Notes under the pieces: model-generated
What the model was told of the DNA's origin: nothing
Database searches by the model: none
What the model saw: the letters and a program-made list of their open reading frames with translations, nothing else
Translations under genes and position numbers: made by a program
Assembly (NCBI RefSeq): GCF_037975245.1
Contig: NC_092573.1
Coordinates: forward strand, 26,131,265 to 26,195,264
Direction: 5' to 3'
Length of the DNA: 64,000 nt
DNA from: Apostichopus japonicus
Taxonomy: Eukaryota > Echinodermata > Holothuroidea > Aspidochirotida > Stichopodidae
Shown here: positions 1 to 64,000 of the stretch, piece after piece
Numbering within the stretch: the stretch's first letter is position 1
Layout: each line of letters opens with the position of its first letter

Positions 1-452
1 AGCGTAGTTTGACCTTCCAAACGTCCCCCACCCCCCGATAATTATGGTAGATGGCCACACTCTGATCTTCCGTACCAATCCTAAATAGCTTCCGACGCCC
101 CTGTTAATACACGTACGTTTCACCTGGATGCCCTAGCAATCGGTACCTAGGAATGTAACTATGTGTAATTGTGTATTGCATGTGTATAGGCCTATAATAG
201 CCTGCATGAGGCCATTTTCTTCATCGAATAATATAAAGAGCTCTCGAACATTCTAACGTAGCGCCTGAAACAAGATTGACAGGGGCAATTTTCCAAAAAT
301 AACACCCGAAATTAAAAAAATAGTATTTTGGATCCTGATTATGAGATATTTCGGACATGAAATCCCTATTTTAAAGTTGGGTATATGCCGCTTGGAAACC
401 TCGGCAAGTGCCGTTTCCGGCCAACTAGAGGGTTTGTAAATCCCAAAATTTT

Positions 453-498
453 CTTGTACGCTTCGCGCCAACTCATGGTGGCGCTACGCTTAGATAGT
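453..498 (+). repeat. Dispersed 46-bp hairpin module, copy 1
   Basis: Starts CTTGTACGCT and ends CTTAGATAGT, with the inverted pair GCGCCA / TGGCGC around an 8-base loop. Four further copies are at 40008, 40427, 41858 and 43608. It is preceded by the same family context (a tract reading about 'gaagtgccgtttccggcc' followed by a T-rich stretch), so this is part of a larger MITE-type element. The ends of this copy could not be defined. Confidence 0.75.
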
Positions 499-873
499 CA
501 ACAAGGTCATATCCCCCCACTCGGAAGTACGGATCGCCGCCCATGCGCGCTACTGTGTTTGGAATAAATCATAACTGAATACAACAATTTAAAGCGAGAC
601 ATAATCGCGTTACTAGTCCCTTCTCATGCTTAAAGCCTGTATTGTCACCTACTGTCATGTTAAGTCAAGACGGATAATTTCATTGAAAAGGTGTTGAATT
701 GCAGTAAACTTGCAGAGTAAAATATTAAAATTTTGACGGCACCTTAAAATTTCCATAGATAAAGGATGACTATGAGAGGCGACATCTTTTAGCATAGAGT
801 ATATTGAAAACTCTGTTGTGATTCAAGGCTCGAGAGAGGAAAGATAGTGGCATTCCAGTTGGAGAGCCTGAAG

Positions 874-906
874 GTGTGTGTGTGTGTGTGTGGGGGGGGG
901 GGGGGG
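874..906 (+). repeat. Compound (GT)n(G)n microsatellite
   Basis: About nine GT units run directly into sixteen G residues. The same GT-then-G architecture recurs at 11572-11599 and, shortened, near 30820. Confidence 0.9.
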
Positions 907-1060
907 TTCAGTGGAAGCCATACAGCAGCGCCCCGACTTTCCTCTCGACGCCTTTGTCAATCAGTATAAATGTATTAAACCAGAGGAAGAAGGGTGTACC
1001 ATGAGGTGTTCAATTTAAGCAAACTAAGAACCACTTATTTATTTGTTACTTATATATCTG

Positions 1061-1077
1061 TTAATATTTGTTTGCAG
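1061..1077 (+). promoter_or_regulatory. 3' splice site before the start codon of the nuclease-helicase exon
   Basis: A T-rich tract ending TTTGCAG at 1077 lies 24 bases before ATG 1102. The frame is open upstream to 994, but those 36 residues would translate the pyrimidine tract. I therefore take the exon to start at 1078 and translation at 1102, with a spliced 5' leader. Confidence 0.6.
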
Positions 1078-1101
1078 AATTTACAAAGAGTAGAAATCAA
1101 G

Positions 1102-3984
1102 ATGGAAGGGAAGATTTCTGAAGAAGATTCCTTGGATCATACGGAGGACCTAGCAAAACAACATCACATAAAAGATCAATTTGTCAAACTTAATCATGAA
1201 TGTCACGCTTATGCGAAGAAAACATTTAAAGACATTGACAAGACAGCTTACAGAGTGCCTGACGTATTATTCCCAAGAGACGGCCAAAGTGGAGATTATT
1301 TGACAATGGACGATGTAAGGCTTGGCCTACACTCCAAATTTGCCGACGATAAACACAAAGTTATCTCCATAAGAAAATTGCTTGAGGAACGACGTGGAAC
1401 GTCTGCTGTTGAAAAGATAGCTCAACGGTTGTATAACTGGGGGACTTCACACGGGGAGGGTATTTTTATTATTTGTAATTATCCATTTCAAAATTACCTT
1501 ACTAAATTTAACACAGAGAATGCCGTAGGTGACCACGACATAATTGCCATTGGGGAGTTTGGGTTCGTGTTTATCCAAGTGAAGGCGGCTACCGTCAAAG
1601 ATAAAAACACTAATCTAACTCAAATTAGTCAAGACCCAAAATATAATGCAGGGGAAAATGACTCTGCCGCATCAAATGTGTATGGTGACTCTGACACTAC
1701 TAGTCAAGCTACGAACCAAAAGTTATTTTGGCAAGAAAATGTTAATAAGGCCGTTTTGCAATTAATCAAGGACAAACGTGTATTTCTTGAGATGAACAAA
1801 GATTTAGAATTTGTGAAATACGCACCATTTCATTTTATTGTTGGAGTTCCGGAGATAAGAAACAGCCATGTCGCTACAGTGGACGAGTACATCCAAAAGA
1901 CGTTAAGTGAAGAAAATGAGACCATGAGAGTCATCGCTTTAACACAACAAGATTTATCGACCCAAGTGAGGTTCAATCAGTGGTTCAAAAATTGGGTTTT
2001 GTTAAATTGTGTAACGAAGCGATATTTCTGTACGGACAATATTTACACGTTAGTGGGGCGCTATACAAATCCAGATTATTCAAAGTTATCACGCTTAAGT
2101 ACGCCAGGTGCAGGAACAAAACGAGCGAGCACCCTCATTTCCTTTCTTCACTTTACCCAGAGGCAAGAAGAAATTTTAAGCAAAAACCGAAGACGCCAAG
2201 TTATAGCTGGAGGCTATGGTACAGGCAAGACATTTGTTCTGGTGGAAGAAGCAGTCAATCTTGTTCTTGGTCACACAGGGATAGGACACATGGAGGAATC
2301 AAAGAAAACGAAAGAAAATTGGAAGAAAAAGGATGGAAATATTGACAATCAAATGGAGAGCAAAGAAAAGGATAGCCTTGCTGATGGAAGAGATGCCAAT
2401 AGTTCGTGCATTCCACGGAGATTAGAGGACGGTGACGAGAACGATGGATCAACAGTCGCTGACCTTGAAAACCATGACAATGTTAACGGCAATTTGAAAA
2501 ACTTTGTGTTTCTTATTTCTTGTTCGAATGTTGGTGAGAATGGATTCGTTTTCAACGATCCAGATCTTCTTATTGACCAGATTGAAATTCATTTACAAAA
2601 GCGATTAGTGAAGCGAATACCCAAAAAATCATCACAGCATCCACAAAAAGTAAAGCAAAAAGTCAACAAAGTCGATGAAAGCAGTCGTGATGGATTGAAG
2701 GGACGGAACAACATCGAAATATGGAAAATAGACGAGGCTATCAAAGCGGCTTTGCCAAATCAGAAATCATCCCATTCTAATATAGCATGTGAAGCCTTTA
2801 CTGTGGATGTTTTGCTTCAAGTCATACGATACCTGGTGCAATCCAAAGCTGGATATCGATGCCACGTACTCCTAGATGAATTTCCTGCCTTTGATCTTGT
2901 ACATGAGTTTCAGTGGGAGAAACTGCAACCTCTGCATACGGAGTTTCCCGACATGAGGCTCTGGGTCACTCTCTCTGCTGAGGGAAACATGCAGACTTTG
3001 CTGTCATGTGAGGACTTGGGACAAATTCGAGACGACCTTAAAGTTCCCCAAGATATTCATCTGGGTCTCCTGGAAGAATCCAAGCGAATGTCTAAGAGTG
3101 TGTTTAATTTAATGGTACAAACCCAGAAATATGAAGGCAAGACTGAACGAGAGCACTTTCGTTGTGGAATCGAAATATCGGAATACACACCGATGTGGCT
3201 ACCAATGACGTCATGTACATGTTACAATATCGCCAAAGGTTTCTTTGAGTGTACTTGCATGACGTCAAGATTAGTAGTTTGCCTAAAAGAGATTTGGAAG
3301 AGAATCTCTCGAATGGGCAATCACGAGGTGTACATTCTCATTCACGTGATAATGTTTAAAGAGTTACGCGAGAAGTTAGTCAAAATGTGGACAGAGGGAT
3401 TGAGATCAATTGGTGTTAGTTGTAACGTGAACCTACCAAATCTTGAAAACTACTCATATACAGTACCGGCTGAAGATGCAACGCTACCCAAAGCTACAAT
3501 AATACATAATAGATACTTTCATGGGTGTGAGGGGAAGGTTATGATTATTTTCCCCCCATTAGGGGGCCCTCAGTTCGAGCCTATGGAGTCGAATGGTTTA
3601 TCTCTTGCCATACCTTTTGACAGTGTCATAGCCAGGTCAATGGCGAGATTGTTTATCGTCACTCCAACTGAGGAGGGTATGATTCAGTACAGTGAAGAAT
3701 TGTGTAAGTACATTCAATGTGAAAAGAACAAAGAACAACGAGAAGGAAGTGGAGATCAACAAACTGCCAAGCGAGCAAAATGGGACAGGTTCTTATCAAT
3801 TTTCAAATTCAGAAAGTCTCTCCCATCGTACCTTTCGAAGATGGTTAGTGAGGACGTACTTGTGAAATGTGTAACAGATCGCTTGGCTACCACAAATTTT
3901 GTGACATCAGACTGTGATGGTGGCGCTGTAATTGCTAAGAATGCACCCGAAGCCCCTATCACAAAATGGTACATGGCATCTTGA
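1102..3984 (+). CDS. NERD-like nuclease / superfamily 1 helicase-like protein (intact)
   Basis: A 960-residue uninterrupted reading frame. The N-terminal third resembles a NERD/PD-(D/E)XK nuclease: G143-D144-H-D146 followed by the strand FIQVK (Q159, K161), i.e. D...Q-x-K, with Q in place of the usual E. The remainder has superfamily 1 helicase motifs in order: a Q-motif-like FTQRQ (351-355), Walker A GGYGTGKT (K376), a charged low-complexity insert (about 395-470), Walker B LLDEF (D592, E593), a CxCx9CxC cluster (C705, C707, C717, C719), a motif V-like GCEGK (808-812) and a motif VI-like ARSMAR (844-849). Nuclease-helicase fusions of this kind are known in prokaryotic anti-phage defence. A nucleic-acid-processing or defence role in this animal is inference only. 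Start chosen after the splice acceptor at 1077. A decayed paralogue lies at 46.6-50.8 kb. Motif order is clear; the exact family name is less certain. Confidence 0.8.
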   Translation: MEGKISEEDSLDHTEDLAKQHHIKDQFVKLNHECHAYAKKTFKDIDKTAYRVPDVLFPRDGQSGDYLTMDDVRLGLHSKFADDKHKVISIRKLLEERRGTSAVEKIAQRLYNWGTSHGEGIFIICNYPFQNYLTKFNTENAVGDHDIIAIGEFGFVFIQVKAATVKDKNTNLTQISQDPKYNAGENDSAASNVYGDSDTTSQATNQKLFWQENVNKAVLQLIKDKRVFLEMNKDLEFVKYAPFHFIVGVPEIRNSHVATVDEYIQKTLSEENETMRVIALTQQDLSTQVRFNQWFKNWVLLNCVTKRYFCTDNIYTLVGRYTNPDYSKLSRLSTPGAGTKRASTLISFLHFTQRQEEILSKNRRRQVIAGGYGTGKTFVLVEEAVNLVLGHTGIGHMEESKKTKENWKKKDGNIDNQMESKEKDSLADGRDANSSCIPRRLEDGDENDGSTVADLENHDNVNGNLKNFVFLISCSNVGENGFVFNDPDLLIDQIEIHLQKRLVKRIPKKSSQHPQKVKQKVNKVDESSRDGLKGRNNIEIWKIDEAIKAALPNQKSSHSNIACEAFTVDVLLQVIRYLVQSKAGYRCHVLLDEFPAFDLVHEFQWEKLQPLHTEFPDMRLWVTLSAEGNMQTLLSCEDLGQIRDDLKVPQDIHLGLLEESKRMSKSVFNLMVQTQKYEGKTEREHFRCGIEISEYTPMWLPMTSCTCYNIAKGFFECTCMTSRLVVCLKEIWKRISRMGNHEVYILIHVIMFKELREKLVKMWTEGLRSIGVSCNVNLPNLENYSYTVPAEDATLPKATIIHNRYFHGCEGKVMIIFPPLGGPQFEPMESNGLSLAIPFDSVIARSMARLFIVTPTEEGMIQYSEELCKYIQCEKNKEQREGSGDQQTAKRAKWDRFLSIFKFRKSLPSYLSKMVSEDVLVKCVTDRLATTNFVTSDCDGGAVIAKNAPEAPITKWYMAS

Positions 3985-5263
3985 ATAATGTATGATCGAA
4001 ACAAAATGCATTCTAATTCTAATGTGTGGTAGATACCAACAAATTTCACTGATACAACTAGTTTTCCACGTACTCTATTTAAGTTTATTGCAAAGCTGTC
4101 ATTGATAACGTCGTAATATGTTATGATATGGTATAGCTCTCTAAACTATGGCTCAGATTGTGTAGTAGCAACATATACAACTATAATGCAAACTGTGAAG
4201 GGGTCATGCCCCCACCGTGACCATCCCTCCCCTCCCATACATCGATGTTCATCATAAGCTATATAATCGGTAGTTATAGTTTCTAAATGTGTATCACGCC
4301 TGTTATATATAACCCTGGTGTCATGAATGACACAGTGGGCTTGTTGTTGCTAATTGATAGTAGAAGCAATTTCTGTAAATAGTGTAGAAAGTTTAAATTA
4401 AAAAGAGTAAACAGATACTTCCTGCCTCTGCTGAGTATATAGCAGATTAGTGATGGTTATTTTACTTTCACAAAGCCTTTTTGTATGGATCTTTTGCTAC
4501 TTATCTCTTCTGAGATAAACTGAGCCTGCTAGACAAAACGCTTGTGGTTATACCTGGAATAATGGCATTTAGAGAGACAGTGTTTGGTGGGAAAGGGTTA
4601 CAAAATATCCCAGAGCTGGGAAGGGGGGGGGGGCAAATTATGATATGAATATTTATGTGGACTAATCCATCATGTAATTTCTGATTGGTTACCATATTAG
4701 TTGGTCAACTGCATCGTTGCTAGAAGTAACCAATAGGATGGGGGGAGTCATGTGACCAAGAGTTGTTGTCACTTACTTCTGGTAAAGTTGTACCTTGTTT
4801 AGATTAGGTCTGGAGAGTTCGATTTTTCATTTAGAGAGAACAAGACTTCTCTTGCTTAATCTGTTGTACTTGTAATATTTTGTTAATGAAGAAGTGTTGT
4901 ATATATTGGGAGTTTTTGAAGATATCCATCATGTAACGCTATATTCTTAAATTATGATGAGACTGTCATAATAGTTTCCTTTTGGGAAGTGTTCTGGATC
5001 TTGTAGAGATGGTAACAATTAATGGACGTTTTGTATTTCACTTAATTGTTGTTCTTGGATCCTACCTGTACTTTGTATTTACCTAAGTAACCGGATGCTA
5101 CCCCACCGAACTGTAGACGTCACTCTAAACTTGTTTAAACCATTTTGTAAATCGCTGGAGTGTTGTTTGTTACGGAGCACACTGATACACACCGGAACCC
5201 TACTTCGCGAAAATGAACTTTCCGCGATTAAGTAAGAAAGCGAGCAGTTCACGACACAACCAG
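3985..5263 (+). other. 3' flank / probable 3' UTR of the nuclease-helicase gene
   Basis: AT-rich, no credible coding frame. No AATAAA close to the stop was singled out. The first AATAAA in a good context is at 7428 inside the duplicated segment, so the 3' UTR may extend past the duplication breakpoint at about 5264. Confidence 0.35.
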
Positions 5264-5736
5264 TTTAAAACCAGATAAGTTTAAGTATTCCTTTTATTGT
5301 AACCTTGTCATGGCCATAGACAATAAGTTTTAAGTTTTTCTAAGTTCTAAATGTTCAGTGTATAGTACAGTGCACACCGTGACCTTATTACTGTTTCATA
5401 TTGTCTATACCGCCTGTGCTGCATCTTGATGTACAGTGTTCAGTACCACAGTAACCAGTATGTTATGTAACTGCAAGAATGAATATTTAAGAGTGTGGTC
5501 AAGTTGACATATTTGTAATGTAGATCCTTTTGATTGTATTGTGCCATTGATAGCCTTGTTATATCCCCATTTCCCACAATTAGAGGATTGAAAATATAAG
5601 TAGTTCATGGCACATTTCTTTGTGTTTTGTGTCTTTCATTGTAAACCTGTGTAGAACTAACTCGGCAGTTGTAATTGAATATCAGCATTGAACCATTCGG
5701 ATATGGAGAGAATTTTATCCTGTCTTGAGACCTAGG

Positions 5737-6818
5737 CAGGGCCGGATTTAGATATGTGGAGGCCCGTGGGCAACCTTCAGTGGTGGAGGCCCCCCCCTCC
5801 AGTGATCGCCGTCCTGGGGGAGGTATGTAAGGGGAGGGGTATTGGATTTTTTCCAATAATTAAGGGTTCTTGGATGCGAAATGGTGCAGTATTTTGTGAT
5901 TTCTGAAGTAAATTTTGTGAATTATGAAGAATTTTCATTACGGTATGTAGGCCTGTTTGCCTGCAAAATTTTCAGTACAAGTAAAAAGGTTGCTACAACC
6001 TCTCTCACTCTCTGGAAACTGCAAAATGTTTTCAAAATCAAGGTTAGGGTTAGAATATCAGGTCAGGGTCCATTAAAAGGGGATGTGGAGCATTTTCTTT
6101 CATAATCCGACGTCAAAAATGACTAAAGTTATCTAGAAATTGGGTTCTGGAGAAAGGGGGTGTTGTCCCATTTCCAAGAATTTGATCGGCCTGCATATGC
6201 TAATTATCCCGGAAAACCGGAAAAACTCACACCCCGGGCCTAAACTTGCTTTTAGCTGGACTGGACTAACATGATTCATGACGAACATGTTAATGCCAAT
6301 TGCCAACTGCCCAGACGTGCACGGGCCTGTGTATGTGTGTGTAGAGGGGGTGAGAAGACAGTTGTTTCATCATTGCACATGAAAAGAATCAATTAGCAAT
6401 ACCTGTCTGAAACCTAGCGGGAGGTGATGACAGGCGCACTGTCAGGGTGTACTGAAATGTTTCAACCAAAACTATTAACCTAGTTCTAAAGAAAATAGAC
6501 GTTGAGATTGATGACTTTGGATATTAGGCCAATCATGTTTGTCTGCCGACGTGTGATTTGCAATAACGGGAAAACAACCACTTAGCTGTTTCTACCATTC
6601 ACAAAGAGATACAATTAAAATTGAATATGACTTCAAGCGTATGCATGGCGTAAGCCGCGCGCAATATGATTTTGATTGATGATATTTGTCAGCCTACATT
6701 TAATTTTTTTTCTTCAAATTTCCCCTTATATATATTTTTTCATGAAGTATGTGGAGGCCCCTTGTTGTGGAGGCCCGTGGGCAGCTGCCCACGTTGCCCA
6801 TTGGTAAATCCGGCCCTG
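5737..6818. mobile_element. Non-autonomous hAT-type element, 1082 bp
   Basis: Perfect 14-bp terminal inverted repeats CAGGGCCGGATTTA / TAAATCCGGCCCTG are flanked by the 8-bp duplication GACCTAGG (5729-5736 and 6819-6826). The other copy of the segmental duplication has an uninterrupted site near 24305. Subterminal G/C-rich inverted blocks (GTGGAGGCCCGTGGGCA) are also present. No transposase frame is visible, so it is a non-autonomous copy inserted after the duplication. An 8-bp target duplication and CAGGG ends fit the hAT superfamily. Confidence 0.9.
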
Positions 6819-7427
6819 GACCTAGGCCCACTTGATACACATATTGCTGACCCATTGTCCTAATTACCTTGACCGAAGGTAAGGAGGGTTACATATACAA
6901 CTAATTGACCCTTCCCCCTCCCAAATTCTTTTATAGTGAAAGGTACATGATTCTTTCTATAGGGAAGATTCCATCTACGTTATGTGGGCCTTTTGTTTGA
7001 GTGCAAGAACCCTATTGTTTTGGGTGAAGGTGTGTATTGCCACGTACAGTAGACTGACCTATCTGTATAATGCCATAATGTAATTGTACATCAACATAGT
7101 GGTCTATAGTGCAATGAAGCCATCGAAACCGCAATGCGTTCGCATTCTGGTTAATATTGTATCACGAGTGTTATATACAACTAAGTGAACCCCCTCCCCT
7201 TCCCACCTGTTTTATACTAAAAAGTACATGATGCTTTCTGTAGGAAGATTCCATCTACGTTATGTAGGCCTTTTGCTGTACGATTTTTCAAACCAAATTC
7301 ATTATTGGTCAGAGGAAGTGCTTGTCCTTTAACGTGAATGCGTTTTTATTTTCCGTGAAGCTGTTCTCTGTCAGGCAGACCTGAATACTAGCTGTGCAGC
7401 TCTTCTTTGTTTGGAAATCAATACTGG

Positions 7428-7433
7428 AATAAA
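7428..7433 (+). promoter_or_regulatory. AATAAA polyadenylation signal candidate
   Basis: AATAAA in a transcript-like context downstream of the nuclease-helicase gene, followed within about 40 bases by a T-rich stretch. The equivalent in the second segmental copy is at 24912-24917. It could end a long 3' UTR, which is inference. Confidence 0.3.
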
Positions 7434-8225
7434 CTTGAAGGTGTGCATATGTTCAAAATGTTCTTTTTTTCCTCGGTTACCATGCTTAGACGGTGTGTTT
7501 GGTCATGTTTACCCATCACCGCTCATCATAATGCATATCATTCGTAACACTGTAACTAATTGCGTCTTGTAGGGAGAAATCCGTATTCTATTTTTAACGT
7601 ATACTAGTTTGGAACCAACTACAATGAACAATATTGATTGTGGACAAGTGTAGCCAGTGCGATGAAGGCATACATAAAGAATGAAAGCTCCAATAAACGC
7701 ATGCACCGTCCATGGTTTTTGTCTGTCGAATTTAAGATGAGCTGGAATTCTCACAGTGGAAAATGTACCAGCCATGGAGGGTCACGTGAACTGCTCCAAG
7801 GTGCTACTAACATATTATTTAACCCTTTGTCAATTCAAAGACATAACAGAACATCACTTTAACCGATGTTTACGGTAAATTTTAGAATATTATGTTCGGA
7901 TGATAACGTTGTCCAGATCATCTATCCGTCTCATAAATAAAAGGGCAAGGAGACTTGTGTTGCTGAATTTGTTGAGGAACAACGAATGCAGTCGTCTAAT
8001 TCTCGTGTCTATGTACATTTGCGTACAGTTTTGATAAGATGCGCGCGATCCGGCTTTAGTTTGACTGTTTAAAAGAAAATACTCCAAATGGCAATATTTT
8101 CGTGATTTTCTTTCATGAATGCAAAGATAAGCAGTTGTTCGCAGGGTTAGGAAGTTTGGAGGGCGAGATCGAAGTGAAAATAAAAAAGTGATGTTTCACC
8201 GAAGGTCCGCCCATCAAGAAAATAT

Positions 8226-8560
8226 CCAATAGAACAAAGAGCAGCCCTGAAGAACGCACTAAACAAAACGGAAGATGTAATTGTCAAACAAACAGAACCA
8301 AGTGAATGGGTTAATAGTCTAGTGACAGCCATCAGACACAACGGGGAGTTGCGATTATGCAAAGATCCTCCTGACTTGAATAAGACACTGCAGATGGAGC
8401 ATTATTAAATTAATACCATTGAGCTTTTAAGTTTTACATAGTGATAGATGCCTCATCCGGTTATTGGCAATTTAGGCCAGACGAACTTAGTTCCAAATTA
8501 TGCACTTTTAATATTCCTTGTGGGAGGTATCGGTTATAAAGGCGTATCCCAAATCACTTT
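8226..8560 (+). pseudogene. Ty3/gypsy reverse transcriptase fragment (degenerate), copy 1
   Basis: Plus-strand translation gives a recognisable pol stretch: a WVNSLVTAIR segment, GELRLCKDP, DLNK, then stop codons and a frame change, followed by DASSGYWQF and SSKLCTFNIPCGRYR. These are the fingers/palm blocks of gypsy-type reverse transcriptases. The match is lost after about 8560. No LTRs identified. The same remnant, longer, is at 26270-26900 in the second segmental copy, so it was resident before the duplication. Confidence 0.8.
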
Positions 8561-10256
8561 GAATGTGGGGAATGGGGTTGGTGTTCTTTTGGTTAGATAA
8601 ATGGCTATTAAAGAATTAACATGTAATTTGTAATGTGATTCTTGACAGTCCCAGTCTTTGTTTAAACATCTAATAAGTAATGTTAATATCAAAGAACAGA
8701 TGTAAGTAAAATTCATGGCTTATATACATCAAACGTTTTGAGTCAGCGAGACGACCTCATAAAGGTCATATACCCAAAGACTGGGATTGAGATCATTAAC
8801 TCCATGGATTGCACACTCTCTCGTTCCATGCCTTGAACTAATATATCGTTACTCGTGAAACGGGTCCCCTAAAACGCTATAAGCCACTCTTCTGGGTGTA
8901 TTTTGTTACTTATCTATTTTTCTCATATGCCTTGAACCAGCCTCACGGTCGACAACGGGTCAAGTAAAAGGAAAACAACTTAGTTTCTAGAAAACTTCGA
9001 ATTATTCGAAAGGTAGCCACTTGGTGTGTAATCTCCCGTCTATAGGATTGAATACTTACCCAAATATGGTTTTGCGAGTGAGGCGTTGACACAGGAATAC
9101 CCTAACTTCTTACAAAAGCCCAAGCTACCTGTGGCAGTTCACGGATAAGAGTGTCCCCCTCGACATAAACATTGGGTTCCTCGTTAAACAAATCTAGCAG
9201 AAGTCATGTTCTCTCGACCTATTCAAATTGCTATAATTTAGTGATAAAGCGAATTCATTTAATTTGGTATTTCTTGTATGTACAGAATCTAAAACGTGAT
9301 GGACGCCGATTAAATATGACTATAAATGGAGTGTAGGGTATATCCCGCCTGTTGCGCAATACAGTACCATATATCCTAGCTATTTTCTGTTGGCCGAACA
9401 GGGCTTACGCGAGAATCATTCAATTGTCTGTATGGATAGTTAACGAAAGCGAGAATGACAACAATATCAACTGCTGATTTTTCTATAAGTGATTATTATG
9501 CCATAGATATATTTACAAAAGATATACAAGGTATCAAAACGTAAAGGAACATTGTAGTAAATGTTGCCTGCCCTATCAGAATCCGTATTTTGTATTTATC
9601 TAAGACATATCAGGTATATCAAGCAAAATTGACACTGAAACTAAACATTTATGAATAGTTTTGATGTAGGCCTGATTGACTAATAGGCGAGATATTTTAT
9701 GTCATCACTGATCCAAGTCATATAGAAAGTCCGCATCTTCCGACATCATATTTGGAAACAAGGATGCGTTGATAAAAGCTTTACATTACACATTCTTGTA
9801 TATTTGATAATACTATTACCCGGTCATACTCGTATACTACAACTCTACACGGTGATGACAGTTATTTATTTACCATTATCTTGTATTCATTTGAGACGTT
9901 CCTAAAGTTTGGTTATGTAACTGTATCTTGATTCTGATTGACTGCAGGGGGAAAGAGAAATATACTCGGAACAACTTTCCAAATCTACCAAATATCAGTG
10001 TACTTAATTTGACCGAATATAGCATTAATATTGCCACTAATCAGAATCAGCCTCTGGGAGAGTTTTGCTACAAAATGAGCATTATTTAATGGGTAGTTCG
10101 TGCAGGGTTCCTTACCCTCCTAAAACGTCCTTATCACATGTCAGACGCTTTGATATATTAGTTAATGATACCATGCACAACCGACTAAGGTTTTGAACTC
10201 AAACTGGGATAGTTTTAACGGAGTTAATCAGCTGTCGGAGTGAGTGCCTACTCATG
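8561..10256. other. Non-coding stretch within segmental copy 1
   Basis: No gene recognised. 8698-8940 aligns to 29755-29998. From about 8943 to 10256 there is no counterpart in the second copy, so this is either an insertion here or a deletion there. I saw no terminal repeats that would define an element. Confidence 0.5.
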
Positions 10257-10528
10257 TAGTACTATTTTAGGATAATTGCCTCTTCTCGTGCTAGTACCTT
10301 CACGGATTTTACTCGTGCTAGTACTCAGGGCATTTTGGATTCTAGTACACTTGTGCAATATTAATATTCCAACTCTAGCATCACTATGACGAAAGCGTAG
10401 ATAATATAAGAACATAAAAAAAAAATAAAAAATACATCTAAAAATAGTAAATTCTGAGTATAAACAACCACCCACACAGGCATAACAAAACAGCCCGAAA
10501 ATACAGAGCAGATTTCATAACCTCATCG

Positions 10529-10809
10529 TTACATGTGGTTGAGATATGTCGCACTACTCACAAACAAAGCAAAGACAACCAGTGTCAAATTGACAGAGAA
10601 TTTGACTGAATGATTACACAAGTTTTCGTCGCAAAGACATACTTTTGCATCATCGACAGTAAGTCCCAGGCTGTCAGCAATCAGAGACAGTGAAGCTTCA
10701 TAAAAGGGGTTAATTTCGTTCAGCATATCTTGACCATAGCATTTATTCTCGATTGGTTGAAACAGTGTTACGCAAGCTGCATCTTTCCCGGTAATGGATA
10801 CATCAGAAT
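10529..10809 (-). CDS. LU paralogue 1, coding exon 3 (LU C-terminal half and GPI signal)
   Basis: Acceptor TTTCGTGCAG ends at 10810. The exon supplies cysteines 6-10, including CLCDENLCN, and the hydrophobic tail, stop at 10529-10531. The last 30 codons and following 3' sequence are base-for-base identical to paralogue 2, unlike the LU part. Confidence 0.85.
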
Positions 10810-13800
10810 CTGCACGAAAGATGTGAAGATATAATGATTTCTTATTCAACTTAGTTTAAAAACACATGCTGGCACATCATGACTTGTTGAAAACTGCAAC
10901 AAAACAAACATTTTGCTTTTTAGCTTTCTACATTTTCGTTTCGATTTAGTGCTGCTCAAATATATCTATAGCAAACAATTAAATATTAAATGGATATTTT
11001 AGTGACTGAAAATGTAAAACTGATATTGAATGAAAGATATTCTACACTGTTAATTGGAAACTGATACTTCGCAATATCTTATCTCTTACTCGAGAAGTGG
11101 TTGATTGCAAGGGCGTAGGAACCGGGGGGGCTGGGGGGGGGGGGCGCCAGCCCCCCCAGTGAAAAATGTGGAGGGGCGGAAGTATCATTCCGCCCCCCCC
11201 CCCACTTCGCAAGTCAAAAAACCCCTTTTTCATTTCCAAATGAGAAAAAAAATCTCATTTGGAGCACCAAATTGCATCTAAGGCCAGGTGAAAATACAAA
11301 ATTAAGTTTACAAAATGGAGTGGGTGTTGAAGTGTGCTATATTGCACCAAATTGCATCTGAGGCCACCTGGAAATGCAAAAAAAATCCAAAGGGGAGGGG
11401 GATCCCCCTCCCCTTAGACCCCTCCCCCAGGCCGGCCATCAGTCTTCAGCCCCCCCCCCACTCAAAAGTAACTTCCTACGCCACTGGTTGATTGCATGTA
11501 TGTAACCTATTTTCACTGGTTAAACCTTACCTTATATAGTTTCAGGAAGTGGATCACAGTGTAGGAGGGTCTGTGTGTGTGTGTGGGGGGGGGGGGGGGT
11601 TGTGTGTATTGAAAAGCTAAAGTTAAGCTCAGAGGTGGGTTCGAAGGACAATTTGACACGTGACGTTGATTTGAGGCAACCAAACTCACCACACAGCGTC
11701 CCACAATTAGATGGAGTGACTTTTGTATTATTGTTGTAAAAAGGGTTTAACAAGGGCTTTTGTAGTAAAATTGGAACAGTTTTTCATTTAAAAAATGATG
11801 CTGTTCATTAACAAGACGTGAAATTTCTAAATTATGATAAAGTTCACATTTGAGGTTTCCAACAAACTGGGACTCACGTTTTCTCTCCCTGACCACCAGC
11901 TCCGTCCCTTTCGGCGTTGCCGCCCCAGCTCAGGCTATTACAATCTTTTTGTTGATTTATCCTTGAAACCTGATACATTAATATAGATTTTCAGGCGAAT
12001 TATGTAATCTATGGCGGCTTACTGTGTATATTGTGGTGAGGCTTTACGAGCCATTTTTCAAAGCGAGCGTATTCAGTCAAACAGGAAGCGGTTAACTTAA
12101 AATTCGAATATTATAGAGTTTTTAGGTTACTGAATAATATAAATTGTCTTTGATCCCTGCCTTCGTTATTAATTGTACATTCTATGTTATTTGGAAAGTG
12201 TTGCCAAGTTTGACCTTTACCTCCTTTTTTTTGCAAAACGTATTCTAGTACAAATTACACCAAGTATGACGTTTGACCTCCTACGATCATGTGCCCCTTG
12301 GCATGTTCAATTTAACAATTAAATAATGCACTGCAAACTTGAAAAGTGCGGTATCCCACATGGTTTCTGGGTTTCGGTAATTTTGTCGTTTTCGTACGCG
12401 CATAACTGCCTAACTACTGTTTTGGTAATTTGTCCTGTGGCTTCATAAGTCATGGAGGCGCTACATCCCATATCCATGCACGCACCCACAAAAATGTATA
12501 GTCATTCGGCTATACCGTTTAGGAGTTCGTAACAAACTTTTGTTGTTGTTAACACACCCACACGTGCACCTATAGCACACACGCACACACACATTAGTTT
12601 TGCCCCCAACTTAAAAAGATGTTCCCCCATGTTACTGTGCAACCCTATGTTACCGCAAACCCCATCCCTAGTAAGACACCAACTCAAATAGTTACAGTTT
12701 GGAACTTTAAATTTGGGTTTTGTTAATACTGCACTTTTACATTATCATCGTTCATCTTGTACTATTTATCTGACATCGTGTACTTTTATATTATCATAAG
12801 GCAGAAGTGATTCGTTGGCATCGTGCCATTGCACAAATAGGCTTATTAAATGTGGTAACTCTTCGTGAAATGTCTAACGTGTGAAACATGAATAATCATG
12901 AATGATTTACAATTTAATCACTTGTTTTTATATTACCATCCTGTACTTTTACAATATCACCATGTAATTTTTCTATCATCTTCGTTTATTTTTGTATGTT
13001 TAATCTTATCAGCATGTGCTTCATATTATTATTAGTAATATCATTATCATTATCATCATTTGCGATCCTTATGGCGTTCCGAATTCATAAATTGTTTAAC
13101 ATGTTCCAAAGACTCTTGAATGAAAAAAGGTCTTACTCGATAAAGCAAACGTGCTTTTAGAACACCGGCTTCCAGGTGGACAAGTCACTGTTGTCCTTTT
13201 CACGGTGAGAAACGTATCACGAAATTCATTACAAGTGTCCCCATAAGAACTGCAATCACTCTCTACACTCAGATAGCAATCAAGTGCTTGTGCTCCTGAA
13301 AGAAGGATATAAAGACATAAACAGAAAGGAACTCTGAACCTTCTGGCGAGGTTATACCACGTTATACCACGAGGCGAGGTTATACCACGTTATACCACGA
13401 GGCGAGGTTATACCACGTTCCGACGGGGAGCACTATCAATGAAGTCAGGGGCGTCACTATGGGGAGTGGTGGGTGTGACAATCATGACGTTTCGGGGAAA
13501 TAGTTGTCGGGAACTTATCTCATGGAGACGTTTCAAGATACAGCGGGCCTCTATCTACTATCAATGTTTCAAGATATAGGCCTATATCTACTATCAATGT
13601 TTCAAGATATAGGCCTATATCTACTTTCAATGTTTCAAGATATAGCGAGCCTATATCTACTATCAATGTTTCAAGATATAGCGGGCCTATATCTACTTTC
13701 AATGTTCCAAGATATAGGCCTATATCTACTTTCAATGTTTAAAGATATAGGCCTTTATCTACTTTTATGAAGAGAAAGCAGAAACAGAAAGATAACAATT

Positions 13801-15806
13801 TTAAATGATACAAGCAACTATCAGGCTCACAATGGAGAAGCAAAAGCATTACCATTCCTAAAAGAAAGCAGAGCTTAAATTAGATGTAAAGCCAGGATGG
13901 ACAACATATTTTAGAGTAGTCCAGTAAAAAGCATTGAGATATGACAAACAATATTCACATTGGCAGCTGATAAACCGAGATGGACACTTTTCTTGTATTC
14001 AGCATACAGATTGATCTCTACCAAGACAACAGGCTTCTTCTCAAGCCTAGACAAATATTTTTAAACGTACTCTCTATTTGGCCCGGGGCCGTGACTACAA
14101 ATATACTCGCGAAAACTCGGCACTATATATGGTTGTTGTTGAAGTCTCCATCGTACAGATCTACAACATCAATACTTTCTAAGCACTCAGGCTAAGGTTA
14201 GGCATTTGGGCAGATACGTGGTGCTACGACATTGCACATTGGAAAATTATTTTTCTGTGCAGTATGAAATTAAAACTTTTTCCACCAAAAGTAAGTGTTG
14301 AACATAGTAAAACATGTCGTAGAATCATAAATAAGCAGCTAGGTTTATTGAAGTGTCTCAAACAAATTACAATTAAATTAAAGAAAAAACATCTGCAAAA
14401 ATACCTACGAAGATAGCTTATATTCTGTTACATTAGGGCTCCTCGATTACTAGGCATATACTATACAGTAGCTAGGTGTGCGCGCGTCTAAAGCCTATAC
14501 AGTACCTCACTGCTACGTTGAACCATAACCCAGTCGATTAGTGCGACTTCGTACATTCTCCCAGTTATATACCATGTTCGTTAGCTGCATATTGATGCGC
14601 GAATAATATCATGATTACTCCATTGCACTGCCTAAATCAAATCGATCTTTCTCGCAATGAAAACCTATGATTGACTGATTGCATGTATTGAGATGTTTGG
14701 CCAACTTAAGTGTATTGGTATTCTGACACGAAACATTTTTAACAATGCTTATTGTTAGTAGTATACCTGCATATACTCTACTGCATATACTCTACAGGGC
14801 TTGACTGCGCATAACCAATTAGCCGTCGTGATATCGACGGTTCTTATTTGTTAACTGGTTGATAAATTAATATATGAACACAACATATTTAATGAATAAA
14901 GCACATGACGTACGTAAGCACAAACATTTCCCTCTAATAAATGGTAATTTTAGATTTTAAATGATGCTTTCGCTGTATGTTTGTAAATGCTCCATGAAGG
15001 TTGTGAACAATCTCCGCACACGAAAACCACTCGTACATAATGCACGTACAGATAGCGAACCATTTACACTGTTAACTCGAATTGAGATCGGTCATTGATA
15101 AAATCTAACTAGGCAACAGTTAATTTTAGTAAACGACGCCTAGCCATTTACCCAATGTAACTATACATCCAAACCTGAAGTTTTTATTTGGCACTGAATC
15201 TCGACAATTGCGAGAAAAAAAAACAACGGAAGCAAATATATAATACCGATGATCGTTCGTTCCAATAACAACGATGTAAGAACAAGGGTACACCTTGTTG
15301 CACACATGGTATGTAACCAAAGTATGCAGTGAAGGGACAAACTGAAGCATATGGACGTTTGTTTGTTTACATTAACTGAATGTGACTTAACGTGACTTTA
15401 CTCAAAATCCAACATATCTTCCAAGCAGTATCCCCTACCGGTATCCATCCTTGTTTAATTACATGGCTTTGTACTGGTCATTTCTTTACCTGTACAATGA
15501 TAACGACAAATAGAATGCTGGAGGTTCTTCTTAAACGATAGAAGATATACATAGGCCTAAATATAGGGAATGTTAAACGATTGACCAGGTCTGAGCATCA
15601 ACGTAGCCCCATCCCCGCCCCCCCCCCACCCCACCAGCCCAACTCACCGGTTCGTCAGGACTGCTCAAGCGTATTGCAGTTTGTGCAGTGCTAACTTCGG
15701 AATATTATAATTGCTTTTTTTTCCTTCAAAATTTTAAACTCACCATGACACAGAAGGCCAATGGAAATAGCAACAACGGCAAGGATCTTCATGGTATACG
15801 CTTTAT
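10529..15806 (-). CDS. LU-domain (Ly6/uPAR) GPI-anchored protein, paralogue 1
   Basis: Three coding exons splice in phase 1 / phase 1 (15744-15792, 13137-13295, 10529-10809) to give 162 residues. Order: signal peptide beginning MKILAVVAIS; mature start near ALDCY; ten cysteines (five in exon 2, five in exon 3) ending with the CLCDENLCN signature of three-finger LU domains; then a hydrophobic C-terminal segment LVVFALFV that fits a GPI-attachment signal. Expected on the outer face of the plasma membrane. A non-coding first exon (donor at 16878) and CCAAT-type promoter lie upstream. The intact duplicate is at 30.3-42.3 kb. LU proteins act as receptors, ligand-gated-channel modulators or complement regulators; the ligand here is unknown. 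Exons were placed by splice sites and phase and agree in both copies. Confidence 0.85.
11108..11486. mobile_element. hAT-type MITE, 379 bp
   Basis: Ends CAAGGGCGTAGGAA and TTCCTACGCCACTG form an imperfect inverted pair. The flanks carry an 8-bp duplication GTTGATTG (11100-11107 and 11487-11494). Internal C- and G-homopolymer runs sit next to both ends. A relative with a nested insertion is at 42548-43794. It lies in an intron of LU paralogue 1. Confidence 0.88.
11572..11599 (+). repeat. Compound (TG)n(G)n microsatellite
   Basis: TG repeats run straight into about 15 G residues. The segmental duplicate has a shorter version near 30818-30832. Confidence 0.85.
13137..13295 (-). CDS. LU paralogue 1, coding exon 2 (LU N-terminal half)
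   Basis: Acceptor TTCTTTCAG ends at 13296 and donor GTAAGA begins at 13136. 159 bases, phase 1 on both sides. Encodes the end of the signal peptide, LDCY and five cysteines. Against paralogue 2, 14 codons differ and every one changes the amino acid. Confidence 0.85.
13346..13420 (+). repeat. 28-bp minisatellite in LU paralogue 1 intron
   Basis: Unit GCGAGGTTATACCACG plus a second TTATACCACGAG segment, two full copies and a partial third (13347, 13374/5, 13402). The segmental copy near 34126 has only one partial unit, so the array expanded after duplication. Confidence 0.85.
13535..13765 (+). repeat. 33/36-bp minisatellite
   Basis: About seven units built around ATCTACTATCAATGTTTCA followed by AGATATAGGCC, some with a 3-base GCG insertion. 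Both strands stay open because the unit is a multiple of three, which produces spurious frames. The segmental copy (34250-34385) has only about four units. Confidence 0.88.
13770..15743. other. LU paralogue 1 intron, no other gene seen
   Basis: Aligns to 34390-42258 of the second copy minus the insertions there. It preserves the empty target sites for the Penelope-like element (near 14750) and the U2-headed SINE (near 15235). No independent coding signal. Confidence 0.6.
15744..15806 (-). CDS. LU paralogue 1, coding exon 1 (start codon and signal peptide)
   Basis: Acceptor TTCCAACAG ends at 15807. ATG is at 15790-15792. Donor GTGAGT begins at 15743, leaving phase 1. Encodes 16 residues of hydrophobic signal sequence. 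The duplicate exon is 42259-42321. Confidence 0.85.
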
Positions 15807-16877
15807 CTGTTGGAATAATATAAGGAACGTAGAAATATTGTTGTATGAATTAGAGCTTTCCCAGTAGCAAACAGTTATTTTTTATTTTTTTTATTTTGTT
15901 TTTGATGACGTTTATCACGAAGTTTTGATTGTCCTTAATTAGGCTAATCAATAGTTTTTGTCTTAAAGGTGGTGGGTCTCTGAGTAACACGTCATTATCA
16001 TAAGCAATACAGTCATAGTAGGTTGCTATAGCTCGCCGTGCGTTTTTATAATGTATGCAGTTGCATATTAATAGTGGTTATTGGGTTATTAGTTCAAGGT
16101 TATCGTGCGTTGAAGTCAAGAAAATGTTGATTGACATAGTAATAATCAACTTTATAAAACAAAGGAAACATTGTTATCTTTGCAATCGGGGACGAGAAAG
16201 CTAGGTAGGTGTGGAAGATATCTTTGTAAACCATGCATGGACATGTATCATTTATAATATATAATTGTTGTTAAGAAGGGTATCATTAAGATGAAGATGG
16301 TTGCTCGTAGTGTTGAAATTACTGCAGATGCTTAACAATAATTATATATTATAATTATTAATTATATAATTATATTATCATAAATAATGTATCTACGGTA
16401 CGGTACTGTATGTAATTTAACCACAATGCAGTACGTGTTTGAAGAGTTTCCGTGTAAAATCGGGATCCAACATAAGCCTAAACAATCATTTCCTATCTCT
16501 CCGGGTACACGCGATACATTTTACTAGTGATTCACCAGACTGATATGGGTGAGGGGACACGTAGGGAAAACTAGCTAGACGCGAAATGGTGCTATAAATT
16601 ACTCGTCTCAAGCCGGTGCAAGGGTTCAGAATAATTCAGTTTTTTTTTACCGATAACACATAAATTCATGAATGAAAGCTTGAATCGCTTGATGACTCAA
16701 ATGTGATACCTTGAATGATTTTCACTCGACTGAGTGATTTCCCCCGCCTGGCTACGGATTTGTGCACGCCACTGGTTAGTTGCACACAATTGTACCTTAA
16801 CAACCGATTAAAAAGGCCGGATATTTTATGTAGAAAACAGCGAATATCTTAGATAAACTTGTAGAATTAATATTTAC

Positions 16878-17000
16878 CTGAATAAGAAGAGCTCCACTTG
16901 AAGACATAGATAAAATGATGGTGATTAGTGCCGGGAATGGTCTACTTTAGTTCAGATCTAGAGGCAAATGTTACTGGAGACAGTTATCTCTATTGATATG
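16878..17000 (-). other. LU paralogue 1, probable non-coding first exon
   Basis: A clean donor CAG|GTAAAT at 16877/16878, conserved in the second copy (CAG|GTAGGT at 44976), follows a stretch conserved between copies just downstream of the CCAAT boxes. The 5' end is approximate. Confidence 0.5.
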
Positions 17001-17014
17001 TATCATTATTCCTC

Positions 17015-17062
17015 ATCAGTGATTGGTCCGTTCACTTAAAAGCTTAACCAATCCCATTACGA
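17015..17062 (-). promoter_or_regulatory. LU paralogue 1 promoter candidate with two CCAAT-type boxes
   Basis: On the minus strand, ATTGG at 17048-17052 and CCAAT at 17022-17026 bracket a TTTTAAGT stretch. The block is almost unchanged at 45109-45156, upstream of paralogue 2, although neighbouring intron sequence has diverged and gained insertions. Confidence 0.45.
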
Positions 17063-17232
17063 CAACTCACCGAGGTTAGTCTTTAGAACAACGAATTTTC
17101 CCGGAATTCCCCTTAGCCTTAAATTAGAAGTGGAGCCAAACGAGTCAGGAGCACAGTCAGTCCCCAATGAGCGAGTTAATTAATGAGCAGTTAGAGAGCA
17201 GTTTATGAGAGTTAGAGAGCAGTTTTCTTCTA

Positions 17233-17293
17233 GCCCCGCCCCAAAATTTGAAATAACGCGAAAATGCTTGAGACCTATCCATCTCTTATAAAG
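17233..17293 (+). promoter_or_regulatory. GC box plus TATA box in repeat X
   Basis: GCCCCGCCCC (17233-17242) is followed by TTATAAAG (17286-17293). The short copy keeps both (61890-61899 and 61957-61963) with nearly the same spacing, consistent with an RNA polymerase II promoter carried by the repeat. Confidence 0.5.
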
Positions 17294-17928
17294 GCTTGAA
17301 TAATGCAAAAGAAGGCGTCGCTAACCACCAGATGCGGTAAGTTGAATTCACAACATTTATTTTTCGTAATAAAACGGTAAAAAATTGTTATTTCTGTCGT
17401 TCTTTCTGATAAATCTCCATTTAATTTGGCACCTTTCTTATGGCTCCAAAAATGCCGTTAAATTTGCAGTGAACTTGACTTCGTGACAGGAAAAATATGC
17501 ACATTTTTTTTGTAAAATTGGCTAGATTAGACTATGTTCTTTTCATTGATACCAAATTCGCGATCGGAAATGTAATATTCTTGTCAATAATCAACGTATT
17601 AACTTACGGCAAAACACAGCGTTATGTAATACAAATGTTAGGACTTTGTATTGGCTCTGCGTGTATATGTAATGATGTACATTGCTTTAGTTGCTGGAAA
17701 ACGCTCGTGTTATTGTACACACCTCATACTTCATAGTCATAATATTGCTATAGATCTGAAAAATAGGAGCTGAAAATGCTCATCTTCTTTCAACACATTA
17801 TGCAAGCTCCAAAGTTGAAGTGTAGTCTAGGATAAAAATACCTCACACTAACCACGGCAAAATACCACCGCCTTGCCATAGTAAACTGTGGAACTATACC
17901 ACAATTTTACGGGGTATTTTGGTCCTAA

Positions 17929-18502
17929 TATCTTGGACAAACGATGACCGATGATGGTCGCTGTGATAAAGAGATCAGGTCAGGCATAGAAATTGCAAGA
18001 GTCTCCTTCCTAAAGCCTAAAGACGTGCTGGCTAGTAAGAACATAAAGCTTGCAACAAGGAAAAGAATGGTGAGATGCTACGGACGTCCTTTCAACCCTG
18101 CTGTATGCTTAGAGACATGGACACTCTCTAAAGACACAGAAAATAAGATTGAAGCCTTCGAGATGTGGCTGTATAGAAAGATGCTGAAAGTGTCCTACAA
18201 AGACAGGATGAGCAATGAGGATGTACTTAACAGGGTGAGCGAAGAGAGGAATCTACTATCAGAGCTGAAAAACAGAAAGATGCAGTATATGGGCCACATC
18301 TTGCGATCGAATGGGCTTCAGAAACAACTCCTTGAAGGGAAGGCGGGGAGCAATAGGAAAAGAGGGAGACCAAGGAACACGTGATTGGCAGACATCCGGA
18401 ATTGGACAGGAAAATGCCTGCACGATCTGGCACGAACAGCGGAAGATAGAACGAAGTGGCGAACCATGGCATCCAGAGCCTCGAAGGGACAAGGAACCAT
18501 AT
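17929..18502 (+). pseudogene. Non-LTR retrotransposon reverse transcriptase, C-terminal remnant
   Basis: The frame from 17929 reads YLGQ..TDDGRCDKEI, then a conserved LINE segment around ETWTLSKDTENKIEAFEMW, YRKMLKVSYKDR, and MGHILR. It continues through a nonsense codon at 18382-18384 into RNWTGKCLHDLARTAEDRTKW and ends at 18502. This is the C-terminal end of a CR1/Jockey-like endonuclease-reverse transcriptase, 5'-truncated. It is flanked by inverted CCATAGTAAACTGTGG-type sequences (17876 and 18538). Confidence 0.85.
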
Positions 18503-18539
18503 AAGATATAAGATAAGATTGTGGTCCTATGGATGCGGT

Positions 18540-18760
18540 TTACCACAGTTTACCATAGAACCATTCCACAAATATGGTTTATCACTTTCATCTTCACAAT
18601 GATTTTATCTCAATTTACACTATGTGTACTATAGTATTACCATAGTTTTACCCTAATTAACCACAGTTTTACCCTATAGCTGTACGAAAGTTTTACCCTA
18701 AGTAAACCACAGTTTTACCCTAAATTTACAAGAGTTGTATCCCAATTGCACAACAGTTTT
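18540..18760 (+). repeat. Degenerate ACAGTTTTACCCTAA repeats
   Basis: Several imperfect units centred on ACCACAGTTTTACCCTAA with variable spacers follow the LINE remnant, as the tail of repeat X's middle section. Confidence 0.6.
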
Positions 18761-20084
18761 CCCAACTTGTCTTAATTATAGTCAGTACACCACAAATAAC
18801 CTTAAATTCCACCCGTTGGTAGATTGTATCATAACTGGGCTAGTTGAAATTAGTTGAAGCTAGTTGAATACAACAAAGCAACTCATACTGTATGTCATGA
18901 TGTCGTATGTAAATTATAGCATACTATTTTATATGCACCAGATTTGGTCAATATGCTGCAGTCAAAACATTCATGGCAACAATATAAAGGTTAAACAGTT
19001 TTACAGTATGAAGTATGTACAGATTTTGTCAAGTAAAATAAGTATGTATAATTTTATTCTATAGGGTTACTGTGGCAAATTTACCATGTGTTACCCCAAT
19101 TTAACCTTAGCTGATTACCGCTGTAAGACTATGGTACATTTACTTGTTGGGAGTATGTATAACCTTTTTTCTTATATCTTAAGTAAGGTGATATATTATT
19201 GTATTCATGTCCTTTTTAACTGTTTGTCCAAACTTTCTGGCAATCCTGGACTTGCCTTTCATTTAAAAATTCCGTCCTACTGCTTTACCTCAAGTCTTTT
19301 CATAGTGTTTAAAAGCTATGTTTTGTTGTCTCGAAATTTAATGTAATATGAACGAGAAATAAAGAGAACAAACAATAAATGTGTTGTTATTCTTAAAAAA
19401 AAGTTCTTTGACAAAAAGCACTGGCAGGAATTTGACTCTTTGCAGTGGCAGGGCTTGTACTTGGCAGAGCACCAGCATGGGTTCATCTTCAGAGTCTCAA
19501 GCTAAAATAATTGCTGGTGATAAATGCAAACCAGTTTGAGTGTCTGGTTTTAGCGAGTAGTACAAAAAAAAGCGAGTGTTACGATATGGCATTGCCTGCA
19601 TGTGTTGTTATGTGTGGATACCGGATGTACCAAATCGATGTATTTGCAGTGAGTATTTCATTATCTCCAGGCGTCTTTATGCCCCTACCCACACCGAAAA
19701 GTCATTTTACTGCAATGAATAATGCCTCCTATCATTCGATATAAGCATGGAGTTCCATGATATAAGCAAGAAGATTCCACAGCGACAGCTGGCAGATGGG
19801 AAGGGGAGCTCTATGAATTTGAACTCTTCTGGCTCAAAATCTAAACTGTCGTGGTGGCAAAAGTTGAATGTTCATGATAGCCCAAGCCATTAGCTATCAT
19901 ATGGTGGGTAGGACATGTCAATTGAAAACTTCTTTCTATGCTCAATCGGCCTTTGAAAGTGACGAGTTAAGTGTGTAAGTCAATGGGAGCAATTAATTGT
20001 GGAACGGTACCTGTTAATTACCGGCGATGCTTATGGAACGCCAAAAGGGAAATCGGTGGCGCTATACTACCCTAAACAGCAGAG

Positions 20085-20140
20085 CCTTATATGGCTCTAC
20101 AAAACAGCAGAGCCTACGGCTCTGCTAAACAGAGGTCGCT
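20085..20140 (+). repeat. Short palindromes inserted in repeat X
   Basis: CAGAGCCTACGGCTCTG and a related AGAGCC..GGCTCT pair are nested side by side. A partial second copy of the surrounding sequence at 20425-20545 lacks them, showing they are insertions. The short copy of repeat X has its own version (63174-63238). Confidence 0.7.
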
Positions 20141-20576
20141 ACTCTGTAAATACGACATGTTTCCAAAACAGACCGCAGTAAAGGATAATGCCATTAACAT
20201 CTTCAGGTTATTCCTATGAGGATATATGCTCTCAGTTTGACCGAATTATACAGATACATGAACTAAACGTTTAAAATTTAGCAGCACTGATATAGCACTG
20301 CTCTATTTTCTGATGGGTAATTAATTATCTTTGCTAAGTGTTTGTTCAAGTGTTGCCATAATGTAGTAGACTATAATGATAATTAATCTGCATTACGGCC
20401 ATTAGCGTATATGTGGTTTATTTTCTCGCCAAAAGGGGATAGGTGGCGCTATACTACCCTAAACAGGTCGCTACTCTGTAAATACGACATGCTTCCAAAA
20501 CAGACCGCAGTAAAGGATAATGCCATTAACATCTTCAGGTTATTATAATATTATAATATATATAATCCTATTATTA

Positions 20577-22984
20577 TTATAATAGGATTATAGATGTTGA
20601 GGAAGGTCTGTAGGATAAGAGGATGATCAATGAAATGAGGATTATAGATGTTGAGGAAGGTCTGTAGGATAAGAGGATGATCAATGAAATGAGGATTATA
20701 GATGATGAGTAAGGTCTGTAGGATAAGAGGATGATCAATGAAATGAGGATTAAAGATGTTGAGGAAGGTCTGTAGGATAAGAGGATAATCAATGGAATGA
20801 GGATTATAGATGTTGAGGAAGGTCTGTAGGACAAGAGGATGATCAATGAAATGAGGATTGAAGATGTGGAGGAAGGCCTGTAGGATAAGAGGATGATCAA
20901 TGAAATGAGGATTATAGATGTTGAGGAAGGTCTGTGAGATATGAGGATGATCAATAAAATGAGGATTATAGATGTTCAGGAAGGTCTGTAGGATAAGAGG
21001 ATGATCAATGAAATGAGGATTATAGATGTTCAGGAAGGTCTATATATAAGAGGATGATCAATGAAATGAGGATTATAGATGTTGAGGAAGGTCTATATAT
21101 AAGAGGATGATCAATGAAATGAGGATTATAGACGTTTTGGAAGGTCTGTGAGATAAGAGGATGATCAATAAAATGAGGATTACAGATATTGAGGAAGGTC
21201 CGTACGATAATAGGATGATCAATAAAATGAGGATTATAGATGTTGAGGAAGGTCTGTAGGATAAGAGGATGATCAATGAAATGAGGATTATAGATGTTGA
21301 GGAAGGTCTATATATAAGAGGATGATCAATGAAATGAGGATTATAGATGTTGAGGAAGGTCTATATATAAGATGATGATGAATGAAATGAGGATTATAGA
21401 TGTTGAGGAAGGTCTGTAGGATAAGAGGATGATCAATGAAATGAGGATTATAGATGTTCAGGAAGGTCTGTAGAATAAGAGGATGATCAATGAAATGAGG
21501 ATTATAGATGTTGAGGAAGGTCTATATATAAGAGGATGATCAATGAAATGAGGATTATAGATGTTCAGGAAGGTCTATATATAAGAGGATGATCAATAAA
21601 ATGAGGATTATAGATGTTCAGGAAGGTCTGTAGGATAAGAGGATGATCAATGAAATGAGGATTATAGATGTTCAGGAAGGTCTATATATAAAAGGATGAT
21701 CAATGAAATGAGGATTATAGATGTTGAGGAAGGTCTATATATAAGAGGATGATCAATGGAATGAGGATTATAGATGTTCAGGAAGGTCTGCAGGATAAGA
21801 GGATGATCAATGAAATGAGGATTATAGATGTTGAGAAAGGTCTGTAGGATAAGAGGATGATCAATGAAATGAGGATTAAAGATGTCGAGGAAGGTCTGTA
21901 TATAAGAGGATGATCAATGAAATGAGGATTATAGATGTTGAGGAAGGTCTATATATAAGAGGATGATCAATGGAATGAGGATTATAGATGTTGAGGAAGG
22001 TCTGCAGGATAAGAGGATAATCAATGGAATGAGGATTATAGATGTTCAGGAAGGTCTGCAGGATAAGAGGATGATCAATGAAATGAGGATTATAGACGTT
22101 TTGGAAGGTCTGTGAGATAAGAGGATGATCAATAAAATGAGGATTATAGATGTTGAGGAAGGTCTATATATAAGAGGATGATCAATGAAATGAGGATTAT
22201 AGATGTTCAGGAAGGTCTGTAGGATAAGAGGATAATCAATTAAATGAGGATTATAGATGTTGAGGAAGGTCTGTAGAATAAGAGGATGATCAATGAAATG
22301 AGGATTATAGATGTTCAGGAAGGTCTATATATAAGAGGATGATCAATGAAATGAGGATTATAGATGTTCAGGAAGGTCTATATATAAGAGGATGATCAAT
22401 GGAATGAGGATTATAGATGTTGAGGAAGGTCTGTAGGATAAGAGGATGATCAATGATATGAGGATTATAGATGTTGAGAAAGGTCTGTGGGATAAGAGGA
22501 TGATCAATGAAATGAAGATTATAGACGTTTTGGAAGGTCTGTGAGATAAGAGGATGATCAATAAAATGAGGATTATAGATGTTGAGGAAGGTCTATATAT
22601 AAGAGGATGATCAATGAAATGAGGATTATAGATGTTCAGGAAGGTCTGTAGGATAAGAGGATAATCAATGAAATGAGGATTATAGATGTTGAGGAAGGTC
22701 TGTAGAATAAGAGGATGATCAATGAAATGAGGATTATAGATGTTCAGGAAGGTCTATATATAAGAGGATGATCAATGAAATGAGGATTATAGATGTTCAG
22801 GAAGGTCTATATATAAGAGGATGATCAATGGAATGAGGATTATAGATGTTGAGGAAGGTCTGTAGGATAAGAGGATGATCAATGATATGAGGATTATAGA
22901 TGTTGAGAAAGGTCTGTGGGATAAGAGGATGATCAATGAAATGAAGATTATAGATGTTGAGGAAGGTCTGTAGGATAAGAGGAT
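20577..22984 (+). repeat. 54-bp minisatellite array (about 45 units)
   Basis: Unit of 54 bp starting GAGGATTATAGATGTTGAGG, with a 53-bp variant in which TCTGTAGGATAAGAGG becomes TCTATATATAAGAGG. Recurrent variants (GTTGAGG / GTTCAGG / CGTTTTGG) mix along the array. A block of eight units is repeated in full: the segment starting 22095 recurs at 22524 (period 429). Because 54 is a multiple of three, long minus-strand frames rich in I, L and S appear; I do not consider them genes. Confidence 0.95.
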
Positions 22985-22988
22985 GGCT

Positions 22989-23032
22989 TCCTACAGACCT
23001 TCCTCGTCTATAATCCTCATTTCATTGATTAT
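22989..23032 (-). repeat. Inverted minisatellite unit ending the 54-bp array
   Basis: The array's last unit is followed by one partial unit in reverse orientation (CCTACAGACCTTCCTCG and onward), giving a terminal palindrome. Confidence 0.85.
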
Positions 23033-23688
23033 ACTACAGACCCTACAGTCCTACATGCAATGAGCAGAATATAAGCAGCCAAACAAAAACGTCAACAATG
23101 GTCTCTCTTTCGTTACAATGGTTCGTTCAGCTGAAAAATGAGGAAAACTTTCACAACTAAATTCTGATTTCCTTCTCTCCCAAGGTGAGATTTTCAACAT
23201 TTACGAACGACGCTGGTGGTTAAACCAGCCTTTTAGATTGCTGGAAGCTATCAAACAACATTTACCTGTTAAGCAATCAACCATCACTGTGAAATAGTTT
23301 AACACTTCATCTTCTTAAATTGTGACAAATTGCTCGCTGCATGGAAAAATTCCATCGATCGGAATTTGAGCAGTTATTTTGGATATAATGCGTATAAAGC
23401 GTTTATCAAGTCCGCCACGCGTAAATCAAGGATATTGTTCACAATAGTTAGGCGTTAATCTAGTTCTACATAGTGTTAATCTAATGTTATACAAACAAAG
23501 GGGAATCGGTCTCCATAAAAACCTTACCCCTAAAACACTGATCCATCCTACCGACTGTAACCACGACTTTCCTTAATATTCGGTCCGTATCCCGTAACGT
23601 TAACAATTCCAGAACGTTTACTTATCAAATCGACCAAACCCATAGAATTATCCCAGTCCGTTATATTGAAGAATAATATTTGATCAAT
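23033..23688. other. Non-coding spacer
   Basis: No gene, repeat or RNA recognised. Confidence 0.5.
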
Positions 23689-23820
23689 GTTGGTCGAAAT
23701 AACCAGCAAGGTTGGGCGACATTACCATGCTGGTTGGGCGAAATGACCAACAAGGTTGGGCGAAATGGTAAAGTTGGTCGAAATGGCAGTTGGGCGAAAT
23801 AGTTGTTGGGCGAAGTGTCC
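23689..23820 (+). repeat. GTTGGGCGAAAT minisatellite at the duplication breakpoint
   Basis: Seven tandem units beginning GTTGG(G/T)CGA, with lengths shrinking from 22 to 18 to 16 bases. The array ends within ten bases of the start of segmental copy 2. Confidence 0.85.
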
Positions 23821-24911
23821 ATGTTCCTTTAAAATCAGATCAGTTTAAGTATTCATTTTATTGTAACCTTGTCATGGCCATAGACAATAAGTTGAGGTTT
23901 AAAAGTTTAAGTTCTAAATGTTCAGTGCATTGTACAGTGGACACTGCAACCTATATTATTGTTTCATATTGTCTATATCGCCTGTGCTGAATCTTGATGT
24001 ACAGTGTTCAGTACCACATTAACCAGACTAGTATGTTATGTAACTGCAAGAATGAATATTTAGGAGTGTGGTCAAGTTGACATATTTGTAATGTAGATCC
24101 TTTTTATTGTTTTGTGCCATTGATAGCCTTGTTACAGCCCCATTTCCCACAATTAGAGGATTGAAAATATAAGTAGTTCATGGTACATTTCTTTGTGTTT
24201 TGTGTCTTTCATTGTAAACCTGTGAAGAACTAACTCAGCAGTTGTTTTGAATATCAGCATTGAACCATTCGGACATGGAGAGAATTTTATCCTGTCTTGA
24301 GACTTAGGCCCACTTGATACACATATTGCTGTCCCATTGTCCTAATTACCTTGACCGAAGGTAAGGAGGGTTACATATACAACTAATTGACCCTTACCCC
24401 CTCCTTAATTCTTTAATTGTGAAAGGTACATGATTCTTTCTGTATGGAAGATTCCATCTACGTTATGTGGGCCTTTTGTTTGAGTGCAAGAACCCTATTG
24501 TTTTTGGTGAAGGTGTGTATTGCCACGTACAGTAGACTGATATATCTGTATCATGTCAAAATGTAATTGTACATCAACAAAGTGGTCTATAGTGCAAATG
24601 AAGCCATCGAAACCTCAATGCGTTCGCATTCTGGTTAATATTGTATCACGAGTGTTATATACAACTAAGTGAACCCCCTCCCCTTCCCACCTGTTTTATA
24701 CTAAAAAGTACATGATGCTTTCTGTAGGAAGATTCCATCTACGTTATGTAGGCCTTTTGCTGTACGATTTATCAAACCAAATTCATCATTGGTCAGAGAA
24801 AGTGCTTGTCCATTAACGTGAATGTGTTTTTATTTTCCGTGAAGCTGTTATCTGTCAAGCAGACCTAAATTCTAGCTGTGCATCTCTTGTTTGTCTGGAA
24901 ATCAATACTGG

Positions 24912-24917
24912 AATAAA
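24912..24917 (+). promoter_or_regulatory. AATAAA polyadenylation signal candidate (duplicate)
   Basis: Counterpart of 7428-7433. No coding sequence for the nuclease-helicase precedes it here, so if functional it would be an orphan signal. Confidence 0.25.
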
Positions 24918-25594
24918 CTTGAAGAGGTGTGCATATGTTCAAAATGTTCTTTGTTTCCTCAGTTACTATGCTTAGACAGTGTGTTTGGTCATGTTTACCC
25001 ATCACCGCTCATCATAATGCATATCATTCGTAACACTGTAACTTATTGCGTCACGTAGGGAAAATCCGTATTCTATTTTTAACGTATACTATTTTGGACC
25101 CAACTACAACGAACAATACTGATTGTGGACATGTGTAGCCAGTGCGATGAAGGCATACATATAGTATAAAAGTTCTAATAAACACATGCACCGTCCATGA
25201 TTTTTGTCTATCGAATTTAAGATTAGCTGGAATTCTCACAGTGGAAAATGTACCAGCCATGAAGGGTGATGTGACCTGCTCCAAAGTGCTACTAACATAT
25301 TATTTAACCCTTTGTCAATTCAAAGACATAACAGAACATCACTTTAACCGATGTTTACGGTGAATTTTAGAATATTAGGTTCGTATGATAACGTTGTTCA
25401 GATCTACTATTCGTCTCATAGAACGCTTGATCTGAATGGACCCTGGCTACATTCGAACATCTACTGTCAGAGTCTCAGTCCTATCATATCATATACGCGC
25501 TTGTTTACGTGAAATAAAGGGAAATGAGACTTGTGCTGCTGAATTTGTTGAGGAACTATGTACATTTGTGTACAGTTTTGATAAGATGCGCGCG

Positions 25595-26121
25595 TATGGA
25601 AAGCCATTTTAACATTTAATCGGGTATTTGAGATATCTTAAATTGTTTCTTATTTAAGATATCTAAAATTCTATTTCAGATATCTAAAATTCTATTTCAG
25701 ATATCTAAAATTAAACTCGATATATCTTTAATTTAATTCGAGAGATCTGAAATTTTATTTCAGATATCTGGAATTGAATTCGAGATATCTAAAATAGATT
25801 TCGAGATATCTGCAATTCTACTTCAGATATCTGATATTGAATTCAAGATATCTGAAATTCTATTTCAGATATCTGAAATAGAATTGCAGATATCTTGAAT
25901 TCAATTTCAGATATCTCGAATTCAATTTCAGATTTCTCGATTTCAATTTCAGATATCTGAAAATCTCTGGTATTTCGAGATATCTGAAATTGTTTAAGAT
26001 ATCTGCAATTATTTGTAGCCAGCTTAAATAAATTGGAGATATCTGTAATTTAATTTGAGATATCTGAAATTATTTCGAGATATCTGAAATTCCTTATTAA
26101 ATGTTAAAACGGCTTTCCATA
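25595..26121. mobile_element. Terminal-inverted-repeat element built of AGATATCT palindromes, 527 bp
   Basis: Ends TATGGAAAGCC and GGCTTTCCATA continue as a 26-bp inverted pair. The flanks carry a 6-bp duplication CGCGCG (25589-25594, 26122-26127), and copy 1 keeps the empty site near 8041. The interior is about 18 copies of the 8-bp palindrome AGATATCT separated by 7-12 bases of GAAATT-type spacer. No coding capacity. Confidence 0.9.
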
Positions 26122-26269
26122 CGCGCGATCCGGCTTTAGTTTGACTGTTTAAAAGGAGATACTCCAAATGGCAATATTTTCGTGATTTTCTTTCATGAAT
26201 GCAAAGAAAAGGAGTTGTTCGCAGAGTTAGGAAGTTTGGCAGGCGAGGTCGAAGTGAAAATAAAAAAGT

Positions 26270-26900
26270 GATGTTTCACCGAAGGTCCGCCCATCAAGAA
26301 AATATCCAATAGAACAAAGAGCAGCCCTGAAGAACGTACTAAACAAAACGGAAGATGTAATTGTCAAACAAACAGAACCAAGTGAATGGGTTAATAGTCT
26401 AGTGACAGCCATCAGACACAATGGAGAGTTGCGATTATGCAAAGATCCTCGTGACTTGAATAAGATACTACAGAGGGAGCATTATTAAATTAATACCATT
26501 GAGGTTTTTAAGTTTTTCATAGTGTTAGATGCCTCATCCGGTTATTGGCAATTTAGGCCAGACGAACTTAGTTCCAAATTATGCACTTTTAATATTCCTT
26601 GTGGGAGGTATCGGTTTCAAAGGCTTATCCCAAATCACTTTGAAGGTGGGGAATGGGGTTCGTCTTGCCATGAATGACATACTTATCTATTGTTGAAATA
26701 ACCACAAACTTTAACTCGTCGCAAAAGTGTTTTAGACATCCTAAAACAGCAAAATGTCAAACTGAAGGAGAGTAAGTGTAAATTCAAAACCACAGAAGTT
26801 GCTTACCTAAGTCATACCTTACCTGAGGATGGTCTCACATATAATCCAGCAAAAGTAAAGGCTATACTCGAGATGGCATGTCCCGAAAAATTCGGTAGGC
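26270..26900 (+). pseudogene. Ty3/gypsy reverse transcriptase fragment (degenerate), copy 2
   Basis: Same remnant as at 8226 but extending further: after VLDASSGYWQF and CGRYRF the frame changes, then a stretch reading VLDILKQQNVKLKESKCKF and EVAYLSHTL..DGLTYNPAKVKAI, the block just C-terminal to the active site in gypsy reverse transcriptases. The YLDD-type region is missing or damaged. Several stops and frame changes. Not functional. Confidence 0.82.
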
Positions 26901-28587
26901 CGACGTAGTAAAGTAAAGTACTGGCCATGAAAGGTTGTCTGTATTCAACTGTATGTATCACATATTGCTATGTTAACAATTTGTAAGTGTCTGTACTCTG
27001 TTAACAAATGGTCCGTATGAGCTGTTCTTACTGTACCTATAAGGTTCCCCATGTGTGACAATGGCAATGAATCGTAGAATTTGACAAATGTAAATTGAAA
27101 ACTGAACTACAATTAGCTGTACTTTCTTTGTACATGTGTCAATTCATATTTTACTGACGTACATTCAAGAACAAAACAAGCTAATGTACAGTCGGCTAGG
27201 CCAGAACTCTTTACTAATAGGCTCCTAAAGCTAACACGTTTTGAATAAAATCAGCAATGATAAAGACCTAGCCTAGTTGAAGAAAAAACATAGACCACTG
27301 ATTGTGTTGTAGTTTGATATGACAATAAAGTTACCTTCCAACTTAGCTATAAAGGTTCTTTAATAAGGGACAGGAGATTGAGATGCACGGTGTTTTAACT
27401 AGACCTATATAGCTGCCTGGTTGATCTACAGTATTGTAGAGATGCACGGTGTTTTAACTAGACCTATATAGGTGCCTGGTTGATCTACAGTATGGTGGTC
27501 TCCTCAGGCTACTATAGGCCTAGTACTACGTAACTTGCTAACTTCACATTACAAGCCACCGCCGTGATATCCACTTAACGCTACGTTCAAGACACAACAT
27601 CAATTTAATCCCTATACTTGGCCACTGTTTTTGCCGAATACAGAGCCCAAAAGTGTCTGAATGAAAAATACAGGAGATTGTTGGTAAACATATAGTGGTT
27701 GTTAACAGGATGGAAGGACATGGGTACTCTTTTCTTTACCATAGGCAATTATGATGTCATATGAAATGAATGTCTACAATAACATGTTTGCAAACATGGA
27801 TTTATTGAGACATATATGCCCCATTGATAACACATTTACATGGTCAACCCATGTTGAGGATATTCTGTTCAGGTTAAGTATCAGCAACATGTTTCAGTTT
27901 TCCTCTTTAAAAGCATTGCATATTGTTATGAAATTTAAAGCATTTCAATGTACACATACAGAAGTTGTAGATCTTAACCAAAGGTACGTATACAGCTACT
28001 AAAGTGGGTGTATGATGTCAGGATGTAGTTAGCAGCCCCCTTCTTAACAAGTAAAACGCATGTTTGGTGGTGAAAAGTACTTTGATTAAGGTAAAAGTTG
28101 AGCTGTTGACCTTGCTGCAAGAGTAAGACTAAGTCGTCTGTCTGTGAATGTTCAATTCAAGGGGTGTCCAACGGCTCTTCTGGCGAATGCAGTGTATCAT
28201 TACTCACAAAGACAATTTAGATCAGCAAGGTTGATATCGGTTAGTGTGTGATTATAATGCGGTACTATCACTAATACACATCAGACGACCCCACGTGTGA
28301 GGACACTTAGATCTAAATTGCTAGAATGAGTTGTTTCAAATGCGAAGATAATCTTGGTAGTTCACCTAAGTTATTAAGGCACATGAGGTTACAACTTTAA
28401 TTTCACGATGGTCAGAATCTATTGATGAAATGTGGTCAGGGGGCTTGTTGTCAGACATTTTTCTATTTAGTGGATTGAGGAAGCGTATAGTTAAGAATGT
28501 TCCATTTTCATTACCAGATGGAACAATTTGGATGATGATGTTGAGCATATCACCCGATACACACTGAGAACACAATTACTACTGTAA
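26901..28587. other. Non-coding stretch, mostly specific to segmental copy 2
   Basis: No gene recognised. It contains a 59-bp tandem duplication (27380-27497). There is an 83-codon open frame at 27751-28002 with no recognisable domain, which I do not call. Confidence 0.45.
27380..27497 (+). repeat. 59-bp tandem duplication
   Basis: Two units starting GAGATGCACGGTG, at 27380 and 27439, differing at only a few positions, so a recent local duplication. Confidence 0.9.
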
Positions 28588-28811
28588 AAGTTTTGTACCC
28601 TAGTAAAAACTGGGTCGTGCTATAAATCGGTAGCATGTGCTATTAGGATGACAGTAAGAACTGAGGATATGTGTAATTCCAACAAATCCAGTTGTTTGGG
28701 ATTTATTGGAATTACAAATATCCTCAGTTCTTACTCTAAACCTAATAGCATATGCTACCGATTTATCAGATTTGTCAGCTCGATCCATTTTTGATTGTGG
28801 TACAAAACTTT
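28588..28811. mobile_element. Long-palindrome MITE, about 224 bp
   Basis: Arms starting AAAGTTTTGTACC fold back over most of the length. The left arm blocks (ATAAATCGGTAGCAT, AGTAAGAACTGAGGATAT, GTAATTCCAA) recur inverted on the right, with a loop near 28690. Target duplication not resolved. Confidence 0.8.
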
Positions 28812-29750
28812 AAGATTTACAATAGTTACTGTAATCTCTTTGTAAATTGGCTAAACATATACTGATTATTATAAGAGTGTCGGTGGTGATGAACTTACTA
28901 TTCCTCTGTAATCCCCTCAGGAACTTCAGAACCAGGTAGCAGGGTTAATATGTAAAATGTCTGCAACCTCAATCAGATCTCTCAAGTAGGCCTACTCTAA
29001 ACCAAATAGCCAACTCGAGGGATAATATAATTGGGGAAATCGCTAGCAGTGTACAATCTGTTGTTGACAAAACCTTCCAAGAACATGAATTTGAAAAAGA
29101 TTCTCATGTTTACAATGATATCAAAACACACTTAGTGTCACGGGTTACGTAAGGCGGTGGACAGGAAATGAAGACAATAATGGCTCGGTGGTAGAGTTTC
29201 TAATTTATTATAAGATAAAACGAAAGACCTGCAAAAGGAATAATAGAATTACGAAAAGTTTAGCATGTTCTCAACATTTTAGAGTGTATACATAACACCA
29301 TAAACTCTTACACATGAATATTTTGATATTATAACGTATCGGACTGACACAGTGTTTCATTCATTACTGTATGTGCTAGAATTCCATCAGAGTCCACTTA
29401 ATATAATATTAGGCAACTCTTTGCACAATAAATACAGTTTTTAATTATTATTGTATCCTAAAGTAAACGTCATGACAACAAGTATGCATTACCTTAAGGG
29501 ACCGTTGTTTAAGCAACACCCGGTTCTTCAATGTCAGCAAAACACGTGGGAACACGAAGTTACCCGATTTACAATACATCAAAATAGGCAGAAATATACA
29601 GTAACTACCTTTGACTCAATTCGGCAGGAAACAAACAGTAAACCCATCTCATTACTGAGGAGTCAATCAAATTCTGATCATGACAGTTATAGTAGTTTCT
29701 ACTGTCATAATTTATAGGAAGTAATGACTGTTTGAAGAAACTGTTTGTAA
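28812..29750. other. Non-coding stretch specific to segmental copy 2
   Basis: No feature supported. Alignment to copy 1 resumes at about 29755. Confidence 0.45.
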
Positions 29751-30273
29751 ATATCAAAGAACAGATGTAAGTAAAATTCATGGCATATATACATCAAACG
29801 TTTTGAGTCAGCGAGATGACCTCATAAAGGTCATATACCCAAAGATGGGGATGAGATCATTAACTCCATGAATTGTACACTTTCTTATTCCATGCCTTGA
29901 ACTACTATATCGTTACTCATGAAACGGATCCCCTGAAACGCTATAAGCCACTCTTCTGAGTGTCTTTTGTTACTTATCTATTTTTCTCATATGCCTTGAG
30001 CCATATTTTAGGATAAATGCCTCTTCTCGTGCTAGTACCCTGATATATTTTACTCGTGGTTGTAGTATTCAGTGCTTTTTGGATTCTAGTACACTCGTGC
30101 AATATTAATATTCCAATTCTAGCATCACTATGACAAAAGCGTAGATAATATAAGAAAAAGAAGGAAGAAAAATAAACTACACCTAAAAATAGTCAATTCT
30201 GAGTATAAACAACCACCCACACAAGCATAACAAAATAACTCGAAAATACAGAGCAGATTTCATAACCTCATCG

Positions 30274-30554
30274 TTACATGTGGTTGAGATATGTCGCACT
30301 ACTCACAAACAAAGCAAAGACAACCAGTGTCAAATTGACAGAGAATTTGACTGAATGATTACACAAGTTTTCGTCGCAAATGCATATTTCTGCATCATCG
30401 ATAGTAAGTCCCAGGAGGCTGGCACCCAGAGACAGTGAAGCTTCATAAAAGGGGTAAATTTCGTTCAGCATATCTCGACCATAGCATTTATTATCGATTG
30501 GTTGAATCAGTGTTATGCAAGCTGCATCGGTAATGGTAACGGAAAAATCAGAAT
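30274..30554 (-). CDS. LU paralogue 2, coding exon 3
   Basis: Acceptor CCGTATAG ends at 30555. Supplies cysteines 6-10 and the GPI signal; stop at 30274-30276. Relative to paralogue 1: about 16 replacement and 2 silent codon differences, all upstream of the final 33 codons. Confidence 0.85.
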
Positions 30555-33500
30555 CTATACGGAAGATGTGAAGATATAATGATTTCTTATTGAACTCAGT
30601 TTAAAAACACATGCTGGAACATCATGACTTGTTGAAAACTGCAACAAAACAAACATTTTGCTTTTTAGCTTTCTACATTTTCGTTTCGATTTAGTGCTGC
30701 TCAAATATATCTATAGCAAACAATTAAATATTAAATGGATATTTTAGTGACTGAAAATGTAAAACTGATATTGAATGAAAGATATTCTACACTGTTAATT
30801 GGAACGACGGTCTCTGTGTGTGGGGGGGAGGGGTGCTGGGGATATTAAAAAGCTTTAGTTAAGCTCAGAGGTGGGTTCGAAGGACGGTGTGACACGTGAC
30901 TGTGATTTGAGGAAAACAAACTCACCAAAGAGCGTCCCACAATTAGATGGAGCCTATGTGACTTTTGTAGTATTGTTTTAAAAAGGGTTTTGTAGTAAAA
31001 TTAGAACAGTTTTTTAGATGCTGTTCATTAACAAGACGTGACATTTCTAAATTATGATAAAGTGCACATTTGAGGTTTTTCGCAACCTGAAACTCACGTT
31101 TTCTCTCCCTGACCACCGCTATGGAACGCGAAAAGGGCAAACTTATTTCGTTGTCTAAACTAAGTTTGTTGTTGTCTAAACTAAAGTTGTTGCTGCTGTT
31201 TTACCACCATGTTGCTCAAACTCACGTTGTTGTCTAAACTTCCGTTGTTGCCGTCGGCGCTGTTCAAAATTGTTCAACCGCGTAATGTACACCAGAATGC
31301 AAAATGCATTAAGGTTTCGATGACTTCAGTACACTAGAAAGTTGTTAGTATATGCAGAACTAGCTGTTACTATAGAAATGGCCCAAACCATCATTTTGAT
31401 ACCTGAACACTATGGCATGATAAAATGTTACAAGAGACAAAAGTTTTCAACCCGATCGAACACCAATTGAGTTTATTATATGACCTATACTTTTACTAGT
31501 GTAGTTGTGAAGATGCGATCTTATCACTGCATGTACTTTGTGAATGCTCTACACAATATATATGGCGGATGCCATCCAGTGCCCTAGCTTTGCTGTTTTA
31601 CAGGGGCGGCCGTCCGACCTTCATTTCGCCTGCCCTGCCACGTTTACCTCCTCGCCAACTCCATTTATAGTATAGGCCTACAGATGCTTTGACCTGCAGC
31701 GATTTCACCAGCAACCCCAACTCTTCAAATATCCCCGCACATGTAATATGCATATCTCGCTAAATTCCACGCAATTTGTATAAGCCTGTTCAAACTTCGA
31801 ACTTTCAACTGTGCATGTGCATATCGTGAAAAATTGTGGAGAAAATATCATATCACCTTACCTACAACACATAGCTTTAGTCAAAACTCGAGTGTATCTT
31901 GGATGATTCGTTTTTTGCATAACATGTTAGCGGTCATTTTGGTCTAAAAATTCTTAACAATGCTGAGCGACGTTTGTGTATATTCCGTTTACAACACAAT
32001 CCCTTTCGCAAATCGAAACTCCGAACTGGTGTGGTGTTAGGAATGAACTTGCTTGACGGGTTTAGTAAACTAGTTCTGTGAGTATATTGCCTACGTACTT
32101 TAATAGTGTGCCCTTCTTGTTACTCACGAAGCGCAGATTACATCCAACCATAGAGCAACTGATCCAACATTTACCCTGGATGCTTTGCAGTATTTGGAAA
32201 CAACCAACTCCACGAAAATTATAGTATTTAAATAACATTTTTACGCAATGTCGAAACTTCAATGACTATACTTTTGACGATTCATGAAAACAGTAGTTTA
32301 CACACACGAATCAGTGTTGCACCAGAATCATGACTTGAAGCACATGGTCAAAGGGACCTCGAAAATTTACGCAAGTTTGCATCGAAGAAATAACTGTGGT
32401 ATAAATACACATTTGACATTATCAACTCTCAATACGGAGAGAACAAAACATATTGTGAGATGAAAAGTCCTTTCAGTATCAGAGATGTTGTGGTAGCTTC
32501 CCGCAAAATTCATAGATTGTCTCAACTAATAACCTTCTGTGATCAAACAATTATTCAAATATTACGAACTCGGAGTTGTATCAACTATCATGTAAATATC
32601 GTTAAACAACGTGATTTTGTTCGACAAATCAGGTTGTTAACGATATTTACATGGCTAATTGCTACAAATCAGGACGTTAACGATTTCCCCTTTTCGCGTT
32701 CCATAGTTAAACCATTATACTTTGCGTTCATTGGGCACTGAACATGCGTTTGCAGACAATGGGTAAGGGACTATTAACCAAACAAATCTCGTGAAATTTG
32801 AGAAAACATCATTGGCTGTATTTAGCATGAAAATCTCTGTAATAGATGTGTTTTTAGCTCTGCACGGAAGCAATTTGCGGTTGATTGTTATAATATTTAG
32901 ATTTTTTGTGTGGAAAGAATGATGTTTGTTCACAAAAGTGTTACAACAACGGAACTTTAGATAGCAACGAAAGTGTAGACATCAACGTGAGTTAAGACAT
33001 CAACGTGAGTTTAGATATCAACGTAAGTTTAGACATTAACGCGCGTTTAGTCAACAACGTGACTTTAGATATCAACGTAAGTTTAGACATCAACGAACAA
33101 CAGCAACATGGTAAAATAGCAGCAACAACTTTAGTTTAGACAGCAACAAACTTAGTTTAGACAACGAAATAAGGTTGTCCTATTCGCGTTCCATACACCG
33201 CCTCCCTCCCATTCGGCGTTTCCGCAATATTGTTATATGTGTAATGGCCAGAACGCCGGTTTTGCTGGTTTTGAACTTTGACCTTTAACCATATGACGTC
33301 ATTAATCTCGCAGACATTGCATTCTTAGCTCAGGCACATACCCACCAAGTCCACATTAGTTTTTGCCCCTAACTTAAAAAGATGTTCACCCCATGTTACT
33401 GTACCACCCTATGTTACCGCCCACCTCATCCTAGTAAGACACCAACTCTAATAGTTACAGTTTGGAACTATAAATTTGGGTTTTGTTAATACTGCACTTT

Positions 33501-36500
33501 TACATTATCATCGTTCATCTTGTACTGTTTTTCTTACATCGTGTACTTTTATATCATCATAGCCAGAAGTGATTCGTTGGCGTCCTGCTATTGCACAAAT
33601 AGGATTATTAAATGTGGTAAATCTTTGTGAAATGTCTAACGTGTGAAACATGAATAATCATGAATGATTTACATTTTAATCACTTGCTTGTATATTACTA
33701 TCATGTACTTTTACAATATCAACATGTAATATTTCTATCATCTTCGCATATTTTTGTATGTTTAATCTTATCAACATGTGCTTCATAATTTTATTAGTAA
33801 TATCATTATCATTATCATCCTTTGTGATCCTTATGGCGTTCCCTAGAAAAGACAACCTTACCAATTCATAATTTATTTAACATGTTCCAAAGACTCTTGA
33901 ATGCAAAATGGTCTTACTCGATAAAGCAAACGTGCTTTTAGAACACCGGCTTCCAGATGGACAAGTCACTGTTTTCCTATTCCCGGTGGTCATCGTATCA
34001 CGAAATTGATCACAAGTGTCCCCATCACGACTGCAATCAGTCTCTGAACTCTGATAGCAATCAAGTGCATGTGCTCCTGAAAGAAGGAAATAAAGACATA
34101 AACAGAAAGGAACTCTGAACCTTCTGGCGAGGTTATACCACGTTCCGACGGGAAGCACTATCAACGAAGTCAGGTACGTCACTACGGGGAGTGGTGGGGT
34201 GTGACAATCAGTGACGTTTCGGGGAAATAGTTGTCAGGAACTTATCTCATGGAGACGTTTCAAGATACAGCGGGCTTATATCTACTATCAATGTTTCAAG
34301 ATATAGGACTATATCTACTTTCAATATTTCAAGATATAGGCCTGTATCTACTTTCAATGTTCCAAGATATAGGCCTGTATCTAGATTTATGAATAGAAAG
34401 CAGAAACAGAAAGATAACACTTTTAATTGATACAAGCAACTATCAGGCTCAAAAATGGAGAAGCAAAAACATTAAGTTTCTTAACAGAAAGCAGTAGATA
34501 TAAAGCCAGGATAAACAACATACTTCAAAGTAGTCCAGTAAAAAGCATTGAGATATGACAGTCAATATTCACATTAGCAGCTGATGACCGAGATGGACAC
34601 ATTTCTTGTATTCAGCATACAGATTGATGTCTACCAAAGACAACAGGCTTCTTCGCAAGCATATAGACTAACATTTTTAAACGTACTCGCTATTTGGCCC
34701 GGGGCCGTGACTAAAAATATACTCGCGAAAACTCGGCACTATGATTGCTTTTCAAGTCTCCATAGTACAGATCTACACAATTGTTTTGTGCACAAAGGTT
34801 AGGCACTTGGGCAGATACATGGTGCTACGAAATTGCACATTGGAAAATTATGTTTCTGTACACTATGAAATTTAAACTGTTTTCCACCAAAAGTAAGTGT
34901 TGAACAAACTAAAACATGTCGTAGAACCATAAATAAGCAGCTAGGCTTATTGAAGTGTCTCAAACAATTAAAGAAAAAACATCTGCAAAAATACCTACGA
35001 AGATAGCTTATATTCTGTTACATTAGGGCTCCTCAATTACTAGGCATATACTATACAGTAGCTAGGTGTGTTCGCGTCCTAGGCATATACAGTACCTCAC
35101 TGCTACTTTGAACCGCTACTCAGTCGATAAGGGCGACTTGGTACATTCTCCCAGTTATATACCTTGTCTTTTAGCTGCAGACTGGTGCGCGAAAAATATC
35201 ACGATTACTCCATTGCACTGCCTAAATCAAAGCGATCTTTTACGCAATGAAAACATATGATTGACTGATTGCATGTAGAAAATGCCTTAAGAAATAATTG
35301 AGATGTTTGGCCATCTTAAGTGTATTGGTATTCTGACACGAAACATTTTTAACGATGCTTATTGTTAAATTCTTTCCACAGCACCATCAAATTCACCTCT
35401 GATTACTCTCACCAACATGTTAATTTTCTCAATGTGACTGCTCGCAAGGAACACTGTTCTCTCTCTACAGACTTATACACCAAACCCACAGACACACACC
35501 AGTATCTCCATTCTTCAAGCTGCCCTCCCCGTCACTACAAGTCTGGAATTGCCTTCAGTCAAGCACTTCGTCTTCGTCGCATTTGCTATAACAATTCCTC
35601 TTTCATTCGCCATACAGATGCTTTGGAAAAACACCTTACTGCCAGGGGCCATAGTGCCAGAAGGGTGCGTGAAGCGATTTAGAGAGTCCGCTCCCTTTCC
35701 AGATCATCTACTTTGGAAGTGAAGAACAAAAAGGGACGAGATTGCAACATCAAGCTCCCCCTGGTTGTTACTTTCCACCCAAATCTTCCACCTCTGCAGC
35801 AAATCACCTCTGACAACCACAACATTCTCCTCACTCCAGATAGACTCCAACGAGCCGTCCCTGAAAAACCAATCATCGCCTACAGACGACCCCGCAACCT
35901 ACGAGACCTTATTGTGCGTGCTGCTCTGTGTTCCACCTCTAACTTCTAACACTACACCCATTCAGCATGGTACCTTCAAATGTGACCGTACTTCGAGATG
36001 CATCGTCTGCAGCCACCACATTGTTGAATCCAATTCCATCTCCAGCCACAGCATGCAACTCGCACACAAGACTAAGGGTCACATCACTTGCACAACCACT
36101 AATGTCATATATCTGATCTCTTGTAGAGTTTGCGGCATCCAGTATGTTGGCGAAACCAAAACCACCCCCAAGAAGCGATTCTATGGTCACAGATCCACAG
36201 TCAACACCATGAAGACTGAGGCCCCAGTTTGCGAACACTTTAACCTTCCCAACCATACCATTAACGACATACAGGGGATTGAGTCCTTAGGAAGCCGTAC
36301 TGACCTAGTACGAATCAGCAGAGAGAGGCTGTGGATACAACGCTTTCGCACCATTCAACCTCATGGGCTCAACATTCAGGAAGGACATGACTAACTTTTC
36401 TTCTGTGCCCCTCCTTCTCCCCTTATTTCCCCGCCCCCCCCCCATCTCTCCCCTTCTCATAGCTCTCTTCCACTCTTTTTTCTCCACACCTTTCTGTCTT

Positions 36501-39500
36501 TGTCCTTCTCCAGTTTATTCCCTACCCCTTCCCTTAATCCTCTCTTTGTATCTCCACTGTTTATCTCCTACCTCTCCTCTTCCCCTGTTGGTTTCTTTCT
36601 TTCTTCTCTCCATCCCTTGTCTACTAATCCCCTTACATCTATCTCTTTGTGTTCACCATGCTCATTAACCTGTCTGTATTCTGTGTGTTTTTGTCCCGTC
36701 TGTTACTGTTACTTGTCATTTAGCCTTTGCAGAAGATCCTGCTAGGATCGAAACGTCAGGCCAACTTACTTTTACACAATGCTTATTGTTAGTAGTCTAC
36801 CTGCATATATTCTACTGTGCAGGGATTGCCTAAGCATAACCAAGCCGTCGTGATATCGATGGTTCATATTTGTTAACTGGTTGATAAATTAATATATGAA
36901 CACAACATATGTAATGAATAAAGCACATGACGTACTTCGTTAGCACAAACCTTTCCCTCTAATAAATGGCAATTTTAGATTTAAATGATGCTTTCGCTGT
37001 ATGTTTGTAAATGCTCCATGAAGGTTGTGAACAATCTCCGCACATGGAAACTTCCCGTACATAGTGCACGTACAGATAGCAAACCATTTACACAGTTAAC
37101 TCGCAATGAGATCGGTCATTGATAAAAATCTAACTAGGCAACAGTTAATTTTAGTAAACGACGCCTAGCCATTTACCCAACGTAACTACACATCCAAACA
37201 TGAAGTTTTTATTTGGCACTGAATCTCAACAATTGCGAAATACGACGGAAAACTTCAACAACGGAAGCAAATTTATAATACTTTTTAAGAAAAAGTCACC
37301 CAGGAAAGAACCTGGGCACGAAAACCAAACTACCAAACGACTGATCCGCTCTCAGCCCCAGTCCCCTTGCATCGGGACTGTGACTGTGTGATCATCGTCA
37401 GGTGTGTATCACCATTCCCGAAGGGAACAGATACTACACATGATCTTAGCCAAAAGGCCGAGAAGCGAATTTATAATACCGATGATTCAGTGATATCGTT
37501 CGTTCCAATAGCAACGCTGGATGAACAAAGAGTACACCTTTTGCACACAATGTATGTAGCCAAAGTATGCAGTGAAGGGACAAACTGAAGCCTATGGACG
37601 TTTTTTCGTGAGAAGTTTTGATTCGATTCTACCGATGCCCTTTAAGCTAATTTCCAATTGCCAACAGTATCCTATTCTTAAGATGAGCAACGCACATGTG
37701 ATCTTATATTCTGGTCTGTATGAGATATACAAACAAGGTTTCCATAAATTTGGCCTCTGGTCACTCCAAATGACCTTTGACCACCACAAAAAAACAAGAG
37801 GTTTCTTGCATTTAACGTGTAACAACTACATACTAAATATGAGATTGTTCCAAGCTTTCCTTCTTGAGATATCGTGTTTACAAGGTTTTCACCATTTGAC
37901 CGGTACCCCCATCCAAAAAACAAACAAAAACCAATAGTCTTATTTATTTAATATGGTTCTTCTATAGACCAAAAATTGCTCCAAGCTCCCCTTAAGTTAT
38001 TGAGATATCTTATTTACAAAGTTTCCACAATTTGACCCCTGGTGACTTCCTACTCACCAAATATGAGCTTGGTCCAAGCTTTCCTTCTTGAGATATCGTG
38101 TTTACAAGCAAGGCGTCACACAGACATACCCAAGTGTTAAAATCCACCATTGTTCATATCCACGTACCCTAACCTTAACAATAGCCTACACCATAACAAT
38201 AGAATTCTTTTATGGACGTGGTGATTCTTAAGAAATCACATTTAATTCTTTTGTTGAAGTCCTCGGTCAGAATACATAACAAGTGCCCACGTACACCCAC
38301 CCACACGCACTCTCATTCGCTTGCATGACTACAAAGGTTACGATTTCATCGATACCAAAAATGACATGCTCAAATATTCTGTGTTTTTGACATATAACAC
38401 GCAACACTAGTAACATGTAACCATAATTATAGACAGTGGCATATGTAGCCAAAGCTTCCAAAACACGAGGGGCTGAAAAGCGGCAGTGGGGCCATTCCAC
38501 AGAAGAACTTCATGTTACAGATGCTACGGTGGTCGTTTTCATTCAAAATTGCAAATTTCATCTTTCATCACGAAATATTGACATTAATCTCATACGTTTG
38601 ACGCTTTACCTTTAAATTGTGACATTTTGAAACTGTAATGGTTTATCATAAAATTCCGATATTTTTATCTCGAAATTTCCATGTTTAATCATGAAATGTT
38701 TACGATTTACCGTGTTCCTTCCAAGTCGGCATTTCATCTAATTTTCAATTTGAAAATGTGAAATTTTACCGTTAAATTGCGACGTTTTATCCACCCAGTT
38801 TTGACGTTTTATCTTCAAATTTCGACATTTTGTCTCCAAGAGTCTGAACGCTTATCTCGACGTTTCATCTCGAAATGTTAATTTGTAGTAATGATATTAT
38901 AATTCAAAATTTTGAGGAATTATGTCAGTCAAAATGAATGATTTGAATGTATAGGTTACATTTGTTCATGACGATTGAGTATTCATGGGTTATCCGAAAT
39001 ACGAAACATTTGGTCGGGACAAACACGTCGATTCTCCTGAATGAAATTATCTAATATTGGATTCTCCACTCTTCCAACGTTTTAGTGCTGTCGCATTCCA
39101 CCCTTCTCTGTCACTGATTCCAGGGGGGGGGGGGGGGGTGAATGAAGTGTCGGAAGAATTGTTGAGCGGTTTAACAATCTATTTACATCTTTGAAACTGA
39201 CAGTCCAGATGAAATTACATGAAGAACTACCATTACACTATTAACATTAACTGAGTGTGACCTAACGTGACTTAATTTTTGTTTCCTAACTCAAAATCCA
39301 AAAAATCTTTCAACTTGTATCCCCTACCGGTATCCATCCATGTTGAATTACATGGCTTTGTACTCAGGTGCGTATCCAGGGGGGAGCGTTGGGGGCGCGC
39401 GCCCCCCGGGTTAGGAAAAGAGGAGAGAAAAAAAAGAGAAGAAAAAAGGGAAAGGAGGGGGAAAAAAGAAAAGGAGGAGAGGAAGGAAGGGAAAAGAAAA

Positions 39501-42321
39501 AGAAAAAAGAGAGAAAAAGGAAAAAAGGAGGGAGTAGAAGATAGCCAATACCTCGGGAAGAGAAAGAGGAACAGTCATAGTTAAAGCGCTGATCCCTATA
39601 ACATACACAGGGTAGCCAGTGACAGATCAAGGATTACGGAGGGGGTGTGCGCCTCACCCTACCCCTTACACCGACAACTCCATTTTTGACGTTTCCATTT
39701 TTCCTCTCTCACTAATGTATCTACATAAATACTATATATGCTCTATCATAACGCGTGTGTGTGTATGGACGCCTTAAACAATTGTGCTATATGGAACCAA
39801 CTGTGGCTGGTCTTGAACTCGACCGAGTCGTCGGGGTACATGACGCATTTCGGGAAGGGGGCGACCGCCCCCAACCCCCCCCCCGAGCAAATTTTCTTTA
39901 TGACATCGCTATAGTAATTTCAAAATAGACTATGCTTAGATGCAACTTACAAGGCCTGGGAAGTGTCATTTCCAGCGATCTGGGAGGCATTTTCGGCCAA
40001 ATTTTTTCTTGTACGCTTCACGCTAACTCATGGTGGCGCTTCGCTTAGATAGTTTGCCTACAGGCTTCGCCCCTCCCTTGGCAATTACTCGCTACACGCC
40101 TGTTCGAATTTGTAAAGCAAAGAGCAGATATAACATCATATCAGTGAGCATTGAAATGCATGTGCCACGATGAACAGCCTCAAAAACTGTCTATGTGTGT
40201 AGTTAAAGGCGTAGGAGCCCAATTGGATTTGGGGGCTGTAATCAAGGGCGGCGGAACCGGGGGGCACAGGGGGCACGTGCCCCCCACTTTTCCTCAGGTT
40301 AAAAATGTGCCCTTTTTCTGCATAAAAATTGAGGTGTCTCAAGTTAGCAAGAGGCCAGGGAACCAGAATGAACACTCGGGAAGGGCCGTTTCCGGCCATC
40401 TGAGGGGTTTGTAAAACCAAAAATTTCTTGTACGCTCCGCGCCAACCGATGGTGGCGCTCCGCTCAGATAGTCGTGAATAAAATTTGCAAATCCTGGCTA
40501 CCCCCCTAACTTTTAGTGAATTTCTGTGGGTCATACTCAAAGCTATTTCGAATGGAAAAAAATGTCTGCATATTAACAAGAAATAAACTCTAATTCGGAA
40601 GATTCCTACATTAGCAACTAGCATGATTTCACCTCATTTTGTCTCAAAAGAAAACTTGTTCCTTGTTTCCCAATTTGCACATTGGATATTGCAGTGCTAG
40701 TATGCATATTTTCCTTGAAGGGGGGTGGGGCGTTGATGGAGTGATGTGTATACGCAAAGAAGATAATACAATAAGAGCTATAAAGGGTACTAAATATAAG
40801 GCTGCATCAGTCCAATCGAATTTCTGCAAAGTGCCCTTCGATGTCGGTGCCCCCCAGATTGAAAGTGCTTCCGCCGCCCTTGGCTGTAATGACTTGCCCG
40901 AAAAAAGCCAAAATTTCAACATATCAATGCCAATATCATATAAGCAAGCATCGGTCATTACAGTGCATGGCATCGTGTACCTTACGGTCCGTGAAAGTTG
41001 CACAGTATACCGCCGGATGCTATGTAAACAACGAAATGTCTTATGTAGATGGAGAAAAGTCATACAGATCCATTTATGTCAAAACTCTCTTTTACAGTAG
41101 TAATGTCGGCCAAGCTTAGAACTTTATTTTAATTACCAAGGAAATAATTGTTAAGCTATTCATTGCTATTTATTTTTCTTTCAGTAGGTGCCCGAAAAAG
41201 ATGGGGAAAAATTTGGTTGCGGGGGGGGGAGGGGGAGGGGGCTGCAGCCACCGCCTCCTACGGGACCTACGCCTATGTGTGTAGTGTTCGGTTTCGATAT
41301 ACCTGATATCGGAAATATCTGCTATTTTTCATTTCCTTCAACCAAGTTTTATAATAGCCGTTCTAAGAGGTTTTAATATTTCTACACCAATAAATTAACT
41401 GTGTCTGAATTTTCGAAAATTTCCTCACCAACATTCTTCATCATACTTTCCTCTACTCGTGCAACTTTGACCTGTCTTTTAGGGGTTCATGGAGGATTTT
41501 CTATATTGCTTGTCCATAGATTGAATTTTGTGCAACATTATGGGTATGTTTTGAAGTGATTTTATTCACGAGAAAAGTGAATTTTCAAATTCTCAACAAA
41601 TAATGGGCTTAAAACCTTGAAAAGTGGGGCTTTCGGATATTGTAGGCCGTGACGTAGAATCACCTACAAAAGCAATGATCCATAGGACATGCAATGAGGT
41701 CGAACATGATGTGTGACAATCTTCAAAAAGGTTATGGATGGAAAAAACTTTTGGGAAATACTTGGTTCTCAGGCAAAAGTGTACATCTGGTGGGTCATTT
41801 TCAAGCCCGAGAAGTGCTATTTCCGGTGATCTGGGGGGTATCAAAACCAGAAATTTTCTTGTACGCTGCGCGCCAACCGATGGTGGCGCTCCGCTTAGAT
41901 AGTAATTCGCGCCCCCCGGGTTAGAAAATCCTGGATACGCGCCTGGTACTGGTCATTTCTCTACCGGTACAACGATAACAACAAACACTATAAGGACGAA
42001 CTCATCATAACAACAGAATCTCAGACCTTATAGAGAGTGCTGGAGGTTCTTTTTAAACGATAGAAGACATACATAGGCCTCAATATATGGAATGTTAAAC
42101 GATGGACCAAGTCTGACCATCAACGTAGCCCCCCCCCACCTCCACCCCAGCCCAACTCACCGGTTCGTCAGGACTGCTCAAGAGTACTGCAGTTTGTGCA
42201 GTGATAACTTCGGAATAAAATAATTGGGTTTTTTTCTTCAATATTTCGAATAACTCACCATGACACAGAAGGCCAATTGAAAGAGCGACAACGGCAAAGA
42301 TCTTCATGGTATAGGCTTTAT
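30274..42321 (-). CDS. LU-domain (Ly6/uPAR) GPI-anchored protein, paralogue 2
   Basis: Same structure as paralogue 1: exons 42259-42307 (coding part), 33918-34076 and 30274-30554 join in phase 1 / phase 1 to 162 residues without a stop. Signal peptide starts MKIFAVVALS, mature start HALDCY, ten cysteines ending CICDENLCN, hydrophobic GPI-type tail. All splice sites are kept although the introns have taken in a foldback element, a Penelope-like element, a SINE and several hAT-type elements, stretching the gene to about 12 kb. The LU part differs from paralogue 1 almost only by amino-acid-changing substitutions, while the tail is identical in DNA. Cell-surface location is expected; ligand unknown. 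Confidence 0.85.
31120..33195. mobile_element. Foldback (TU-like) element, 2076 bp
   Basis: Ends TATGGAACGCGAAAAGG and CGCGTTCCATA lie inside a 6-bp target duplication CACCGC (31114-31119, 33196-33201). The inverted arms continue for over 100 bases and consist of imperfect repeats of GTTGTTGTCTAAACT (left) and TTTAGACATCAACGTGAG (right, about seven units). Copy 1 has the near-empty site around 11897. The interior holds another inverted pair (32595 / 32637) and a second copy of the end sequence (about 32690). No transposase. Modular foldback elements with repetitive arms were first described in sea urchin as TU elements; membership is inference. Confidence 0.85.
33918..34076 (-). CDS. LU paralogue 2, coding exon 2
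   Basis: Acceptor ending at 34077 and donor GTAAGA beginning at 33917 match paralogue 1 exactly in position. Encodes LDCY and cysteines 1-5. Confidence 0.85.
34250..34385 (+). repeat. 33/36-bp minisatellite, short allele
   Basis: About four units of the array found at 13535-13765 in copy 1. Confidence 0.8.
35367..36778 (+). mobile_element. Penelope-like retroelement, 5'-truncated, 1412 bp
   Basis: Flanked by the 12-bp duplication ATGCTTATTGTT (35355-35366, 36779-36790), single in copy 1 near 14748. It carries the C-terminal reverse transcriptase region and a GIY-YIG endonuclease, then a pyrimidine-rich 3' tail (36400-36720). Inserted into the LU paralogue 2 intron after duplication. Confidence 0.92.
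35370..36394 (+). pseudogene. Penelope-like RT C-terminus plus GIY-YIG endonuclease (decayed)
   Basis: The first part (to 35680) has the typical Penelope block LYTKPTDTHQYLH and SGIAFSQALRLRRIC. An in-frame TAG at 35680-35682 interrupts it, the frame continues to PEKPIIAYRRPRNLRDLIV, and a frameshift before 35949 leads into the next frame. That frame has a Cys-rich linker (CDRTSRCIVC), the GIY-YIG-like core YLISCRVCGIQYVGET, TTPKKRFYGHRS, VCEHFN, and RERLWIQRF. Family assignment is strong; the copy cannot make full-length protein. Confidence 0.9.
37282..37467 (-). mobile_element. SINE with U2 snRNA-derived head, 186 bp
   Basis: On the minus strand the element starts TCGCTTCTCGGCCTTTTGGC, continues with AAGATCATGTGTAGTATC and TGTTC (the conserved 5' end of U2 snRNA including the branch-site-pairing GTAGTA, one difference from the vertebrate sequence), then leaves U2 for about 135 bases of unrelated body with a hairpin (CCCAGGTTCTTTCCTGGG) and ends in CTTAAAAA. 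It is flanked by the duplication AATTTATAATAC (37270-37281, 37468-37479). Copy 1 has the empty site near 15238. Hence a retroposed SINE, not a U2 gene. Confidence 0.88.
37600..39238. other. Insertion specific to segmental copy 2 with degenerate repeats
   Basis: Absent from copy 1 (junction near 15363). 37770-38110 has three imperfect units around CCAAGCTTTCCTTCTTGAGA followed by TATCGTGTTTACAAG. 38530-38890 is a degenerate 20-odd-base repeat of TCGAAATTTCGACGTTTTAT type. A G-run is at 39123-39137. No gene and no resolved element ends. Confidence 0.6.
40008..40053 (+). repeat. Dispersed 46-bp hairpin module, copy 2
   Basis: Core CTTGTACGCT ... CTTAGATAGT, with one arm base altered (CACGCTAA instead of CGCGCCAA). 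Confidence 0.8.
40427..40472 (+). repeat. Dispersed 46-bp hairpin module, copy 3
   Basis: Core with intact GCGCCA / TGGCGC arms; ends CTCAGATAGT. Confidence 0.8.
41858..41903 (+). repeat. Dispersed 46-bp hairpin module, copy 4
   Basis: Intact core, 42 bases from the right end of the composite TIR element, suggesting the module is subterminal. Confidence 0.8.
42259..42321 (-). CDS. LU paralogue 2, coding exon 1
   Basis: Acceptor CCAACAG ends at 42322, ATG at 42305-42307, donor GTGAGT from 42258. Two replacement and two silent differences from paralogue 1. Confidence 0.85.
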
Positions 42322-42852
42322 CTGTTGGAATAATATAAGGAACGTAGAAATATTGTTGTATGAATTAGAGCTTCCCAGTAGCAAGAAGTATTTTTTGAAT
42401 ATTTTTTTTTTATCACGGAGTTTTGATTGTCCTTAATTAGCAGTTTTTGTCTTAAAGGTAGTGGGTCGCTGTATCTCGTCATTATCATGAGCAGAGCAGT
42501 CATATAGTAGGTTGCTATAGCTCGCCCGGCGTTTTAATAATGTATGCCAAGGGCGTAGGAACCGGGGGGGGCTGGGGCGCCAGCCCCCCCCCCCCAGTGA
42601 AAAATGTTGGGGGCGGAAGTATCATTCCGCCCCCCCGCTTTGCAAGTCAGAAAACCCCTTTTTCATTTCCAAATCAGAAAAAAAAATCATTTGGAGCACC
42701 AAATTGCATCTAAGGCCAGGTGAAAATACAAAATTAAGTTTACAAAATGGAGTGGGTGTTGAAGTGTGCTATATTGCACCAAATTGCATCTGAGGCTACC
42801 TGGAAATGGAAAAAATTCAAAAGGGGAGAGGGACACCCGATCCCCTTTGACC

Positions 42853-43720
42853 CATAGACGTACGAGGCGGGGGCAGACTGCCCCCTTAATTTCCAGAGGA
42901 CAAGAAATTCGGGCAAAAGTCCTGAAATATTCGGGCAGCCTAAGAGGAGATTTTTTTTTATATATATATAAATATGCAGTAGCTTGCCCGGATCTTTTTC
43001 AAATTTTTGCCCGACAATTTCATGTTTACTTTATGTAGCATCATGATGCCCGAATATTTCCGTGTAACACAACAGTAAGCGCAGCTCATCTGGGCTACCA
43101 CGCTTTTTGCACGATCAATTTTTTTTCTAACTAGTAAACTGTACACCTGGACATTTCCGATATGAGTGTATATTAGAAACATTTTCCCTTTTTCATGGAT
43201 GGTATACGGGGTGGGGGAGGGGGGACCTACAAGCCTAGAAGTACAGGTTTATCATATTCTTTGTTATATTTTATACTTTTATTGTGAGACAAATTGCAGT
43301 CTCACCTGACACAGCGACATTATTCCGCCTACGTGTCGTTGAACAATGTATGTTTTTCTGGAGGTAGCTGAGTACTGTGTTAAAATAATAAATACGGTAA
43401 CTAAAAAGGAGCTTAAAAAATATACTGTCCTATTTTTCCCCTTCAAAGTGATGTTACCATTTTTCTTCTTCTAATTTACCAAATTTTTGGGGAAGTGTAA
43501 ATTTCTAAAACGTGAGGTTATAAAATAAAGAATGTTTTGATGCAACTTGCAAGGCCTCAGAAGTGCCATTTCCTGCAATCTGAAAGGCATTTTTTGCCAA
43601 AAATTTTCTTGTACGCTACGCGCCAACCGATGGTGGCGCTCCGCTTAGATAGTGTCACGGGAACTTTCGGGCACAAAAATTTGTGCCCCCCCCAAACTGA
43701 AATGGTCCCATACGCCTATG
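42853..43720. mobile_element. Nested TIR element, 868 bp
   Basis: Ends CATAGACGTACG and CATACGCCTATG form an imperfect inverted pair. Flanks CTTTGACC and CTAGGACC could be a diverged 8-bp duplication. Contains hairpin module copy 5 at 43608-43653, 67 bases from its right end. Confidence 0.7.
43608..43653 (+). repeat. Dispersed 46-bp hairpin module, copy 5
   Basis: Intact arms GCGCCA / TGGCGC. As in copy 4, it sits close to an element's right end. Confidence 0.8.
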
Positions 43721-44975
43721 CTAGGACCACTCCCCAGACCGGCCATCAGTCTTCAGCCCCCCCCCCCACTCAAAAGTACCTTCCTACGCTACTGATGTAT
43801 GCAGTTATATATTAATAGTGGTTATTGGGTTTTTAGTTCAACGTTATAGTGCGTTTAAGTCAGAGAAAATGTTGATTGACATAGTAATAATCAACTTTAT
43901 AAAACAAAGAAAACATTTTTCTTTGCAATCGGGGAGGAGAAAGCTAGGGAGGTGTAGAAGATATTATCTTTGTAAGTCATGGACATGTAGCATTTATAAT
44001 ATATAACTGTTTTTAAGAAGGGTATCATTAAGATGAAGATGGTTGCTCATAGTGTTGAACCCGCCGCATATGCTTAACAATAATTATAACCTTATCATAT
44101 ATTATGTATCTACGGTACGGTACTGCATGTTACTAAAACCCAAGGCTCTGTAGTTGTATTTGGATATTTCGCGTTGTAATTATATATGGTATACTATTAC
44201 GGCCTACCTTTATTTGTCAAGTTAAAGTTAATCATGGTTAATCAGCTAGTCATGTTAACCAGTTGTTACATTCTTTGTAGTTACAAGTATCGAATAACGA
44301 ACGTCCATGTCAGATTGGAAAAAGAAACAGTAACCACCCCCTCCCCCAAACTGAAGTAATCTAACCATGCACAGCCAACCACCATGTAGATACAGACAGC
44401 TGCTAAAATAGCACTGAGCTCCTGGCAGAATTAAGGGAAGATTATAGCGGCGGGAAGGTATGGTTGTCACGCCTGGTGTACGAACGCAACTTGCACAATG
44501 CCTTTCATAATTATGCAGTGAAATAATATATGCAGGCTTAAGCTGTGTAATTACGAGGGCGACTGTATATCCATGTGGTGTGCGTAGGTGTGCGTAGGAT
44601 TACGGAGATGGGGGGGGGGGCAAACTTGAGATTTCCCAGACTGATTTGGGGGAGGGGACACACAGTGAAAACTAGTTAGACACAAATGGTGCCATCAATT
44701 ACTTGTCTCAAGCCGGTGCAAGGGTTCAGAATAATTCATTGTTTTTACCGATTATACATAAATTCATGAATGAAAACTTGAATCACTTGATGACTTAAAT
44801 GCTTACATGTCATACCGTGTGAGTGATTCCCCCCCCCCCCCCCGCCTGGCTACGGATTTGTGCACGCCATAGGTTAATTGCACACAATTGTACCTTAACA
44901 GCCGATTAAAAAGGCCGGATGTTTTACATAGAAAACAGCGAGAAACTTAGACGAACTTTTAGAATAAATACCTAC

Positions 44976-45100
44976 CTGAATAAGAAGAGCTCCACTTGAA
45001 GAAATAGTTAACTGATGGTGATTAGTGGGAATGGTCTGCTTTTGTTCAGAGCTAGAGGCAAATGTAACTGGAGACAGTTGTTTCTATTGATATGTACCAT
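44976..45100 (-). other. LU paralogue 2, probable non-coding first exon
   Basis: Donor CAG|GTAGGT at 44976/44975, counterpart of 16878; 5' end approximate. Confidence 0.45.
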
Positions 45101-45108
45101 TAGTCCTC

Positions 45109-45156
45109 ATCAGTGATTGGTCCGTTCACTTAAAAGCTTAACCAATCCCATTGCGA
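45109..45156 (-). promoter_or_regulatory. LU paralogue 2 promoter candidate
   Basis: CCAAT-type boxes at 45116-45120 and 45142-45146, same spacing as in copy 1. Confidence 0.45.
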
Positions 45157-45222
45157 CAACTCACCGAGGTTAGTATTGAGAACAACGGAATTTTCCCCTG
45201 ACTTTTCCCTTAGCCTTAAGCA

Positions 45223-46602
45223 AAGTTTGAAATGCATGCTATGATGTTCCAGGGGTATATATCAACACTAATTGGTTTACTTGTCACACTTAATGAAGGA
45301 TGAATGCCATTATCATATGTGCCTATATAGTGTCACTCTATTCAAATGTCAGCACACTTATCAAATATTAAAAGGATCTCCTGGTGGCTATAAAGCTGTT
45401 TAACAAAAGTGCAGACATTTTGCTGCACCTTTTGGTCAAACCAAACCCGTAGCATTGTTTTATCACGTATATATGGATGTCTTAAATTTGGTAATATTTT
45501 GAAAAATGCATCTGGCAACAGTAGAGTGACTGGGTTGTCATCAGTGCAATTGAGATGAATAGGTCTTTGTTTCTTTCTGGATAATGTTTCAAGAATTCAA
45601 TGTTTCAATAATTCATATACACAGAGGAAACCAATGTAATGGCATCTGCAGAAAAGTTGCATTTTTAATTATGAAATTCTTACTACATGAGATTGACAGC
45701 TATAAGCAGGCATTCCAAATGTATAAGTTTCCAATCTTAGATAAATTCAAGCATAGAAGAGTATAGTCCAAAGTATGCTATATATTAAAGAGCATTTGCC
45801 CAGATGACATCACAGACCATCTAGTGTTCTCCAACTTCATGGAGTAAAAGAAGGTTTAACCAGATAGAATGGATTACTTCAACAAACCATATCTTCAGTT
45901 ATTGGGATAAGCTATTGAGGTGGGCTTTTCACATAGCAGCAGTACGAAATACTTTTGTGCTTCCGAATAGATTTACAATGTCTGCCACACGACGATGCCG
46001 TTACCCTATTTCAACTGTTTAATGTACTAGGGTTTAAGAACAAAATGAAGTGACTAAACTTTTAAGATTAATGGACCATCTTAATGGGGGAGATGGGGGT
46101 GAGACCATGCCCCCACCTCACCCACCTGCCATCTTTGGCAGGGAGGAATTGGTGAATTGAGGGATTTTTTCTGCAAATTCAACCGGGGAAGAGTATAAGC
46201 ACGCAAAAAGCAAGAGTATTTATTATCAAAACCTTGCGTTTAGATCTAATTTATAGCATAAACTATGCTTCAGAATGAATTGTATGACGTATAATGTGTA
46301 TTTTTTCCCTAGAGAGGATTCTCCCACCCCTCGCACTCCATGGAAGTCGGCTTCACGACTCCACGCCCGCCCTCCCCACTCTCTCCTTTACATTTTTTTA
46401 TATTTTTATCTCTGGGCCTTCCATGCAGAGGTTCAACCCCTCGTTTATAAGAAGGGGGATTTTAAATTGCTGTCCATTATTATTACGTCATAATAGATCC
46501 TCACGCAGACAATAAGGTTACAAAAATAGAGCAGAAATACATCAATGCAGCAAGTCTAAAATTATTGTATTGACAAGCAGTTTTACTTTTCTTTCTGTAT
46601 AG
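45223..46602. other. Non-coding stretch
   Basis: Unique to this place in the window; no gene recognised. It could be intron or upstream region of the broken nuclease-helicase paralogue. Confidence 0.4.
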
Positions 46603-46658
46603 CAAAGGATATCCAGAAAGCGAAAGAATCAGCAAGTATTTATCTAAAGCGTGTTCAG
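46603..46658 (+). pseudogene. Nuclease-helicase paralogue, upstream exon a
   Basis: Acceptor CTTTCTGTATAG ends at 46602 and donor CAG|GTATAA follows 46658. 56 bases, entering at phase 2 (two bases complete a codon): KDIQKAKESASIYLKRVQ. Open in the frame that continues through exons b and c. A charged helical segment with no domain assignment. Confidence 0.5.
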
Positions 46659-47630
46659 GTATAAACGTTAATAGTTTAAATTGATCTCCATGGTTTTATT
46701 TCCTGTTTGCATATGCACGTTTTCAAAATTTAGTATTCAAGAGTTAAAAGTTAATAGATTATATATGGCATTCGTGCCTTCTTTGATATGTCACCATGGG
46801 CTATGGATATGTTATAATGTATAAGGCCTGCACACTGAACTAGCGCATGTCGAATATATATTTTATCGTAACATTCAAAGTAGTCTATTGATGTGTAATT
46901 CTGATAACAGGAAAAACTAAATTACATTGCTACATGCTCGATGCGTTCAATCAATATCGGGACTTATTATTAAATAGGGATAAGATATATGTGGCATAGG
47001 GAGCGGCAGGGTCATAGCCACGATAGGGGAGGGGGAGGGGAGCAGGGGGGCTTCCCTCCCAAGTTTGTTCAGACATTCTTCCAATTGGTTTACATTGTAT
47101 AACACACACTCACGCAAAGTCGCATACGCAGACAATATTTAAACTCTTAAAAAATGGTCAAAATGATTTTTGCATCTATAAAAAAAAATTGGAAGGGCTT
47201 CCCCTCCAGTTAGACTCCCCTCCATAGACCCTGCTCCAGGACGGACATAGCCAACACTACCCCCCCAAAAAAAATCCCCCCCCCCCTCAGAAATGGATCT
47301 CTGCATGGCTCATACAGGGAGTGGCATGGAAAGGGGGAGTAGCATGAACACGCTAATGTAGGCCATATTTGTCTATAAACCTATAAATTGGAGGGGAATG
47401 GTACTGCTATTCATACCCCGTTAGAAATGGTGATTAGATCGACTGTCTCCTTGTTCAATATTGTTCAAGTACAAACTTGTTATTAGTTACAACACGCTAA
47501 CAAAACTGATTGATCGTTTATCTATAGCACTTTCCCTATAATTTTAATGAATAATTCATTAACTTGGGTAAATAATTCTTAATTCGTGTAAGGTGTATAC
47601 TGATATCTTATATTTTGCTTAAATTCACAG

Positions 47631-47684
47631 AGCGAAGATCAGAGCTTTAAAGATGAATACAACAATTATGAAGATATGAATCAG
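47631..47684 (+). pseudogene. Nuclease-helicase paralogue, upstream exon b
   Basis: Acceptor TTCACAG ends at 47630 and donor CAG|GTTTGC follows 47684. 18 codons in phase 0: SEDQSFKDEYNNYEDMNQ. Confidence 0.5.
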
Positions 47685-48837
47685 GTTTGCACGATGGTTT
47701 ATAATACAATGATTACTTGTTCACTATATGATTGCTTACCTATACCGGTATCTAGTTTTATTTTGCAAGCTATGCAGAGTAAAAAACTTATTGAAATTAA
47801 ACCAGAACAATAAGTTAACCACGTAAATGGCGTACACCTAGTTTCAAAGGTGCGGAGATGAGGGCTGGGGATATATATTCTAAATTCCCCAGGCAGAATG
47901 ATTAAAGTAGGGGCATGAAATTTCATGGAAGATCCAGAGGCGAATGCAGAATGTTTATAAAGATGGGGTGTGGCCCTGGGCTGGTTGAAGCCGACTCCCT
48001 TGTAGTAGGTCTGGAGGACCTCCCTCCTCCTCCCCTCCCCACTCCCACTCCCCTCCCCCTCCCAAAGAGAACAGAATAAGTTAAATGCTGATACGTCTCA
48101 TGCATTAAAATAAATCTGTATAGCATACTTCAACTAAATCATACGCACACTTGGATGTTTGCGTCAGGTTTCCTGGGGGGGGGGTTGTATTCGTAGCAAT
48201 GATGTAATCATTTCCCGCTTGAATGTAACAGAAAGCCCCTACTGAACCATTCTCCGCAACTGCAGATGGTTGTAGCCATTGCCCTGTCCCCTCCGCTCTT
48301 CGCACACCATTTGAACCACGTACAGCCTATGTGGGAAACTTGATACGTCGGTCGAAGGTAGTAATAAAATGGCGAATAATAAATTGAGAGAGAGTGTGTA
48401 GGGGCGGAAGGGGGGTGCATGTATCACGTCACCCCTTTGCCTTCTCTGCTCCTTTGTGAATATATGTGTTCATATTAATATGATCAGACCCTTCTGTATT
48501 ATACTGTCCCATTATGTATTTACTGCCGTGAGTTAGACATAGCCCCCCCCCCCCCCACCCGTCGAGTCCATCATGTGAGAATATTCAAAGATTTATAGAA
48601 CATAAAATTTACTTTTTTTACTTGCCTTGCATAATGTAAGGAAACATCCGAACTACCCGAAGGAAAAGTATAATAGATGAAATAATTATTACACAACCAT
48701 TCTTGCGCTATATGGCTTTGGAGAAATTACGGTGCCACCAACCTTTCAACCCATCCCCTACGCCCCCCCCCCCCCCTCTTACAAAAAAAAAACAGCGTGG
48801 AATATTGTAAATGTCATCTCTTGTTTCGCTTTTGCAG

Positions 48838-50838
48838 GACTGTGCATTATATAGAATTCTATGGTTCCCAGAAAAAGACTTACCTTGCAGTGAAAAACTC
48901 TGGATAAAACAAGCCGAGGTTTCTGTCGGAGGGGGCGAGCAAACAAGTTTCAGAGAAGCAACGTCGGAATACATCGATGAACATTTCAAAGACGATGGCG
49001 TTTATCGAGTTCCTCCTTTCTGGTTTCACACTGATGCAATAAAGAGAAATTCACAGAAGTCGAAGAATGACTTGACGCTTTATTCCGACGAGGAACTCCG
49101 TGAACTAAAGACGCTATTAAAGCCTAAACAAATCGAGAACATACTAACGGTGAGAAATGCTGACCGAGCTGTGGAGAACGTCGTGAAAATTCTGCAAAAA
49201 TGGGCCGAATTCTCGTCAGAGAATATGTTTATATTTACAAATTATAAATACCAAGATTACTTGAACAATGTCAAGTCGAACGTTCTTGTCACAGATATTA
49301 AAGGAGATCATGACATCATGGCTATATCGCAAAAATATGGCGTCTTATTTTTTCAGGTTAAAAGTTGCGAACTGATTGACAATAATTAAGCACAAAGCTC
49401 AAACTGCGATGCCACAGGCGATGAAAGATAAATTTGTGTTTCTACAATCGAATAGAGATCTTCCTTACGTCACAGTGAAGTCACCGATATATGGCTTTGC
49501 TGCATTACCAAATCTACAAGAGAAAGACTTAAAACAATGTAACCTCTGTGTACATCATGCTGCTGTAATATTAACAGCTCCAGCATTGACAAATATCAAT
49601 CAATTTTCTTTTTGGTTGAAGAACGCTCTGTATACGGTTGGACGAAGAGATCATTCAGATGCTTTTTCGCACCAGCAATTCAGGGAGATTTGTGGTAGAT
49701 ATGTTGGCCTAGCATCCTCCGTTTCTGTGCCTACTGTAGCCTCGGCAATACATAAATCTGGAAAGAAACTAAGCTTAAGCTTTTTAACCCCTGTTCAGTT
49801 ACGTGTCCGCAATTCCAACAGTAAGTTAATGATCATCGCCGGTGACACGGGGACAGGGAAAAGTTGATTCTTGCCTCGAAAGCTCGACAAATTTGCCAAC
49901 AAAGTAACACCGACGAAGCAAAATGCAAGATTAATATTATTACTTGTACAGATATCAACGATTCCTTATTCTGTGCACCTAAAATGTCTTATAGATCCAG
50001 TCAGCAACTGGAAATGTTTTTAAGTAACCTAAAGATTAAGATCTCTCCATTCAGAGTTTTACATGAAAACGAACAGGGACAAAACTTCAAGGTCACCCCC
50101 GAGCTTCTGCTTGATACTATTCGTAAGTTGACAAAACCTCAAACCAGGGAGTTTCCATAACAACTCCCTGCTCAAACTAGCAGTGGCGGAGTTCAACATA
50201 TTTTCATGGACGAAGTGCCTTTCGAATTATTAAAATCGGCCAAGGAACTTTTAGAAGATGAAGTCGAAAACATTCCATATGAAAGTTTCGTTTGGATGAC
50301 AGTGTCGACTCACACATATCGAGTAGATTCTCGAAACTGCAAGGACCCACGTTGGATCAGAGATCATATGCCCTCAAATTTTCAATTCGAATATTTAGAC
50401 TTGGTCAAGCGAGTTCCGCGAAGTTTATTTAAGATTATTAAGGAAATTCAAGCAATCACGGGTAATGGCCACAGTCGGTTTTCCAAATGTGGTCACGTGA
50501 TTGATGGATTGAAACCGTTACTTTACCGTCTGCAGAATTGCTCTTGCTCTCTGCTGCAGCATCAAGACCCTGACTATATGAGATGCGCATGCGTAGAAGA
50601 GAGAATATATCAAACGTTTTCAAGGATTTTCCGAGATCTGGTGGGTGTGGATAATATGAGTGATATTACTATCGTGTTACATAACTTTGCCATCCATGGC
50701 AACTCGTTCAAAGACCTGAAACATCTTCTCGACAAAACATTTCATCGTCTTGGTATCGAGCTGATATGGTCTACTGTTCTGTATAAATCTCCCATGGAAA
50801 CGGACCATGAACTTTCCCCAGGTAACTTGACTACACAA
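48838..50838 (+). pseudogene. Broken paralogue of the NERD-like nuclease/helicase gene
   Basis: Acceptor CGCTTTTGCAG ends at 48837. The frame then follows the intact protein: GVYRVPPFWF, GDHDIMAI and FFQVKS (nuclease core kept). It stops at 49387-49389 with loss of sequence and a frame change, resumes from about 49385 (KDKFVFLQSNRDL), and reaches Walker A GDTGTGKS. A one-base loss immediately after this (TGA at 49865) shifts the frame again, with ILASKARQ following. A nonsense codon lies at 50158-50160 before Walker B HIFMDE (from 50197). A CxCx12CxC cluster is retained (about 50541-50594). Similarity ends at 50838 where a foldback element begins; the C-terminal helicase motifs are missing. 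Not able to make a full protein unless short introns hide the lesions, which I think unlikely. Confidence 0.85.
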
Positions 50839-51003
50839 ATAGACCGGCAGCCCAGGGCACTTTGATCAAACGAACGAGGTACCAATATCTGAGTATTGGA
50901 ACATTTGTGGAAAACCCAGTATATACAAAAGTGGATGTCTGCCGTGGTCGCTCTGCTGCATGTGGCCCCTGGGGCCGGTTAAAGGGGGCCCAAAAATGCA
51001 TCT

Positions 51004-52096
51004 GATCAAACGAACGAGGTACCACTCGAAACCAATGTCAACTTAATGCATGAATGCCACATAGTACTGAATGGCCCATGCCAGACAAATTTTCTGCTGC
51101 AAAGGGCCCGCCAGACGCCCAAGAAGGGCCCCTAAAAAAATGCATCTGATCAAACGAACGAGGTACCACTTGAAACCAATGTCAACTTAATGCATGAATG
51201 CCACAAAGTACTGAATGGCGTATGCCAGACAAATTTTCTGCTGCTAAGGGCCCGCCAGACGCCCCCAAATATGGCCCAAATGCCCATTAGCGTAGCATTG
51301 ACCCAGATTAAATATGCAAGGTACCACTCAAAACCGGTTCGGAATGTTCGGGTTGATCTTACAGACTATGGAAATCATCATGCCAGACAAATTTTCTGCT
51401 ACAAAGGGCCCGCCAGACGCCCCAAAAGGGCCCATAAAAATGCATTTGATCAAACGAACGAGGTACCACTTGAAACCAATGTCAACTTAATGCATGGATG
51501 CCACAAAGTACTGAATGGCCCATGCCAGACAAATTTTCTGCTGCCAAGGGCCCGCCAGACGCCCCCAAATATGGCCCAAATGCCCATTAGCGTAGCATTG
51601 ACCCAGATTAAATATGCAAGGTACCACTCAAAACCGGTTTGGAATGCTCGGGTTGATCTTACAGACTATGGAAATCCTCATGCCAGACAAATTTTCTGCT
51701 ACAAAGGGCCCGCCAGACGCCCCAAAAGGGCCCATAAAATGCATTTGATGAAACGAACGAGGTACCACTTGAAACCAATGTCAACTTAATGCATGGATGC
51801 CACAAAGTACTGAATGGCCCATGCCAGACAAATTTTCTGCTGCCAAGGGCCCGCCAGACGCCCCCAAATATGGCCCAAATGCCCATTAGCGTAGCATTGA
51901 CCCAGATTAAATATGCAAGGTACCACTCAAAACCGGTTTGGAATGCTCGGGTTGATCTTACAGACTATGGAAATCCTCATGCCAGACAAATTTTCTGCTA
52001 CAAAGGGCCCGCCAGACGCCCCAAAAGGGCCCATAAAATGCATTTGATGAAACGAACGAGGTACCACTTGAAACCAATGTCAACTTAATGCATGAA
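51004..52096 (+). repeat. About 300-bp tandem repeats in the left arm of the foldback element
   Basis: GATCAAACGAACGAGGTACC (or GATGAAACG) recurs at 51004, 51148, 51448, 51747 and 52046. Each 300-bp unit is a dimer of two diverged halves of about 150 bp that share ATTTTCTGCT and GGGCCCGCCAGACGCCC. The unit stays open in one frame, giving a repetitive pseudo-protein of 100-residue periodicity that I do not call a gene. Confidence 0.92.
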
Positions 52097-52546
52097 TGCC
52101 ACAAAGTACTGAATGGCCCATGCCAGAAAATTTTCTACTGCTAAGGGCCCGCCAGACGCCCCCAAATATGGCCCAAAATGCCCATTATCGTATCATTGAC
52201 CCAGATTAAATATGCAAGGTACCACTCAAAACCGGTTTGGAACCACACAAAAACAATATTAAATGCAAAGGTACTTTCCACAGAGTAAAGAACTGCCAAT
52301 GCAAGACAAATTTTCTTCTGCATAGGTCCCACCAGAAAGAAAGAATAGGTGGCCCAATGTGGCCCTATATATGGGTCTAAAGAATTGGATATTTGTGCCT
52401 TGTAACATGACATTTCAAGCTCATGGTTATATTGTTTCCAGCATAAATTGGAGTTACTGTACACAAGACCAGTGTTTTATCTTATTTAGCTATTCGCTGT
52501 TCTAAGCAAAATAAAGATAACACTTTCACCTAAGCCTCTAAATATT

Positions 52547-52834
52547 TTGGGATTTGCTGGCCTGGGCAAAAATTACAGTTCCCCACATTATAATTCTAAC
52601 ACTCCGAGGAAGAGTCTTGCCTGGCTTGGATCCACAGAACTACGGTTGGAAGAGCAAGAATGGGTGCTACACCCTGACTGGTTTGAGGGACCGGCTCTCC
52701 CAGATCATCTATTCCAAGAGGGGGAACTGAGCGAAGATTTTCAAAGTAGCCGACCAGACGTGGCTTCCGAGTTTGATGCCGATGATTCAAGTACTGAACC
52801 ATCTTGGAGTGATGACTCCGACAATGAAACATAG
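52547..52834 (+). CDS. Unrecognised 95-residue acidic frame in the foldback loop
   Basis: The frame begins with MGFAGLGKNY and ends with a Ser/Asp/Glu-rich tail (SWSDDSDNET). A possible 3' splice site lies near 52576 (AAATTACAG), so the true coding part could be a last exon starting SSPHYNS. No domain recognised. Its position between the arms suggests a protein encoded by, or captured in, the element. It may also be chance. Confidence 0.3.
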   Translation: MGFAGLGKNYSSPHYNSNTPRKSLAWLGSTELRLEEQEWVLHPDWFEGPALPDHLFQEGELSEDFQSSRPDVASEFDADDSSTEPSWSDDSDNET

Positions 52835-54104
52835 ATTTGAGCTTCCAATGTCTTTTTAGAATCAAGTTCATGGGAATACTTAATTTTCATAAACTTACTA
52901 ATTATTCTTTTGAGATCTGTCTGAATGGCAAATGCAGTGTCTTTTTACATCACACACTCCAGTGTTTAATCACTGTCAAGAGACATGAATTCTCAGTTCT
53001 TATACTTCGAACCTAACATGTGTCATGTTCAGAGTAATCACATCTTTTGTTACTATCTTTGCCAATTATGATTTTAGTACATTTTAAACTAGCAAGATGA
53101 CTTTCTTGAAAGGTAAAAGATTCCTTCATAGATGAAAACAAAAACCCTCATCTAGCATTCATATTTCTGAAAAATGGATGCCACATCTATTTGTTGGACT
53201 TGTTACAAGCTATTCGAATTGAATTAGTGTAATGATGGAAGTTCTAAAAGACCAAGATGGAGTAATATAGGCCAATTACTCATTTTATATTTTGTATCAA
53301 GGAATGGAGTCATACGTGGTGATATCAGTATTTGTTTGTTCAATCTTAGCATTTTAAGTCCTTTAAAGAGTGTACCTAGCATAAAGGTACATATACATTT
53401 ATATGCTTCAATTATGTATCTTTCAAAAACCATATTGGACAGTTTCAACCCAAACCTTTATCGTTAAGTACACGTTATAAAGCATTTTCACCATTGTTTG
53501 ATAATTGTTTCTTTGTCTGAGCTTAAGAAACAAAACAATCTCTTTTGTTCGACTACATGTATGTCTTAAGATGACACTTAAGCGTTCTTTCTCAAGATTT
53601 TAAACTTTGTAGATTTACAATGCTAACGTAAACACAGTGTTTCAAGATACAAAATGATTTTGGGTTTCTTATTTACAATACATAAACTGATTTTAATCTG
53701 CTCCAGTGTTTCCAGCGAAACAAAGTAACTACCAAGTTAAACACTGCTCACGATACAAAGTACTGACTGGATAAAAGAAAAAAGAATGGATAAAAGGAAA
53801 AAGAATGGATTTGAGAATGCATTATAACTGTCAGGATCTCCCTCAAAGACTGAGTTCGCGTCATTTTTGTTTTGCTCAATGAAATGTTCAGTAATTGATA
53901 CACCTACTAGTATACTAATCTCATTATTCCATTGGCCTATGTAGCGGGAAGGAATTTGAATAATTCAGGATGTTCTTGATTGTTATAGATTGGTTTCTTG
54001 TGGTATCTTAACTATTTAAACTGTATAATTTTTTTTACATGTGGTGGGCACTTTGCAGAAGAAAATTTGTATTGTATTGGCATTTCTTTACTCTGTGGAA
54101 TGCT
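52835..54104. other. Loop of the foldback element, non-coding
   Basis: AT-rich, no gene seen. Weak similarity to the arm repeats begins near 54050. Confidence 0.5.
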
Positions 54105-55208
54105 ACAAATGTCATGTCACAAGGCACATATAGTATGCATCGATATACAATTCATTAGGCCCATATAGGGCCGCATTGGGCCACCTATACTTTCCATCAA
54201 GTGGGACCTATGCAGAAGAAAATTTGTCTTGCATTGGCAGTTCTTTACTCTGTGGAAAGTACCTTTGCATTTAATATTGGTTTTGTGTGGTACCAACTAT
54301 GATTGATCATGGCCCATTTGGGGGCCCTCTTTTAGTGTGTCTGTTAGCCCGTTTGTAGCAGAAAATTTGTCTGGCATGATGATTTCCATAGTCTGTAAGA
54401 TCAACCCGAACATTCCAAACCGATTTTGAGTGGTACCTTGCATATTTAATCTGGGTCAATGCTACGCTAACGGGCATTTGGGGCCGTCTGGCGGGCCCTT
54501 AGCAGCAGAAAATTTGTCTGGCATGGGCCATTCAGTACTTTTTGGCATTCATGCATTAAGTTGACATTGGTTTCAAGTGGTACCTCGTTCGTTTGATCAA
54601 ATGCATTTTTAGGGGCCCTATTGGGGCGTCTGGCGGGCCCTTTGTAGCAGAAAATTTGTCTGGCATGATGATTTCCATAGTCTGTAAGATCAACCCGAAC
54701 ATTCCGAACCGGTTTTGAGTGATACCTTGCATATTTAATCTGGGTCAATGCTACGCTAATGGGCATTTGGGCCATATTTGGGGGCGTCTGGCGGGCCCTT
54801 AGCAGCAGAAAATTTGTCTGGCATACGCCATTCAGTACTTTGTGGCATTCATGCATTAAGTTGAAATTGGTTTCAAGTGGTACCTCGTTCGTTTGATCAG
54901 ATGCATTTTTTTAGGGGCCCTTCTTGGGCGTCTGGCGGGCCCTTTGCAGCAGAAAATTTGTCTGGCATGGGCCATTCAGTACTATGTGGCATTCATGCAT
55001 TAAGTTGACATTGGTTTCGAGTGGTACCTCGTTCGTTTGATCAGATGCATTTTTGGGCCCCCTTTAACCGGCCCCAGGGGCCACATGCAGCAGAGCGACC
55101 ACGGCAGACATCCACTTTTGTATATACTGGGTTTTTCCACAAATGTTCCAATACTCAGATATTGGTACCTCGTTCGTTTGATCAAAGTGCACTGGGCTGC
55201 CGGTCTAT
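54105..55208 (-). repeat. Right inverted arm of the foldback element
   Basis: Reverse complement of the left arm, including the GTACCTCGTTCGTTTGATC boxes at 54580, 54880, 55025 and 55166 and the unique outer segment with ATACTCAGATATTGG. Confidence 0.9.
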
Positions 55209-55349
55209 ATGAGTACTGTACTATAAATTAGGCGACTAGTCTGCTACCTTTGTAAGTTAGAGAAGACCTAGCACCTAGGCCTAGTTGCTTGTTATCAGTC
55301 ATAAGAGCTGAGTAAACTGTAGGTTGATAATTGTTATTGATCTTATCAA

Positions 55350-55572
55350 ATATGGATAGCTCAGTGGATAATGCCTTTCAATCATAAGTTTGAGTCACTT
55401 CAAGATTAATGTATGTCGTCCAGTTACAGAGTTGTTGTCAATTGACAATCCATAATCATGGACGTTAAATATGAATCTAAGACTAGACTTAGGTCAGCTT
55501 GCGGCTTTGATAAGCCAATGATGGCTTCGCGAGTTCCTGCTTGCAGGAGGATCTAAAATACATACATACTGT
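55350..55572 (+). mobile_element. tRNA-derived SINE candidate
   Basis: The head resembles a tRNA: A-box-like TAGCTCAGTGG (55357-55367) and B-box-like GTTTGAGTCAC (55388-55398), 20 bases apart, as in pol III promoters. A body of about 170 bases ends in an AAAATACATACATAC tail. Target duplication not found. Confidence 0.55.
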
Positions 55573-56758
55573 ACTGTACAACAGTTATGGTCTTACTCTT
55601 ACTCACTGATGATACCATTAAACTTAAAGGGAGATGGGGGGGGGGGTGATATATTTATGAAACGACTTAAAGTCTGCTGTATAGACCCCAACTCTAGCAG
55701 GCTATCATGGAAAAGTTTATTGGGATTATAGACCTGTCTTGGTCGTAAAATGACCTTTTTTTACCAATTACAGTAGTCTGCAACGCCTGCCACATATTTT
55801 ACTTGAAGTTGTATCTCTCGGTCTGTAGTATGATGGTCTTTGTGTGAACGCTGTATGATTAACTACACTGTAGACATGATTATATTTCCACAGTCTTTAC
55901 ATAAAGAGCCTTAGAATGGTGTTAAGAAGCTATTCAGGCTAGTTGTGGAGCCTGAGGTCAATTTAAGACTGGGCAGGTCGATTATGTAATCACAAAGCCT
56001 TCCTAGCTATAGCATGCTATTATTGGAGCCAATCAAGAAGATCTTTAAGACTCTCAATCAGGCCCTTATCCACTACAAATTACAGTTACACTAACATACA
56101 GGTAGCCTAATAATAATAATAATAATGACAGTTACGCTAGGACTATATATAGCACTTCATAGTCATCAAAATTAATACCTTAAGTTTTCAGATAGCATAT
56201 GATTATTGGTATTGTCTCCCTCCCCCTCCCATGTAGGCCTAAGCATCCAGGGTTAGTACCTACACTATGGCTCAAGGGAGGGTAGCATTTTAATGATCTC
56301 TGAGTGGATCCGTAGTCATAGCTTTCAAGGATAATAGTGAAAATGTTGAAATATAGAACACCACATCCAGAAAAAAGTTTTGTTCCAGGTAAAAGTACAA
56401 TGGTGACCAAAACATTTGGAGGTTACTTGAATGGACTTTTAACTTCAAGGAGGACTTCCTTTGAACTTAACTCTGAAATCATGAAATGTGTTGCAATATA
56501 TATGGTTCCAAGAGAATTTTTACATAATTTATGATTATTACTAAATATGTTTATTAATGAATACTATAAGGCTACTGAACTACTGTAAGGTACCTAGTAC
56601 CTATATGGTTCCAAGAGAATTTTTACATAATTTATGATTATTACTAAATATTTTTATTAACGACTACTATAAGGCTACTGAACTAAGGTACCTAGTACCT
56701 AACAGACTACATCCGTATATCAAATCTCACATGCTTTAATTTGTTTTTGCACATCCAG
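55573..56758. other. NUP188 upstream/first-intron region
   Basis: The exon with the NUP188 start codon should lie here or further upstream but was not identified. Contains an AAT microsatellite (about 56107-56126) and a 103-bp tandem duplication. Confidence 0.4.
56501..56702 (+). repeat. 103-bp tandem duplication
   Basis: TATGGTTCCAAGAGAATTTT starts at 56501 and again at 56604; the units differ at a handful of bases. Confidence 0.88.
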
Positions 56759-56813
56759 GTCCAGTCAAGAACTATTGTTCATTATAAGTGGTCACTCATC
56801 CATTAAATCAAAG
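56759..56813 (+). CDS. NUP188: NUP188 exon (SSQELLF...)
   Basis: Acceptor TTTTTGCACATCCAG, donor AAG|GTTTGT. Enters with one base of a split codon and leaves at phase 0. Confidence 0.82.
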
Positions 56814-59800
56814 GTTTGTTGCTTAAAGTTTGTCATTAAAATAGTGTTCCCCCTTTCATTGCCATTTCTTCCAGTTATAACCATAAATAAGTATAAAGCC
56901 ATGGTTTACAAGAACTTTACATGTAGAGAATCATTAAAGCTTAATACTAAAAGCTATGTTCTGCAACTTAAGGAAGCAAAATTATTCAAGTTTTATTTTT
57001 TCGAATGATAGTTCTAACAATTAATAATACCTTCAGCCACATTCTGTAATTGCAAAGTAGGCTAGCCTTGTGCCTCTTCGATAAAGGTGTAGTGCTGTAT
57101 GACAAGTCACTTCTTTTCAAACAAACACTCTCTTCTCAAAACTTAAAAACAGCTCTTTCATGATGATAATGCCCTCTAAGAAAATCAGAGAAGCAATTTC
57201 TGTTTAAGTATATTTGTTAGCTCAGGGACATACTGTAATTGTGCTGATTTGAAATTGTCCATCTGGATCATTTAATTTGTCAAGTAGCTGTTAAACTTCA
57301 ATCAAGGATTGTTTCTCTTTGAAACAATGCAAAGTACGTTGTAGTATAGTATAGTAGTTTTGAAAACCAAATCTGGTTCTTTCCAATAGTTGAAAGGCAT
57401 ACAAATTTACATTCATAGATTAATTTAGGAATTTACCTGAATTCTTGAGCAATATTCACGAATCCTGACTGTAATAATTAATTGAGATTATTGATAAGTT
57501 GCCTACAATTAAACAAATAGTATATACTATTGATTTTTTCTTCTTCATTATTTGTCATTTAACTTAATTTTAATTAAATAAATAATAAACTTAACCTTGT
57601 GGCACAATTGTGGAAATCTGTTTCAATACCTTAATGTAAAAATAAATTTTAAACATTTGTTCATACTTCCTTGCAGGAGCTGATTAAAGATGAACTCAAT
57701 GATAATAAAACTAGACTTTTAGATGGAATTACAATCTTCAAACCCCACAGGTAAGTTTCCATTCCAGCTGTTTCTCCATTTACTATTATTTTTAATTTTT
57801 ATTTAAACTTTATTTTAAGAGGGAAGCTTGTTTAGCTCTAGCTAATCTTCCACGAAGCCCTCTAATAAGACATATAATTATATAAAATGTATGAAAATTT
57901 AAGAAGACTTACAATGATGACAGGGACAGCTATGGTTATGGAAGGAATGGGTTGAAACATCCTTCGTTTTTAACATGAAATATGATCAATTTACTTAATA
58001 CAATGACGACACAGGCAGCTGGGGATGTGGTGTGAAATACGGCAACATCCTTCATGTTATTAAAAATGAAGGTGGTCAGACTCATTAATTAGCACTCAAA
58101 AGTCGTACATACTGTACCTCAGAAGAGTTCATGGTCATGGTGTGCAATAAGCTGGGGTATATGAAGGCTTGACAATTGTGGATCCATAGCCTTGTTGAGG
58201 ATTTAGGTTTTGTCTAAGTTTATGTTCACAGATATTCTAACCATGAAAGTAAATGTAAAAGTCATGAGAGAAAGTTGGTTAAAATTGGCTCTCAATGTGG
58301 TAATTTGAGTAATTATCATCTCACTGAATGTTAATACGTATTGCAGATTCACATTCTTGACTGCTTAAAGGTCAATACAATAGATACCTCTGTAATTTTG
58401 GAATTGTAACTAAAAAGATGCAACGGAATTTATCCTAACCACCATCTGACTCCATAAATAAGAGAAGATTATTTTGCACTATATTGTCATGGTCTATTGA
58501 GCCTAGTACTAAAAAGAGTATTAACGACAATAGTTCTCTTTGAAACACTATAAATTGTGCTACACATTCTTATTGCGTACTCTGAAGCATCGCAATATGC
58601 AATTAATTTTGTATATCAGCTACAACAGTGTTTATAATGTTAAATATTTCTTAGCAATTATTTTAGCAAACGACTACATTGCTAAATGTACTCTTTAGTC
58701 TTTCACCAAGCATTCAATGATGTTTTCTACAGAACGTAATAATCTTTCGGAATCTAATGATGCAGAAAGTAAATAGTTTACATAAAATAAAACCCTAATC
58801 ATATTAACCATATCAATTTGCCTCTTTAGTTCCGGATCAGAAACAAAGTTGAAAGCTGACAAGAGTGTCGATCACCTCGAACAGAGATTTCTGCTTCTGC
58901 TTAGCAAGTTTCTGGTATGTAAATTGGAAACCGAAATGTTTTGTTAGGTATCTTTCAAAAGGGCTTTGATTCTTCCATATGATTGTCTGTCATATGCACG
59001 TTTTAATATTGCATTGAGTATTATGGTACTGTATACACAACACAAGTTGTTTTTCTGTAGTCATTTAATACTACTGTAACTCTCGTTATTGCTAGGAATT
59101 TACATTTTCACTTTTGTTTTAATACTAAAAGAGTGCAATACAACTTTAACCTGGTGAAGAGGGAGCTGCTACATATTTCTTTGATTTCATTGTCCTTCCC
59201 GGAAACAACTTTTGTTAAAGTGTTGACAAAATAAATATTATAGGTTGCTTATTAGTCTGAGTTTCATTTTTTTTTTTGTAAAAAGGGAGTTGTAACATAT
59301 TCATCTTCAGAGCAAAGACTTTAATACTTACCAATTGTACTTAAGATTCCTAAAGAAGTTTGTTCTAGCCAAAAATTTCTGTGTCAATTTTAACAACATT
59401 TTGGCCCAACAACCTACTGTATGGTAAAGACTAATATCTTGAAAAGCCCAAGCGAAATCTTCCTTCGTAAACTGTAGATTACTTTGTTTTATTATTATTG
59501 TATGTAACAACTTTGTGAGAGGTTTTATTTATGCTTTTTATTACTTTGGCAGGATTTAGATGCCTTGCAGTGCCAAGAACTCTTTGGATGTTATCTTCAA
59601 CATGCTTTCAGAGGAACTGGCCAGCAGTTACAGGTTTGTTTTAAAAAAGCATGTTTTTAGTTTTAATGAAGCTTGCTACATTTTCAATTGAATATTTGTA
59701 GCCATGCGAATACTTAACTACACAATATATGGTACTACTGCTATACTGATCCTTAATGAAATAAATGTTGGATGAGGCAGATGACTCTGCTGAGTGATAT

Positions 59801-61122
59801 AGTAGACATCAAATATGAATATGTATGAATATGTATGAATGTTAAGTAACTATATAGCAAACAGATTCCCAAAGTCAATGAAAGCTTTTCAAGATAAGAA
59901 TACAATAGTTTTGTGTTGAACTTGAGAGTTCCAACGTCAGATATTTTCATCGAATCTGTCAAATTCTATCAAGGCATATGATCATTAAAATACAATACAA
60001 GAGATAAGAATAGTCTTGCATAGAGAGCAATATTAGCCTTGTATTAATGACTAATTAATAACCTCAACTGTAATGATACACACATGACTATCCAGTGTAT
60101 ACTAAAATGTGTAGGATTGAGACAAATATTGTGGACGACAGTGTGAAACAATCTTTTTTGAATTTACTGAAAACCTTATCTGTCAGCAATTTCCAGCTTT
60201 TTTTCGTTTTCTTCCGGTGTAGTCCATCCTCAAAGATGAAAGAAGTATCCAAGCACTCATACTGAAAGTGAGTTATACGTGTCTTTCTTTTATTAATTTT
60301 AAAAGTTGGAGAAAGAAGTGATACAGTAAATTCCTATTTATCATCCACTCTGTATAAAGGTCACATGTTTTCATTTACATTGGAAAGAATGCCATGCTAC
60401 CCTTTCAGATTTGCCTTGGTGCCCTATTGACAGCTGCAAATTTGTTGCATTGCCCGGGTATTTCAATGAAAAATCCAATGGATATTTCTAACTTTGCCCA
60501 TTAAAAGAAATAGCCTCGCTACTCTTGATCCTTAATTCAAGTTGTGTTTACATAAATTTTATATCAAAGAAGCGAAACACTTAACTTGAAATTGTTCTGC
60601 CTTGCTAATGCCGCTCAGAATGTTATTCAAATTTTTGAGTATAAATATTATTGAGATTGTAGTTGCCAATCTGTGAAAGAACTTGTTCAATTTCCACTTA
60701 ACATTGATCCCTAAGAATAAGAACTACAGGAGAGAATAGTTCAAATATTTTGAGAGATATATAAATGACCTTAAGGGGTGAACAACAGGTGCCCTGAATT
60801 ATTTTTGGTCAATTTTTAAAAATTAGGTAGATCGTAGACGGTATGTACAGTAGATATGTAAGTAAATGAATATTCATTAATACCTCAGCCATTAAGTTTG
60901 GGAGTGTTGTGAGCAATTAATTTTGAATGAAACCGTAACTGTAAATTACTTTCCTCAGTTTTCATCCCTGTAGCATGGATATCTTGAGATGATGTTAAAT
61001 GATGATGTTTGTTTATTGCTTGTCTGCAGGTCTGTGATTTCTATCGATCTGAGAGGTTGCATCTGATTCACGCCATCAAACACATCATTGGATTCTGTCA
61101 AGATTCGGAGCACACTTACCAG
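56759..61122 (+). CDS. NUP188: Nucleoporin NUP188, N-terminal exons (gene partial in window)
   Basis: Six exons (56759-56813, 57677-57750, 58830-58914, 59553-59633, 60223-60267, 61030-61122) join in consistent phase with no stop. The product aligns end to end with the N-terminus of vertebrate NUP188: SSQELLFIISGHSSIKSK against SSRELWTILLGRSALREL, DELNDNKTRLLDG against AELNKHWRRLLEG, CYLQHAFRGT against CYLQEDYRGT, LKDERSIQALILK against LQDERQSQALILK, and FCQDSEHTY against FQDERHPY. NUP188 is a large alpha-solenoid scaffold of the nuclear pore inner ring. The start-codon exon and all exons after residue ~145 are not in the window. The 54-bp array and foldback elements are upstream, outside the gene. 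Confidence 0.93.
57677..57750 (+). CDS. NUP188: NUP188 exon (ELIKDELN...)
   Basis: Acceptor CTTCCTTGCAG, donor CAG|GTAAGT. 74 bases, leaves phase 2. Encodes the LLDGITIFKP segment. Confidence 0.92.
58830..58914 (+). CDS. NUP188: NUP188 exon (SGSETKLKADKSV...)
   Basis: Acceptor TGCCTCTTTAG, donor CTG|GTATGT. One base plus 28 codons. Confidence 0.92.
59553..59633 (+). CDS. NUP188: NUP188 exon (DLDALQCQELF...)
   Basis: Acceptor TTTGGCAG, donor CAG|GTTTGT. 27 codons in phase 0, including CYLQHAFRGT. Confidence 0.92.
60223..60267 (+). CDS. NUP188: NUP188 exon (SILKDERSIQALILK)
   Basis: Acceptor TTCCGGTGTAG, donor AAA|GTGAGT. 15 codons. Confidence 0.92.
61030..61122 (+). CDS. NUP188: NUP188 exon (VCDFYRSERLH...)
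   Basis: Acceptor TGTCTGCAG, donor CAG|GTTCGA (a weak donor, the least certain boundary). 31 codons. Confidence 0.88.
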
Positions 61123-61806
61123 GTTCGATAAGGACTTTCCACTGCCATTTTTGTTCTTCTTAACTACGTCATTTTTTTTCTGAGTCAGCTCACAGTCAAG
61201 GATATTTTTATTTGAACAGTCTTTGAGCAAAAAGGTATACTCAGAACTTTCTGCTCTTAACTGAAGGTTTTAAAATGAAACATTTGCATTTAAGTTGACT
61301 CAAGGTGACTCAATGTTTATTAATATTTTTGTTTCTTTACTAAACATTTGGTGACATTGTTACAGTCCCAGAACACTTATCATGATACTTGTTGTCACTA
61401 TTGTCACTTTATTTGAAAGTGAAGCAAACACAGCCTTTAGGATAAGGGCTGACTTTTAAGAAAGTTTGATGGGTATTAACTATGATTTTACACAGACTTC
61501 CTTATGTCCAGCAATATTAATGTTCACACAATTTAGTATAAAATGATATAGAAAATAATAGGTCGTCTGTAAGAGTACCTCAAGGATAGTTTTGGTTAAG
61601 TTCATTGGCAACCTTTGATATCCACTGTCACAGAGATGCTTAGGATAGATAACAATAGGCAAAAACAAAGATGGTCAAAAACTTCAGATTTAACCTCCTT
61701 GAGGAAATATGCACTCCAGTATTTGTACTTAAAATGGATCCCCTGACATGGATTTGAGGGGCTTAAACATAGATAAAACAAGAACAAGAAATGTATCCTT
61801 GATTGA
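61123..61806 (+). other. NUP188 intron
   Basis: No further NUP188 exon found up to the window end, so the gene continues to the right. Confidence 0.6.
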
Positions 61807-63531
61807 AAATTAAATTAGAAGTGGAGCCAAACGAGTGCAGTAAGTCCCAAACAAGCGAGTTAATTAGCTCAGTGAGTAGTTTTCTTGTAGCCCCGCCCCG
61901 ATAATTTGGTCAGACGTAAGAAATTTCGCGAAACTGCTTGAGACCTACCCCTCTGGTATAAAGGTTTGCAAGGTTTGCAACGATAACCTCCATGACGCGA
62001 TAATTGGAATCTCAAACAATTCTATTTAAGTATGTATAAATATGCTGCAGTCAAACATGCATGGCAACAATATAAAGGTTAACCAGTTTTACAGTATATT
62101 GTTTGTACAGTTTTTGTCAAGTAAAATAAGTATGTATAATTTGATTCTATAGGGTTACTGTGGCAAATTTACCACGTGTTACCCCAATTTAACCTTAGCT
62201 GTTTACCCCTGTAAGACTAGGGTACATTTTTTTGCTGGGAGCATATGTAGGGTGATATATTATTGTATTCATGTCCTTTTAACTGTTTGTCCAAACTCTC
62301 TTGTCATCCTGGACTTTACTTTCATTTAAACATTCCGTCCTACCGCTTTACCTCAAGTCTTTTCATTGTGTTTAAAAGCTATATTTTGTTGTCTTGTTAC
62401 TATGTTCTAACAGTTTTACGTCTCAAAATTTAAAGTAATATGAAAGAGAATTAAAGAGACCAAAAAATAAATGTGTTGTCATTCTTAAAAAAGAAAGTTC
62501 TCTGACCAAAAGCACTGGCAGGGCTTTGACTCTTTGCAGTAGCAGGGCTTGTACTTGAAAGAGCACCAGCATGGGTCCATCTTCAGAGTCTCAAACTAAA
62601 ATTATTGCTGGTGATAAATGCACACCAGTTTTGAGTGTCTGATTTCAGCGAGTAGTACAAAAAAAGCGATTTTTACGATATGGCATTGCTTGCATGTATT
62701 GTTTTGTGTGGATACCGGATGTACCAAATCGATGTATTTGCAGTGAGTATTTCATGATCTCCAGGCGTCCTTATGCCCCTACCCACACAGAAAAGTCATT
62801 TTACTGCAATGAATAGTTCCTCCTATCATTCGATATATGCACGGAGTTCCATGATATAAGCAAGAAGATTCCGCAGCGAAAGCTGGCAGATGGGAAGGGA
62901 GCACTATGATACACTTTGAACTCTTCTAGCTCAAAATCTAAACGGTCATGGTGGCAAAAGTTGAATGTTTCATGATAGCCCCAGCCTTTAGCTATCATAT
63001 GGTGGGTAGGACATGTCAATTGAAAACTTCTTTCTATGCTCAATCGGCCTTTGAAAGTGACGAGTTAAGTGTGTAAGTCAATGGGAGCAATTAATTGTGG
63101 AACGGTACCTGTTAATTACCGGCGATGCTTATGGAACGCCAAAAGGGAAATAGGTGGCGCTATACTACCCTAAACAGCAGAGCCGTATCTCTATATACGG
63201 CTCTGCTAAACAGCAGAGCCTACGGCTCTGCTAAACAGGGGTCGCTACTCTGTAAATACGACATGTTTCCAAAGCAGACCGCAGTAAAGGATAATGCCAT
63301 TAACATCTTCAGGTTATTCCTATGAGGATATGCTCTCAGTTTGACCGAATTATACAGATACATGAACTAAACGTTTAAAATTTAGCAGCACTGATATAGC
63401 ACTGCTCTATTTTCTGATGGGTAATTAATTATCTTTGCTAAGTGTTTGTCCAAGTGTTGCCATAATGTAGTAGACTATAATGATAATTAATCTGCATTAC
63501 GGCCATTAGCGTATATGTGGTTTATTTTCTC
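61807..63531 (+). mobile_element. Dispersed repeat X, short copy (1.7 kb) in a NUP188 intron
   Basis: Matches both ends of the 17118-20424 copy but lacks its 1.6 kb middle. It keeps the GC box (61890-61899), TATAAAG (61957-61963) and the GGTGGCGCTATACTACCC region. It carries a larger nested palindrome at 63174-63238. Looks like an internal-deletion derivative. Confidence 0.8.
63174..63238 (+). repeat. Nested CAGCAGAGCC...GGCTCTGCT palindromes
   Basis: Two adjacent palindromes, one with a GTATCTCTATATAC centre and one with a TAC centre, each bounded by CAGCAGAGCC and GGCTCTGCTAAA. Confidence 0.85.
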
Positions 63532-64000
63532 AGCAACCAACCCGTTGGTGGTGACCTCCTGCTGAGGTCGCTCAATTAAACACCTTTCTTATCAAGAAGA
63601 TATATTCTGGAGAATAGCCTTATACGGTAGTGTGGTCGTCATTATTATAATAATCAGCACAAACTGAGACATCGGGGAGAGAGAGATCTCCTAAGGAGGC
63701 TCTAGCCACTTGTCGTTCAGCCTCTCCGAAAATGAAGATGGAAAATTTAAAAACGTTGGAGAAGAATATTCCCCGACAGCAAGTTTGACTGGCAATGTTC
63801 ACGAACGTTCTTGTTAACACAGCTCTGTTAAATTCATTCGAAGTTTGATCAGGTTACTGATTCATCTGTGTTCCCCCTTTATGTATAGTCGATTTCCACG
63901 ACCAGAGGGTCGTTTCCCTCCTTTATGAAATTCTGCATTCGCCTTTGGCTCTTCCATAAAGGTTCCTACCTAAATTTTGAATTTTGCCCTCCACTTTTCA
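63532..64000. other. Intronic/unassigned sequence at window end
   Basis: No gene or element recognised; presumably the NUP188 intron. Confidence 0.4.

Follow-up and report, generated by a model that had tools for sequence, protein, structure and literature searches.

Two tandem genes of the sea cucumber Apostichopus japonicus, hereafter A and B, differ almost only by protein-altering changes, nearly all of which lie outside the membrane anchor, and this suggests, with moderate strength, that selection is pushing the copies apart. The explanation that we favour, and hold to be fairly probable, is that A and B are working LU paralogues whose LU part, chiefly the half encoded by exon 2, would have been driven apart by diversifying selection with the disulfide scaffold kept, later conversion having erased the differences in the tail, at the start of the 3' untranslated region and in part of intron 2. 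All positions below refer to the window, i.e., the whole stretch of 64,000 nucleotides that was analysed (NC_092573.1, positions 26,131,265 to 26,195,264).

Structure and divergence of the gene pair

Both genes lie on the minus strand, separated by about 21 kb on a single contig of chromosome size (C13, 26,780,764 bases), and each yields, once its three coding exons are spliced, an open frame of 162 residues. Internal junctions are GT..AG, the introns are phase 1 and the two proteins align without a gap. In A, coding exon 1 (15744-15792, minus strand) encodes the signal peptide in 16 codons plus 1 base and leads, with its frame open, into a phase 1 donor (GTGAGT); coding exon 2 (13137-13295, minus strand), with AG/GT borders, encodes the first half of the LU part with its first five cysteines (C1-C5); coding exon 3 (10529-10809, minus strand) begins at an AG border and carries the other five (C6-C10), a hydrophobic tail identical to that of B, and the stop. 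The three coding exons of B lie at 42259-42307, 33918-34076 and 30274-30554, all on the minus strand. As the earlier note had claimed, none of the LU part's ten cysteines and no splice site is changed between A and B; with the frames also intact, a pseudogene pair is ruled out. The two genes are probably functional tandem duplicates that encode a small surface protein of the LU (Ly6/uPAR) type with a GPI anchor.

After splicing, the codon differences counted in that note were recovered to the codon: two replacement and two silent codons in exon 1 (4 nt), 14 and none in exon 2 (18 nt), and 16 and two in exon 3 (25 nt), while the 27 codons 3' of “LCN” show zero differences. In the codon alignment of the LU part, which comprises 115 residues of which 29 differ, replacement divergence (dN 0.159) exceeds silent divergence (dS 0.047), the reverse of the relation that the note had named as speaking against selection. 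The exon 2 differences are spread across four inter-cysteine segments and gapped alignment brings no gain there. In exon 3, codons 113-116 of A (10670-10681, minus strand, counted from the exon borders) score 1186 when aligned with two compensating 3-nt gaps vs. 1180 without gaps, and a similar reading of codons 75-78 is possible by eye, so that six of the 16 replacement codons of this exon may not represent independent point substitutions.

In exon 3, the bulk of the LU part forms an island of divergence (10636-10806 of A, minus strand; 25 differences in 171 positions) between two tracts identical in A and B. One of these (10496-10635; B: 30241-30380) spans the start of the 3' untranslated region, the hydrophobic tail and the last LU residues (0/140 differences), while the other lies in intron 2 (10874-11059; B: 30619-30804; 0/186 differences) and stops at the end of homology. 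In 5,000 shuffles of the alignment columns (4,717 columns, 406 differences), the longest run reached at most 160 and the second-longest never 140; the longest observed run of identity is 200 columns across two alignment blocks, 186 of them within one block. A Fisher test of the island against the tracts was set aside in favour of these shuffles, since the tracts had been picked for being identical and the test is circular. Judged from the alignment, tracts of 140 and 186 bp without a single difference on either side of a divergent exon 3 LU part are the mark of recent gene conversion, and the island between them offers a compact natural example in which selection possibly holds copies apart against homogenisation.

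Evidence for selection and rival explanations

Pairwise maximum-likelihood omega is 3.71 for the LU part (p = 0.022) and unbounded for exon 2 (p = 0.0040), and is not significant for the whole gene (2.30, p = 0.068) or for the LU part of exon 3 (2.0, p = 0.27); on the latter value and the indel-prone codons, a strong claim from exon 3 was dropped. Replacement divergence in exon 2 (18/121 sites) is above that of noncoding DNA, with a one-sided Fisher p between 0.004 and 0.032 depending on the yardstick, which also supports the reading of the earlier note. At the noncoding rate, 21.5 replacement and 7.2 silent changes are expected in the LU part vs. 38.5 and 3.5 observed. Once the seven indel-prone codons are left out, these become 27.5 replacements (20.1 expected, P = 0.08) and 1.5 silent changes (6.7 expected), and the imbalance is a silent shortage as much as a replacement excess.

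For an empirical null, patterns of difference were taken from the noncoding alignment of the locus itself, in which 359 of 4,228 columns differ, and transferred to the coding sequence in 20,000 draws. The joint outcome for the LU part (N of at least 29 with S of at most 2) arises in just 0.36% of the draws (P = 0.0036), so that the A/B pattern exceeds chance. The silent deficit by itself has a P of 0.057 (6,996 draws of similar size), and the null itself gives about five silent codons for the LU part and roughly two for exon 2; hence, the statement that a neutral gene would show many more silent changes was overstated, although the joint pattern behind it is beyond chance. Over exons 2-3, taken as 117 whole codons (18-69 and 71-135), site model M2a improves on M1a with an LRT of 21.2, reached in 0/300 simulated nulls (two-base mutations set at 10%, with protection of cysteines and stops), or of 11.3 without the seven indel-prone codons, reached in 1/200 simulations. 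The pair was chosen for its odd look, and p values around 0.01 are affected by this choice. Altogether, the LU part, exon 2, joint and site-model results support the diversifying selection proposed in the earlier note, but not fully the word “strong”, which rests on 42 base changes, and neither the whole gene nor exon 3 is significant.

The non-significant whole-gene and exon 3 tests, the silent shortage when taken alone and the replacement excess once the indel-prone codons are removed would also fit relaxed constraint, under which the LU loops drifted almost freely (omega about 1) except for the cysteines and the tail, the silent shortage being partly luck in a hand-picked pair. We regard this as unlikely in view of the exon 2 and joint results, of site-model values attained so rarely in both sets of simulated nulls, and of an independent signal in two sister groups (C8 and C20 subfamily 2, see below). 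The many replacements could also trace back to few events, if LU exon blocks had been converted from another LU copy that had diverged further, or shaped by compensating indels; diversity would then be made by exchange, much as in the accelerated segment switching known from three-finger venom genes. This is suggested by the gap pair at codons 113-116, by the excess of adjacent differences (61 vs. 30.5 expected, a twofold excess found even in noncoding DNA) and by the identical tracts, which indicate conversion at this very locus. However, no donor was found: with the exon 2 region of A as DNA query, a search of the 671.6 Mb genome finds only the copies of A and B, the next relatives in a protein search are about 30-36% identical, and the exon 2 differences are scattered rather than blockwise, which makes such an exchange quite improbable. 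High heterozygosity is common in marine invertebrates, and two alleles placed end to end by the assembly could mimic a tandem pair; this artefact has no direct support, and we discarded it as barely credible on the noncoding divergence of A and B (8.5-9.25%) and on the stretches of B intron 1 without counterpart in A, which carry a fragment of a GIY-YIG element and most of a U2-like RNA, the distance between the copies on one contig arguing the same way.

Under diversifying selection followed by conversion, the reading that we prefer, positive selection after the duplication would have separated the exposed LU part, above all its first half encoded by exon 2, with the disulfide scaffold retained. 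Ectopic gene conversion would later have removed all differences from the membrane-anchor tail, the beginning of the 3' untranslated region and a stretch of intron 2, and would either have missed most of the LU part or been selected against there. How A and B would be expressed, displayed and selected is our inference: the lipid anchor would place the protein on the outer cell surface, where its fingers may bind a partner that itself changes, whether a ligand from microbes, a self marker that varies or a protein of gametes, in which case two copies with different fingers would widen or split the binding repertoire. Copies pushed apart in this way recall immune or mating-recognition proteins; such a role for A and B would be a candidate, as would the ligand-facing position of exon 2 proposed in the earlier note.

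LU family membership and known systems

The cysteines of A and B are spaced C-7-C-6-C-16-C-5-C-19-C-10-C-33-C-1-C-4-CN, i.e., in LU-like order and within the range of 8-10, and when 14 family sequences, A and B among them, are aligned, nine cysteine columns do not vary. As in plethodontid modulating factor (PMF) and other LU reproductive proteins (PMC8904931), a three-finger family, there are three coding exons of which the first holds most of the signal peptide; at 13/13 loci of relatives, a phase 1 GT..AG intron is compatible with the exon 2/exon 3 border (printed codons read by eye, this border only). Past “LCN”, 15-residue windows reach a mean hydropathy of up to 1.97, as expected of a hydrophobic C-terminal signal. 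The terminal CCxxxxCN motif, described as strictly conserved in the LU family in PMC8904931, is absent from all 14 aligned sequences, which have one residue between the cysteines (C-x-C-xxxx-C, with the final N in A and B); C9 copies also lack the final N.

Profile searches with full-length A and B gave no family at E ≤ 1. The LU part of B aligns with the whole QVR profile (PF17064) at 9.1 bits for a cut-off of 27.3 (E = 3.6), and neither A nor B matches any profile above its curated cut-off. At a loose E ≤ 10, QVR matches nine and UPAR_LY6 (PF00021) four of the 14 family sequences, with best E values of 0.0028 and 0.0039, respectively. A genome search with PF00021 gave no match at these genes and one elsewhere above cut-off (C8:28.89 Mb). 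Against the PDB, a single-sequence search returned two matches that were weak and looked unrelated (E = 0.21 and 0.95), and a family-profile search no solved-structure match. The products of A and B look like GPI-anchored Ly6/uPAR-type (LU) proteins that profiles recognise weakly; the earlier LU-domain label is right in kind, given the ten cysteines, exon pattern, phase 1 introns and hydrophobic tail, but its profile support is weak and below cut-offs.

Viperid three-finger toxin genes undergo accelerated exon change or segment switching (ASSET; PMC2474615, PMC2711939) and likewise combine two introns and three exons, with intron segments alike and exon segments changing; their fold is kept, as it would be in A and B. 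Unlike them, A and B have a hydrophobic anchor tail and no venom-gene mark, and differ mostly by scattered substitutions, with what looks like segment change in parts of exon 3 only. PMF and other LU reproductive proteins evolve rapidly (PMC8904931) and share duplication and positive selection with our reading of A and B; Bouncer, another rapidly evolving LU reproductive protein (PMC10267171), is a close system grouped with PMF, but all of these are vertebrate proteins. Within echinoderms, 48 LU proteins were found in the starfish Asterias rubens, and starfish Lystar5 is located on coelomocytes (PMC11595613); these proteins are mostly small, single-LU and with a predicted GPI site, as A and B probably are. 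Homologues of Lystar5 are reported from every echinoderm class, with a similarity that is mostly at least 70% but falls lower in crinoids and in one brittle star, whereas the A/B pair diverges fast. In a different gene, a divergent coding segment between homogenised tracts has been attributed to possible selection for difference, although across populations instead of within one genome as here. Among the matches listed in the one literature collection searched, we found neither a study of selection acting on LU genes of sea cucumbers nor a description of a sea cucumber LU recognition repertoire, and the main text of the Holothuria glaberrima genome preprint (PMC13228809) contains none of “Ly6”, “uPAR”, “three-finger” and “LU domain”. 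If our reading is right, A and B extend to echinoderms the rapid, selected change known for LU proteins such as venom toxins and salamander pheromones, and are concrete genes for the study of coelomocytes and gametes.

Sister groups in the genome

The site-model signal is repeated in two of four sister groups, is not significant in a third and gives way to constraint in the fourth, which raises a family-level question. For C8, the LRT is 25.3 (reached in 0/80 simulations). For C20 subfamily 2, it is 16.3 (0/61) in a first set including L015 and L016, whose tail is a low-complexity run, and L017, with S for C at the end of exon 2; restricted to the five copies in which neither the tail nor the exon end is damaged, it is 12.3 (1/80). 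The first C20 and C9 tests, those of pairwise and exon 2 omega included, took in one or two codons made partly of splice-site bases (an apparent eleventh cysteine in these copies is actually part of the splice donor). The site tests of C20 subfamily 2 and C9 were rerun without these codons, giving the 12.3 for five copies, 16.5 for all eight copies of C20 subfamily 2 and a non-significant 3.2 for C9. Exchange between copies may inflate the site tests of C20 subfamily 2, in which just one of 28 pairs has an omega significantly above 1, and for exon 2, none of C8, C9 and C20 subfamily 2 has a significant omega by itself. C20 subfamily 1 shows the opposite, with an exon 2 omega of 0.27 (p = 0.024) and an LU-part omega significantly below 1 in two of three pairs. 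Two C20 copies with stop codons (L008 and L009) were excluded from the rate tests, as were an exon 2 fragment (L019), the third relative on C13 (L001) and a C7 copy (L023).

These groups allow a tentative and rather doubtful extension, namely a dispersed and still turning-over repertoire of GPI-anchored LU receptors (C13, C20, C8 and C9) in which selection would repeatedly diversify the fingers and conversion keep the anchors alike; such a set would be a candidate for immune, self/non-self or gamete recognition in sea cucumbers. The C8 cluster carries tandem duplicate last exons, which could add diversity made by splicing.

Gene structure and protein class

According to their open frames and splice borders, the coding exons of the two tandem minus-strand paralogues lie at 15744-15792, 13137-13295 and 10529-10809 (gene A) and at 42259-42307, 33918-34076 and 30274-30554 (gene B); each spliced frame has 162 codons, and the introns are in phase 1 and bordered by GT/AG. 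In sequence terms, a start resembling a signal peptide by eye, ten cysteines, a hydrophobic tail (mean hydropathy up to 1.97) and the three-exon plan point to the LU (Ly6/uPAR) class announced in the earlier note, to which the profiles lend weak agreement. At E ≤ 10, QVR is matched by 9 of 14 family sequences (best E 0.0028; 3.6 for B) and UPAR_LY6 by 4 of 14 (best E 0.0039), while full-length A and B have no profile match at E ≤ 1; likewise, a PDB search with B returned two weak matches of another kind (E 0.21 and 0.95), and one with the family profile returned none. Moreover, A and B end in C-x-C-xxxx-CN, in contrast to the CCxxxxCN described as strictly conserved in three-finger proteins (PMC8904931). 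By that definition they are not canonical members, and we treat them as LU-like.

Codon differences, probable selection and conversion

The codon counts reported earlier for the pair are correct, with replacement/silent codons of 2/2 in exon 1, 14/0 in exon 2 (18 nt) and 16/2 in exon 3 (25 nt), while the final 27 codons are identical. The proposed Nei–Gojobori (NG86) comparison yields dN above dS in the LU part (codons 21-135; 0.159 vs. 0.047), with values of 0.120 and 0.052 for the whole gene and of 0.161 and 0 for exon 2. The 29 altered residues of the LU part are spread across 8 of the 9 inter-cysteine segments, the most affected being those between the seventh and eighth cysteines (8/33) and between the third and fourth (7/16), the latter presumably finger II by the usual finger order.

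Pairwise codon maximum likelihood and the site models M1a and M2a (the latter with an omega >1 class) were run with our own code. Pairwise omega reaches 2.30 for the whole gene (p 0.068), 3.71 for the LU part (p 0.022) and 2.0 for the LU part of exon 3 (p 0.27), and is unbounded for exon 2 (p 0.0040; 0.0044 in the comparison by group). Noncoding divergence amounts to 426 of 4,605 aligned columns (359 of 4,228 once the outermost block is left out), and its mutation spectrum predicts 21.5 replacement and 7.2 silent differences in the LU part, vs. 38.5 and 3.5 observed. However, seven codons are readable as small compensating indels, by eye for 75, 77 and 78, and with the gapped DNA alignment favouring this reading at 113-116. 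Without them, 27.5 and 1.5 differences stand against 20.1 and 6.7 expected, so that the test is carried by the silent shortage (P 0.038), the replacement excess no longer being significant (P 0.08). Because neighbouring differences occur at twice the expected number (61 vs. 30.5), we used an empirical null in which noncoding difference patterns were transplanted onto the coding sequence. Under this null, the joint outcome has P 0.0036 in the LU part (silent shortage by itself, 0.057), 0.017 in exon 2 alone and 0.055 in exon 3 alone. Finally, M2a is preferred over M1a with a likelihood-ratio statistic (LRT) of 21.2, reached in 0/300 simulations, or of 11.3 without the seven codons (1/200). The observation is real, and diversifying selection, initially termed strong, is moderately supported as its cause: LU part, exon 2 and joint outcome argue for it, whereas whole gene and exon 3 fall short.

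Around exon 3, the two copies form a mosaic, with differences in 27/233 columns of the 3′ flank, 0/140 of the tail and 3′ untranslated start, 25/171 of most of the LU part, 6/67 of the intron edge and 0/186 of the next intron stretch; the longest identical run in 5,000 shuffles never exceeded 160. A single conversion covering the whole block is implausible, since 31 differences would be needed in its middle and none in the 326 flanking columns. The mosaic fits either two conversion tracts missing the LU part or LU-part conversions purged by selection, and divergent islands persisting despite conversion have elsewhere been taken as pointing to selection (PMC3728101).

Relatives and proposed role

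A DNA search of the genome (671,581,487 bases, 35 contigs) found no further exon 2 copy besides A and B. A third relative lies on the same contig (C13:557,604-558,582; identity 30–36%), while more remote ones are clustered on contigs C20 (26.41–26.74 Mb), C8 (40.96–41.07 Mb) and C9 (1.63–1.67 Mb), with one on C7, and further, weaker matches exist outside these relatives. In 13 loci read by eye, the LU part is divided between two exons at a phase-1 border. The sole above-cut-off UPAR_LY6 (PF00021) match of the genome search (C8:28890900-28891049) is away from the pair and its relatives. Two LU copies of the C20 cluster (L008, L009) carry exon 3 stop codons, hence this cluster includes decaying genes too; both were left out of the subfamily 1 tests.

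Rates were computed on four C8 copies, three C9 copies, three of the five C20 subfamily 1 copies, and eight, then five of eight, subfamily 2 copies. Exon 2 omega is 1.75 in C8 (p 0.21), 1.25 in C9 (p 0.73), 2.07 in subfamily 2 (p 0.16) and 0.27 in subfamily 1 (p 0.024, indicating constraint), the corresponding exon 3 values (1.6, 0.6, 1.5 and 0.55) all being non-significant. In pairwise comparisons of the LU part, omega significantly exceeds 1 for 1 of 28 pairs in subfamily 2 and is significantly lower than 1 for 2 of 3 pairs in subfamily 1. M2a is preferred in C8 (LRT 25.3, 0/80 simulations) and subfamily 2 (16.3, 0/61; five copies, 12.3, 1/80), but not in C9 (3.2, three copies) or subfamily 1 (0.0, three copies); the site signal thus recurs in two of the four sister groups. 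In subfamily 2 it may be exaggerated by copies exchanging sequence.

The product of A and B would most likely act as a receptor or modulator tethered to the cell surface by a lipid anchor, its fingers meeting a changing partner in a putative immune or gamete role. Precedents are Lystar5, located on starfish coelomocytes, for echinoderms (PMC11595613), and, for fast evolution, plethodontid PMF (PMC8904931) and three-finger toxins, with intron segments conserved and exon segments changed (PMC2474615). The pattern is ordinary in kind among LU genes; what the pair adds is its gene-conversion mosaic and the partial repetition within the family.

In the C8 cluster, three loci (L005, L024, L025) show two to three exon-3-like open frames in series. 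Every frame has its own C-x-C-like end, plus a hydrophobic tail unless it is cut short; judged from sequence, these frames may serve LU genes as alternative last exons.

Other features in the window

Intron 1 of gene B holds a U2 spliceosomal RNA-like sequence (37243-37469, minus strand, 53.5 bits) and an open frame encoding a GIY-YIG endonuclease domain (35723-36391, E 1.2e-5), which we take to be probably a Penelope-like retroelement fragment. A long minisatellite-like array (20590-22985; unit roughly 52–54 bases by eye) is marked by strong GC skew (0.505 over the 2 kb starting at 20001). The open frame at 979-3984, of 1,001 residues, matches UvrD helicase weakly and below the cut-off (E 0.0075), and broken frames at 48811-50865 resemble it by eye. 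Finally, coding-like repeated units, similar by eye, form an inverted repeat on opposite strands (51136-52088 and 54467-54910).
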